A stretch of DNA of 64,000 nucleotides from Lamellibrachia columna (Eukaryota > Annelida > Polychaeta > Sabellida > Siboglinidae), in the NCBI GenBank assembly GCA_963662155.1, contig OY759273.1:27122066-27186065 (forward strand), written 5' to 3'. Made by a program: the position numbers and the translations under genes. Shown in pieces: positions 1-64,000 of the stretch (position 1 is its first letter; each line of letters begins with the position of its first letter). The notes below the pieces were generated by a model that saw nothing but the letters and a program-made list of their open reading frames with translations, was not told the DNA's origin and did no database searches.

Positions 1-53
1 TTCTGTAGTATGAACATACTGAACACTGTGTTTTTAAAGAATTAGCATTCCCA

Positions 54-482
54 ATGATTTTAATTTGTTTTCGCATTGTTGTCCTTGTTATTATTATTGT
101 GGCGTGCGGTAGTTTATGCACTGTACGATTCGCTTGGCGCAAAGTGATAGAAAAAGAAGAATGTGTACCTAATGGACATTACATTCTAATGGAATTACAT
201 TATAATGGACATTACATTCTAATGGAATTACCATTCATAATTGTTGTTGCTGTTGTCGCTGTTGATCAAATAAAGCACTTCTTCAATCTTGGCGGTAGAT
301 CATCAGGCCTCTTAGACAATATTTCCTTCCTTCGCTTTCTTCAGCTGTACGGATTAGAATGTCTACTTGATTATATACGACTACGGTGAATGGCCCAGAC
401 GCAGTCAGCCGTGAACACATGTGCTAAGTGACGCTGACCTGATTTGTTCTGCCTGTTCGAACCAAGACACGTCACAACGTTA
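54..482. repeat. Y-locus upstream flank (unit repeat piece)
   Basis: Upstream flank of the first Y RNA locus. It contains a short tandem duplication of an 'aatggacattacattctaatgg' type block (about 170-232). The same flank recurs in decayed form near 8550-8700 and, in part, near 6540-6690 (the 'cccagacgcagtcagccgtgaa' area). The 111-codon ORF here spans the tandem repeat and resembles nothing I know, so I do not call it a gene. Confidence 0.5.
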
Positions 483-702
483 ATTTGCATACAGAAGGAT
501 CAAAAAACAAATAAAACTTATGCCACCGTAACGTCCTCCTAAACACGCGTTAGCACAACTATTCATCCGTACATTCGTGCAATTCTAGTACATATGAACA
601 GCAAAATATATATTAAACGTGTGTACTAGTAAAAAAAAATGTGTAGAGCTTACTGAAACCACAGTATCAACTGCACATACGTGTCGATCTTTATATATAT
701 AT
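483..702 (+). promoter_or_regulatory. snRNA-type Pol III promoter of Y locus 1
   Basis: Octamer ATTTGCAT at 483-490 (DSE-like, about 237 bp upstream of the RNA start), a PSE-like block 'gaaaccacagtatcaactgc' near 653-674, and a TATA run at 692-702 about 20-28 bp upstream. The order and spacing match gene-external type 3 Pol III promoters as in U6, 7SK and vertebrate Y genes. Function is inferred. Confidence 0.7.
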
Positions 703-719
703 CGTCGGTATCGATCATT

Positions 720-825
720 AAGAGGTCCGGAGTAGGTGGGTTATCTACAATGAATAAGTGCTCGGCCTTGGGGTCCGACTGTAATGAAACTAAACCCCCA
801 CCGCAATATTTGACCTTATCCTTTT
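720..825 (+). ncRNA. Y RNA (stem-bulge type), locus 1, class I
   Basis: Predicted Ro60-binding Y RNA of about 105 nt. Visible parts in order: lower-stem strand GAGGUC (722-727), the conserved CCGGAGUA segment, upper-stem strand GGUGGG (735-740) followed at once by UUAUC (741-745), a loop hairpin around UCGGCC-UUGG-GGUCCGA, closing strand CCCACC (797-802), then GACCUUAUC and a TTTT terminator at 822-825. This is the known Y RNA plan: lower stem with Ro site, internal loop, upper stem, big loop, oligo-U tail. Human hY1 likewise has GGUCCGA near its 5' end and GAGUUAUC above the stem. Class I is shared only with the degenerate locus at 6920. Identification is by motif and fold; expression is not shown. 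Confidence 0.8.
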
Positions 826-899
826 GTCATTCTGATAGTCCTAAAGGTACAAAGTTTGGTCGTTTTAATCGTGCAATCATGATTTATAATACTGTATCC

Positions 900-1118
900 G
901 ACTGAATGTATGAAAATCGACGAATATTTTATGAATAGCGACTGGTCACACAGCATACAGTGTAAACATGGTGTATTCCAGTCCACACTCGAATTGAACG
1001 GATAACGGTGAACTTATATGATCAAGATATTAGAATATATATTATGTAGTTTACACAATAATATATAGCATAATTTTACGATCAAAATTTCTCATTCCCG
1101 TCGCCCGCGTCAAGCTAA
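900..1118. other. Spacer after Y locus 1
   Basis: AT-rich spacer with no ORF or repeat that I can name. It ends where the duplicated block beginning 'tgtgtggcttta' starts (1119, repeated at 3821). Confidence 0.5.
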
Positions 1119-1278
1119 TGTGTGGCTTTAGAATCAGTTCGCGAAAAATCAAACATATCAATTATTAATTACCACATGGTAGCTCGTTTGTGCAAATGTG
1201 TTATTTAGTTATGATGAAATAACCAGACAAGCTATTAAATTAAATCACATTTTTACCGAATTTAGTCAAAAAAGGCAA

Positions 1279-1745
1279 GTGGTCCGGCTCTACATACTAT
1301 AACGTTAGGCTCTACATACTATAACATTCGGCTATTCATGCTATCACAAGTGGTCCGGATCTACATACTGTAACATTCGGCTATTCATGCTTTCACCAGT
1401 GGTCCGGATCTACATACTGTAACATTCGGCTATTCATGCTTTCACCAGTGGTCCGGATCTACATACTGTAACATTCGGCTATTCATGCTTTCACCAGTGG
1501 TCCGGCTCTACATACTGTAACATTCGGCTATTCATGCTTTCACCAGTGGTCCGGCTCTACATACTGTAACATTCGGCTATTCATGCTTTCACCAGTGGTC
1601 CGGCTCTACATACTGTAACATTCGACTATTCGTGGTTTGACAAGTGGTCCGGCTCTACATACTGTAACATTCGACTATTCGTGCTTTCACCAGTGGTCCG
1701 GATCTACATACTGTAACATTCGGCTATTCGTGCTTTCACAAGTTA
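1279..1745 (+). repeat. 49-bp minisatellite, ~9 copies
   Basis: Tandem array with period 49 bp. Each unit starts 'agtggtccggatctacatac' and ends near 'attcatgctttcacc'. Units differ at a few sites (ggatct/ggctct, cggct/cgact, atgc/gtgg). A collapsed version of about 1.5 units sits in the second duplicate at 3981-4067, and a single decayed unit near 9048-9080. Confidence 0.9.
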
Positions 1746-2210
1746 CCTGATCTAATTGTCAAGCACTAATATATTTCGATGATTTTAACAATAGTATATA
1801 CACTTTTAATAAAATCAACTCCGTGAGTTTTAAAAATAGATGGCAAGTATTTCGGGGGACACTTTATATGCACACAACGTCGCCGCCCAGTTGTAACACA
1901 AGAACAAGGCACACTTCTTCATGTCGTTACAGTCCAAACATGTTCACATTTCAACTACTCGACTATATACTACTAGCTCACTTGACCAGTGGGCATTCCT
2001 TTCATCTTTTGAGTGCACATACCACACTCAACGAGATGATTCTCTCTCGGAATTCGCGTCAAACAAGACCAGGGCACCGCCACGCATTTAAGGACACACA
2101 AAATGTGACGTCTATGATATGAGAAGCGGTAAACACCAACCGACGGCAGACGCAGTGAACCGACTGACCTACTTTTAGTTCGCCAGAAGCCGTCCGCGAA
2201 TGCTGCGTTA

Positions 2211-2425
2211 ATTTGCATGGAAACGAATCACTACAGAAACAACGGATATGTTTACGTACAAGTTTCGCGTATGTCCATGAGCAAAGGTATTCAAAAGTAT
2301 ATCCCAGCAATTACAATACATAGAGGATCTACAAGTAGTCACCATTGTACGTAACACACGTGAATACAGCCCGTACATAAAGAAACCACATTATCAGCTG
2401 CAATGACCTACCCATCTATAATAAT
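2211..2425 (+). promoter_or_regulatory. Orphan snRNA-type promoter
   Basis: Octamer at 2211-2218, PSE-like 'agaaaccacattatcagctg' at 2381-2402 and a weak TATA (tctataataat, 2415-2425), with the same spacing as the Y gene promoters. No Y RNA follows; the next promoter's octamer region begins instead. It looks like a promoter duplicate that lost its gene. If active it would give a ~100-nt RNA ending at the TTTT at 2545-2548. Confidence 0.5.
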
Positions 2426-2493
2426 CACAGGCGCAACGGACTTGACCGAATGACCCATTCACCTCACCTACGCCAGCCAGAAGCAGTACACTA

Positions 2494-2712
2494 ATTTGCA
2501 TGGAAACGAATCACTAAAGCAAGAACTGAAATGTTTACATAACGTTTTCGCATACGCCTGTTAGCGCAATTGTTCAATAGTATACCATTGTAATTCTAGT
2601 ACGCATACAACATATATCTGATCATTATTATATGTAAATATATGAAAATGCCGCCATGGCATGCGGAAACCACATTATCAGGTGCTAAGACTTATCGATA
2701 GTTATATATTTA
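2494..2712 (+). promoter_or_regulatory. snRNA-type Pol III promoter of Y locus 2
   Basis: Octamer ATTTGCAT 2494-2501, PSE-like 'ggaaaccacattatcaggtg' 2665-2686, TATA 2703-2712. The RNA start near 2732 is about 238 bp from the octamer. Confidence 0.7.
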
Positions 2713-2731
2713 TCGTCGACACGTACTAGTT

Positions 2732-2834
2732 ACGAGGTCCGGAGTAGGTGGGTTATCTAAAAGATGAGTGCGCGGTCTTGGGGCCGACACTTCACGAAAA
2801 TTACCCCCACCACAATAATTGACCTTACATTTTT
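2732..2834 (+). ncRNA. Y RNA, locus 2, class II
   Basis: Predicted ~103-nt Y RNA. Shows GAGGUCCGGAGUA, then GGUGGG-UUAUC, a loop hairpin CGGUC-UUGG-GGCCG, closing strand CCCACC, then GACCUU and a TTTTT terminator (2830-2834). The outer lower stem is weaker than in class III because CGAGG faces CCUUACA. Near-identical to locus 4 (4961). Convergent with locus 3 on the minus strand, 0.8 kb away. Expected to be nucleo-cytoplasmic and bound by a Ro60/TROVE protein, by family knowledge. Confidence 0.8.
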
Positions 2835-2839
2835 ATCGT

Positions 2840-3640
2840 TCCCTTTCGTTGCATGCAAAGGCAGTATTCAGTTACAATGGTTAGTCTTCACCCATTTTGC
2901 ATCAGTGCTACAACCATCGATTGTTTATTATATTTGTATTGCCACATGTATAAACCCTTCCATATTTATAAATAAACAAATGTTGGTTTACCTAGCGACA
3001 TGACATAGCAAAGGTTTTAGCGTATGTGGGCGCAGGTTTTTAAGGCCTCTCATACGAGCAAAATGTCCATATTAAAGACCTGCTTTGTATTTTAATCTTC
3101 AATTTTAATATATAATTTGTTATTTAAACTAAGAAAAAAGAACAACTCGTCTAATAACAATAACCATAATGAATTCTCAAACTTTCCCGGGTACATCGGC
3201 GAAAAACGCCGAACCCCATGATGTAATGATGTCAATATGATGTCATCTCTCCAAATAAAAAAATATTTAACATCACACCCATATATGGGTGTGATATTAA
3301 ATATAATTTTTTTATTTGGCGAGATTACAAGTTCTCTATGTTTAGACATTGCTACATATACAAGGAAGGTTTGTGGTGTTACGAAGTATTTTCAGTCAAA
3401 CGACCCGCGCCGTGACCGTTTTGTTTATACATCACCAAAGAAGTATGCACCAGGGGATGTTGTCTTCGCTGAATTTTCGAAATGTATGCGCTACTTTACT
3501 GTACATAAATCGCATTAGTAACCGCCGATTGAAACACTATTTATAATTGCAGTAAAACAGCGTGTTAATAGTCTTCTTTAAGAAGCTGTAGCAAACAACA
3601 TGAGTAGGCAGATCTGATTGAATGCAAAATAAATGCTTAT
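2840..3640. other. Shared 3' flank of convergent Y genes 2 and 3
   Basis: Spacer between the two convergent Y genes. It holds no recognisable protein gene. A block around 3345-3620 (through 'cttctttaagaagctgtagc') recurs downstream of other Y loci (22600-22870, 27440-27690, 12240-12440), so it belongs to the ancestral unit. Small ORFs here recur only because the DNA is duplicated. Confidence 0.6.
3245..3325. repeat. Palindrome in Y-gene 3' flank
   Basis: Long near-perfect inverted repeat with outer arms ATCTC..CCAAATAAAAA and inner arms CATCACACCCAT / ATGGGTGTGAT around a central ATAT. Repeated at 5471-5551. A decayed half is visible near 12190-12225. Could be a small inverted-repeat element or a hairpin-forming site. 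Confidence 0.85.
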
Positions 3641-3648
3641 AAAAATTT

Positions 3649-3752
3649 AAAAGGGAAGGTCATAATTTGTGGTGGGGGGTAATGTTCATGAAACGTCGAA
3701 CCCCAGGGTCGAGCGCTTTTTTGTAAGATAACCCACCTACTCCGGACCTTCC
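3649..3752 (-). ncRNA. Y RNA, locus 3, class III
   Basis: Predicted ~104-nt Y RNA. 5' GGAAGGUC pairs perfectly with 3' GACCUUCC (8 bp lower stem). The internal loop is CGGAGUA opposite the A-rich segment before GACC. The upper stem GGUGGG/CCCACC is followed by UUAUC. The loop hairpin is UCGACC-CUGG-GGUUCGA. It ends CCCUUUU. The gene is on the minus strand with its terminator at 3649-3652. Its promoter keeps PSE and TATA but has lost the octamer because of the duplication junction at ~3820. Confidence 0.82.
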
Positions 3753-3774
3753 ATACACCAAATCTCTGTTATTT

Positions 3775-3820
3775 ATGTATATAGACCTTGTTAAGTGAAT
3801 AGAGCTAATTTTACGGTGCT
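3775..3820 (-). promoter_or_regulatory. Truncated promoter of Y locus 3 (PSE + TATA only)
   Basis: TATA (TCTATATACATAAA, 3775-3785) and PSE-like CACCGTAAAATTAGCTC (3799-3819) on the minus strand. Beyond 3820 the homology to other Y promoters stops, and I see no octamer at the expected ~235 bp. Confidence 0.65.
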
Positions 3821-4434
3821 AATGTGTGGCTTTACAATCAGTTTGCGAAAAATCAAACATATCAATTATTAATTACCACATGGTAGCTCGTTTGTGCAAA
3901 TGTGTTATTTAGCTATGGTGAAATAACCAGACAGGCTATTAAATTAAATCACATATTTACCGAATTTAGTCAAAAAAGGCAAGTGGTCCGGCTCTACATA
4001 CTATAACGTTAGGCTCTACATACTGTAACATTCGGCTATTCGTGGTTTGACAAGTGGTCCGGCTCTAGTATTTCGGGGGACACTTTATATGCACACAACG
4101 TCGCCGCCCATTTGTAACACAAGAACAATGCACATTTCTTCATGTCGTTACAGTCCAAACATGTTCACATTTCAACTATTCGACTATAATATACTACTAG
4201 CCCACTTGACCGGTGGGCATTCCTTTCATCTTTTGAGTGCACATACCACACTCAACGAGATGATTCTCTCTCGGAATTCGCGTCAAACAAGACCAGGACA
4301 CCGCCACGCATTTAAGGACACACAAAATGTGACGTCTATGATATGACAAGCGGTAAACACCAACCGACGGCAGACGCAGTGAACCGACTGACCTACTTTT
4401 AGTTCGCCAGAAGCCGTCCGCGAATGCTGCGTTA

Positions 4435-4650
4435 ATTTGCATGGAAACGAATCACTGCAGAAACAACGGATATGTTTACGTACAAGTTTCGCGTATGTCC
4501 ATGAGCAAAGGTATTCAAAAGTATATCCCAGCAATTACAATACATAGAGGATCTACAAGTAGTCACCATTGTACGTAACACACGTGAATACAGCCCGTAC
4601 ATAAAGAAACCACATTATCAGCTGCAATGACCTACTCATCTATAATAATC
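4435..4650 (+). promoter_or_regulatory. Orphan snRNA-type promoter, second copy
   Basis: Duplicate of the orphan promoter at 2211: octamer 4435-4442, PSE-like 4605-4626 and weak TATA just after. No Y RNA follows. Confidence 0.5.
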
Positions 4651-4722
4651 ACAGGCGCAACGGACTTGACCGAATGACCCGTTCACCTCACCTACTTTCA
4701 GTAAGCCAGAAGCAGTACACTA

Positions 4723-4940
4723 ATTTGCATGGAAACGAATCACTAAAGCAAGAACTGAAATGTTTACATAACGTTTTCGCATACGCCTGTTAGTGCAATT
4801 GTTCAATAGTATACCATTGTAATTCTAGTACGCATACAACATATATCTGATCATTATTATATGTAAATATATGAAAATGCCGCCATGGCTTGCGGAAACC
4901 ACATTATCAGCTGCTAAGATTTATCAATAGTTATATATTT
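4723..4940 (+). promoter_or_regulatory. snRNA-type Pol III promoter of Y locus 4
   Basis: Octamer 4723-4730, PSE-like 4894-4915 (ggaaaccacattatcagctg), TATA 4932-4940. Confidence 0.7.
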
Positions 4941-4960
4941 ATCGTCGACACATACTAGTT

Positions 4961-5063
4961 ACGAGGTCCGGAGTAGGTGGGTTATCTAAAAGATGAGTGC
5001 GCGGTCTTGGGGCCGACACTTCACGAAAATTACCCCCACCACAATAATTGACCTTACATTTTT
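4961..5063 (+). ncRNA. Y RNA, locus 4, class II
   Basis: Tandem duplicate of locus 2 with the same RNA sequence by eye: GAGGUCCGGAGUA, GGUGGG-UUAUC, hairpin CGGUC-UUGG-GGCCG, CCCACC, GACCUU and a TTTTT terminator at 5059-5063. Convergent with locus 5. The promoter is complete. Confidence 0.8.
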
Positions 5064-5470
5064 ATCGTTCCCTTTCGTTGCATGCAAAGGCAGTATTCAG
5101 TTACAATGGTTAGTCTTCACCCATTTTGCATCAGTGCTACCTACAACCATTGATTGTTTATTATATTTGTATTGCCACATGTATAAACCCTTCCATATTT
5201 ATAAATAAACAAATGTTGGTTTACCTAGCGACATGACATAGCAAAGGTTTTAGCGTATGTGGGCGCAGGTTTTTAAGGCCTCTCATACGAGCAAAATGTC
5301 CATATTAAAGACCTGCTTTGTATTTTAATCTTCAATTTTAATATATAATTTGTTATTTAAACTAAGAAAAAAGAACAACTTCGTCTAATAACAATAACCA
5401 TAATGAATTCTCAAACTTTCCCGGGTACATCGGCGAAAAACGCCGAACCCCATGATGTCAATATGATGTC

Positions 5471-5551
5471 ATCTCTCCAAATAAAAAAATATTTAACATC
5501 ACACCCATATATGGGTGTGATATTAATTATAATTTTTTTATTTGGCGAGAT
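5471..5551. repeat. Palindrome in Y-gene 3' flank, copy 2
   Basis: Second copy of the palindrome at 3245, with one arm change (ttaattat for ttaaatat). Sits midway between convergent loci 4 and 5. Confidence 0.85.
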
Positions 5552-5874
5552 TACAAGTTCTCTATGTTTAGACATTGCTACATATACAAGGAAGGTTTGT
5601 GGTGTTACGAAGTATTTTCAGTCAAACGACCCGCGCCGTGACCGTTTTGTTTATACATCACCAAAGAAGTATACACCAGGGGATGTTGTCTTCGCTGAAT
5701 TTTCGAAATGTATGCGCTATTTTACTGTACATAAATCGCATTAGTAACCGCCGATTGAAACACTATTTATAATTGCAGTAAAACAGCGTGTTAATAATCT
5801 TCTTTAAGAAGCTGTAGCAAACAACATGAGTAGGCAGATCTGATTGAATGCAAAATAGATGCTTATAAAAATTT

Positions 5875-5977
5875 AAAAGGGAAGGTCATAATTTGCGGTG
5901 GGGGTAATGTTCATGAAACGTCGAACCCCAGGGTCGAGCGCTTATTTGTAAGATAACCCACCTACTCCGGACCTTCC
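5875..5977 (-). ncRNA. Y RNA, locus 5, class III
   Basis: Minus-strand class III Y RNA with GGAAGGUC/GACCUUCC lower stem, GGUGGG/CCCACC upper stem, UUAUC, hairpin UCGACC-CUGG-GGUUCGA and terminator TTTT (5875-5878). Unlike locus 3 it keeps the complete promoter, so of the two it is the better candidate for expression. Confidence 0.83.
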
Positions 5978-6002
5978 ATATACCAAATCTCTGTTATTTA
6001 TG

Positions 6003-6243
6003 TATATAGACCTTGTTAAGTGAATAGAGCTGATTTTACGGTGTCTACCGCTATAAGAGGTTGCAATTAATATTGTTTATGATAATCATTAATTCCAAAT
6101 AATTTTGATATGAAAATAACCAAACAATATTGATGAAGGTTTTTGCCGATTGACACGTGAAAATCTTCAAGACAGGTATATTTATTATTTGCTTTCCACT
6201 TCGGTTCGTATGCAAATTAACATGGCGGGCGGCAAATGGCGCC
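6003..6243 (-). promoter_or_regulatory. snRNA-type Pol III promoter of Y locus 5
   Basis: TATA 6003-6010, PSE-like ACACCGTAAAATCAGCTC 6024-6043, octamer ATGCAAAT 6210-6217, and the GC-rich GGCGCCATTTGCCGCC block at 6229-6243. Confidence 0.75.
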
Positions 6244-6299
6244 GTTGTCTGGCGATATGATTCACTACTCGCCGTCCACCAACGTATTGGATCCACGAT

Positions 6300-6688
6300 A
6301 GCGAAATATTATTTATGATGAAGACATAAACTTTCCCACAAATTAGCTAGGACATTAATATATTTTGGCTAACGTTGCCTGCTCATGGATAATGATTATA
6401 GGACCCACTACCTCCCGATCGATGACTCACGGGTCATTTGTTTACGTATAATTATCTATTATTTTATATAACGAATTGTATATGGAAATGACTGAAATAG
6501 ATGTATCAAACGTTATAATGTAATGGTAAACCAAATTGTCATACGCATTAAGAGACGACATTTTCAGCCGCACGTACGACTACCTGATTATATACAATTA
6601 CGGTAAATAGCCCAGACGCAGTCAGCCGTGAAGAACGTGTCCTGGTTCGCTCTATCTTCTCGAAGCAACACACGCTTAAGCTAAGTCA
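6300..6688. other. Spacer between divergent Y loci 5 and 6
   Basis: No gene seen. The segment 6340-6640 ('gctaggacattaatatattttgg' to the 'cccagacgcagtcagccgtg' area) recurs in reverse orientation at 21800-22130, upstream of locus 11. Confidence 0.5.
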
Positions 6689-6900
6689 ATTTGCGTACAG
6701 AAGGAACCCCAAAAGAACTAAAACTTTTGCAATCATAACGTCCTCCTAAACATGCATTAGCACAAATATTAATTCGGAACTTTCGCGTAATTCCAGCACA
6801 CAGAAAACGCCAAATACGTGTTCACCACGTGTACCGATAAACTAAATTGTCTGGTGCAATGTGAAATCACATTGTGTGCTGCACACATTTTATGTAAATA
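6689..6900 (+). promoter_or_regulatory. Decayed promoter of Y locus 6
   Basis: Octamer mutated to ATTTGCGT (6689-6696), and only a weak TATA-like 'tatgtaaata' near 6891. No convincing PSE. Confidence 0.4.
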
Positions 6901-6919
6901 TCGTCGGAGTCGTTACATT

Positions 6920-7026
6920 AATATGTCCGGAGTTGGTAGCGTTATGTACATTGAATAAGTGATCAGCCTTGGGGCCTGACTCTAATGAGACTAAGCCTCA
7001 ACCGCAATATTTGACCATATCTTTTT
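6920..7026 (+). pseudogene. Degenerate Y RNA, locus 6, class I
   Basis: Homologous to locus 1 along its length (GUCCGGAGU, GAAUAAGUGAUC, CCUUGGGGCCUGAC, ACCGCAAUAUUUGACC, then CTTTTTG at 7021-7027). The upper stem is broken: GGUAGC faces CCUCAACC, and UUAUC has become UUAUG. Its octamer and TATA have also decayed. I read it as a Y RNA pseudogene. A divergent functional copy cannot be excluded because the lower stem can still pair. Confidence 0.65.
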
Positions 7027-7029
7027 GTC

Positions 7030-7620
7030 CTCCTAGTAGTTTTAAAGGTACACAATGTATCCGTTTTTATTGTACAATCACGTTTTATGTTATCTTGCCT
7101 GGCTGAATGTTTACTAATCTGCAATAAAAAGTAAACGAAAATACGGAAAAGGCTCGTTTTCCTATTTTCGTCATGTAGTGTTCGGAACGGTTTTGTAAAT
7201 AACGGTAGGTACCGGGTTATAGCTGTACGGTGAGATGTTGCTGCCCTGGCGGCGCTACTGGAGGAGGATCATTTGTCAAGTAAACTTCAGACTTCAAGTC
7301 TGACATACTATTCGCCAACTAGGGGCGTATCCAGAATTTTTTATTTTCAGCTATATTGGAAACGGTGTTTCCGAAACAAACATCCACGAAGTACTACATT
7401 TCTCCACTCGATGGTTATATATCTTTATTTTTGCATTAGCCGGCGACGTTTTTAGTGAGGGCTGGGTCAGCACTCAATAGTATTACCGGTGTCACCTATG
7501 TAAAAAATTGGTCCCACCATTGGGGGGGCGACCGCCCCCTCGCCATCCTCCTAAACACACCGGCGTGACATCAACAGTTATTCTCCGTGATATGAGGAAT
7601 AAATGTAACAAACATATGTA
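7030..7620. other. Spacer with unit flank 'gcggcgctactggagg'
   Basis: No gene supported. A stretch at 7235-7310 (CCTGGCGGCGCTACTGGAGG, then the 'acttcaagtc' area) recurs near 18430-18520 and 30215-30300, always about 0.2-0.45 kb on the 3' side of a minus-strand class IV Y gene. Confidence 0.5.
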
Positions 7621-7624
7621 GTTA

Positions 7625-7657
7625 TAAGTATTCAGTAATATTATTACTGAATACTTA
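7625..7657. repeat. Perfect 16-bp inverted repeat
   Basis: Arms TAAGTATTCAGTAATA (7625-7640) and its exact complement (7642-7657) around one base. Lies 40 bp past the terminator of Y locus 7. Confidence 0.9.
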
Positions 7658-7696
7658 TTACTACATGGTGTGTTTGATAACTACAATAAACAATAC

Positions 7697-7801
7697 AAAA
7701 AGGAAGGTCATAGTTTGCGGTGGGGGTAGAGTTCATTTAACGTCTGACCCCAGGGCCAGAGCGCTTTATTCGTAAGATAACCCACCTACGCCGGACCTCC
7801 C
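7697..7801 (-). ncRNA. Y RNA, locus 7, class IV
   Basis: Minus-strand ~105-nt Y RNA. GGGAGGUCCGGCGUA, upper stem GGUGGG-UUAUC, loop hairpin UCUGGCC-CUGG-GGUCAGA (7 bp), CCCACC, then GACCUUCC and TTTTT (7697-7701). Class IV is the most numerous class (six intact copies). Its loop stem differs from class III at both strands while keeping pairing. Full promoter upstream. Confidence 0.83.
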
Positions 7802-7822
7802 GAAATACGTTTCTAGATAATA

Positions 7823-8078
7823 CATATATAGACCAAGTCAAGTTAACAGTGCTGGTTTTATGGTGTCTGTACCCATAGCTGTATGCCAGTTTGTTTTGTG
7901 TATGATAATCACTATTTCCGTATGAATTTCATATTATCATATTAAATCAACACAATAATATCCATGAATACAAACGCTGATCGAGCCATAAAAATACTTC
8001 AAGATACGAATATTTGTTCTTTGCTTTTCACTTTACTTCCTATGCAAATTGGCCTCACGGCCGGCGGTGAATGGCGCC
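7823..8078 (-). promoter_or_regulatory. snRNA-type Pol III promoter of Y locus 7
   Basis: TATA TCTATATATG 7823-7832, PSE-like ACACCATAAAACCAGCAC 7848-7866, octamer ATGCAAAT 8042-8049, GC block GGCGCCATTCACCGCCG 8062-8078. Confidence 0.75.
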
Positions 8079-8079
8079 T

Positions 8080-9337
8080 TTGTCGTGCGACCCGGTTCAC
8101 AGCTCACCATCTTGCAACGTATTGAATAGTTGTCATCCCTTGTTTCTGATCTGTGACACGACAACAAAAATGAAGTTACAGAACGTATTAACTAAACACC
8201 CAGCTAACGTTTCGTGTCTTCCTTTCGCATGGTACTGACCAAGTCCTACTTACGCGCGATAACCGAGTCGCAAACCTCAGCACTCTAGCTTGGCCTTGCA
8301 CCTGTATTGCGCCGTCGACGAACTATAACGTCACCAAACAAGGCTGTCAGCAACCCGGCAGTTGGATAATGTTCTCAGCTTCTAAGGCTTCTGGGTGATG
8401 TGACTCTCTACCGTAGCCCACGGGATCTGATATTGCCATCATGGTATGTCGGTTAAAATTGTACGGGTGAACTTTTTTTGTAAATGTATCTCTAATTATC
8501 ATTGTTGTGTGTTGATGTTTATTTACACTTTTGTTTGCGTGTATACACAATGAACATTATATTCTAAAGGAGTTACTATTCCCAATTATCTGTTTTTCGT
8601 ATTACGACCCAGTCTCAGTCAGCTGTGAATAAATGGGCCAAATGACGTTAGCATTAGTCACACTACTACGATAATTTGTGTACAAAGGTCCACGAAACAT
8701 AGGCATAACATTAAACCTACGTAACATTCTCAAATATGTTGATTAACAAAAACGTCCCGTTCAATATTCGCTTATTTCTAGCACACAATACAGTAATGAG
8801 AGTATTGTTTTACATTTTATGCATAGTGGGCGAAACCTCCCCGAGCTCTGTAATACAAATTATCGATTGCACATGCACGAGCCGTTTGATCACGCCAATC
8901 CAAGCTTTAAAGTTCCTTCCTCGATACATTTTCGTGCTCGCAAAAATTCAAACCAATCTACTACGACATGCTAGCTCGTCTGTGCAAGTGGATGATTTTT
9001 GTTTTGATGAAATCATCAGACAAACTATTAAATGCTTTTAAAATCGGCGGTGGTCCGGCTCTATATACTAGGCTATTCACAGGTTCGTATGTTACCCGAT
9101 CTAATTATCGAAGTCAATTATTTCGATGATTTTAACAATTGTATGCACACTTTCAATCAAATTAACTGAATGAGTTTTAATGATAGATGTCAAGTATTGC
9201 AGGTGGCGTTTTATATGTTTACAACGTCGCCGTTTGTCAGTACAGTCCAAACATGGCCAAATTACTCTACTAACACATGGGATCAGTGAGTATAGCTTTG
9301 GTCTTTGGGGTCCAGCTACTTAACCCATGTGGCACAA
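8080..9337. other. Decayed Y-unit flanks, no gene
   Basis: 8080-8420 is the far upstream flank shared with the class IV loci at 18720, 25347 and 30489. 8540-8700 matches 165-500 (upstream flank of locus 1) with the octamer decayed to 'aatttgtg'. 9040-9250 matches 1700-1950, including one relic minisatellite unit. No Y RNA is left where one would be expected (~8900). Confidence 0.55.
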
Positions 9338-9790
9338 TTGAATTGAAATTGATTTTATTTGGTATACGAATATATGAATACAAAATACAGGTGACAACAA
9401 CAGTTCACACCAGGACGCCAGGAAAACTAGACAACTAGTTGTCTGTGGCAACTGGATGCCCAAAAGATTTCTTGCAGACCACAATATAAAGATATATCGA
9501 TAAAACATATAAACGATTCAAATAGTCATTGTGTGTGCAATAATCGCTTACATAAATTTCACAATGTATGTTATTATGTGTCCATTGGTGTACATTTAAG
9601 TTAATAATGGCCTTTATAAATGTAACTGGGGAATCGCATGGAGACGGGAAATGGTGATTTCCTTTATTTTGTATAACAAAAACTATATAAAAAAAACCTG
9701 TAAAACATACAAAAATATTATTACTACATGCACTACTACAGTGGTTACACATGATTATTAATCAACAGAGTCAAAACATCTATTCCCTGC
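9338..9790 (-). mobile_element. LINE 3'-end-like fragment
   Basis: Read on the minus strand it ends CCAAATAAAATCAATTTC followed by a short AATTCAATT repeat, the usual look of L2/CR1-type LINE 3' tails. No coding sequence is recognisable. The assignment rests on the tail only. Confidence 0.35.
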
Positions 9791-9849
9791 ATAACATTGA
9801 TACGTAATTATTATGTATCTCAGACACCAAATAGCAGGCTGGCACCTGT

Positions 9850-10066
9850 GGTATTTCAAATCAAGTTTATTCAGACACCGCATATCTCTAAAAATAGAAT
9901 CAGGGGTGTTTACAATAAATAAAATAAATTAATTAATTAAATATATTACATTAGTGAATATAATTATTACAATACAGGCATTACATGAGATAACACATAT
10001 ATACATATGCATACATGTACATATATACATACACATACATACACACATACATATATATATACATAT

Positions 10067-10117
<51 letters not shown>

Positions 10118-10171
10118 CATACATACATACATACATACATACATACATACATACATACATACATACATACA

Positions 10172-10236
<65 letters not shown>

Positions 10237-10440
10237 ATATACATACACATACATACACATAATTATACATATACATCCATACATACACACATTATACATG
10301 TACATAATTAAAATTACGAAAAAGCTTGATTAAAGAGAAAGGTTTTCAAGTTCCTCTTAAAATGTTTAGAATCGCGTTGCGTTCTTAGCCCTATTGGAAG
10401 AGAGTTCCAGAGGGTGGGTTTTTGTATCTAGATTTCTATC
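9850..10440 (-). mobile_element. CR1/L2-like LINE 3' end with expanded microsatellite
   Basis: The minus strand from ~10440 to ~10325 encodes PTLWNSLPIGLRTQRDSKHF then [13 protein letters not shown] and a stop. This is the standard C-terminal end of ORF2 in CR1/L2-like LINEs (WNSLP...FK..LKTFLF). The 3' UTR contains the (TA)n/(CATA)n array (10000-10290) and closes with AATAAACTTGATTTGAAATA near 9856-9875. 5'-truncated. Confidence 0.65.
9997..10290. repeat. (TA)n / (CATA)n compound microsatellite
   Basis: Alternating TA runs and a long ATAC(AT) array. ORFs on both strands here are translated repeat, not genes. Confidence 0.95.
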
Positions 10441-11260
10441 CAGCAATACTCCATGACAGACTTAGTACCAATAACATACATAGGTTTATAGTCTCAACTC
10501 AGTGCAACCACATCCTGCATTTTACAGGGGGTCATCTGCACCTGTAAATGATATACAACCAATTATCAGTTATAAATGAATAAACAAAAGAGTGACTAAC
10601 TACATTATTATATGTATGCTAACACAATGGTGTCACCAGAATTAAATGTACTAAGATATCAATACTACATTAAATGATCAAACCAACACTAGATCCCTCT
10701 TTACAAGTTACTATCTAGTGTAGCCCCAGCTTGCTCTCAAGCACTTGTCCCTTGGGAATATTTCACACACCCTACCCAGCCAGTGCCACGTGGTGATTAA
10801 TCATGACAGTATGTAAGAGAGAGAGAGGGAGAGTGCTCCAGTCTGATTCTGGCTTAACTGTACAGAATATTATATAATTATACCTCGCATGCACAGTCCC
10901 TGCATAATGTATTTTGTCCATCATAATACATTAACTATGTAACAGTACTAAACATGAATAAACTTAACTTTCTAACCTGTTCTACCATCTACTGGCTACA
11001 AGCTTTCAAAATGACATTAAGCCCTAAGCTGTTAACAGACAGCTGGTGGGACATTCCTCCCTAAAGTCCAGACAGTTAATTTGCTCCCCACTTCTTAGCA
11101 CATCAGTAATCAAAGTCACTATTAAGTAATTATAACTGAACATATAAATATGTTTACATAGAAAGATGGAAGATTCGCTAGTAGACATTTTGGTACCATT
11201 GTAAATTGAAAGAATTCATTTTCTAAGGTATAACAAAGTATTTAGAAACTTACCAAAACA
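10441..11260. other. Unassigned spacer
   Basis: No ORF, RNA or repeat that I can name, apart from a short (GA)n at about 10817-10830. Confidence 0.4.
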
Positions 11261-11560
11261 GGGTTGTTGTTGTCTTGTTGACAGTGGGATCAGGCCTGGC
11301 CCACTGGGACACAGCCCCTCCCCCTGACCACACTGTGACCCCTGTCTCTTGGGTAAATTTTATTTTTAAACAACTTAATTATTAGTAGTATGGCCAGCAA
11401 CCCCTACACAGTAAATGCAATTAACAGTAGGTATAATAATAACAACTAATTAACTAGACTCTCTATAGATTACCCAGGGTGCTGCCACATGGTGGCAAGT
11501 AATGGCACCATCAACCCTGTGCTCCTCTGGTATCCTCGCGTGACCTTTGCTGGGTGACGG
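11260..11560. repeat. Dispersed ~290-bp repeat, copy 1
   Basis: Begins with a 'gttgttgttgtcttgttgac' block and includes GGCCCACTGGGACACAGCCC and, near its end, ATTACCCAGGGTGCTGCCA. The same sequence occurs at 17815-18112. Probably part of an unclassified transposable element; no coding seen. Confidence 0.75.
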
Positions 11561-11639
11561 TGGGGTGATTAGTGGGGAAATTATAAATTAATAATTGTTT
11601 AGTAACCATGCCGGTTACATAAATAAAAAATTACCACAA

Positions 11640-12420
11640 TCAACAGGACGATTTTCTCCCGGGATTCACTTCAACCAAGATTAGAACACCACTACACATT
11701 TATGTACACATCCTTTGTGCGAAGTGGTAAACACCAGAGATAGACTAAACTGACATAATTTTAGTTCAACAGAAGCAGTCAGCGAATCCTGTGTTAAGGA
11801 AAGAACGGGTATGTTTACATAAAGTTTTCGCGTATGTCCGTTAGCATAAGTGTTCAATAGTATATGAATAATATCCCAGTAATTGTATTACATACGTGAT
11901 GTACAATTAATCATCATTGTAAGTAAACGTGTTAATACCGTCCGTCAAATGCTATGTCTAATATCGACAGCTAGACGAACAAAAAACACTTTTTAACAAC
12001 GAACGTAGTAACGATCGCCAAGACACCCCATCCCATGCAACGCTCCGTAACACTTACCTGGACACCCCAACCCCCTGAGGGTGACGTATTTTATGGATGG
12101 CACCTTATAATTATATGTATTGTCACATGCATAAACCCTGCCACAACACTAACAAATAAACCTATTTGACTGTTTTACACAATACCAATGAATGGGTGTG
12201 ATTGATATTAGTTTATTATTAGAAGAGTTTACAAGTTCCCTATGTTAGGCCATTGTTTCAAATACGAGGCAGGTTTGTTGCGCTACGACGCGTTTTCAGG
12301 CAAATGACAAACATTGATTGAATGTGTGCTACTGTATACAAATCGCACTAGTAATCGCCTGTTGTAACACTATTTACAATTGCGGGAAATGGCTTGTTTA
12401 TATTCTTATTTAAGAAGCTG
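11640..12420 (+). repeat. Decayed Y unit lacking the RNA gene
   Basis: Matches pieces of the unit at 2030-2350 (11650-11960) and of its 3' flank at 2930-3560 (12110-12420). The octamer and the Y RNA that should lie between are missing or unrecognisable. Confidence 0.6.
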
Positions 12421-12478
12421 TAACATTAACGTGGGTAGGCAGTTATGTTTCATTGCAAAACTGTATTTAAAAAATCGC

Positions 12479-12581
12479 AAAAGAAGGTCGTAGTTTGCGG
12501 TGGGGGTAGAGTTCATTTAACGTCTGACCCCAGGGCCAGAGCGTTTTATTCGTAAGATAACCCACCTACGCCGGACCTCCC
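12479..12581 (-). ncRNA. Y RNA, locus 8, class IV
   Basis: Minus-strand class IV Y RNA: GGGAGGUCCGGCGUA, GGUGGG-UUAUC, hairpin UCUGGCC-CUGG-GGUCAGA, CCCACC, then CGACCUUC and TTTT (12479-12482). One loop change (AAAACGC for AAAGCGC). Complete promoter. Confidence 0.82.
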
Positions 12582-12604
12582 AATAGCACGTTCTCGTTGA
12601 TAAG

Positions 12605-12851
12605 GATATAAACCCAGTCAAGTCAAGTCAAGCTGATTTTATGGTGTCTGAACCCATATGTGTACGCCACTTTGTTTTGTGTATGGTAATCACTACTTCC
12701 GTATGGATTTTACATGAGAGTAACACCACAATTTCCTCGAAAGCAGTTGCGAACTGATTCACGGAAATACTTCAAGATGCGAATATTTGTTCTTTGCTTT
12801 CCACTTTACTTCCTATGCAAATTGAGTCGCGGCCGGCGGGCGAATGGCGCT
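12605..12851 (-). promoter_or_regulatory. snRNA-type Pol III promoter of Y locus 8
   Basis: TATA GTTTATATCC 12605-12613, PSE-like ACACCATAAAATCAGCTT 12630-12647, octamer ATGCAAAT 12815-12822, GC block (AGCGCCATTCGCCCGCCG) 12834-12851. Confidence 0.75.
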
Positions 12852-12859
12852 AATATTAG

Positions 12860-13475
12860 AGAGTTTTGCAAGCGCACCGATATCGGCTCCCTTCCCGATT
12901 TCTTGCGCGATCGGTACGGTGAGTACGCGATCGGTACGGTGAGTTTTTGCAACACGCGACACTCGCATTTTTGGATTCTACCAACAGTTTACCAATAATG
13001 TATTGGTCTATGTAACCACACATTTCAAACCACAGGAATATAGCTCGATTAATTTCTGAGTTATGACCATTTTCACTTTTGCAGATTTCTTATTTCAGGA
13101 TGGTGTTCTGGATATTTAAAAATTGTAGAATTTTACGTAAACAATGTGTACCAATATATCTACATGTTCAGGAAATTTCAGATACATACCTTGAAAACTT
13201 CTTAAGTTAGACGCACTTAAAAAATATAATCTAGACCTATGCTATGATCCGAGTATGTATTCATAAGGTTTTTCTTGCATTTGACAGCAATATTTACATC
13301 ATTGTCTTACTACAGTTGGAATAGGCAGTACAATCATCTAGTTGATAATTGTGTTGTAATTTGATGCGTCCATCAAGAATATTTTTTTTCAACATGAAGC
13401 CATTTGAATAGGGAAACCAAATACAGTGCACTACACAGGCACTGCCATTATACTTATTTTTCATATACATATATT

Positions 13476-13480
<5 letters not shown>
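12860..13480. other. Unassigned spacer
   Basis: A short direct repeat 'cgatcggtacggtgagt' occurs twice at 12907-12943. Otherwise nothing recognised. Confidence 0.4.

Positions 13481-13560
<80 letters not shown>
13481..13560. repeat. (TA)n microsatellite
   Basis: About 80 bp of pure TA. The ORFs across it are artefacts. Confidence 0.95.
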
Positions 13561-13562
<2 letters not shown>

Positions 13563-14738
13563 CCACTTTTCACAATTTACCAACAACATAGAAACCTCAA
13601 AGTTCTCATGTATGTAGGTATATTACTGATCCAAATGTGATTTATTTGTGTTCTAACATGTTTTATTGTTGAACTCACTCGTTGGCTAAATTTCGCACAT
13701 AAAAACCATTTACCTCACCAATGGCAATGGCAGATTGTGGGAGAACTAATATACAGTAGTATGTCTATTACTATATAGCATCTACAAATTATGGAGAATA
13801 ACCATGCCAAAATCTCACAGTTCTTGCACAAACAGTTTTTGAGTTATTGGTATTCTAAGCAGAACAAGAAATCTTCATGATATCCGAAAATATGTAAAAT
13901 AAAACACTTGTTTGTATTGTTGCACGACCCAAATTCGTGCGTCGCACAATTCCGTGACAACGCAGTATTTTATCGTTCTGCAACAAGCGGTTGGTCATTG
14001 GAGGTCAGTGTTTATGTTCAACTGACAGTTGCAGTTGTGGGCATCGTGTCACAAGAAAATATGAATATATTTACGAAAATAATAGTCGGATAGTTGTTCT
14101 AACCCTGCATATGTGAACCAAAACAAAAGGTGCACGAGTTGAAGATAATATAACTTCAGTTTGGGATCTTTTTACAGTGACAATTAAATCAAAAGATTGC
14201 CAGTTCTAGTGATGCATAACAAACAGTGTATGCATATTTAAATGCTAGTGTGTAAAGGGAAACCTTATGATTTAGTATAAAACACTTCATAAATAACAAC
14301 TTGGTGCATATAAATGATGTATGTAGTTGCACGATTTTGTTAATTTGGTGGTTGAATATAGGAGGAAACCTCACACCTGCAAATCTTCAGCCACAACGTT
14401 TCAATCCTTCCAGAAAATTTTTATTTTTAACAAGCATCTACAATTTTTTTAATGTGATCAAATGCCCCATGAAGAAACGTCTTGGCATGCAAATATTGTG
14501 TGAGCAAATCTCTTTCCAACAAAGTTACAAAACAAATTAAATGTTACAAGTTTTGTGATTTTAGAGCTGTTTTAAATATTAATTAAATTAAAATTAATTG
14601 TTAATTTAATTGAAGAATTTGGGAGGTTAATTCAACTTAATTTACCTAAGAAATGTGTGAGTTTATTTAATTTAACTGAAGAATTTTTGAATTAATTGTA
14701 ATTTAATTAATTGACTTTTCATGTTACTTGCCCCATGC

Positions 14739-14742
<4 letters not shown>
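13561..14742. other. Unassigned AT-rich spacer
   Basis: No supported gene. A cluster of aattaatt-type stretches (14570-14720) precedes the next TA run. Confidence 0.4.

Positions 14743-14819
<77 letters not shown>
14743..14819. repeat. (TA)n microsatellite
   Basis: About 77 bp of pure TA. Confidence 0.95.
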
Positions 14820-14822
<3 letters not shown>

Positions 14823-15329
14823 CATCATAACCACTAAAATGTGTTTTAATGAACCATAATTATTTAATATAATTTGACCATGATCTGTTAACTGTTTAAT
14901 TTGAGTGTTTTGACTGGAATATATCATGTTTATATTGTATGCTGAACGGCAATTCATTATTAAAAAACAATACAATCAGGCTGAACATGTATTCATTGTA
15001 GGGCCTCTTAACGCAACGATACTGACGATATTTGTATAAATACCAACAAGTATGTGCAGCTGATAATGATTGTGGTTTCACAATGCACCAGACATTTCAT
15101 TTTTAGCCAATTGATAAAGAAATAGTAAGCAAGATAATAGATTCGCTCCCCAAGAAAACAAGTTGTGGTTACGATGCCTAAAACATCTAAAATAAATTGT
15201 TTTATTAATGAAGCCTCTCACCGTGATCATAACGCAATCATTAAACACAGCAATATTCCCAGATGAACTTAAAATCACCAGTCATTCCGATGTTCACGAA
15301 AGATGATGAATCAAATTTCAACAAAAATA

Positions 15330-16215
15330 GAAAAAAAATCGTAGAAAAGGTTATATACAATAAAATTTACAATTACTTTGAACAGCACACCAATGCGGTT
15401 TTAGAACACAACACTCGACAGATCTGGCAGTACTAGAACTAGTTGACAAAACAACCACAGCCTTTGATAATCGTGAAACCCCAATGGATATCTTTTTATA
15501 CTTCTCAAAGGCACATTAGATCACAATATTCTCCTAAGTAAACTAAGCCATTATGGAATAAAGAACGTAGCATTAAATTTGTTCAAAAGTTACTTATGAA
15601 ATCATAAGCAATGTGTATAAATCAATGAAGCTAAATCTAAACCTCAAGAATCTATCTTTGGTCCCCCACTTTTCATAATATACATTAATGACTCACCAAA
15701 TGCAAGTGAAATTTTTAACTTCATAATGTATTTTCAGTCAATTGAGTAACTCAAATCTGATAAATCTGTGGTGGACGTCATAAACAATGAACTAAGCAAT
15801 ATAAATGAATGGCTCAACATTAATAAATTATCTTTAAACATAAGTAATAAAATTAATTATATTGTACAAGAAAGTAAATCTTGCACTAATACAAATAATA
15901 GGCACCCTTATTGAAAGAGTCAACAATTTAAATTTTCTATGTTTAACAATCAGCGAACATTTAAATTGGAGAATCCATACCGATAAAATTGCCAACAAAT
16001 GTTCAAAATTATTTGAATTCTAAATAAATTAAAACACTTTTTACCAACTTAAATCGAATTGACGTTGTACAATTCACTGATTTTTACACACATACATAAA
16101 CTACTGCATATTAACACAGGGCTGCTGGAGTAAACGAATAATTAAAACCCAAAAGATAGCACTCCGACAGATAAATCTGAGCAGATGCAATGCACAAACT
16201 GACCCAGTATTTATC
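15330..16215 (+). pseudogene. L2/CR1-like reverse transcriptase relic (+)
   Basis: Broken RT on the plus strand. Readable pieces: QCGFRTQHSTDLAVLELVDK then TTTAFDN (from 15391), DHNILLSKLSHYGIKNVALN (~15520-15580), YINDSPNASEIFNFIMYF (~15680-15735; the catalytic FADD is replaced by a frame-broken FQS-type sequence), NEWLNINKLSLNI-like (~15805-15845) and the C-terminal QKIALRQINLSRCNAQTDPV (to ~16210). Many stops and frameshifts. Meets a minus-strand RT relic head-on at about 16215. Confidence 0.75.
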
Positions 16216-17880
16216 ATTCGAACAAGTTCATTTAAGTCACTATGACAACATAATAAATTTGTATCATGAGCGAATAAAATAAATTTAAACACTTTTGATA
16301 CTTTACAAATGTCATTGATGTACATAATAAACAACTTTGGACCTAAAATAGAGCCCTGAGGAACACCACAAGATACATTTAGTATTTCTGAGTCACAATT
16401 ATTAAAATTAACAAATTGTTGTCTATTTTCTAAATAACTCGGTATCCATTTATGTGCAACACCACGCACACCATAGAAATGTAATTTTTTTGCCAATATA
16501 ATTATCATGATCAACAGTGTCAAAGGCTTTTTTCTTAAGGTCAATAAATACACCAATAGCATACTTGTTATTATTAAGTGAACTTGTAATTTCTTCTACT
16601 AATTCTAAAAGAGCATGAGTAGTTGACATATTAGACCTAAAACCATAATGACTTGGACTGAGTATGTCATACTTTTTGAGGAATTTGTCCATCCTGTTAT
16701 TATATAATTTTTCCAGAATTTTCAAGAATTAAGGTAACAATGATATTGGCCTGTAATTTGTAAATACATTCTTTTCACCGCACTTAAAAAGTGGAACAAC
16801 TTTGGCAATTTTCATTTTGCTTGGAAATACACCTGTTTGAAAAGATACATTACATATGTGACCAAATGGCTTAACTATTTTTGTAATTATATTTTTAATT
16901 AGGCTCATGTTAATATCACTGTAATCGGTTAACTTTTTATTTTTACAATTTTGTACCGTTCTAATAATTTCTTGGTCATCAACAGGACTTAGAAACATAG
17001 TATGATCAACTTTGCCTTCCAAGTAATCATAAATTGATACATCTTTTTCAGGTATTGAAATATTCTTTGCTAAGTTAGGGCCAACATTTGTAAAAAAATT
17101 ATTAAATCCATTAGCAATATCCTCCTTTTTGAGATTTGCTTGTTATTTTTATAAAATATTCTGGGTATGTTGGCTTATTATACTGTTTGTTAATTACATT
17201 ATTTAATATTTTCCAAGTTTCTTTAACGTTTGTTGTCTGTTTTTCTAACAATGTGCTATAGTAGTTTTTTTCAGCAAATCTTAATATAGATGTTAGTTTG
17301 TTTTTGTAATTTTTTTATTTCTGTTCCGCTTCAGCAGATTTCGATATAATAAATACTTTGTATAACTTATTTTTCTTCACACAAGCACATTTTAAACCTT
17401 TGGTGAACCAAAGTTTGTTGCTGGTGTAACTTTTCCTGGAAACACTTTTCACTGGACAATGTTTTTTAAATATATCTATAAATATGTATAGAAAATTATC
17501 AAAAGCTTGATTAACATCATTTATATTTAAAACATCCCAAGATTGTTGACTCAATTCATTTGAAAGTGAAGCTAATGTATCTTCAGTAATCTTTCTAATA
17601 TGCTGAAACTCTTTTACAATATTTCTTTTATATTATACTCGCAAAGTGCAAAAATTGGTAAATGATCACTAATGTCATTGAAAAGGATACCACAAGTAAT
17701 GAATGCAATGATTACACAATCCACATTAACCCTGCTCACCCCAACACTATGACATTTCACTGCATTAGGTTCATTAACGCACTTAGTATCAACTGTCAAC
17801 GATACTTGGGTATGACCCCTCCAAAACAGTGTTGTTGTTGTCTTGTTGACTGTGAGATCATGCCTGGCCCACTGGGACAC
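16216..17880 (-). pseudogene. L2/CR1-like non-LTR element, EN end to RT (-), broken
   Basis: Reading leftward from 17880: end of the apurinic-type endonuclease (GILFNDISDHLPIFALCEYN, with the catalytic SDH), a linker (17554-17315), the RT thumb-side start (DQEIIRTVQNCKNKKLTDYS, VPLFKCGEKN, NYRPISLLP), then HYGFRSNMSTTHALLELVEE, FIDLKKKAFDTVDHDN, SCGVPQGSILGPKLFIMYIN and FAHDTNLL. The catalytic FADD box has become FAHD. At least three frameshifts split it (for example near 16725 and 16560). The 5' end is cut by the dispersed repeat at ~17815-17880 and the 3' end by the relic ending at 16215. Same broad family as that relic. Confidence 0.8.
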
Positions 17881-18112
17881 AGCCCCTCCCCCTGACCATG
17901 CTCGACCCCTGTCTCTTGGGTAAATTTTATATTAAACAACTTAATTATCAGTAGTACGACCAGCAACCTACACAGTAAATGCAATTAACCATAAGAAAAA
18001 TAGTTATAACAATAATAACTAATTAACTATATTCTCCATAGAATGCATTGAATTACCCAGGGTGCTGCCATATGGTGGGTAGCAAGTAATGACACCATCA
18101 ACAAGATTAGGT
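17815..18112. repeat. Dispersed ~290-bp repeat, copy 2
   Basis: Copy of 11260-11560 in the same orientation, with the GGCCCACTGGGACACAGCCC core and ATTACCCAGGGTGCTGCCA. Confidence 0.75.
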
Positions 18113-18480
18113 AGCCTGTCAACACAAACTATAACTAAACTCTTATTTGTCAGTGTATCCCACGCCACGTGTGGATGTACGCTGAATCATTTGTACTTGA
18201 TCTCACTTCCTCTCTTGGCCGACGTGTTTCTGGGAACTAGAAATGCCCGTATCAAAACTACAAAGACCGTTCCCACGAAATGCTCATCATTACCCGTCTG
18301 ACCACCAATTAGAGTTAAGTTCCCGTATGCGAACCCAGTACATATCAGCGAGCAATGTTATTGGTTAACACAGCAACTGAAATTTCCACGTTTCAGTAAT
18401 CAGCCAGACACTGATGTAATCAGAAGCCCTCTGGCGGCGAGGATTGGGGCACCAAGGTTCTTCGCACTACTGTATCATTC
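18113..18480. repeat. Y-cluster spacer block, copy 1
   Basis: Shares ~300 bp with 24400-24720 and 29210-29530 (core: GTGGATGTACGCTGAAT, the CCCACGAAATGCTCATCATT stretch, CAATTAGAGTTAAGTTCCCG). Contains an ATTGGTT box. Small ORFs on both strands differ between copies and match no family I know. Confidence 0.6.
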
Positions 18481-18617
18481 GTCGGGTAAATTTTTGACTT
18501 CAAGTATTTGACATACTATTCCTCAACAGCAATTTTCTACGATAATTATTATGGAGAATAACATTAATAAACATATTACTGATTACTACATGAGGTTTTT
18601 GATAATTACAACATTAC

Positions 18618-18721
18618 AAAAAGAAGGTCATAGGTTGCGGTGGGGGTAGAGTTCATATGACGTCAGGTCCCAAGACCAGAGCGCCTTCATTGTAAGATAA
18701 CCCACCTACTCCGGACCTCCC
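18618..18721 (-). ncRNA. Y RNA, locus 9, class IV variant
   Basis: Minus-strand Y RNA: GGGAGGUCCGGAGUA, GGUGGG-UUAUC, CCCACC, GACCUUC, TTTTT (18618-18622). The loop hairpin is CUGGUC-UUGG-GACCUG. Compared with class IV GGCC/GGUC, the stem has GGUC/GACC, a compensatory change. Complete promoter. Confidence 0.82.
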
Positions 18722-18742
18722 AACATTAAGTTCTCGGTAATA

Positions 18743-18990
18743 CGTATATAAATCCAGTCAAGTCAATAGTGCTAGTTTTATGGTGTCTGAACCCGTAGGT
18801 GTATGCCAATTTGTTTTGTGCATGGTTATTAGTAGTTCCGTATGAATGTCATATGAGATTGACACCGGAATTTCCACGAAAGCAGTTGCCAATTGATCCA
18901 TGAAAATACTTAACGATACGAATAATTGTTCTTTGCATTTCACTTTATTTCCTATGCAAATTGACGTCGCGGTCGGCGACGAATGGCGCC
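18743..18990 (-). promoter_or_regulatory. snRNA-type Pol III promoter of Y locus 9
   Basis: TATA TTTATATACG 18743-18752, PSE-like ACACCATAAAACTAGCAC 18768-18787, octamer ATGCAAAT 18954-18961, GC block GGCGCCATTCGTCGCCG 18974-18990. Confidence 0.75.
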
Positions 18991-18994
18991 TTTG

Positions 18995-19540
18995 CTTTGT
19001 GAGTTTGTCGTGCGACCCGGTTCACCGCTCATCATCTTGCAGACTTGCAACGTATAGAATAGGTGTCATCCCTTGTTTCTGATCCGTGACTCGACAACAA
19101 AAATGAAGCTACAGAACGTGTCGCCTATTAACTAAACACCAAGGTAACGTTTCGTATGGTACTGATCAAGTCCTAATTACGTGCGGTGACCGAGTCGCCG
19201 AGCAGCGACGGTATCCAAGTCACGACACAACTCACAAGTGTTGCTGGTTGTGAATTCGGTCGATCGAAACAATCTTGGCATTCTTGCTTCTGTATCGCGC
19301 CTTCGACAAACTAACATCACCAAGCAAGGCTGTCAGTAACTCGGCAGCTGGACAATGTATTTAACTTCTAAAGCTGCTGGATAAGTGTGACAGAGTGGAT
19401 GGAATTTCCCGGATGGCGCGTTATTCAAAACGAGGCTTACTGTATGCCGGTTGGAAATCCCCCGCTGACTCCGTCACCAAACGAGTGGCAGTTACCGATA
19501 ACTTCAATTAGTTGACAGTATAATTAAGTAACTATTTTGT
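18995..19540. other. Far-upstream flank of Y locus 9
   Basis: No gene. The same flank follows the class IV promoters at 8080, 25620 and 30760 (for example 'catcaccaagcaaggctgtcag'). Confidence 0.6.
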
Positions 19541-19800
19541 TCTAATCACAAATATTTTACTTACTCAACGTTTCGGCTACCTTTGGTAGTCTTCACCAGG
19601 AAATTAATTCTGTGGACGGGTCACTATTTAGTATTTTCACATTGGCGACAATGTTATTTAAAGTTTATTTTCATGCTGTTCGCAATTTCTTTTATTCTGA
19701 AATTCAACTATGTTAATATTTATTACATCAACCTCATCTTGGAAACTAAAAGGAAAGTAGCTTAGCTCATACATAAAATCTGTTCAACCTTCCCTTTTAA
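19541..19800. mobile_element. Penelope-like terminal repeat remnant
   Basis: Contains ACTCAACGTTTCGGCTACCT then TTGGTAGTCTTCACCAGG (19563-19600), the typical terminal motif of Penelope-like element pLTRs, here in the antisense sense (complement: CCTGGTGAAG...CCGAAACGTTGAG). Homologous to 26260-26420 and 31410-31580, which lie just upstream of Penelope-like coding relics. No coding part remains here. Confidence 0.55.
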
Positions 19801-19989
19801 AAATAATTGTCTAATTAAAGCAGCTAAAAACATAACAAAAAAGGAACAGTAATGCTTATAGAATATAATGTCCATTGCGTACACACACAAATAAAAGGGT
19901 AAACACTTACACACAACAATGACAATTATATACATTCACAAAAGGTTCAATTGTATATGCGTAGTTAACTCCCCGGCGGAACACAGGCC

Positions 19990-21135
19990 ATCAACGACTC
20001 ATTTCTATAGGCAAGGTTTGGGGCTTCCAGTCCTTTCCATGCATATTCTGTTTTTATGTCTCTGCTTCTACTTCTCTGTGCCAGGTGTTTCTTGGCCTTC
20101 CCCTTTTCCTCTCGCCCTGGGGGTTCCATTTAAGCGCCTGTCTCGTCATGTGTTGTGTTGGCTCCCTGAGAGTATATCCAGCTCCACTGCTTTCTTCTAA
20201 TTTGATGTTCGATTGCTTCCTGGTTTGTTCTTTCCCATAGTGCTTTATTGCTAATTGTTTCTGGCCACCAAATCCTTATAATTCTTCTTAGTCATTTATT
20301 TACAAAAGTGTGGATCTTCTGTAGCATGGATTTGGTGGTACGCCATGTCTCTGATACGTACACAGCTTTAACATCTTAGTTTAAACTGCGTAGATTGGTT
20401 GATAGTGAAATTTCTCTGGACTATCTTATCAGGCACGACGGAGGCTGCCTTTGGTTTCCCAATCCTAGCCCTTACATCATTATATGTTCCTCCGTTTGTG
20501 TCCACGATGCTTCCTACATACTTGAAAGACTGTACTTCATCTAGGACTTCTCTTTTGTTGTGTAATTTTGCTGTTTTTGCTGTTGATCGTTGTGATCTTG
20601 TCTTTGTTCACATTTAAGTCCTAATCGGCTGCAGTTGTTCCTGTTAGTTGTGTATGTTCTTGGATTTGCTTCTGGTTGTGTAAAAGAAGAGCCAGGTCAT
20701 CGGCAAAGTCAAGGTCATCTAGTTGTTCCCATAGTGTCCATTGTAAACCATTTTTCTGTCCTTCTGTAGCCGTTCTCAAGGTCCAGTCGACGGCCACCGG
20801 GAACAGAAATGGTGACAGTATGCATCACTGTTTCACGCCAGTCTTTACATCAAATTGGCATGTGGTTTTTACCTCGTGCACACCTCTGTAGATCATTCCC
20901 TTGTACTTCGTTTTGATTATCGAGATGAGCTTCTCTGGTATTCCATAGTGTCTCATTAGCTTCCACGTGGTCTCACGGTCTAAGCTATCAAAGGCTTTTT
21001 CGAACTCAATAGAATTAATGTAAACAGGAAAGTCCCATTCTACAGACTGCTCGATTATAAAGCGAAGTGTTGCTGTCCGGCCGGTGCATGATCTTTCCTA
21101 ACCCAGTTCATGTTATGGATCCGCAACAAGGTATG
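19990..21135 (-). pseudogene. RTE-like reverse transcriptase relic
   Basis: On the minus strand from 21130 leftward: SCTGRTATLRFIIEQSVEW, PVYINSIEFEKAFDSLDRET, TWKLMRHYGIPEKLISIIKT then KYKGM (RTE-type), QFDVKTGVKQ, LSPFLFPVAVDW, and the catalytic box LDFADDLALLLHN (~20690-20730). Then the C-terminal half with [20 protein letters not shown] (~20290-20235) and [11 protein letters not shown]. Stops break it, so no long ORF is present. The 5' end (EN) is absent: at ~21135 it abuts the upstream flank of Y locus 10. Confidence 0.8.
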
Positions 21136-21190
21136 ACAGCTATTCAATACTCTGTAAGATGATGAGCGGTGAACCGGCTTGCATGACAAA

Positions 21191-21440
21191 GGCGCCATTC
21201 GCCGCCGGCCGTGACGTCAATTTGTATAGGAAATAAAATGGAAAGCAAAGAACAAATATTCTTATCTTGAAGTGTTGTCAGGGGTTAATCAGCACATGCT
21301 TTCTTGGAAATTATGGTGTCAATTTAATGTGCAAATCATACGGAACAACTGATTACTGTACACAGCACAAATTGGCATACACATACGGATTCAGACACCA
21401 TAAAATCAGCATTATAACCGTGACTGGGTCCATATATGTA
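21191..21440 (+). promoter_or_regulatory. snRNA-type Pol III promoter of Y locus 10
   Basis: GC block GGCGCCATTCGCCGCC 21191-21206, octamer mutated to ATTTGTAT (21220-21227), PSE-like ACACCATAAAATCAGCAT 21395-21412, TATA CATATATGTA 21431-21440. Confidence 0.7.
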
Positions 21441-21459
21441 TTACCGAGAACATGCTGTC

Positions 21460-21564
21460 GGGAGGTCCGGAGTAGGTGGGTTATCTTACGAATAAAGCGC
21501 TCTGGCCCTGGGGTCAGACGTTAAATGAACTCTACCCCCACCGCAAACTATGACCTTCCCTTTT
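21460..21564 (+). ncRNA. Y RNA, locus 10, class IV
   Basis: Plus-strand class IV Y RNA: GGGAGGUCCGGAGUA, GGUGGG-UUAUC (GGUGGG 21475-21480), hairpin UCUGGCC-CUGG-GGUCAGA, CCCACC (21537-21542), GACCUUCC, CTTTT (21561-21564). One octamer base is mutated (C to T), otherwise the promoter is whole. In the same direction as locus 11, 0.93 kb ahead. Confidence 0.83.
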
Positions 21565-21599
21565 GGTGTTTTTTTAGTTATCACCATGTAGAAATCAAC

Positions 21600-22215
21600 A
21601 TTCAGTAATGTTTGTTACACATATTCCCCATATCACGAAGAATAACTGATGGTGAACAAGTATTTGGCGTTTCCTCGAGTTAATATTCGTGCTAATGCAT
21701 GTTTAGGAGGACGTTATGGTTGCATAAGTTTTAGTTCTTTTTGGGATCCTTCTGTACGCAAATTTACTTAGATTAAGCGCGTGTTGCATCGAGAAGACAG
21801 AGCTAATCAGGACACTTTCTTCACGGCTGACTGCGTCTGGGCTATTTACCCTAATGGTCTATAATCAGGTAGTCGTACGTGCGGCTGAAATTGTCGTCTC
21901 TTAATGCGTATGGCAATTTGGTTTACCATGGTACCGGTCATTACATTATAACGTTTGATACATCTATTTCAGTCATTTCCATATACAATTCGTTATATAA
22001 AATAATAGATAATTATACGCAAACAAATGACCCGTGAGTCATCGATCGGGAGGTAGTGGGTCCTATAGTCATTTTCCATGAGCAGGCAACGTTAGCCAAA
22101 ATATATTAATGTCCTAGCTAAATTGTGGGAAAGTTTATGTCTTCATCATAAATAATATTTCGCTGTCGTGGATCCAATACGTTGGGGGACGGCGAGTAAT
22201 GAATCATATCGCCAG
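21600..22215. other. Spacer between Y loci 10 and 11
   Basis: No gene seen. Carries an inverted copy of the 6340-6780 unit flank (for example GACGCAGTCAGCCGTGAAG in complement near 21825). Confidence 0.55.
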
Positions 22216-22219
22216 ACAA

Positions 22220-22468
22220 CGGCGCTATTCGCCGCCCGCCCGCCATGTCAATTTGCATACGAACATAAGTGGAAAGCAAATAATAAATATACCTGTCTTG
22301 AAGACTTTTAAGTATCAATCGGCAAGGACACTCATAGATATTGTTGGGTAATTTTCATATCAAAATTATTTGGAATTAATGATTACCATACACAATATTA
22401 ATTGCAACCTCTTATAGCGGTAGACACCGTAAAATCAGCTCTATTCACTTAACAAAGTCTATATACGT
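22220..22468 (+). promoter_or_regulatory. snRNA-type Pol III promoter of Y locus 11
   Basis: GC block CGGCGCTATTCGCCGCC 22220-22236, octamer ATTTGCAT 22251-22258, PSE-like ACACCGTAAAATCAGCTC 22424-22441, TATA TCTATATACG 22459-22468. The cleanest example in the window. Confidence 0.8.
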
Positions 22469-22490
22469 GAGTAACAGAGATTTGGTGTAT

Positions 22491-22594
22491 GGAAGGTCCG
22501 GAGTAGGTGGGTTATCTTACAAAATAAGCGCTCGACCCTGGGGTTCGACGTTTCATGAACATTACCCCCACCGCAAATTATGACCTTCCCTTTT
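22491..22594 (+). ncRNA. Y RNA, locus 11, class III
   Basis: Reference copy for class III. GGAAGGUC (22491-22498) pairs with GACCUUCC (22582-22589), giving 8 bp. GGUGGG (22506-22511) pairs with CCCACC (22567-22572). UUAUC follows directly. The loop hairpin is UCGACC-CUGG-GGUUCGA, and CTTTT (22591-22594) ends the gene. No internal run of four T. Complete promoter. Most similar to loci 3 and 5, ~17 kb away. Confidence 0.85.
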
Positions 22595-23278
22595 AATTTA
22601 AAAAAAATATATATTTTGCATTAAATTACATCTCCCTACTCATGTTATTTGCTACAGCTTCTTAAAAAAAATTAACAAGCTATTTTCCGGAATTATAAAT
22701 AGTGTTTCAGTCGGCGGTTACTAATGCGATTTCTGTACAGTAAAGTAGCACATACATTTCGAAAATTCAACGAAGACATCATCCACTGGTGCGTGCTTCT
22801 TTAGCGATGTATAAACAAAACGGTCACGGCGCGGGTCGTTTGCCTGAAAACTTCGTAACATCACAAACCTACCTCGTATAAGCAGAAACGCGTAATTTCC
22901 TAAGATAACCTTCTTAGCGCTAAGTAAGCCTTCGCAGTCGTACACGAGGCTGAAAATGTCGTCTCACAATGCGTAAAACAATTTGGTTTACCATCGTACT
23001 GGTCAATACATTATAACGTTTGATACAAATGTTACAGTCAATTCTATATAACATTCATTATATAAACTAATATATAATTATACCCAAACATATCGTCCGT
23101 GAATCATCTGGAGGGGGTGGGTATACTCCATCAGCAGGTAACGTTAGCCAAAATAAATAAAGGTCCTAGCTAATTTGCGGGAATGTGTATGTCTTCATCA
23201 TAAATAATAATCGCTCTCGTTGATTCGATGCGGTGGAGGGCGGGCTGGTCGGCGAGCAGTGATCCATATCGCCAGAAA

Positions 23279-23531
23279 ACGGCGCCATTCGCCGCCACCC
23301 AGCGACGGCAATTTGCATATATACGAACTGAAGTGGAAAGCAAATAATAAATACAGCTGTCTTGAAGCTTTTCATGTGTCAAACGACAGTCGCGTTCGTC
23401 AATGTTGTTGGGTAATCTTCATATCACAATTATTTGGAAGTAATGATTACCATATGCTACATTAAGTGCACATTATTGTAGCTATAAACATCGTAAAATC
23501 AGCTGTATTCACTTGACAAGGTCTATATATG
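23279..23531 (+). promoter_or_regulatory. Promoter of truncated Y locus 12A
   Basis: GC block CGGCGCCATTCGCCGCC 23279-23296, octamer ATTTGCAT 23311-23318, PSE-like ACATCGTAAAATCAGCTG 23487-23504, TATA TCTATATATG 23522-23531. All parts are kept although the gene is broken. Confidence 0.7.
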
Positions 23532-23552
23532 AATAACAGATATCTGCTTTAT

Positions 23553-23585
23553 GGAAGGTCCGTAGTAGGTGGGTTATCTTACACA
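23553..23585 (+). pseudogene. Truncated Y RNA 5' fragment, locus 12A
   Basis: Only the 5' third survives: GGAAGGUCCGUAGUAGGUGG then GUUAUCUUAC. After 23585 the sequence is unrelated: no CCCACC, no GACC strand and no terminator. The next TTTT is at 23917-23920, so transcription from the intact promoter would give a ~365-nt RNA. Confidence 0.75.
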
Positions 23586-23868
23586 TGCTAAGCAATCGGC
23601 CCTGTGAGTCCTACGCTTCAGCGGAACAAATATAATAGCGGCAATGAAGAACCGAAACCTCTGGAAAGAAATCATCATGTCACCACGTTAAGTGAATGAC
23701 ATAAGTAAGTAGTAATCTTCCGCAATTATAAATCTCCGATTTCTAATACGATTTATGTACAGTAAAGTAGTACATACATTTCGAAAATTCTGCCAAGACA
23801 TCATCCCGTCGTGCATATACTTCTTTAGCAATGAATGTATAACAAAACAGTCTCTGCACGGGTCATTT

Positions 23869-24033
23869 GCTTTAAAATGCCTCGTAACGCAACAAATCGT
23901 CGATATTATTGGTCAATTTTCATGGCAAACGTATTTGGAATTAATGATTACCATACGCAGCATTACTTGCACTCTCTTGTAGCTGGAGACAGCGTAATAT
24001 CAGCTCTGTTCTCTTGAAAAGGTCTATGTGATT
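23869..24033 (+). promoter_or_regulatory. Weak promoter of Y locus 13
   Basis: Octamer decayed to ATTTGCTT (23869-23876), PSE-like GACAGCGTAATATCAGCTC 23988-24006, TATA decayed to TCTATGTG (24023-24030). Confidence 0.45.
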
Positions 24034-24060
24034 TTATTAATGAAAGAGAACTCACATTTG

Positions 24061-24157
24061 GGAGGTCCGGGGTAGGTGGGTTATCTTGCAAACAGAACGC
24101 TCTGGCCCTGGGGTCAGACGTTACATGAATTTTACCCCCACCGCAACCTTTCTTTTT
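24061..24157 (+). pseudogene. Degenerate Y RNA, locus 13, class IV-like
   Basis: Keeps GGAGGUCCGGGGUA, GGUGGG-UUAUC, hairpin UCUGGCC-CUGG-GGUCAGA and CCCACC. It has lost 7 nt of the 3' internal loop and lower stem (GCAACCUUUC for GCAAACUAUGACCUUCC) and has gained an internal TTTT at 24130-24133, which should stop Pol III before the 3' strand is made. Likely non-functional. Duplicated as locus 15. Confidence 0.7.
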
Positions 24158-24289
24158 TTATTTTTTAAATATATTTTTGCAATGAAACACATCTGCCTAT
24201 CCATGGTATTTGTTGCAGCTTCTTAAAGAATGATACTAACAAGCTATTTTCCGCAATTTTACAGTGTTACAACAGGCGATTGATAATGC

Positions 24290-24720
24290 AATTTGTGTAT
24301 AGTAGCACATGTCAAAAATGCAACCAAGACACGCCTGGTGACATTCTCGCTAGCCAGGGGTGGCAGTAGTGCTACAGTACCCCTGGAAGATCTGTTTAGA
24401 CGTAGATTTGTCAGATTATCCAACGTAAATTGTGGATGTACGCTGAATTATTTGTACTTAGTCCCACTTCCACGTCGATGCGTTTTGGGGAACTACACGC
24501 GTTCGCGTCCAAACTTCAAAGAGCGTTCCCACGAAATGCTCATCATTACCTGTCCGACCAGCGACGACGGATCCACCAATTAGAGTTAAGTTCCCGTATG
24601 TGAGCCCAGTAGATCTCAGCGAGCAATATGATTGGTTAACAAAACAACTGAAAGTTGCACGTTTCAGCTGATTAATCAGCCAGGCACTGATATAGTCAGA
24701 AGCCACCTAGCGGCGATGAT
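24290..24720. repeat. Y-cluster spacer block, copy 2
   Basis: Duplicate of 29100-29530 and homologous to 18113-18480. Carries ORFs of 96 and 82 codons on opposite strands that persist in both recent duplicates but are not shared with the older copy. No known domain seen. Confidence 0.6.
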
Positions 24721-24781
24721 GGGGGGCACCAAGGGAGGCACTGACTTCTTTCTTGAAATACTCTCTCTCCCTGATTGTAAC

Positions 24782-24782
<1 letters not shown>

Positions 24783-24812
<30 letters not shown>

Positions 24813-25190
24813 AGATAAGATAAGATAAGATAAGATAAGATAAGATAAGATAAGATAAGATAAGATAAGATAAGATAAGATAAGATAAGATAAGATAATA
24901 CTTTATTGTCTCAACAATGAAATTGAGAAATTTGTCTCGGGTAAGAACAGACATGACTGCAATATATACATAAAACCATTCTATAAAAGCGGCAAATAAG
25001 TAGACAGTGAAACAGACTAAAAATAATATTAATAATATTAAAAATAAATACACACATAAATAATGATTAGACAATATAATACATTGCATACACATTACTT
25101 GTTATGCTAGGAACGACAAGTGACACTGTTGCAGCAGGCATCATGAGTCGAGTTGTTTAATGGACAGTGGCACAAATGAGTATCTGTATC
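24783..25190 (-). mobile_element. LINE 3' end with (TTATC)n tail, copy A
   Basis: On the minus strand the 3' UTR ends CAATAAAGTATTATC followed by a long (TTATC)n tail (24783-24897, written GATAA on plus). 5'-truncated. The coding end present in copy B is deleted here (junction near 25197). Confidence 0.65.
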
Positions 25191-25242
25191 TGTTAAGCCT
25201 ACTACTTATAACATGGCGTGTGTGATAACTAGAAAAAATACG

Positions 25243-25347
25243 AAAAGGGAGGTCATAGTTTGCGGTGGGGGTAGAGTTCATTTAACGTCTGTCCCCAGGG
25301 TCAGAGCGCTTTATTCGTAAGATAACCCACCTACGCCGGACCTCCCG
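25243..25347 (-). ncRNA. Y RNA, locus 14, class IV
   Basis: Minus-strand Y RNA whose lower stem is GGGAGGUC/GACCUCCC, perfect 8 bp. Compared with class III GGAAGGUC/GACCUUCC, an A-U pair is replaced by G-C, a compensatory change. GGUGGG/CCCACC, UUAUC and loop stem CUGACCCUGGGGACAG-like; TTTT at 25243-25246. Complete promoter. Confidence 0.83.
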
Positions 25348-25366
25348 ACTAAACGTTCTCGGTAAT

Positions 25367-25613
25367 ACATATATAGAACCAGTCACGTCGGTAGTGCTGG
25401 TTTTATGGTGTATATACCTACAGGAATATGCCAATTTGTTTTGTGTATGGTAATCTTCAATTCCGTATGAATTTTACATGAGATTGACACCAGAATTTCC
25501 ACGAAAGCAGTGGCTTATTGATCCATGAAAATACTCCAAGACACGAATATTTATTCTTTGCTTCTCATTTTATTTCCTATGCAAATTGCGTCGCTGCCAG
25601 CGGCGAATGGCGC
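25367..25613 (-). promoter_or_regulatory. snRNA-type Pol III promoter of Y locus 14
   Basis: TATA TCTATATATG 25367-25376, PSE-like ACACCATAAAACCAGCAC 25394-25412, octamer ATGCAAAT 25579-25586, GC block GGCGCCATTCGCCG 25600-25613. Confidence 0.75.
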
Positions 25614-25619
25614 CTTTGT

Positions 25620-26260
25620 CGCGCAACCCGATTCACCGCTCATCGTCTTGCAACGTATTTATTGAATTGCTATTACTCGTTGTTTCTGATCCATGACACG
25701 ACAACAAAAATGAAGTTACAAAACGTGTCGCGTGTTAACTAAACACCCAGCTAACGTTTTGTGCCTTTCTTTCGTATGGTACATAGCAAATCCTACTTAC
25801 GTGAGTTGACCGAGTCGCCGAGCTGCTACGCCTACGACGCCCACTAGTAGTACAGTACTGGTAGTACTACAGTCTACACGTGCTGTTGGTCATGAATTGG
25901 GTCGATCAAAACAAATATCAGCACCCCTGCTTCTGTCTCGCGCCTTCGATGAACTAACATCACCAAGCCAGGCTGTCAATAACTCGTCAGCTGGATAATG
26001 TTCGCAGCTTCTAAAGCTCCTGGCTGAGTACGACTCTCCGTACATGTCTTCAATTTTTTGTCTTGTCGGTCGCCAGAGTGGATGGAATTCCCCGACAGGC
26101 GCGTGATTCAAAACGAGGCTTACTATATGCCATGCAGTTGGAAATCCCCCGCTGACTTCGTTCCGAGTGGCAAGTTACTGCTAATTTCAGTTAGTTGACA
26201 TGAATTAATAAAACAATATAATTAAGTAAATATGTTCTTCTAATTACAATTAGTTTACCT
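25620..26260. other. Far-upstream flank of Y locus 14
   Basis: No gene recognised. A 73-codon ORF (25890-26111, minus) recurs in copy B but has no known motif. A short 'agtagtacagtactggtagtact' tract lies near 25846-25870. Confidence 0.5.
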
Positions 26261-26261
26261 A

Positions 26262-26298
26262 CTCAACGTTTCGGATATCTTTGGTAGCCTTCACCAGG
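26262..26298 (-). mobile_element. Penelope-like terminal motif, hammerhead-like
   Basis: Complement reads CCTGGTGAAGGCTACC-AAA-GATATCC-GAAACGTTGAG. This resembles the minimal hammerhead ribozyme core known from Penelope-like pLTRs (CUGAUGA - stem II - GAAA), with CUGAUGA changed to CUGGUGA. Probably inactive. Confidence 0.45.
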
Positions 26299-26929
26299 AA
26301 ATTAATTCTGTGGACGGGTCACTATTTATTTTCCAATTCAATTGCCATTGCCATTGGCGACAATGTTATGTAACATTTATTTTCACAGTGTTCGCAAATT
26401 AGTTTTTTTAATATTCTGAAAATCATCTATGTTAATATTTATGACATCAGTCTGCTGAAAAAAAATCGTCAAATTCTGACTTTTTGTTCCTACGGAAAAT
26501 CAACTTACCAGATGCTCCCCATGAAATGACATCCAAAACAATTGCATTGCGCCTTCATGCGCCAGGGATCCTACAGTCACTGGCACACGCTTAAGTTGAT
26601 AGCCAGTCACTAGATATTTTTTTTATCTGGGCACAGCATAAGTGCTGTTGTCCTGAAATATGGTCATATACCTTTTAAAAATAATTTTCTAGTCTCTAGA
26701 AAAAATTAAACTAAAAAATAACAAAAGGGGTACCGTCTCAAAATCACCGGCACTTAATTCGTATGCCATGAACACGGAAGTAAAACAGTGACCCGTCCCC
26801 TTCTGGACGACAAGTTCTTCTTCGTTGTCACAACTACATAGTCTAGTTTCAGAAATATGATGTATCAGCAGATATTTTTGCACGGTGATGAGAGTCCATT
26901 GTCATCTGTAATAGCAAATGCAAGCTGAA

Positions 26930-27437
26930 ACTATGGAAGAGATATGTGATGGATGTAGTAAGGAAGGGATGTGAGCAAGAACCGACACATCATTTGAACA
27001 GCATACACACAACAGGTAGTATAAAGTTCACGTACGATGAAGAGAGCGATAAGACCCTGTCTTTTTTGGATACGCATGTGGCTCGGAAGGAGGATGGAAC
27101 AGTGAAACTCCTAGAAAAATTCTCGGAAGAAGACACACAGACCAGTATCTGAACTTTACTTCTCACCATCCGCTGCATCAGAAACTGGGGGTCATCAAAA
27201 CGTTACTGGTGAGATGCAACAACATTGCATCAGAGCCGGAGGACATAGAGCAAGAGGAGGACGTGGAACACATCACCGAGGCACTAGTACTATGCGGGTT
27301 GGACTGGACAAATAAGATTAAATAACAGCATATTCAGAAGAGAAAGACCAAGGAAGGATGTTCCAGTGACAAGAACGTGGAAAAATCCAAAGGCATGGTC
27401 ACCATCCTGTATGTCAAAGGAGTAGCAAAATCTCTAC
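26930..27437 (+). pseudogene. Penelope-like element relic, copy A (no GIY-YIG)
   Basis: Encodes LWKRYVMDVVRKGCEQE, then HHLNSIHTTGSIKFTYDEES, TLSFLDTHVARKEDGTVKLL, a frameshift near 27140, then LNFTSHHPLHQKLGVIKTLL and VRCNNIASEPEDIEQEEDVE. This is the end of the Penelope-like RT and the linker. The catalytic YxDD is YVMD. The element is cut at the A/B duplication junction, so the GIY-YIG endonuclease is absent. The RT core before KRYV is also absent. Confidence 0.8.
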
Positions 27438-28091
27438 AGCATCTGCCTATTCATGTTATTTGCTACAGCTTCTTAAAAAAATATTAACAAGCTATTTTCC
27501 GGAATTATAAATAGTGTTTCAGTCGGCGGTTACTAATGCGATTTCTGTACAGTAAAGTAGCACATACATTTCGAAAATTCAACGAAGACATCATCCACTG
27601 GTGCGTGCTTCTTTGGCGATGTATAAACAAAACGGTCACGGCGTGGGTCGTTTGCCTGAAAACTTCGTAACATCACAAACCTACCTCGTATAAGCAGAAA
27701 CGCGTAATTTCCTAAGATAACCTTATCAGCGCTAAGTAAGCCTTCGCAGTCGTACACGAGGCTGAAAATGTCGTCTCACAATGCGTCAAACAATTTGGTT
27801 TACCATCGTACTGGTCAATACATTATAACGTTTGATACAAATGTTACAGTCAATTCTATATAACATTCATTATATAAACTAATATATAATTATACCCAAA
27901 CATGTCGTCCGTGAATCATCTGGAGGGGGTGGGTATATTCCATCAGCAGGTAACGTTAGCCAAAATAAATAAAGGTCCTAGCTAATTTGCGGGAATGTGT
28001 ATGTCTTCATCATAAATAATAATCGCTCTCGTTGATTCGATGCGGTGGAGGGCGGGCTGGTCGGCGAGCAGTGATCCATATCGCCAGAAAA

Positions 28092-28339
28092 CGGCGCCAT
28101 TCGCCGCCACCCAGCGACGGCAATTTGCATACGAACTGAAGAGGAAAGCAAATAATAAATACAGCTGTCTTGAAGCTTTTCATGTGTCAAACGACAGTCG
28201 CGTTCGTCAATGTTGTTGGGTAATCTTCATATCACAATTATTTGGAATTAATGATTACCATATGCTACATTAAGTGCACCTTATTGTAGCTATAAACATC
28301 GTAAAATCAGCTGTATTCACTTGACAAGGTCTATATATG
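28092..28339 (+). promoter_or_regulatory. Promoter of truncated Y locus 12B
   Basis: GC block 28092-28108, octamer ATTTGCAT 28123-28130, PSE-like ACATCGTAAAATCAGCTG near 28295-28312, TATA TCTATATATG 28330-28339. Confidence 0.7.
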
Positions 28340-28360
28340 AATAACAGAGATCTGCTTTAT

Positions 28361-28393
28361 GGAAGGTCCGTAGTAGGTGGGTTATCTTACACA
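28361..28393 (+). pseudogene. Truncated Y RNA 5' fragment, locus 12B
   Basis: Duplicate of locus 12A: 5' part only (GGAAGGUCCGUAGUAGGUGG then GUUAUCUUAC), no 3' strand, intact promoter. Confidence 0.75.
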
Positions 28394-28672
28394 TGCTAAG
28401 CAATCGGCCCTGTGAGTCCAACGCTTCAGCGGAACAAATCTAATAGCGGCAATGAAGAACCGAAACCTCTGGAAAGAAATCATCATGTCACCACATTAAG
28501 TGAATGACATAAGTAAGTAGTAATCTTCCGCAATTATAAATCTCCGATTTCTAATACGATTTATGTACAGTAAAGTAGTACATACATTTCGAAAATTCTG
28601 CCAAGACATCATCCCGTCGTGTATATACTTCTTTAGCAATGAATGTATAACAAAACAGTCTCTGCACGGGTC

Positions 28673-28838
28673 ATTTGCTTTAAAATGCCTCGTAACGCCA
28701 CAAATCGTCGACTTTGTTGGTAAATTTTCATGTCAAACGTATTTGGAATTAATGATTACCATACGCACCATTACTTGCACTCTCTTGTAGCTGGAGACAA
28801 CGTAATATCAGCTCTGTTCTCTTGAAAAGGTCTATGTG
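28673..28838 (+). promoter_or_regulatory. Weak promoter of Y locus 15
   Basis: Octamer decayed to ATTTGCTT 28673-28680, PSE-like GACAACGTAATATCAGCTC 28796-28814, TATA decayed to TCTATGTG 28831-28838. Confidence 0.45.
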
Positions 28839-28868
28839 ATTTCATTAATGAAAGAGAATTCACATTTG

Positions 28869-28966
28869 GGAGGTCCGGGGTAGGTGGGTTATCTTGCAAA
28901 CAGAACGCTCTGGCCCTGGGGTCAGACGTTACATGAATTTTACCCCCACCGCAACCTTTCTTTTTT
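28869..28966 (+). pseudogene. Degenerate Y RNA, locus 15, class IV-like
   Basis: Duplicate of locus 13 with the same defects: 3' internal loop and lower stem shortened, and an internal TTTT at 28938-28941 ahead of CCCACC. Confidence 0.7.
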
Positions 28967-29099
28967 AATTTTTTTAATATATTTTTGCAATGAAACACAT
29001 CTGCCTACCCACGTTATTTGTTGCAGCTTCTTGAAGAATGATACTAACAAGCTATTTTCCGCAATTTTACAGTGTTACAACCGGCGACTGATAATGCAA

Positions 29100-29530
29100 T
29101 TTGTGTATAGTAGCACATGTCAAAAATGCAACCAAGACACGCCTGGTGACATTCTCGCTAGCCAGGGGTGGTAGTAGTACTACAGTATCCCTGGACGATA
29201 TGTTTAGACGTAGATTTGTCAGATTATCCAACGTAAATTGTGGATGTACGCTGAATTATTTGTACTTAGTCCCACTTCCACGTCGATGCGTTTTGGGGAA
29301 CTACACGCGTTCGCGTCCAAACTTCAAAGAGCGTTCCCACGAAATGCTCATCATTACCTGTCCGACCAGCGACGACGGATCCACCAATTAGAGTTAAGTT
29401 CCCGTATGTGAGCCCAGTAGATCTCAGCGAGCAATATGATTGGTTAACAAAACAACTGAAAGTTGCACGTTTCAGCTGATTAATCAGCCAGGCACTGATA
29501 TAGTCAGAAGCCACCTAGCGGCGATGATGG
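29100..29530. repeat. Y-cluster spacer block, copy 3
   Basis: Duplicate of 24290-24720; see that entry. Ends where the LINE tail begins. Confidence 0.6.
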
Positions 29531-29588
29531 GGGCACCAAGGGAGGCGCTGACTTCTTTCTTGAAATGCTCTCTCTCCCTGATTGTAAC

Positions 29589-29589
<1 letters not shown>

Positions 29590-29619
<30 letters not shown>

Positions 29620-30200
29620 ATACTTTATTGTCTCAACAATGAAATTGAGAAATTTGTCTCGGGTAAGAACAGACATGACTGCAATATATACATAAAACCA
29701 TTCTATAAAAGCGGCAGATAAGTAGACAGTGAAACAGACTAAAAATAATAGTAATAATATTAAAAATAAATACACACATAAATAATGATTAGACAATATA
29801 ATACATTGCATACACATTACTTGTTATGCTATGAACGACAAGTGACACTGTTGCAGCAGGCATCATGAGTCGAGTTGTTTAATGGACAGTGGCACAAATG
29901 AGTATTTGTATCTGTTAAGCCTGCACGGAGGAGTTCTATAGGGTCTTTCAGAAGGCAGGAGCTGAAATTCATTGTGTAAAACATGTTTGGTATCATAAAT
30001 AATCTTGACTGACTGTCTTCTTAATGTCTGTTCAAAAATCACCTGAAGGGAGATCATGGGAGATGTGGAATATGTTATTTTCATGGCAGTTCTCATTAAG
30101 CGAGAAAGCTGTGAGTTCAACTATTCCTCTGGGAGTTCATTCCAGAGGCGATCAGTAAGAGTGTACTTTTATGACCAGCAGTGTTTGAGGCAGCTGTGTT
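29590..30200 (-). mobile_element. LINE 3' end with ORF2 C-terminus, copy B
   Basis: Minus strand: the ORF at 30120-29863 encodes VIFEQTLRRQSVKIIYDTKH, then LHNEFQLLPSERPYRTPPCR and LNRYKYSFVPLSIKQLD, a C-terminus seen in several non-LTR ORF2 families (FQLLPSGRRYR..C..NR...SF.P). Followed by a 3' UTR with CAATAAAGTATTATC and a short (TTATC)n tail at 29590-29620. Strongly 5'-truncated. Confidence 0.7.
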
Positions 30201-30384
30201 GTGATATGTTGATGCCCTGGCGGCTCTTCGCATTACTGGAGGAGGATAATTCATCAGGTAAACTTCAGACTTCAAGTCTTTGACATATACTATTCACCAA
30301 TAGTTATTCTCCACAATATGGAGACTGACGGTAACAAACATACTACTTATAACATGGCGTGTGTGATAACTACAAAAAAATACG

Positions 30385-30489
30385 AAAAGAGAGGTCATAG
30401 TTTGCGGTGGGGGTAGAGTTCATTTAACGTCTGTCCCCAGGGTCAGAGCGCTTTATTCGTAAGATAACCCACCTACGCCGGACCTCCCG
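30385..30489 (-). ncRNA. Y RNA, locus 16, class IV
   Basis: Minus-strand duplicate of locus 14. Lower stem GGGAGGUC/GACCUCUC (one G-U pair), GGUGGG/CCCACC, UUAUC, terminator TTTT (30385-30388). Full promoter. Last Y locus of the cluster: nothing like it is seen from 31 kb to the end. Confidence 0.83.
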
Positions 30490-30508
30490 AGTAAACGTTC
30501 TCGGTAAT

Positions 30509-30756
30509 ACATATATAGAACCAGTCACGTCGATAGTGCTGGTTTTATGGTGTATATACCTACAGGAATATGCCAATTTGTTTTGTGTATGGTAATCGTC
30601 ATTTCCGTATGAATTTTACATGAGATTGACACCAGAATTTCCATGAAAGCAGTGTCTTATTGATCCATGAAAATACTCCAAGACACGAATATTTATTCTT
30701 TGCTTCTCATTTTATTTCGTATGCAAATTGCGTCGCTGCCAGCGGCGAGTGGCGCC
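30509..30756 (-). promoter_or_regulatory. snRNA-type Pol III promoter of Y locus 16
   Basis: TATA TCTATATATG 30509-30518, PSE-like ACACCATAAAACCAGCAC 30535-30553, octamer ATGCAAAT 30721-30728, GC block (GGCGCCACTCGCCGC) 30742-30756. Confidence 0.75.
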
Positions 30757-30759
30757 TTT

Positions 30760-31405
30760 GTCGCGCAACCCGATTCACCGCTCATCGTCTTGCAACGTAT
30801 TTATTGAATTGCTATTACTCGTTGTTTCTGATCTATGACACGACAACAAAAATGAAGTTACAAAACGTGTCGCGGGTTAACTAAACACCCAGCTAACGTT
30901 TCGTGCCTTTCTTTCTTATGGTACATAGCAAATCCTACTTACGTGAGATGACCGAGTTGCCGAGCTGCTACGCCTACGACGCACACTAGTACTAGTAGTA
31001 GTACTGGTGGTAGTACTACAGTCTACACGTGCTGTTGGTCATGAATTGGGTCGATCAAAACAAATATCAGCACCCCTGCTTCTGTCTCGCGCCTTCGATG
31101 AACTAACATCACCAAGCCAGGCTGTCAATAACTCGTCAGCTGGATAATGTTTGCAGCTTCTAAAGCTCCTGGCTGAGTACGACTCTCCGTACATGCCTTC
31201 AATTTTTTGTCTTGTCGGTCGCCAGAGTGGATGGAATTCCCCGACAGGCGCGTGATTCAAAACGAGGCTTACTATATGCCACGCAGTTGGAAATCCCCCG
31301 CTGACTTCGTTACGAGTGGCAAGTTACTGCTAATTTCAGTTAGTTGACATGAATTAATAAAACAATATAATTAAGTAAATATGTTCTTCTAATTACAATT
31401 AGTTT
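30760..31405. other. Far-upstream flank of Y locus 16
   Basis: Duplicate of 25620-26260. No gene seen. Confidence 0.5.
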
Positions 31406-31410
31406 ACCTA

Positions 31411-31447
31411 CTCAACGTTTCGGATATCTTTGGTAGGCTTCATCAGG
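31411..31447 (-). mobile_element. Penelope-like terminal motif with intact CUGAUGA box
   Basis: Complement reads CCTGATGAAGCCTACC-AAA-GATATCC-GAAACGTTGAG. CUGAUGA (31440-31446) and GAAA (31418-31421) are both present, the two invariant boxes of a hammerhead ribozyme. The stem II arms between them pair poorly and the U-H cleavage site after stem III is not evident, so activity is doubtful. Confidence 0.5.
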
Positions 31448-32084
31448 AAATTAATTCTGTGGACGGGTCACTATTTATTTTCCAATTCAATTGGCATTGC
31501 CATTGCCATTGGTGACAATGTTATGTAACATTTATTTTCACACTGTTCGCAAATTAGTTTTTTTAATATTCTGAAAATCATCTATGTTAATATTTATGAC
31601 ATCAGTCTGCTGGAAAAAATCGTCAAATTCTGACTTTTTGTTCCTTTGTTCCTACGGAAAATCAACTTACCAGATGCTCCCCGTGAAATGACATCCAAAA
31701 CAATTGCATCGCGCCTTCATGCGCCAGGGATCCTACAGTCACTGGCACACGCTTAAGTTGATAACCAGTCACTAGATATTTTTTTATCTGGGCACACATA
31801 AGTGCTGTTGTCCTGAAATATGGCCAGATACGTTTTAAAAATAATTTTCTAGTCTAGAAAAATTTAAACTAAAAAATAACAAAAGGGGTACCGTCTCAAA
31901 ATCACCGGCACTTAATTCGTATGCCATGAACACGGAAGAAAAACAGTGACCCATCCCCTTCTGGACGACAAGTTCTTCTTCGTTGTCACAACTACATAGT
32001 CTAGTTTCAGAAATATGATGTATCAGCAGATATTTTTGCACGGTGATGAGAGTCCATTGTCATATGTAATAGCAAATGCCGAAA

Positions 32085-33200
32085 CTATGGAAGAGATATG
32101 TGATGGATGTAGTAAGGAAGGGATGTGAGCAAGAACCGACACATCATCTGAACAGCATACACACAACAGGTAGTATAAAGTTCACGTACGATGAAGAGAG
32201 CGATAAGACCCTGTCTTTTTTGGATACACATGTGGCTCGGAAGGAGGATGGAACAGTGAAACTCCTAGAAAAATTCTCGGAAGAAGACACACAGACCAGT
32301 ATCTGAACTTTACTTCTCACCATCCGCTGCATCAGAAACTGGGGGTCATCAAAACGTTACTGGTGAGATGCAACAACATTGCATCAGAGCCGGAGGACAT
32401 AGAGCAAGAGGAGGACGTGGAACACATCACCGGGGCACTAGTACTATGCGGGTTGGACTGGACAAATAAGATTAAATAACAGCATATTTAGAAGAGAAAG
32501 ACCAAGGAAGGATGTTCCAGTGACAAGAACGTGGAAAAATCCAAAGGCATGGTCACCTGTATGTCAAAGGAGTAGCAGAACCTCTACAGCATTTATTTAA
32601 ACATCTTCATCCTGCTACAGCTGTCAGACCACATATAACTCTAAGGAGACTACTAGTGCATCCAAACGACAAAGTGGAGGAGAGCAGAAAGACATGCTGT
32701 GTATACCAGATACAATGTACGAGCTGTAGTCACACCTACATTTGGCAACACCAAGACTCGATGAGCCATACCATCACAATCACACGGTTTAACCGTGAAC
32801 AAAAGACAGAGTGAGCGACAGTAGAGCAAAAGTCTGCAATCACACGCGATGCAGACAGGAACAATCGCATCATAGACCGGGGTGGAACAAATGTGTTAGA
32901 CAGACAGAGCAACATAAACACGAGATGGGCTAAACAGGCCATAAGAAAAAAAACTCCAATCATGAATCGAGACAAATGCGATTGAGACACGTATGGGACG
33001 GCTTGCTTGCCACGCCAATTGGCGAGCAGAGGATGAAACTATAATCGTCCCATAATTATATTCCTGGCGAAGGCTATACCGACGGTAGCAATTAAAATAT
33101 CAATACTTGTGATTAAAAGAAAATCGTTACTTCAGATATATGTCACTTTGACCCGCACTTTTTTTGATTGGCCAACTCGTCGCATCCCACCTTTGTTTTG
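32085..33200 (+). pseudogene. Penelope-like element relic, copy B (RT end + GIY-YIG)
   Basis: Same RT end and linker as copy A (LWKRYVMDVV, FLDTHVARKEDGTVKLL, HHPLHQKLGVIKTLL). It then continues in frame pieces to RPHITLRRLLVHPNDKVEES and the GIY-YIG nuclease start CVYQIQCTSCSHTYIWQHQ (usual form VYxIxCxxCxxxYIGxT). Stops follow at ~32810 and later. The 3' terminal repeat is probably the 'cctggcgaaggctataccg' stretch at 33063-33082. Catalytic YxDD is YVMD, and YIG is YIW. Dead copy. Confidence 0.78.
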
Positions 33201-34185
33201 ATTTACACCAACGAGATCCATCTCTGGTGTAAGTACTACGGACAGTATTTCTTTTATTTATGCTTTTCTATATGGTAAGAAATGTTGAACGATAGCGACA
33301 ACATGAAAACATAGCCTCTAAACATTGTAATTTGAGCTATGATAGTATCACTCGCTGTCTGAATCATTGTAGATGGACGTAAATTTTGCATACCTGTTTT
33401 ACCGGTCGCATTGCATGATGGAAGTTTATCTATAATTAATCTAAGTTTTATCATCCTGTTGTGTTATACGGGTAATTGACTCTCTGATACATTGAGTGGT
33501 CTGTCTGATTAATAAATAAATAATGTTTATCTAAACATGGCTATTGTTTGTTATTGTTGTTGTAGATTACAAGACAATGATATGTACAGCTGAAAAAAGA
33601 AGACAACGGTGCAGCCAGCCAAGAATTCCCATCACTTTAAGTGTTATGCTTTCCAACGTCAACGCTTGCCAAGTGTTGGAGTATAAACACTTAACAAAAT
33701 GTTGAATTAACACTTTAAGAGCAGTCGTTGTGGTTGGTTACACGGAATCTGGGTAACCAATGAAATTTACTTTCAAGCTAACTCGTCAAATAAGCGAACA
33801 CGTCTAACAGTTTATACGAAGCATTCGAACCAACTTTAAATAGTGATTATATTGACACATGTCACATGTCACACAATAAAATAAACCGGACGTTGTCGCT
33901 GTATCATACATACTATTAAAGCGGTAAGCGTTGACTAACAGCGCAGGTGTCAGTAAACGACGAAATATTACTAGCGCACAGCCTACGATCTTCAATGCAA
34001 CGCCAAATGCGAACAGCGACGAAATCACGGCCGCGAAATCATCGTTTGTCAGAACGGCAAATGTATCATTCTCAGACGTCAGCAATGTACCGAATTTTAC
34101 AGTTATTAGATCAACCGTGAGGGGTATCCAATGTTTTTGTCCGAGAAGCCCCACTATCAGCTATTTCGACTCGGTGGTTGTTAAA
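33201..34185. other. Unique spacer past the Y cluster
   Basis: No supported gene. Overlapping ORFs of 116 (minus) and 91 codons (plus) at 33800-34200 have no recognisable motif. Confidence 0.4.
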
Positions 34186-34452
34186 CAAGCGTTGCACGAT
34201 TGTTGATTGACATAGTTAATGCGTTTGCACGACTGTTGATTGACATAGTTAATGCGTTGCACGACTGTTGATTGACATAGTTAATGCGTTGCACGACTGT
34301 TGATTGACATAGTTAATGCGTTACACGACCGTTGATTGACATAGTTAATGCTTTGCACGACTATTGATTGACATAATTAATGCGTTGCACGACTGTTGAT
34401 TGACATAATTAATGCGTTGCACGACTGTTGATTGACATAGTTAATGCGTTAA
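34186..34452 (+). repeat. 32-bp tandem array, ~8 copies
   Basis: Unit 'tgcgttgcacgactgttgat' + 'tgacatagttaa', period 32 bp (one unit 33). Small differences (catagt/cataat, gactg/gaccg). Confidence 0.92.
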
Positions 34453-35230
34453 ACCGTACCCAGTGACCTATCGCCGTTTTTACTACAGCTCATATGTTTT
34501 TATTTTATATTTTGACACGTAAGATTACATCTTCCTGGTAGGGCACAACAAACAATATTTCTTTGGGATTCCTATTTTTATCATGGTTCAATTTCTATTT
34601 CACTTTATGTCATGATCCTACACGGGTTCCCCAGTGCATGTATGCGCACTTATGAAATCCTAATCAATGACAACTCCGATACCGGCCACTTTATCATATT
34701 TGTGAAGGTTTCCCTTTATGCAGGAAATAGGATTATTTCCCCACCGAGCTGAAAGCGCTGCGGCTCGCCTGATAGACGACTGGAATGCATAAACAGCAAT
34801 AAAGTACGGCTCGCGAACTAACCGCCTGGGGCGATCTCTGGTACTGGTTAGGCGAGAAATGAATCAGACGAACACAAATGATATTGCATATTTTGATAGT
34901 TTCCCACCCAAATATACACGGAAACATGTCCAATCACCCACTCAAACAAATGTTTACCAAGTCAGGGTCTTTATTAAGGGTACATGTCTTGGTCGTTGTT
35001 ATGGTCAAATCATATTATATAGTATCAACTATGTTGTAGCAATTTGACCTCCTAAATGAGTCGTAATGAACCGCAATATTAGACCGTTATATCTTTATGA
35101 ATGCCGATTTTGCCGTTCAGCATGCAACGGAACATGATATTCGCCCGAAACATTAAATTAAACAGATGACGATAAAAATGTATTTTAAAATATGTGGTTA
35201 ATTAAAAACACATTTGAGCGATCAAGATGT
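34453..35230. other. Unassigned spacer
   Basis: No gene, RNA or named repeat seen. Confidence 0.4.
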
Positions 35231-40378
<5,148 letters not shown>

Positions 40379-40417
40379 CCCCGTGGTAAATGGACACGAT
40401 GATCCATTTACTACGGG
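40379..40417. repeat. Short hairpin beside a direct repeat
   Basis: CCCGTGGTAAATGGA (40380-40394) faces TCCATTTACTACGGG (40403-40417) with one mismatch. The left arm is the last of three direct repeats of GGTAAATGGATCCCCGT type (from 40351). Confidence 0.8.
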
Positions 40418-40629
40418 TCTCCAATTACCACAGTGGAATATGGACCCATGTGAAAAATGGAAAATAGTTATGCATTTACTGGGTACTTTTTAAAGTGGTG
40501 CATTATGTATGGAAATAAAAAATTCTTATTCCGAAAGACGAGCTGTGCCAAGTTTGCTTCTTTCCAAGCCGTGCTTACAGTCTCAAATGACCATGGTTAA
40601 TTAGCAAGGTTTGGATAAAAAAAATTTCT

Positions 40630-41230
40630 ATGTCTCGCTGTGTTGCTGACACTCTGTCTCGCTGTCACTATGCCTCGCTGTTAGTCTGTGTCCCTGTCTC
40701 TCTGTCTCTCTGTCTCTCTGTCTCTCTGTCTCTCTGTCTCTCTGTCTCTCTGTCTCTCTGTCTCTCTGTCTCTCTGTCTCTCTGTCTCTCTGTCTCTCTT
40801 TCTCTCTGTCTCTCTGTCTCTCTGTCTCTCTGTCTCTCTGTCTCTCTGTCTCTCTGTCTCTCTGTCTCTCTGTCTCTCTGTCTCTCTGTCTCTCTGTCTC
40901 TCTGCCTCTAGGCCTCTCTGTCTATCTGTCTATCTGTCATCTGTCTATCTGTTTCTACGTCTCCCCGTCTCCCCGTCTCCCCGTCTCCCCGTCTCCTCGT
41001 CTCCCCGTCTCCCCGTCTCCCCGTCTCCCCGTCTCCTCGTCTCTCCGTGCCTCCGTGTCTCCGTGTTTCCGTGTTTCCGTGTCTCCGTCTCTCTGTCTCT
41101 CTGTGCCTCTCTGTGCCTCTCTGTGTCTCTCTGTGCCTCTATGTGCCTTTCTGTGCCTCTTTATCTCCGTCTCTCCGTCTCTTGTCTCTCACCGACTCTC
41201 CGTCACGCGTATTCCCCGTCTCTCTCTATT
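40630..41230 (+). repeat. (GTCTCTCT)n / (GTCTCCCC)n compound satellite
   Basis: Period-8 array (40690-40905), then (GTCTCCCC)n (40960-41045) and degraded GTGCCTCTCT variants. The 212-codon Leu/Ser/Cys ORF across it is translated repeat. Confidence 0.93.
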
Positions 41231-41434
41231 ATTATTATTACCATAATATGTATTCGGAGTCAAGATCTACAAACATGTACATATTATAAACAAATTATAA
41301 AGTTCCATATAAGAAACAGCAGTTAGAAAACAAATGCTTAGATATTGTGCTTATATATGAAATCACAGTATTACATTCTTCCTTATTTAAGACAGCGTCA
41401 CTGTTACAATTTTTCATTACCACAAATTCACAAA

Positions 41435-42598
41435 TCATGTTTGCGAAGTCATAGTATGTATAGCATTTACATTGATATTCCACATTTCTTTACATTTATA
41501 CTTAATAGCACTCACAGGCATATACAATAGTTCATGGTGTGTCACGTTATATTTGGACATAATGTGTCTTACATTCTGGCCCATGTTGTTTAGAATTTTG
41601 TAGAAGGTAGTGGCTTGTTTGATAATGCGCCTTCGTTCGAGGGTTGGCCATCCAAGGGCATTAATTAGATCTGCTGGATTTGTGTTCCGTCTGTAATCAT
41701 TTTTAACAAATCTGGCAGCAGAGTGTTGCACTCTTTCAAGGCTTTTAACTTGAGAAAAGGTGTGGGGATTCCATATGGGTGAAGAGTACTCAAGTTTAGC
41801 ATGTTGTAGGCTGTTTGTTTAACTTCGGGTTTACATGGGCCAAGAGTTCGTTTAATCATGCCTAAACATTTCGAAGATTTTGAAGTTATGTCAGTGACGT
41901 GATTTGTCCAGGTTAATTTGGAATCCAATTTTACTCCGATGTATGAGTGGCTGGATACGGTGGATAATGGCTGGCCAGAAAGCGAGTACTTGTGTGTGCT
42001 GGGTTTAGTTTTGTTTGTTATTGGAAGGTGGACGCATTTAGATACAGTAAATTCCATTTGCCATTTGTCTGACCATGTTTGGAGTTGGCTTAGGTCAGTT
42101 TGGAGAATTTCGTGGTCGGTTTTGGAAGAAATTTTACGATATATAATACTATCATCTGCAAAAAGGCGTATAGAAGATTTGATGTTCCCATTTATGTCAT
42201 TTATGTAGAGTAAGAAGAGGACAGGTCCTAGAACTGAACCCTGTGGGACACCAGATGTGACATCTGTGATGTCCGACAGGGCACCGTTAACTGAGACTCT
42301 CTGTTTGCGGTTGGATAGAAAAGATTTGATCCAATTTTGAGTGTTTCCAGTGATTCCGTAGGAGGTCAATTTTGATAGAAGACGTAGGTAAGGCACTTTG
42401 TCGAAGGCTTTGGCAAAGTCAAGCAGGATTGCATCAATTTGGGTCTTGTTGTCCATAGCAGTCATCCAGTCGTGGACTGTCTCAATGAGTTGAGATTCAC
42501 AAGACAGTCCCGACTGGAATCCGTGTTGGAAGTGGAGAACGATGTTATGCTTGTGCAGGTGTTTCCACATGTTGCTTAGGATGGTATGTTCCGTTACT
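41435..42598 (-). pseudogene. LINE ORF2 C-terminal part: reverse transcriptase
   Basis: Resumes in another frame at KVTEHTILSNMWKHLHKHN. RT motifs are then complete: QHGFQSGLSCESQLIE, ILLDFAKAFDKV (motif A), SGVPQGSVLGPVLFLLYIND (motif B), RLFADDSIIY (motif C with FADD), and HSYIGVKLDSKLTW. A frameshift near 41795 moves the C-terminal piece (QHSAARFVKNDYRR, LGWPTLERRRIIKQATTFYK) to the frame ending at 41435. The C-terminus is of the CR1/Jockey kind (AARFV..DY....S...LGWPTL..RR). Confidence 0.85.
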
Positions 42599-44374
42599 TT
42601 ACAGAGGATTAGGAAGTTTACCTGTGTTGTATGATTGTTGGAAAATTTGGGTGATGATGGGAGCTATCTGCTTTGCAGTTTCTTTAAAGACTCTGGCTGG
42701 GAGTTCATCTGGGCCTGTAGCTTTGTTCTGGTTTAGATTTTCCAGCTGTTTTATTACGCCATCTATGCCAATTTCGAGAAGGGGGATGTTGGGGTAAGTA
42801 GAGGGGGCTATTTGGGGGATGGGGTGCTTTTCTTGGGTAAATACAGAGCTAAATTGGTTGTTTAGGGCATTTGCTTTATCTCGATCATTAATTATTGGTT
42901 GGTCGTTTACTCGAAGTGTGGGGATGCCAATGTTTTCTCGTTTATTTGCCTTAATAAATGACCAGAATCGTTTTGGATTAGTTTTCAGGCTGTCTCCAAT
43001 GTGGTTGTTAACATAGTCTTTGTAGGATTTTGCTAATGCTTTAGTAGCTTGCTTTCGGAGTTCCTTAAATTTTTCCCAGTCTCTGTTTAGTCCAGTTTGC
43101 TTTGCCTTTTTGTGGCTTTTGTTTCGTCTTCTCTGCATTCTAATTAGTTCACGTGTTATCCAGGGGAGGTGGGTTTTAGCTTTTGTGTATCGTCTAGGTA
43201 TGTTATTGTTAATCAAGGTAGTCAGACGTTCACGGAAAAAGGTCCAGTTTATGTCTATATCCTGTGAGTTGGGGTCGATGTCGAAGTACTCAAGATTTAG
43301 TTTGTCTATGTCGTCTTTGAGTTGGTCCCAGTCTGCTGATTTGTAACTATAAACTTGGTGGGGGGGTTTCTTGTTGCGAACTGGGTTTAAGTTGACATTG
43401 AAGGTCACGGATTCGTGATCGCTCATACCAGGAGTGGTGTAGGTGTTGATGATAATGGAGGGATTTGAGGTGAGTATGAGGTCAAGAATGTTGCCAGAAG
43501 CGATGCGTGTGGGGTCGTTTACCATGTTCTGCAGCCCAAAGTCGTTAGTTATTTCTAGTAGTTTGTTATGCTTGCTGGCAGTGCTGTTATTAGTGGTCTG
43601 GTGATTTGTCCAGTTGATATCAGGGAGGTTAAAATCTCCAGCTATGACTACGTTAGGGGGAGTTTTTTGTGATCTATATAGTTTAGTTAGGGAGTCGTGG
43701 AGAGCTTCAAGGGATTGGAGGTGGTCATTTGGGGGTCGATAATAAGATGCAAAATATATGCATTTGTTTCGTGCAAAGTGAATTTTTTTCCAAATTATTT
43801 CACAATTTGAGTTTAATTTTTTGAGGGGTTCAGCTACAATGTTGTCACGGAAGGCTATAAGGACTCCACCGCCATGGGCATTCCTGTCCTTTCTGATGGC
43901 CTCATAGTTGGGTGGTAGGAAAGAGTATGTAGCATAGTTTGCATCTAATTTAGTTTCAACTAGAAATATGATGTCTGGGTTATTATATTGAATAGTTGCC
44001 TTTAGTTGGGTTGCTTTTTCTATGCTCTTAACGCTGTTGGTGTTTATTAAAATTCCTTTAAGTGTGTTTCCTTGGGTTTTCTTGTGGCGTTCGGGGGTTG
44101 AAGTGTTTTGGGGGTTTGGGGCGAAAATTAAGCCTGCATTTTGTGATGTGTGGAGTGTTGGGGTACTAAGCGTGGAGCTGTCAGACTGGGTGTTGGTAGA
44201 AATGGATTGCTCATTTCTAGATGGAGAAGTGGTAATATTTGGAATTGGGCGCCCATATGGGCCAGGGTTTGGGTGGATGTCGCCTGAGAGTGCTATCAGT
44301 CTGCTGAGGTACAGATGTGTAACAATGTCTGATTTGAATTTGATTTTGGGTGGGAATTTAATTCGGGGATTCAA
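42599..44374 (-). pseudogene. LINE ORF2 N-terminal part: 2A-like motif + AP endonuclease
   Basis: 591 codons. Residues 31-39 are GDIHPNPGP, a 2A-like ribosome-skipping motif placed before the nuclease, as in several 2A-bearing non-LTR elements; the usual Glu is His. A Ser/Thr/Pro/Asn-rich linker (40-105) follows. Then the APE-type endonuclease: GILINTNSV (~107), catalytic E140 in FLVETKLD, GGGVLIAF, SYYRPP, GDFNLPDINW (D247), and SDHESV (D319-H320). A linker and the RT start (NKATGPDELPARVFKETAK) end at GKLPNPL-stop. The catalytic residues look intact. About 35-40 codons of RT (the usual PIFKKG...NYRPVSLTS region) are missing before the next ORF, so the gene is broken here. Confidence 0.85.
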
Positions 44375-44720
44375 AGTTAGGGCATAATATTTTGGTTTAA
44401 TTTAGAGATTTGATCGAGATACGCGTTGGCATGTTCCAATGATCGTTGCTATTAGGAGAGTGACGGTGATTATTTGCGTTAGCCCAAGATTAATCCGCGT
44501 GGAATGCGGGACTAGGTGAGGCGAATATTTCCTAAAGGGACATCTGAATTGGAATACATTTTGTAGCATGGTTTTCTGAAAGTTAGATCCAAATGCAAAC
44601 AGTGGCGACTTGAAGAAAAGTAAGCTTACTAATGAAATGCTTAGCGATAAAATGAAAAGAACTCACCCGGACGGCGCCGGCAGTGGGGGTCCGCCATCTT
44701 TGAAATTTTGGTTCATGTGT

Positions 44721-45084
44721 TGCGGTAAAGGGTTTTGATTAGTTGCGTTTGTTGTCGTTTGGTTTGTCTGTTTCTGCGTGATCAGTGGATTATGTTGAGT
44801 TGTTGTACCAATTGTGGTCATTTGTTGTGTTGGTGAACATGTTGTGTTGGGTGAAATGTGTGGAGCGATGTAACGGACTACTTACAGCTGTGCATTTTAC
44901 AGTTAACATAGAGCAAGATGTACACTGGCTAACGGACAGTTACTAACTCCTTATCGGCAACCGATATTGGGCCAAACAATTATATCACTAATCTAATGTA
45001 CTAATACATCGTCTGAAGTTGCTGTACTGCACAATAAGCACGGCATAAGGCAACAATAATGCATAAAAAAATTGGTTTTAGGTG
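44721..45084. other. Unassigned spacer
   Basis: GT-rich (tgttgtgttgg) without a gene. May include the true 5' end of the LINE. Confidence 0.35.
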
Positions 45085-45215
45085 TAACCAATGTTATTGG
45101 TTACCGGACAACCAACGTATTGGTCACTAGTTGACCAATATATTGGTTAAAACAACCAATATATAACCAATATTGGGCCAACCAATTAGATTGGTCGTTT
45201 TCTCAACCAATCTGT
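45085..45215. repeat. Cluster of ACCAAT/ATTGGT motifs
   Basis: About ten ACCAA(T)/ATTGGT hexamers alternate in both orientations within 130 bp (45087-45212), forming many small palindromes. Confidence 0.8.
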
Positions 45216-45629
45216 TTTTAGAGTGTACGTTAAGATGGGTGTCAGAAAGGCGGTGGGGGGCGGGGGTGGAGTGAAAAGTGGCGAGAAAAGGATGCCGATA
45301 TAAGGAGCAATGAAAAAGGAGAACATCAGAAGCAGTGCGGCTGTACAAGAACTCGTCGGCATCGCTCCTTTAAAGAGGCACTCTTACGGGGAAGAACAAC
45401 TTAAAATCGTGAGCGATATTATAATTAGCGGTATCAACATCGACGTCGGGAAACTATTCTACACGGGGAATCTTGAGTAAACAGAAACATATCCGGGGGC
45501 GTAGCTAGGTATAAATTCACGTGGAAGCACAAATCGAAGAGGGAGTCTGGATGTCCATTTTTAAAGGCAAACTGTAATAATTTAATCCCGAAAGGAAGTC
45601 TTCACCCCGACAGCGGATCTCATAACACC

Positions 45630-47520
45630 AAAAACTACCACCACAGCTGGATGCTGGAATGTAAGAACTCTGTTCCAGACTGGATGACTTGCACAAGTCA
45701 TTTACACGAGATGAAAGAGTACAAACTAAGCCTCCTTGGCATCACAGAAGCTAGATGGACAGGTGCAGGACGGACAACTTTGGCAACTGGTGACACCATC
45801 CTCTGGTCAGGCAGGAAAGATAATCAACATTGGGATGGGATGGCCCTAGTCATCGGGAAGGAACAGAATAAGACACTCTTGGAATGGAAACCCATCAGTG
45901 AGAGATTACTGTATAGCAGATTCAACTCCACATTTGCAAAGCTGTCAATTATAACTACATATGCACCAATAGAAGATGCAGAAGAGGAAGTGAAGGATGA
46001 CTTATATGAGAGTCTGCAGTCAGCACTAGAAGCATGATGTCTTACTTGTTATTGGAGACTTAAATGCACGAGTTGGTAACAACAACACAGGAAGGGAAAG
46101 AGTCATGGGTAGACAAGGCACTGGCACAATGAACAACATGGAGAAAGGATGTGTGACCTGTGTGAATTCAACATCTTTGTAATTGGAGGAACTATCTTCC
46201 AGCATAAACTGATGCATAAATTAACCTGGAAGTACCCAGATGGCAAAACAGAAAGCCAAATTGATCACATTTTCATAAATGGTAAGTGGCGACGTTCGTT
46301 ACAAGATGTGAGAACCAAGAGACATGCGGACACAGGGGGTGATTACAGCCTTGTGGTAGCTGTTTGACTCTGAAACTGAAAGGAGCCAAGCTCGGGGGAA
46401 AAGACAGAAGCGCTTCAATGTTGCAAGAACGACTGACCCTGACATCAATCAGAAGTTCAACATTGCTCTCAAGAACAGCTACAGTGTGTTGCAGAATGAG
46501 ACTGAAATGACTATAAATGCATTCAACCAGGTAGTGCATGCAGGAAGCAGGAGATACTATCCTTGGCAACCGGAAAACACAGAAGGAAGAGTGGATAGCC
46601 CAGCTTACATGGAAGGCGATTGAAGACAGAAAGCAGATCAAGAAACGTACATTGGATGCCAAGTCCCAAAGACTAAAAGAAAATATATCAAGAGAATATG
46701 CGGAAAAAAACAAAGAAGTGAAAAACAGGGCAAGGAACGATAAACGACATTTCACTGATGGATTTGCTTCAGAGGCAGAGGAAGCAGCGGGCCGTCAAGA
46801 CACGAAGACGCTCTATAGAATCACAAAATGCTTGAATGGTGACTACGGAGCAAGCCAAGGTCAACATGTAAAGGACTAATATGGCAGGTTCCTCTCATAT
46901 GATAAAGAGAAAATATCAAGATGGAAAGAGCACTTTCAGAGCATCTTAAACAGACCAGAACCAGCAACCACAGCTAATATGTAGGAAGCAGAAGATATTG
47001 ATGTCAACCTCGATCGGATCACTGAAACTTAAGTTAGAGAATCTATCAAAGCACTCAGAAATGGAAAGGCACCTGGTGAAGACGGGATCTGTCCAGAGAT
47101 GCTGACTAGAATAGCCCACAAAAATGCATACCTTACAGAACAAGTGTTCGCGGAAGATTCTCCGAATCTTATGGCCTAGAAGAATTTTAAATAAAGAACT
47201 GCACCAGAGGGCAAATGCAAAATCCCTTCCTTACCTAAACTGTGAAGAAGAGAAGATGGAGATGGCTGGGCACGTGTGTCGAATGCCACCAGATGCACTG
47301 CCCAGAATAGCCATCCGCTGAACACCGAATGGGAAGCGGAAAAGGTCGTCCCAATGAGACTTGGCGAAGCACCATGGAGAAAGAGATGAAGTCATGCGGA
47401 CTGACCTGGGAAACCATCGCCAGACAGGCCACAAACCGACAGTAGTGACGCTCTCTTGTGGAAGTCTTATGTGCCACACGAGGCACGAACAGAACTGAGC
47501 AAGTGAGTGAGTGAGGTAAT
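45630..47520 (+). pseudogene. RTE-like non-LTR element with RT core deleted
   Basis: Plus strand. Start TTTTAGCWNVRTLFQTG (45631-45680), stop/frameshift, then YKLSLLGITEARWTGAGRTT, SGRKDNQHWDGMALVIGKEQ and TYAPIEDAEEEVKDDLYESL (to 46037). Frameshift to HDVLLVIGDLNARVGNNN, then CEFNIFVIGGTIFQHKLMHK and SQIDHIFINGKWRRSLQDVR; the endonuclease end SDHHLV is altered to GDYSLV. Linker 46538-46879 and RESIKALRNGKAPGEDGICP (to ~47115). The whole RT palm is then missing and the text resumes at HTLQNKCSRKILRILWPRRI, then EEEKMEMAGHVCRMPPDALP. The 3' end is a short (GTGA)n at 47500-47515, typical of this group. Confidence 0.85.
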
Positions 47521-47820
47521 AATTTGTAATCTGGTGCATTTTGATGTCAAAATAAAACAAAAAAGAAGGAATTCCCAAACAATGCCCCTCTAGTCGTGGA
47601 GAAAAACAATGTACTATACAACAGCATTCATCATCATTTGGAAAACGTGTACTATTGTGACCACGTTTACTAAGAATCAACCATGATATTTGTATTAATA
47701 AACACACGCAAACCCTTTTTAACAGCCATTTAATCATAAGCTAAGAAGACATGTAGACTATGACAATGCCTCAGCAATAAGTGTTTGGAGGCTATCATAT
47801 CTACATAAAGGCTTCTCTTT
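47521..47820. other. Spacer between RTE and hAT relics
   Basis: Nothing recognised. Confidence 0.4.
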
Positions 47821-47829
47821 CATTGGGAC

Positions 47830-48800
47830 GGAATGTTAGCACTAAACGCATGTTCTTTTTGACGACTGAACAAGTGGATGATGCGATCTGCATCCAACTG
47901 CAAGTCTTTGTGGACATGCGTATGAGCCTATCCCGACAAGCACTCAGTTGTCACAGTGTATCGGAGGTAGTTCTGGTGGTACTGAATGATCGATCTGTTG
48001 TGGCAGTCGAGACAGACATCACTAGTATAGTATAGTAGCACGACTGGTATATACATGTTAGGGTACATGACATGAATTATTTCCTGTATCGTGACAACGA
48101 GTGTGTTGGCTCTCACGGCGACATTCACCACCTCCCATCTTGCCTTCCATTTTTTAGCTGATGCAGATCACCTGTCGTCTTGGAGCACCTCGTACGGCTG
48201 GACAATTATCTGTGGTGTCAGATTCACCCACTGCCGTGGTGCGAGGCACTACATGGGCCAGGTAGCGATTCTAAGCTACTAATAAAGTATCCATTTCATG
48301 CAGCAAGTGATCCACGAACGGCAGATACATCGCCCTCATCCAATTCTGGCTGGGCGTGTCGGTTATGTCACCGAGCTCATGGACGATTCCTCTGTCAACC
48401 AGCACTGAGTGGTTTAATTGTTCGCCCCAATCTAAAATCTTCCCGCTAGTTCTACAGAACTGTCAAAGAATGCATTCCATACTTCTTGGTCGGCCCTCTC
48501 CTGTTGCGACTGTGCGGGCAGTTGTGGTGGTTTCTTCTTTGGCAGATGTTACACTGTTTGTAGGAATGTGGTAAGAGGAAATATACTTTGGAGGACACGC
48601 CCAATGGTCACTAGTGTTATGATGAAGTCAACAGGTTTGATAGACAGCTTGTCTTGTCGTCCCCATCTTCTTCCAAATACTCAAGGACAGTGGCTATACC
48701 CCAGTGAATGCAGACTTGAATGTACACCGAGCGTTCGTACGACTAGACTATCGTCTCACAAAGCGATTGCAAATTAGTTTTGTTGTTCATACGACGTTGT
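47830..48800 (-). pseudogene. hAT-superfamily transposase relic
   Basis: Minus strand, read from the right: a region with ITDTPSQNWMRAMYLPFVDH then LLHEMDTL (~48390-48290), stops, and the hAT C-terminal dimerisation block SVSTATTDRSFSTTRTT (48018-47965; usual VSTATAERSFS). A frameshift follows, then THVHKDLQLDADRIIHLFSR then QKEHA (~47925-47850; usual L.NIH......D..I..F). Similar to ZMYM1/52-kDa-repressor-type hAT proteins. Many stops; no terminal repeats found. Confidence 0.65.
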
Positions 48801-51235
48801 GCATCCTTGTCTAACTTTAGTTCAGCCTGTAAAACACCCAACCAACCTCTTGGCTGAGTATAGTTGAAGATGGCGATCTGCTGGACTGTGCCCATCATAT
48901 TTCAAACTAGTGGCTCTTTGCTGACATGCACAATATGAACAATGTGTCCTTTGTATAGTGAGTGTATAGTAGGCGCCAGGTGTCAGCTGCATGATTCGTG
49001 CTTGCACTCCATAATGGATGCCAGCCAGATTATAGAAGGACCATTAAATTTCTGGGGGCGGGTTTGGTTTAAGAAAATATTTGCATAGCCACTGAATGGA
49101 AAAAAGTTGTTTACTATATTGACGTGGAAGCACGTGCGTATATATTCGTGCGGCTATCTACGTGCATGCATATAGTATAGTTATTGCAGAATTACAATCA
49201 TCAGCAAATGACGCAGTTGTGTCTATATTGAGACCAGCGCAATCAGGAAATGACACGACATAACCTCTGCTATACACGGTTAGACCTAATATAGTGCTAA
49301 GGCAACTGAATTATTTAATGCACGTTATGCTGCGGTCGAAATGATTACCAATTGGATCGCAAGAAATTCCAAGAAGCTGCTATTTCAGGATTTCACTGAA
49401 CAACTGACAGTGCATGCATGTATCGCACGCAGGCATGCGGCGCATGCACGCTTAAATAGGACTGAACGATTGACTATGGCACACCTAACTATCGATTAAT
49501 TTGAAAAAAATAACTGATTCATAATTTCATACCTGTCAACTCACACACTTAAGTCGCAAGACTCACAGTTTTTCATCCAATGTCACGCACGATCTTACCG
49601 CAAAGATTTGAAATCTCACGCATGTTTTCATAACCTTTATCAATGAAAAACAGACAAACGAAATTTCCCATTTTCGCGACAATGAGACACATAATCTATA
49701 TGTGTGCGCCGCAAGCGAATTAAGGCCTCTGTTAATTGTACTGATGGTATCCGTCTTTTATCGAATAATGCTAGGCGTGCATTGTTAAACTTCTATTGCG
49801 AATCTCGTGTTCATTTGAATGAAAACGGATCAGTCGTGCAATGTATACGCTGGTCCGCAATTCAACCAAAACTCGATTCACGTGTTGATTTGGCCGGCGC
49901 AAAAGATTCGAAAATTGAATCGCTGCAACGAATGTGCATTGGTCCAATCGCACAAATGCGCGACTCGCAACAAAAGTTTAGCAATGTTCGCCTAACATAA
50001 CGTGTGAAACGCGGTCAGTGGTTGGTCAACAGTTCAGCATCATCCAATGAGATTTCCTGTTGGAAAGCAGTGTAAGCACGTGTTGAAGATCAACCTTACA
50101 TTACCTATGGAATAAAAACAGTTCTTCAATTGCTACTGGAATTCGTTGAAGTTCATGGGTTGAAGTTCATGGGTTGGCTGGGAAAAATTATAGCCCTATA
50201 GGGAACAGTTATGCTAATTATGCCTGATTAGAAAACAGTGACTAGGCTCCCTGTATAATGCTGTATATGTTGACACTTGGACGCCTGAAGGACACGGATA
50301 AACCAGAAAGAATATAACGAAAAGCAACTAAGCAAAAAAGCGTTGGAAAAACGCCTAAAATGTGGATTGTCAGTTAAAATTGACCAGCTTGAATACTTTC
50401 CGCGCCAGTTGTTCAAGCTTTCTCTGGTTTCACTTTGTGTCCGTGTCCTTTCATGGTGATTTGATCTGTTCTCGCTCTCTGATCATTTGTGTGAGATTGG
50501 GTAAATCCGTCGATTTTAGCTCGTCTTTTTTCAGACTCATTTTACACAAAAATCAAGAATAAACGTAGTATCAACTACGACATGTCAGGTCGTCTGTGCA
50601 CATGTGTAGTTTCCTTCTCATGTCATAAGAGCTTCTAGGGTCGGCTATACATTTAACAGGGTCTGTCTGGTAACCGGAGACACAAGCAGTATTCTGGTAC
50701 GCCTTAGTGCTACATGTGATCTTCTATTTCCTCAAGTTTTGTTTCAAATGAACAGTGAGGGCTGAAAGAAATTCTCCCAAACTTTGCTGCTCAATTTCGT
50801 AAACCATGTCGACACAATCATCGTCTAACAAAAGCCCACTTATGGTGAGCTTTTGTTTACACTGTCCCCGTTGCTTTGTGGTGCTATTTGACGTCACAAC
50901 GTTGTGACATCACAGGTGACGTCATTCTTGCCCCTGCCCGATGGTGAACTTTAGTTTTAAATCATATCCGCTTCATAATGCTTATAACATATAACATTGT
51001 CAAAATGCGACTGTCGTGTATAACATAAAGCGTAGAACGGCCTCGTGCGCAGCACAATTTGTAGTATATAAAACGAATTAAAAAAGCGGAAAATGTCGTC
51101 GAAAATGCTGGAAAGAGAGATCACGAAAAAACGGTAATTCCCGTCCGAAAGCGATAATGCTGACATCTATCTATGCACCAGTTCAATAATCGCTGCTGCT
51201 TTAGAAAAATCGTTTTGAAACGGTCCCGACGGCTG
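48801..51235. other. Unassigned region
   Basis: No supported gene. 48820-49010 may be more of the hAT relic. 49700-50000 has a 98-codon ORF without known motifs. A direct repeat 'tgaagttcatgggttg' lies at 50148-50176. Confidence 0.35.
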
Positions 51236-51440
51236 TTGCGCTGGCGAGCGCAGAGCGGCGCCGAACAAAGGTGCTCTGTAACCAATCACCGCGCGCCTTT
51301 GTACAACGGCGCTTAGCCATTGGATATTGGTCGCGCGGAGTTAATACTTTCATCTCGGGCGCCACGCCACGAGCAACCGACGTGAAACTCAAAACTCGTA
51401 ATATAAATGCGCAGTTCGGAAATAAATGAAAGATCATCGC
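51236..51440 (+). promoter_or_regulatory. Possible Pol II promoter / CpG-rich patch
   Basis: CpG-rich stretch with CCAAT boxes in both orientations (aaccaatcaccg 51281; gccattggatattgg 51316-51330) and a TATA-like 'aatataaatgcgc' at 51400-51412. Which gene it would serve is not visible in the window. Confidence 0.3.
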
Positions 51441-52099
51441 TCGCAGCAAGGAAAAAAATACAACCGCAGGTGTTATCCGTCTGGTCGCAAGCCGCTTAGG
51501 TGGATTTTTTATGGCACATACGGTGACCACTAGTCTAATCTAGTAGTCAACTCGGTTGGTTTAAATAAATACGAAGTAGCTGTTTTGAAATAGTAAAAAA
51601 TGCCATAATGTTATCCTGCCACGTTCTCGTGGCATCGTTGGCGGTTGGCTGTGGTAACGAGCGATTGTAATCTACCCCACAATCGCAGTCTGGATCCACC
51701 AACATAACAATGACGTCAGCTGTGACGTATGATTGGTAATGGCTATGCCAGGTTAGTTTATTACAATTCAACGCGTGAGAGAGTTGAAAGGTAAAGACGG
51801 TCTCACAAACGTGATAAATCTAACATAGCGTTACATAATGTGGCGTCATTTCAAAGTCTATACAGACATGTTGTGCAATTTCATGAGATACACTCTAACC
51901 AGTAATGGCAGTATTCACAATCGACGCCAACAAGGCTGCGGTTAGCGGTTTTGCTTAAAGATCCCACTCAGCAATCTGTGCGTTGTAAATTATCGGCAAT
52001 AATCACGCCAGCCATCCGCGCTAAACACTGCGAATGCACGATGTATAATAACCATCAACAGGTCATGAGACAGCGCCAGACAACGTCGCTAAAACCGGA

Positions 52100-52264
52100 A
52101 TAATAGTGCTGCCAAGCTGGATTGAACAAAATGGCGCCAAAACATCGATTGACGTAGCGGCACCGCAGTGTCTGACGCATACGACAGGCCGCAGTCGTCC
52201 ATCAAACCCGAAACAAAGTCCGCTTTGCAACAGCTTTTTGCAAGCTTCGTCGCCTTCCACGTTG
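52100..52264 (+). other. Possible 5' exon ending at a splice donor
   Basis: CpG-rich segment with an AAAATGGCGCCAAAA element (52129-52143, YY1/E2F-like), ending at TTG|GTAAGT (donor at 52265). The ATG inside the element meets a stop after eight codons, so if transcribed this would be untranslated. Speculative. Confidence 0.25.
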
Positions 52265-52270
52265 GTAAGT

Positions 52271-53820
52271 CGCTTCGTCGAATTGCTTTACACTTTTGTA
52301 CGTTAGCCGGCTTGTTACTCGGTATAATAAAAACAGATAACGTCTACGAAATCGTTCGGGCTTGTAATCAATCTCAATGTTGACTCTGTGTCGTGAATTT
52401 CGCAGGCTGATGATACGGGTTCAATGTTTTACTTGTCTCAAAGTTCACGTAACATGTTTACATCGTACGTAACTAATGACTTTGTCACTCGCTCATCTCA
52501 TTCCGTTCCACGAACCCAACAAAAAATGGGAACAGTTGAACTGAAGTGTAGGTTGTTTACCACAATTACGCGTCCGAGCCGTGCGCCATTTTGTCCGCTT
52601 CTTTTAATGGCAATTGTTTTCAACTTAGTGTAACATGTTAACAGGTTCGAAGAGCCCGAACCGTGACACCATAATGGGTTAAAAACGCGATAGCGTGTCT
52701 TTGAACTAGCCGCTTCGTCGATTGGTGCGTTTTCGTTAAATTTGATCTCAAAGGGGCGACTGGTCTTTGGTCTGGCACGATATTGATGTTGAGCGTGGTT
52801 AGCTGCTTTAGCCTTAGGTGTTGCAAAGACTAAACTGTCACCGGAAACCTAACACTCCTACGCAGTGGAGCAAGACTCGGTCTGCTTTACGTTTGCAAAT
52901 GACATGGTAGAGCCCGAGGCGTACTATGTAGCGACCGCCGGCGGAGCGTGACACTTAAAGGGCCCGTCGACTGCTTCAAGTTAACATTGTCAGGGCCGGA
53001 CGAATCAACACAAACCCTCGCAGTGCTGGCAACTGTTTTGATAGAACATGCATTGCAAATACAACTGAAACGCGTTTATTGATCCATCCTTCTTGGCAGC
53101 AATCGTCTATTCTCCACGTCAGAAGCTTTAGTGTGATCGATAAAAGCATTTTGGTTCTTGTTTTGTGGCTTACTTGGCAATTTGCAAATGGCACGTTGGT
53201 GGTGCCAATGCAGTGATAGGTCTGGTCTGAACCAGCAAGACCAGTGCATTTACCAGAGTATGCCACAATGGCTTTCTTGTCCACTTGCCATCTGGTTTCC
53301 CTCGGATCCCAATCTTGTTAAATATTGTTATTAATACCATCCCAATAGTTGGAAGTTGTGTGGTGCACCACTAATATAGAAATAATGTTAGAACGGGTTT
53401 TCTTTGAAGTACCTTTAAGATTAAGAGGTAATTTGTTAAAAGTATTGGAAGAGAGCTATTTCAGCATTAATAGTTATTAAATAACCTAGGTACCAATGTC
53501 AGTTTTGACAGCATGAAGCTTACAGAACCACAACTGTGGACACTTTGTATTTAAATGCATTAACCCACTTTTAAATTTATAACTATCCTGTGCTGTGTAC
53601 GTGCCCCATGGGGCATTGAAAGCCCTTCCACTGCCCAGTGATTTCATCCAGTAGTGCCTCTGGTGCATATGATGCTGTCGGATCCACTTGGGGGGCTAAT
53701 AGATGTTGTCATGACAACGCCACGGTCTGTGTGATCCACTAGAAGGTATGTTTGTGCAAGGCTGAACTTGATACATTCATTGGCAGGTCGTTGGCTGATA
53801 GATTGACCAAACCAGGTGTA
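52271..53820. other. Unassigned region
   Basis: No protein family or RNA recognised; mildly CpG-rich up to ~52990. Confidence 0.35.
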
Positions 53821-54112
53821 AGCAGTGGTCAGCGGCAATTTTTGGGGTTAGACCACATGTCATTAGGAATTGTTTGGGATAGATCACGATTTTGCTTTTC
53901 AATGCCTGGTACAAGCTTCATGTGCCAGCCAGTGGCATTGTTTGAGTATAGACCACAGTTTTATGTCACTACATAGTAGAAGTGGAGTTTCACATGGTGC
54001 CGGTCAGTGGCATTGTTTGGGGATAGACCAGAGTTTTGCCTGCCATTACCCAGTCAATGTGAGTTTGATGTGGTGGTCAGTGGCATTGTTTGGGGTCAGA
54101 CCACAGTTATTA
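53821..54112 (+). repeat. Diverged tandem repeats ('gtcagtggcattgtttgggg')
   Basis: Four to five unequal copies of a 60-80-bp unit containing GTCAGTGGCATTGTTTGGGG and AGACCACAGTT. The ORFs crossing them (74 and 89 codons) are repeat-coded. Confidence 0.75.
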
Positions 54113-55098
54113 ACAGATTGTAACAAACAATACTATTGAAAATTCAGCGTAATCTAATTTGTAATAAATTCAGGACAACTATTTTGAATTAAAATCCCAT
54201 CATTGAAGTGATTTGCTTGATAAGATTGTGCTCATGTTATATTTACACTTTGTACTGTTTACTTGGACTTTCTCACCATTCCTGAAAACTCCACTTCGTT
54301 TTGAAGAGCACTGATGTAATAACATGATTTGAATTGTCACTTGGGAATCCCCACCGCTCATCTCCAGATGTTTACGAAAACATAATCGTGTTGCTTACAA
54401 CAATAAGCATAATTTTATTGTGGTTGTGTCTGTCTGTCTGTCTGTCTGACTGTCAGTTCCCTCATATCTCTGTCAGTTTTGCATGTACAGGGCTGACAAT
54501 TTGTAGGAGTACTTGGGGGCCCATTTAAAAAAGTCTAAATTCCCAGGGGGTGGGGCTATTATAAAGGACATTTGACATAAATTATGTAGCTAAGAACAAT
54601 ACATTGTTATGTACAATTGTTATGCATGCATTTTTTACGATTGTTCTGAATTACATGATCTGAGTCAAACATCTACATAAGTTCCTTTGTACGGCACGAA
54701 TACTTTGTAAAACCAGCAGTTCTACATGATTTTTGAAGCATGAAGTAGTCATTGCCATTGGCACTGCCCTACAAAAATGTTACTGGGTAGTGCAAGGAGT
54801 CATAAGTTCTTGCATTGGCTGTGTTTTTTGCCTCGCAACCCTGAGCAACTCAGCTAGTTTTTAATAGAAAGTACAATATGTGTTCTGTAAAGAGCTGTAC
54901 TTTTTTAAGGAGGCATATGAGAAGTCCAGGTTAAAAACAAAGTATTCTGTTTGTGTAACTTTATAGATTCCAGATTGAAATAAAGTATTGGTTTAGTATA
55001 ACTTCAAAAAGTTCACTTTGGTAAGGCACTGCTCATAAAACACAAGTATTATTGCTTTGCTACAAAGTATTCAAGTTGTCAGTTGACTATTATTTACA
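54113..55098. other. Unassigned region
   Basis: Contains a short (GTCT)n at 54428-54450. No gene seen. Confidence 0.4.
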
Positions 55099-55690
55099 TT
55101 ACTTACTTACATCAGGGGTCCAGCGGATGGCCACTCTTGGAATGGATGTCAGCGACATTCTGCAGACGTGTCCGATCCATTTCCATCTGCGGCATTTAAC
55201 CTCGAGAGAGATGGGCTGCATACCTGTTCTTTCATGGAGTTCCGTGTTGGAGATTTTGTTTGGCCAGTAGATTCGCAGTATCTTCCTGAGGCACTTGTTT
55301 TGGAAAACTTTCAGCATCTGGCATATGCCTTTGGCGACCTTCCATGATTCTGCCGCATATAGTAGCACACTCAGGACGCTGCTCTTGAACAGACGGATTT
55401 TTTTTCTGTTGCTGATCTTGTTTGTCTTCCAGATATTCTTCAGTGGCGCAAATGCCTCTCTTGCCTTTCTAATCCTTGCCTTGATCTCAGACTCCGAGTT
55501 TCCATCTGTTGACACCTTGGCCCCAAGGTAGGTGAACTCGGTCACCTCTTCAATATCCCTTCCTCCATTCGTGATGGGGTCTGCTTTTTGGCTGTTGTTT
55601 CGCAGCATCTTTGTTTTGTTTATGTTTATCTGTAGCCCAATTTTTCCGGCATTTCTTGCAAGTTCATCGCTTTTTTCTTTATTACATTAC
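55099..55690 (-). pseudogene. RTE-like 3' fragment (RT C-terminal)
   Basis: A 169-codon open frame on the minus strand plus upstream codons (ELARNAGKIGLQINI, KTKMLRNNSQ). Motifs: EEVTEFTYLGAKVSTDGNSE, FKSSVLSVLLYAAESWKV, FQNKCLRKILRIYWPNKISN, VKCRRWKWIGHVCRM. Family matches the element at 45630. 5'-truncated at ~55690 (no FADD part). The 3' end is at the (TTAC)n-type 'acttacttacat' at 55100. Uninterrupted, so a fairly young insertion. Confidence 0.85.
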
Positions 55691-55872
55691 TTTTGTTTAA
55701 ACTGCTGGAACTTTCACCCATCACAAGAGCAGGCTGTCTCAGTTGCTAGCAGTTTTTTTTTTAAATTACAAATATCTGATGAGGGTGGTAGATGAAAAAA
55801 AATTTGGACAATGGTTTCCTTGTTCACTTACCATCTAGAGTGTTGCTTCGAATGACAATCTTGCTAAAAACG

Positions 55873-56098
55873 AGATGCATATTGGCTTTATTATAAAGCA
55901 CAATTGTTTCTCTATATTTAAAGTGTGGCATGTGGACCCCCCAGTCCAGGATTTAACAAGATTTGCCATCCAAGCCAAAGGCCCAGATACAAGTGGACAA
56001 GGATGCCAATGTTCATTTGTTGGACTCTCGATAAGCCACATGCCACACTTTAAATATAGAGAAACAATTGTGTTTTATAATAAAGCCAATATGCATCT
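55873..56098. repeat. 63-bp inverted repeat around a 100-bp spacer
   Basis: Left arm 55873-55935, right arm 56036-56098, apparently one mismatch (aaagcac vs aaaacac). Arms run from AGATGCATATTGGC to GGCATGTGG. No target duplication or transposase seen. Could be a MITE-like foldback or a local inverted duplication. Confidence 0.9.
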
Positions 56099-56290
56099 GT
56101 CAAAGGATGTCAAAGAACTCCCCCAGTCCAGGATGTCAAAGGACTCCCCCCATCCAGGATGTCAAAGGACTCCCCCCCAGTCCAGCATGTCAAAGGACTC
56201 CCCCCCCATCCAAGATGTCAAAGGACTCCCCCCCCCCATCCAGGATGTCAAAGGACTCCCCACAGTCCAGGATGCCAAAGGACTGGGGGT
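56099..56290 (+). repeat. ~27-bp minisatellite ('gatgtcaaaggactccccc')
   Basis: About seven units GATGTCAAAGGACTCCCCC(CC)ATCCAG with a variable C-run. The inside of the inverted repeat (AGTCCAGGATTT) shares the CAGTCCAGGAT piece. The 178- and 109-codon ORFs over it are repeat artefacts. Confidence 0.88.
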
Positions 56291-57758
56291 GTCATACCTC
56301 CATGAGAAAACCCCTCCCTATATGGATTTATTCCATTCTGCCACACTTTGTTGCATCAAGGGAATGTTCAGTGTTATTTACCCTTTGTCTAGGGTGACAT
56401 ATCTCTGGTGACTCTGTAAGACTAATGTTTGTATCTAGGGTTATGCACCCTCTGACCGGCTGACAGGTGTGTTCAATTATAGGTGTAGATGTGTTGCATG
56501 GGTCATTTTCGCTGAATGATTGCTAGTCATGGTGGTGTCTGCCCATATTCAGTGAGGTGTGATAGGTACACAGACAGATATGGAGGCCACATTCTCTCCA
56601 GTGCGTTGACAGGATGAGGCTCATCACATAGACATAGATTCCAGGCCTTGTTATTAAGCCTTTGTAGCAAGTGAAAAGATATTGGTTCCCCAAAAGTAAC
56701 TGGCTGAGAATTTTACAGGGATACAAAGACGTACAATCTGTGTAATGTGTAAAGTGTATTTGTGGGCATGTCATAAAAGGGTGTAAATATCAGGGTGACC
56801 AGCAGGTGTCAGCAGTGTGAGTAAGCAAAACAGGGTGACTGGCTGGTGATTCAACTGACCATGACTTCTGGTGACAGACCACATGATAAATCACACTTAG
56901 GCTGCATGGGGTATCACACTCATGGAGAGGGGGCCTATTGATAAGATACATTCTGTATAGGTATCACCTGATCATACCCTGACACTATCACAGTGGCAGG
57001 ATGTATTTAAGATTAAATGTCACATCAGTTTATTTTCCAAAAGATATGTGGACACTATAAGGGGTGAACATACCATATATTAAGTAATTCAGTAATCTGA
57101 TATTAACCAAACTCATGCTCTGAGTGACATCAAAATATGCCCCGAAAAATCCCAGTTGAAATATTTTTGGAAACATTTTCCTGGTTTAATCCAAAAATGT
57201 TTCATCAATTGTTTTAAGATAGATAATTTTGAATAAGGAAAAGTACCATAATTAACATCATTAAATGCACAGTATTGGTCACATGACGCAATTTCTTAGA
57301 AAGAGTTGCAGGTCAGTATAACACTTCCATCATGTGATTAATTACATGGTAAACTCTTAAAACCACTTATGCTATATGTTTACACAGGACTTAAGTTAAC
57401 ATGCAGTGTCCCTGAACTTGTACTTTCCGTGACCAAATTTTATTTGTCCTGAAAACATAGACTTAATTTGCACCTTTGTGGCACGTATTCCTGTAGACTG
57501 TAGTTTGTTATTGTATTGTACATGCATTGTAACATACAAAAACTAATGTATGTATGTATGATAGTGTTTAATTGTTTATAAAAACATGGGCAGTTGGTAC
57601 GCACAGAATGTCTGTATACTAAATTAGCAACTGGTATCCAAGCAGCGGTAAATAGTAAATACCAACAGTAAATAAACACATATGTTGACAAAAGCTGGTG
57701 TAGACAATTGACAGAGTGTGGTTGTAATCTCTATTATGTTAGCTGCCTGAGAAAGCTG

Positions 57759-57761
<3 letters not shown>
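56291..57761. other. Unassigned region
   Basis: No gene, RNA or named repeat recognised. Confidence 0.4.
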
Positions 57762-57846
<85 letters not shown>

Positions 57847-57953
57847 GTGCGCACGTGTGCGCACGTGTGTGTATGTGCATGTGCACACTTGTATGTGGGT
57901 GTGAGCATGTGAGTACATATGTGCATGAGTGTGTGAATGTATGCATGCATGCA

Positions 57954-57997
<44 letters not shown>

Positions 57998-58045
57998 TGT
58001 GTGTGTGTGTGCGTGTGCATGCGTGTGTGTGTTTGTGTGCACGCA
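57762..58045. repeat. (GT)n / (GCGT)n compound microsatellite
   Basis: About 80 bp of pure GT (57762-57841), then mixed GTGC/GTAT, then (TGCG)n at 57950-58000. Alternating purine-pyrimidine DNA that could form Z-DNA. The Cys/Val and His/Thr ORFs here are artefacts. Confidence 0.95.
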
Positions 58046-58654
58046 TGTGCGCAATAACCACAACTGCATGCACCACTTACTGGTGCATGCAGTTGTAGTT
58101 AGTGTGTCTGCACTGGCGTTAGTCTCGTGGCATGGCAAAAACACTGATGTAATTTTTAATGTTGAGTCAGTGCAGGTTTTGAACATTGCCTACTGTGTTT
58201 ATTATTACTGTGATAATAAACAACATCAGTTGAAGTATATAGTGTCAGCAGTCCAAATGGGGCTAATGGTTTAGGTAGTTTGATTGCTTTACCATATACA
58301 TGTATGTCTACCTGCCAAAGACATTCAGGTAGCTGTTAATATCAAGCCGTGATATGACATATTACCATTCCTAAGTATAGCATTGTGATAAACAATCTGC
58401 ACTGGTACACATAGCTACTGGCTAGTGCCTAGCTATAGAGGCAAGCAGGTAACCTGTAAAATATACAATCAATTTAATGTAAGTTGTCAAACATAGAATT
58501 TATCCATTTTCACCTTCTAGATCATCTCTTAGTTGATATCACCCACAATTTTTTTATGCCAGTAGATGGCTGCTTAAGTCACCGAGGGATAGGTAAGTGG
58601 GAATAAGTGGATGTTAGTTTTTCATAAAATAAACTATGCTTCATAAATATACTG
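58046..58654. other. Unassigned spacer
   Basis: A short inverted repeat CTGCATGCACCA / TGGTGCATGCAG flanks the middle of 58062-58094. Otherwise nothing seen. Confidence 0.4.
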
Positions 58655-59738
58655 CATTGTGCACAGTTTGTGTTCAATGTATCATGGGTATGAAATAGTG
58701 TGTTAAGTAAAGTACAATCATAATAAAAGTGTGTTAATTATAACTATAATCTTAAATGTTGTTCTTTTAGTTGTATGCTCTTAATATACCTCCCTCACGC
58801 CGCCCCCCCCCCCTCCACCTCGCCCGACCCCCACCCACCCTGCACTATCAATGGTTGCCTAAATTCCAACACCCCTGTAAGAATGAAGGTGGTTCTATTA
58901 CATGTGACTCAGTCTTCTAGTATTTCCACCCTTATGAAAGATAGCCTGTCCCTTTAATGAGGCGTGTGGTTGGTAGAACAGTACCAGAATAATACCCCCA
59001 AACCTTCACCTCAACCTAATGCAGACTAATAAATTTGGTTTTGTGTTGATGTCAGAGATGTCTTTCAGAGATTAATACTGTGCCACCCTACGCTGGTATC
59101 AGATAGTTGCAATGGAACCTTTGTGCAGTGTTTTGATACATTGACTAGTGGCTGTCCATAATATCTTGGCTGGTGAATGTTGGATAGAAACTGAAGGGAA
59201 CAGTTTGTGTTCAATGTATCGTGGGTATGAAATAGTGTGTTAAGTAAAGTACAATCATAATAAAAGTGTGTTAATTATAACTATCTTAAATGTGGTTCTT
59301 TTAGTTGTATGCTCTTAACATACCTCCCTCCCGCCTGCCCCCCCCTGTCTGACCCTCACCCACCCTGCACTATCAATGGTTGCCTAAATTCCAACACCCC
59401 TTTAATAATGAAGGTGGTTCTATTACATGTGACTCAGTCTTCTAGTATTTCCACCCTTATGAAAGATAGCCTGTCCCTTTAATTAGGGGTGTGGTTGGTA
59501 GAACAGTACCAGAATAATACCCCCAAACCTTCACCTCAACTTAATGCAGACTAATAAATTTGGTTTTGGGTTGATGTCAACATCAGAGATGTCTTTCAGG
59601 GATTAATACTGTGCCACCCACCCTACACTGGTATCAGGTAGTTGCAATGGAACCTTTGTGCAGTGTTTTGATACATTAGACTAGTGGCTGTCCATAATAT
59701 CTAGGCTGGTGAATGTTGGATAGAAACTTGAGGGACAA
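58655..59738 (+). repeat. Tandem duplication of ~540 bp, two copies
   Basis: 58655-59197 and 59198-59738 align from AGTTTGTGTTCAATGTATC to TGTTGGATAGAAACT, with small indels (for example the C-rich run at 58801-58812 vs 59338-59345). Confidence 0.88.
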
Positions 59739-60440
59739 AAACATCCACTATATATTACAAGTGCATATTTGTAGTTAAAGCTGCTCTGATAGCAATTTAT
59801 ACAGAATATTAAAACCTCATAGTATTGACCTTGATAGACTTTAGATCATGTTATTAAAGCTACAAAGTGACTAACACAACATGACTATAATTTTATAATT
59901 GTCCACCCTAACATAGTGAATGTTGTTTATTAAGCAGCTGACTAACATCATACATACTTTTTGAAATATTCTGGTTTGTGAAAGTATAAGCTTTTTAAGG
60001 GTGGGTCCAGTTTTCACCAGGATTATTCACCAGTCTATAATCATATACAATAATCTCATAACAAGAGTGGAGGCATTCTCAACAGAACACAATGTGTGTT
60101 GTTTCATAAAATACATTCACAGTTTAATATTTTACTTAAATTTATGTAAGCATTTTAAAGGAGACACTTGTCCTGGTAACTGAAATACTTGGGTGCAGAA
60201 TATTCAATGAACTGGAATACTAAGCATGGCAGAATGAATTGGGAACAAAGGAATAACCAATTAGCTTGCACGTGGCTGGTTTAGTTGAATCTGGTATAGC
60301 ATTGTTGTATTTACAATATAAACCAGTCGTGTGTATTGCGCATCTGTGAAGCGTTACAAAATTTGACAGTTTCCTGCCAAATCCCGTCTGGCAACTAGTC
60401 AAAGTGACCAATACTATTCACGTCTATGTAGCTTACTGCT
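59739..60440. other. Unassigned spacer
   Basis: No gene recognised. Confidence 0.4.
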
Positions 60441-60448
60441 AGTGCGGA

Positions 60449-60877
60449 ATGTTTGAGTGGGGATTCATCGATTTGTTCTTTGTCATTCTGTCATTGTGCG
60501 TGTTGTTTCTGACGCCGGATAACTGCTTTCCATGTTCCCAACGCTGCGCCCGAGTTTTAAAAATCGGGACAAACAAATCTAGGATCCTTGGCTTAGTGTC
60601 GGACAACTGGCGAGACATTAGCCGGCCATCAATCATGCTGAGCTCGTGGGGAGCTTCGAAACTAATTACGACCGCCGTTGTGCACGCAATAGTATGCGTG
60701 GTGTACCTAGAAACTGCCACTGAAGCGTTCCCCCGTGTTCGTCGAAGGCTGCGTGGCGAAAGTGGAGTACCTGGAAACTGTCGTCGTGGCGAGAATGGAG
60801 TATCTCGAAACTACAGCATTCTAAGTCATGGCTGCAGCCGCCTGCTAGATAGGATGACAGCTATTCTTAGGTCATAA
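60449..60877 (+). CDS. Hypothetical ORF, 142 codons (doubtful)
   Basis: Longest non-repeat ORF of the last 8 kb. It begins with a hydrophobic stretch (residues ~6-22, FIDLFFVILSLCVLFLT) that could be a signal anchor, then a Cys pair and a basic Arg/Gly-rich C-terminal part. No family recognised and no homologue in the window. It lies in a CpG-richer patch and just ahead of a possible splice acceptor (60938). It may be chance, or part of a real transcript. Confidence 0.2.
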   Translation: MFEWGFIDLFFVILSLCVLFLTPDNCFPCSQRCARVLKIGTNKSRILGLVSDNWRDISRPSIMLSSWGASKLITTAVVHAIVCVVYLETATEAFPRVRRRLRGESGVPGNCRRGENGVSRNYSILSHGCSRLLDRMTAILRS

Positions 60878-60939
60878 CGTCAAGTTTGGCAGCAGTGCAG
60901 GCAGTTAGATATAGTAATGTTTTTCTTTCTATGTTGTAG

Positions 60940-61005
60940 CGTGCAAATGAAGCTCGTTATTGTGAGGCATTCCGCACTGCTCTGACTGCAAAATATGTGT
61001 TTTAA
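60940..61005 (+). other. Possible terminal coding exon
   Basis: A pyrimidine-rich tract (tttttctttctatgttgtag) ends at AG 60938-60939. The next 21 codons read RANEARYCEAFRTALTAKYV, then F and TAA (61003-61005), an amino acid mix that looks coding. No matching upstream exon identified; speculative. Confidence 0.22.
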
Positions 61006-61009
61006 CCCA

Positions 61010-61864
61010 GAACATTAGCTGATAATATAAATATTAACAGTACAACCGTGTCAGGATATGGATTTAATTATTTCTCACGTGGCATATCTGATGGGAATGT
61101 TGAGAGGATGTATGTATGTCGAGAGACACATATGGTGTATGTCCATATGCAATTCGGAATTCTTGCTATTTTAGAACGCTAATTTTTCTGATTGATTTTG
61201 TGATATTTGTTGGCTTGTACATTTATGAACTGCATTGTCGTTTATTTAAACATTCCCACCATTTACTGAGTAAAAATTATGGAATCCTTAAATTGTGAAA
61301 AGCTATTATGCCTGTTGGTAAAATTGCATACTAGATAAAGACAAAGGTTGTTGATTAACAGTAATCTACACTTGGTCAACAATGTGAGAAATTACCTCAA
61401 ATGCTAACAAACCGAATAAAGTAATAAAATAAATATTAAGATTTTTCAGGACATCAGAACATTTATATATTTTTTATACATTTATATTTAACTATTTAGA
61501 TGCAAACAAAAATTTTCTTGCTGACACCACTGACTTATCTCGTCATATGCTCGCTACTTACAACATAAATTAACCAGTTTTGTTCCAGATGTGAACTTGC
61601 CATTTATGATTTTGAATAGTATATGTAGCCGGTTACTCTATATCTTCGACACACAACCATGGTTTTATTTTTAGCTGACAAATGTTGCACGTGTTTTGAA
61701 TTATTTATATTACATCTACATATTAATGCTGGTTTACTTGAAACAAGGCCATATTGTGGGTGTGGTTCACACAGCTGTAAATAGTTATAGTTGTGTCGTC
61801 ATACTCCTGAAATAAGCTCTCACAGATTGATGTAGAAATGGGATTAGAATAGTTTTAAAAACTA

Positions 61865-61865
<1 letters not shown>
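61010..61865. other. Unassigned AT-rich spacer
   Basis: Nothing recognised. Confidence 0.4.

Positions 61866-61867
<2 letters not shown>

Positions 61868-61917
<50 letters not shown>
61868..61917. repeat. (GT)n microsatellite
   Basis: About 48 bp of GT followed by a CGCGCATGCACGCGCATGCG alternating stretch. Confidence 0.95.
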
Positions 61918-62829
61918 TCGCGCGCATGCACGCGCATGCGTTGCCAGGTTTCATGACTGCTTCTCATGTTGAAAAAGTGACCTGTTACTTCAGAATAATG
62001 TATTCCCAGCACACCCAGGTATGTCTAGATATTGCAACACCAAGTTTTTTAATATTGATAATATCTCAGTTGATAAAAATAATATCCATGCAAAATGTGC
62101 TACTATGGTGTTCTTTCGCTTCTTAATATCTTGGAAAATATATGATTTCTTTAGCCCGTGATTTTTATATAAATTAAAACTTCTCATATGTCAAACTTAA
62201 GTCATGTTTACACAAAGCAGTGCATACTGACAGTACCTGGCTCACCTATTTGAGATATCAAAGTCATAAGTTTTAGGTAAGTACATTTTAGGGCCCATCA
62301 ATGACTACTGGTAGGATAAATATAAGATAGCTATCACATATCATAGAATTTCACACTCCACATCTCTACTCCAGCAATGGCTCTAGAAGAGGTTTGTTTG
62401 AAGTAAAACCATGAGATCTGATAACGCCATGTGTGGGGTGATCATAGAGTGGGTGTGATGCTTCCAAGTAAAACAGATGTGACATGTTAATGCTATTTGT
62501 GGATTCAGGAGTCTGGCACAAATTTTCTGCCCTGTTGCTGAGGGGTAAGGCCACAATAACCTGCACCTGCTGATGGAAGGGAGGTCTGATCAATAATAAC
62601 AACAGTTCACTGAAGCTCCCAGCTGTTGTTGAGCAATTATTCAAGTTATACAAACAAACTTCTTTTTGTGGCCTGAACGATGTTTTTTTTACAATACAAG
62701 CAGTTAGCTTCATAAACGCATCATAATTATATCCTTAAATGACTTCACAGTCTGGTTTCTTGGAATATGAAATTTAACATAATTTTGACCACTGGAGAAA
62801 CTGTGATTCTTTGTTCAAATAGTTCTACC

Positions 62830-62955
62830 GAATCTCTCTGCATTGTCATTGTAACTCGATTATATTACATTGAATATGCAATTATATTCCTGTAAAGCGC
62901 TTTGAGCATTTTTTTATTTTCGCTTTATAAAAATAAATATTATTATTATACCAAA
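62830..62955 (+). mobile_element. L2-type LINE/SINE 3' end
   Basis: CCTGTAAAGCGCTTTGAGCA at 62891-62910, then 'cgctttataaaaataaatattattatta'. This is the well-known 3' signature of L2-clade LINEs (GCGCTTTGAGCA..GCGCTATATAAATA + (ATT)n). No coding part remains. Confidence 0.7.
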
Positions 62956-63820
62956 TAAATAAACCATGCTATGTTTGTCATTGTAGGCAACACGATTAAA
63001 TGTTTTGTAAATTTAAATTCAAAATAATGTAGTTGTTGTTAATTGATTACAAAATGAGATGTTGCTAATAGTTTAACAGTTTTATTATGTACAGTTTGGA
63101 AAAGTATCCTGTTAGTACAACTGGGAATATTTACAATTTGTACATTTACAATCCCCTTCCATTTATAGTCTCATGGTAAATCATTTTTGTTATGTGGAAT
63201 GAAGAAAACACCCTTTTGGAAAACAGCTTAAGTGAATGTCTTGTAGATTGGGAGGTGATTTAAAAAGCCCCTTGTACAAAGAGCTCCTTGTACACACATT
63301 TCCCACTCAGGAATAGAGTTAATCTATTTGTTGAGATGTAAATATTGGTTCAAGGAGTTCTCAAGTTGTAAACAAAGCAAGATTGCTCAGAGCCCTTTGA
63401 AGTCTCTTTGATATATGGCCTCTGCTTAGACACCATCTCAAAACATCCATGTTCAACACTACACAAAATGAGTTTCATTGTGGGAAGGCAGGGTTAGCGA
63501 CTGTTTTGTTTGGCCTCATCCATTGATGCATTAAGGCAGGCACAAAACGTGTATATATTTTATTGTATCATTCTAGAGTTTGTTTATAAATTATAGGTTT
63601 CAGATGCACAAAACCATGTTCTTGCTACATCACATCAGATTTCCAACAACTAGTAAAGATGGCTTGCAAAGTCAATGATACAGAGTTACTATAATTGCCA
63701 TGATGATAATCATGATTATAATGGTCTTATTCTCTGGCAATAATAAAAACTAAAACCAAATGTCATGCTGACGGTAGAGGAATAAATGCAGCTTACCTTT
63801 TGTTCAACAGGGAAGATGAT
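62956..63820. other. Unassigned AT-rich spacer
   Basis: No gene recognised. Confidence 0.4.
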
Positions 63821-63825
63821 GTGTC

Positions 63826-63980
63826 ATTTGGAAATTGTCCTACGCACATTTGTCCTACAACAGTTTGTTCTATGCACATTTATCCTACAACACATTTGTC
63901 CTACACCAGTGTCCTATGCACATTTGTCCTACAACAGTTTGTCCTACACACATTAATTTGTCCTACACCAATTTGCCCAA
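63826..63980 (+). repeat. Diverged short tandem repeat ('cacatttgtcctac')
   Basis: Irregular repeats of TCCTAC(A/G)CACATTTG and TCCTACAACAGTTTG running to the window end; the ORF over it is repeat-coded. Confidence 0.8.
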
Positions 63981-64000
63981 TGATTCTATAAGTACTTGTT

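Follow-up and report, generated by a model that had tools for sequence, protein, structure and literature searches.

Probable Y RNA genes multiplied in three arrays of the Lamellibrachia columna genome, which also encodes many Ro60 relatives

What are the 17 similar short loci that lie on both strands of a 64-kb stretch of the Lamellibrachia columna genome (here, the window, i.e., the whole of the DNA analyzed), and why are there so many of them? Y RNAs are known mainly from vertebrates and nematodes, with a few to about 20 genes, and a literature search yielded no paper on annelid Y RNAs. Our analysis indicates that the loci are very probably polymerase III (Pol III) Y RNA/stem-bulge RNA (sbRNA) genes, which tandem, inverted, and segmental duplication would have multiplied into three arrays in a lineage with likewise multiplied Ro60 genes.

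Copies in the window and across the genome

A stem and terminator count, a pattern search, and a covariance model together bear out the number given in the original prediction, namely, 17 loci, of which 12 are intact (Table 1). The pattern GGTCCGGNNTAGGTGGGTTATC with up to three mismatches matched 16 places in the window and none in 100 shuffled sequences; the 17th copy, which is decayed, was found by the covariance model, whose building set includes it. In the 12 intact copies (at 724, 2736, 3748, 4965, 5973, 7797, 12577, 18717, 21464, 22495, 25342, and 30484), the upper stem has all six pairs, the lower stem has six to eight of eight pairs with GACC on its 3' side, and TTTT is present. The other five are the decayed copy (6924), two copies without the 3' half (23557 and 28365), and two without the 3' lower stem (24064 and 28872); these last two score 7/8 in the scripted pairing of the 5' end, but with T-runs as the sole partner. 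The five coordinate pairs named beforehand agree with those of the model, differing by a few bases.

Table 1. Y RNA-like copies and duplications in the window (window coordinates)
Feature	Position	Strand	Remarks
Y RNA gene, intact	720..824	+	Octamer ATTTGCAT 483-490, PSE-like about 657-670, TATA about 691-700
Y RNA gene, intact	2732..2833	+	Lower stem 6/8
Y RNA gene, RNA intact	3649..3752	-	PSE-like and TATA present, octamer missing
Y RNA gene, intact	4961..5062	+	Lower stem 6/8; 2.2-kb tandem duplicate of 2732-2833
Y RNA gene, intact	5875..5977	-	2.2-kb tandem duplicate of 3649-3752
Decayed Y RNA copy	6920..7025	+	No upper stem; shuffled sequences fold as well
Y RNA gene, intact	7697..7801	-	Covariance model, stem check
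Y RNA gene, intact	12477..12581	-	Covariance model, stem check
Y RNA gene, intact	18617..18721	-	Loop-hairpin pairs changed on both sides
Y RNA gene, intact	21460..21564	+	Rfam Y_RNA 35.1 bits
Y RNA gene, intact	22491..22594	+	Rfam Y_RNA 35.8 bits, top score of the window
Promoter of 22491..22594 gene	Octamer 22251-22258, PSE-like about 22425-22438, TATA about 22460	+	
Y RNA gene 5' half with promoter	23553..23600	+	3' half lost
Y RNA copy	24060..24157	+	3' lower stem lost; usual octamer place empty
Y RNA gene, intact	25242..25346	-	Covariance model, stem check
Y RNA gene 5' half	28361..28408	+	4.8-kb duplicate of 23553 copy
Y RNA copy	28868..28965	+	3' lower stem lost; duplicate of 24060-24157
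Y RNA gene, intact	30384..30488	-	5.1-kb duplicate of 25242-25346
Tandem segmental duplication	22664..32377		Unit spacing about 4.7-5.15 kb; 98-99% identity in listed pieces
Inverted duplication	5945..22523		Arms about 5945-6776 and 21676-22523; 92-97% complementary, three pieces

The extent first assigned to the cluster (480 to 30760) proved too small. The window copies make up the 3' portion of an array on C13 that spans 106 kb, has 52 copies, and begins at C13:27,045,892, 76 kb upstream of the window; depending on the search, 49, 50, 51, or 52 copies are tallied, where 52 stands for 50 plus two copies without the 3' half, and the pattern behind the tallies of 49 and 51 leaves out the copy at 27092194. 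C14 carries a second array near 35.66-35.75 Mb (20 copies), a third near 35.20-35.23 Mb (35 copies; 201 bases of it were read), and one solitary Y-like copy outside both. The total is about 108 loci in three arrays. By sequence the copies fall into four classes (C13, A, B, and C) and by size into two, those on C14 being compact (about 64-72 nt where the sequence was read); 49 C13 copies comprise 22 distinct 98-mers. A copy with a 5' deletion is found at L040:4159.

It is quite unlikely that misassembly of near-identical tandem units inflated these numbers. Toward its 5' end, the C13 array has five 1345-bp units that are 99.4-99.9% identical, and a run of 5000 N abuts the start of the window, as such an artifact might have it; however, within both the window and the 35.66-35.75 Mb array, many copies can be told apart by sequence and flanks and thus represent separate loci.

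The proposal that the loci are a Y-derived SINE (a SINE family had been named as an alternative at the outset) or genome-wide retropseudogenes finds no support and is extremely improbable: the exact core GGTCCG-N6-GTGGGTTATC occurs at least 56 times in 880 Mb (genome-wide counts are lower bounds), 54 of the 56 lie within the arrays, and the reversed control gives 0. The few copies outside the arrays would suit a SINE, as would a dispersed repeat made up of the Y promoter and 20 nt starting at GGTCC (L052 to L054; variant L064). However, dispersed full-length copies were not found, two outside the arrays being near full length and keeping most of the RNA (L050 on C6 and L051 on C14) and a partial one (L005 on C5) having the 5' part alone; model R1 matches none of the four dispersed repeats read; and most array copies examined have upstream elements at fixed distances, which retrocopies would lack. 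The Y pattern was absent from viral contigs and present at one locus (L066) in bacterial genome contigs, where model R1 finds nothing. As regards synteny with the vertebrate Y cluster, whose neighbors are EZH2 and PDIA4, a Pfam scan of nine open reading frames from the window and its flanks yielded a single recognized host gene, a TRI4_N-type exon upstream.

Fold and covariance-model scores

In 12 of the 17 window copies, the 5' end pairs with the 3' end, and one C of GGUCCG bulges out of the lower stem so formed. A GUG-CAC upper stem is present in the C13, B, and C classes (GGUGG/CCACC) and in the A class, where the stem reads GUGCUGG/CCAGCAC with GUG-CAC at its base; GGUCCGG takes the place of GGUCCGA in the C13 and A classes. 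UUAUC stands at the loop start in 49 of 49 C13 copies (one tally), 17 C14 copies, and L067, exceptions among the remaining copies being 6924 in the window (UUAUG), C13:27092194 (UUGUC), and the pseudogene C14:35746883 (UUAAC).

Covariation supports the predicted fold, although the copies, being related by descent, are not independent trials. In a model-fitted alignment of 34 distinct rows, 94.5% of the cells pair, nine pairs are changed on both sides (a number reached by 2 of 500 shuffles), and both-side cells amount to 36 versus 10.2 expected (0/500); sliding the alignment by 1-3 columns lowers pairing to 36-51%. When 12 copies are aligned by MAFFT without model fitting, pairing is 95.2% (0/500) and the covariation score is attained by 4/500, while the weak measures, both-side pairs and further pair types, are attained by 22/500 and 132/500, respectively. 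Single-copy folds of 13 copies have z values from -2.4 to +1.3.

A covariance-model search, suggested along with the original prediction, succeeded in part. The Rfam Y_RNA model (RF00019) gives a significant local match (E = 4.6e-06 for a 201-base stretch), is the top of 4227 families at 22491 and also the top at one B-class copy, and, where scored, matches end to end. In the window, L037, and L042 to L049, no copy reaches its curated cut-off of 38 bits (best copy, 35.8 bits), so the loci are not filed under RF00019 as drawn by Rfam; the RF01656 nematode sRNA model, whose curated cut-off is likewise 38 bits, attains 23.8 bits at best. The nematode model alone is listed at two window copies (7797 and 3748, minus strand) and at one A-class copy, with 19.9-21.7 bits, and 8 of the 17 window copies match neither model at E up to 10. 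Because 12 window copies served to build our model R1, its scores are partly circular for the C13 class and not so for the C14 classes. Other Rfam matches with E < 0.01 (mir-297, mir-1277, and sno_ZL1) were rejected, as they sit in simple repeats (9982-10258 and 57823-58090). Whole Y RNA arrays can escape the Y_RNA cut-off of Rfam.

Scores below the cut-off would also fit an unrelated Pol III stem-loop RNA that became Y-like by convergence. However, the long common core GGUCCG..GUGGGUUAUC, the bulged C, a 3'-side UGAC, and the U-tail occur together, and the genome has Ro60 genes; we regard convergence as very improbable.

Promoters and selective constraint

Reading toward the RNA, most copies examined carry an octamer around -240, then a PSE around -65, and finally a TATA box around -32. 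All three, together with a 3' stem followed by TTTT, are found in 59 of 69 copies examined, a tally in which the PSE references derive partly from the same genes, the decayed copy 6924 is included, and the C13 copy 27092194 is left out. The octamer occurs with at most one mismatch in 46/51 and 17/18 copies versus 7-8% of random windows; the sole near-octamer of six tandem copies, at -249, may be fortuitous. In the U6 genes of the same genome, the PSE is at -63 in all four read. Upstream regions of 33 of 43 Y copies come within 4 of 14 mismatches of this U6 PSE (versus 2.3% of shuffles), one of them with its match at -78, away from the usual place, and the other 10 exceed 4 mismatches; the octamer near -240 is absent from the U6 upstream regions read. 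Judged from these elements, each Y gene appears to have a gene-external Pol III promoter and a T-run.

Comparison of 129 diverged pairs reveals selective constraint on the RNA. The 5' half of the RNA aligns at 0.945 and the 3' half at 0.77 (random, 0.42 for both), the PSE-TATA stretch at 0.61 (random, 0.44), and the 30-base octamer stretch, which is weakly conserved, at 0.51 (random, 0.42); flanking DNA at a distance of 250-600 bases gives 0.46-0.47 versus 0.45-0.46 for random sequence.

Ro60 genes and comparison with known systems

The genome, whose COX1 suggests a member of the Siboglinidae, has at least 18 TROVE/Ro60 frames without stops (525-699 codons). The three paralogs read are all full length, with TROVE and vWFA in one protein (they were aligned mutually and one of them with human RO60, at 1.6e-151), and in one of the three N stands where MIDAS would have its first D. 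These numerous Ro60 genes have diverged from one another; in three pairs, whose dS is near saturation, dN/dS is about 0.16-0.21. Fold, covariation, common Y motifs, Pol III promoter anatomy, end-to-end Y_RNA matches, and these full-length Ro60 relatives support the assignment to the Y RNA family made in the original prediction.

If transcribed and processed as such, the RNAs would pair their 5' and 3' ends around the bulged C, which is the Ro60 site in known Y RNAs; the upper stem would bear GUG/CAC, UUAUC would open the loop, and La would bind the 3' U-tail. In mouse cells, Ro60 with the H187S substitution does not bind Y3 (PMC11277228). The Y products may load onto the multiplied Ro60 paralogs and, so loaded, could act in RNA quality control and in the transport of Ro60. 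A more daring and rather doubtful extension is a many-protein, many-RNA Ro system in siboglinid annelids, in which both Ro60 and Y RNAs would have diversified and Ro60 paralogs would carry differing Y classes; the resulting set of surveillance particles might be adapted to foreign or symbiont RNA.

Alternatively, dosage alone might explain the copy number: these would be ordinary tandem small-RNA arrays, homogenized by unequal exchange and yielding one abundant RNA, and the number of Ro60 genes would be unrelated. This is possible, though we would not expect it. U6 genes are likewise tandem (19 copies with a 1746 bp period on C13), the 1345-bp units of the C13 array are nearly identical, and tandem-duplicated sbRNA arrays are described for most of eight nematode species (PMC5745555); on the other hand, the division into four classes by sequence and two by size, the variety of 98-mers, and the number and divergence of the Ro60 genes (dN/dS as above) speak against it. 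As Y RNA genes in a lineage with multiplied Ro60 genes, the arrays provide a natural test of whether Y classes pair with particular Ro60 paralogs and bear on the purpose of the Ro particle, and the shrinkage of the loop from about 50 to 10-20 nt between classes gives a chance to learn what the loop contributes. With about 108 loci in addition to many Ro60 genes, this would be, to our knowledge, the largest Ro-Y gene set.

Like vertebrate Y RNAs as described in PMC4726728, the C13 class is about 100 nt long and has an end-paired lower stem with a bulged C, an upper stem, and a U-tail, and the genes have their own Pol III promoters and are clustered. Unlike the one to four Y genes given for vertebrates in the same source, there are some 108 loci in three arrays here, with compact classes of 64-72 nt and scores below the Rfam cut-off. 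Nematode sbRNAs (RF01656, ceN72-3_ceN74-2, which is one model) share a loop whose 5' end is UUAUC, the A/GUG-CAC/U upper stem, and the bulged C (PMC4450293) and similarly have many genes, at least 18-19 in Caenorhabditis elegans (PMC4450293, PMC4726728), and tandem arrays (PMC4450293, PMC5745555); their model scores 19.9-23.8 bits here, less than Y_RNA wherever both are listed. The Ro60 relatives resemble metazoan Ro60/TROVE proteins in their two domains, full length, and similarity to human RO60, but differ in the number of stop-free frames and in the MIDAS replacement in one of the three read.

Copy number and arrangement of the probable Y RNA genes

In the window, the GGTCCGG..TAGGTGGGTTATC core (≤3 mismatches) occurs in 16 places, versus 0 in 100 shuffles, and a 17th copy is decayed (see the table). 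Both stems and the terminator are present in 12 of the 17. The original prediction of 17 loci, 12 of them intact, is thus reproduced by pattern search, covariance model and stem/terminator check. Segmental duplications, two tandem and one inverted, take in 11 or more of the 17 copies. A short tandem repeat of GTGGTCCGG units (window 1265-1745 and ~3981-4060) has GGTCCGG in common with the Y RNA; R1, a covariance model built from 12 window copies, found no match in it.

The genome comprises 880 Mb in 30 contigs, two of which (C13 and C14) carry Y RNA arrays; the window corresponds to C13:27,122,066-27,186,065. On C13, R1 identified 50 copies, and two others without a 3' half bring the number to 52. 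On C14, R1 found 17 shorter copies, to which pattern scans add 35,741,786, a pseudogene at 35,746,883, and 35,660,609, giving 20 in all; a third array, of which 201 bases were read, contains 35 copies. With a solitary copy, the sum is 108 Y loci, decayed ones counted, and such genome-wide counts are lower bounds. A run of 5000 N (C13:27,117,066-27,122,065) adjoins the window start exactly and may hold further copies. Among nine ORFs tested near the C13 array, the sole recognised host exon was a TRI4_N (PF23135) exon at C13 ~27.0275 Mb (5466-5771 of the contig piece L035).

Y RNA classes and positions of the features discussed
Feature	Position	Length or description
C13 class		~103 nt; hairpin within loop
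A class		64-65 nt; upper stem GUGCUGG/CCAGCAC
B class		71-72 nt; GUUGGUGG with CCACCACGAC
C class		~70 nt; lower stem UGGAGGUC/GACUUCCA
Decayed 17th window copy	window 6920-7025	found by covariance model
C13 array	C13:27,045,892-27,152,550	extent by pattern search
C14 array, R1 copies	C14:35,681,201-35,742,440	
Third array	C14:35,200,721-35,226,939	
Solitary Y copy	C14:35,484,834	
LINE-type element	window 41668-44401, minus strand	two overlapping frames encode endonuclease and reverse transcriptase domains
U6 tandem array	C13:3,522,060-3,553,594	period near 1746 bp
U6 or U6-like copies not far from the C13/C14 Y arrays	C13:27,237,750; C14:25.15 and 33.51-33.53 Mb	
Dispersed Y-promoter repeat	C5:54.016, C6:34.307, C8:30.216 Mb	loci L052-L054
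Variant of dispersed repeat	C5:30.776 Mb	locus L064
Stop-free TROVE frames, 10 of 18	C11:27.58-27.79 Mb	single stretch
Remaining stop-free TROVE frames	C11:18.25 Mb; C5 (3), C9 (2), C2, C7	

Fold and family assignment

The Y copies form four sequence classes. GGUCCG is present in all of them, as is UUAUC, except in a few decayed copies. In a model-fitted alignment (67 matches, 34 distinct rows), pairing holds in 94.5% of cells and both-side changes occur at nine pairs; the pairing percentage, the both-side cells and the covariation score were each reached by 0/500 shuffles, the number of both-side pairs by 2/500, and the pair types by 20/500. In the unfitted alignment of the 12 window copies, pairing is 95.2%, a level seen in 0/500 shuffles; for the covariation score 4/500 shuffles do as well, for both-side pairs 22/500, and for pair types 132/500. 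Single-copy folding is less clear (z -2.4 to +1.3 over 13 copies); the single C-class copy read has a fold z of -3.0, and 0/200 shuffles fold equally well.

The family call, made originally from motif and fold, is borne out by Rfam in one respect and falls short in another. In the 201 bases around 22491, Y_RNA (RF00019) is the sole family at E up to 0.1 (4.6e-06); its match runs the whole length of the model, with GGUCCG, GUGGGUUA, CCCAC, and UGAC all in position, whereas a window scan at curated cut-offs returned no match (top Y_RNA score, 35.8 bits; cut-off, 38). At E up to 10, Y_RNA is found at 7/17 window copies, the nematode sRNA model alone at two (7797- and 3748-, minus strand), and neither model at 8/17. 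Among the C14 copies scanned, none likewise reached a curated cut-off; Y_RNA scores 29.4 bits at a B-class copy, its A-class neighbor was listed with the nematode model only (19.9 bits), and eight C13-class copies at L037, a locus outside the window, score 26.8-28.7 bits.

Promoters and sequence constraint

Three elements precede most copies: a TATA box around -32, a PSE around -65, and the octamer ATTTGCAT around -240 (B class, about -220). The PSE was judged independently against four of this genome's U6 genes, in which ACCACA of the PSE lies at -63 in 4/4; the octamer near -240 is absent from all four U6 upstreams. The U6 PSE is matched within 4/14 mismatches in 33 of 43 Y upstreams (26 C13 copies and 17 on C14), compared with 2.3% of shuffled stretches, although the 43 are not independent trials because the copies share descent. 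One of the 33 (C13:27125814) matches at -78, away from the usual position, and of the 10 failures nine come from the right-hand part of the C13 array, where the stretches resemble CACCATAAAATCAG, and the tenth is a promoterless C14 copy. When scored against references that came in part from these Y genes, 42/51 C13 and 17/18 C14 copies combine the octamer (≤1 mismatch), PSE, TATA box, and 3' stem with TTTT. Counted among the 42 are the decayed copy 6924, whose upper stem is invisible to that test, and six copies with a near-octamer at -249. An octamer with ≤1 mismatch occurs in 7-8% of random windows.

Constraint was assessed in 129 diverged pairs out of 153 among 18 C13 copies. Identity is 0.945 in the RNA 5' half, 0.75 in the loop, 0.77 in the 3' half, and 0.61 in the PSE-TATA stretch (0.42-0.44 for random segments of the same lengths) and just 0.51 in the 30-base octamer stretch, while flanks 250-600 bases off align at 0.46-0.47 versus 0.45-0.46 for random segments. 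Because the RNA is well above random and the flanks are at random level, the RNA has been maintained while its surroundings drifted. Young copies also exist: five 1345-bp units by the array's 5' end (99.4-99.9% identical) and five 3.2-kb units (0.5-2.2% substitutions between them).

A dispersed repeat consists of a Y promoter (PSE and TATA box) and 20 nt from GGTCC, joined to GGGTTAG-type sequence; 22 bases of it, GGTCCGGAGTAGGTGGGTTAGG, are common to ten places. It may be a mobile element with a captured Y promoter.

Ro60 genes and comparison with known Y RNAs

COX1 on C30 (16.8 kb) has 11 in-frame TGA codons and is open under code 5. Among the 120 matches listed, the best named is from Siboglinidae (86%), followed by annelids (78%), and one nameless record reaches 94%; on this sequence we take the genome to be that of a siboglinid annelid. 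TROVE (PF05731) has 49 matches genome-wide, and joining those that share a frame gives 18 stop-free frames of 525-699 codons. Six more matches resemble a two-exon form, one C4 group is multi-exon, and some copies contain stops. The three Ro60 paralogs read are full length, with 55-60% mutual identity and dN/dS of about 0.16-0.21 at dS near saturation; in one, the first D of the MIDAS motif is replaced by N. The paralog searched matches human RO60 across TROVE and vWFA (1.6e-151) and has a histidine opposite H187, the residue whose H187S mutant lacks Y3 binding in mouse cells, according to PMC11277228.

In a midpoint-rooted tree of 44 rows (three own and 41 hand-picked from the best 120 matches), 29 rows, all siboglinid or nameless, are joined in a single clade (100/100) that divides into three main branches; our rows fall in two. 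Since Ridgeia and Lamellibrachia proteins occur in every branch, the onset of the spread predates the split of these lineages. The 120 matches listed include five Ridgeia and three Lamellibrachia Ro60 entries, and thus multiple Ro60 genes are not unique to this species; in its main text, the Ridgeia genome paper does not use the term "TROVE". P0138, a TROVE protein assigned to a Chromatiales bacterium MAG, has 72% identity to the worm's Ro60 and may stem from host DNA within the assembly of a symbiont.

The simplest account is that Pol III-transcribed Y RNA genes multiplied in a lineage where Ro60 multiplied too; from their co-presence in one genome, we infer that the two expansions belong together. 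Close behind is plain dosage, by which the arrays supply RNA amount: U6 is likewise arrayed in tandem in this genome, and among eight nematode species most have arrays of sbRNAs (PMC5745555). Y or related RNAs are on record from vertebrates, nematodes, two insects, amphioxus, and some prokaryotes (PMC4726728). A title/abstract search, with subscription literature mostly outside it, found no annelid Y RNA paper, and reports may exist in print. In known Y RNAs, as described in PMC4726728, PMC4450293, and PMC11277228, the lower stem with its bulged C binds Ro60, the U-tail binds La, and the GUG-CAC upper stem acts in replication initiation; all three are present here as predicted sites.
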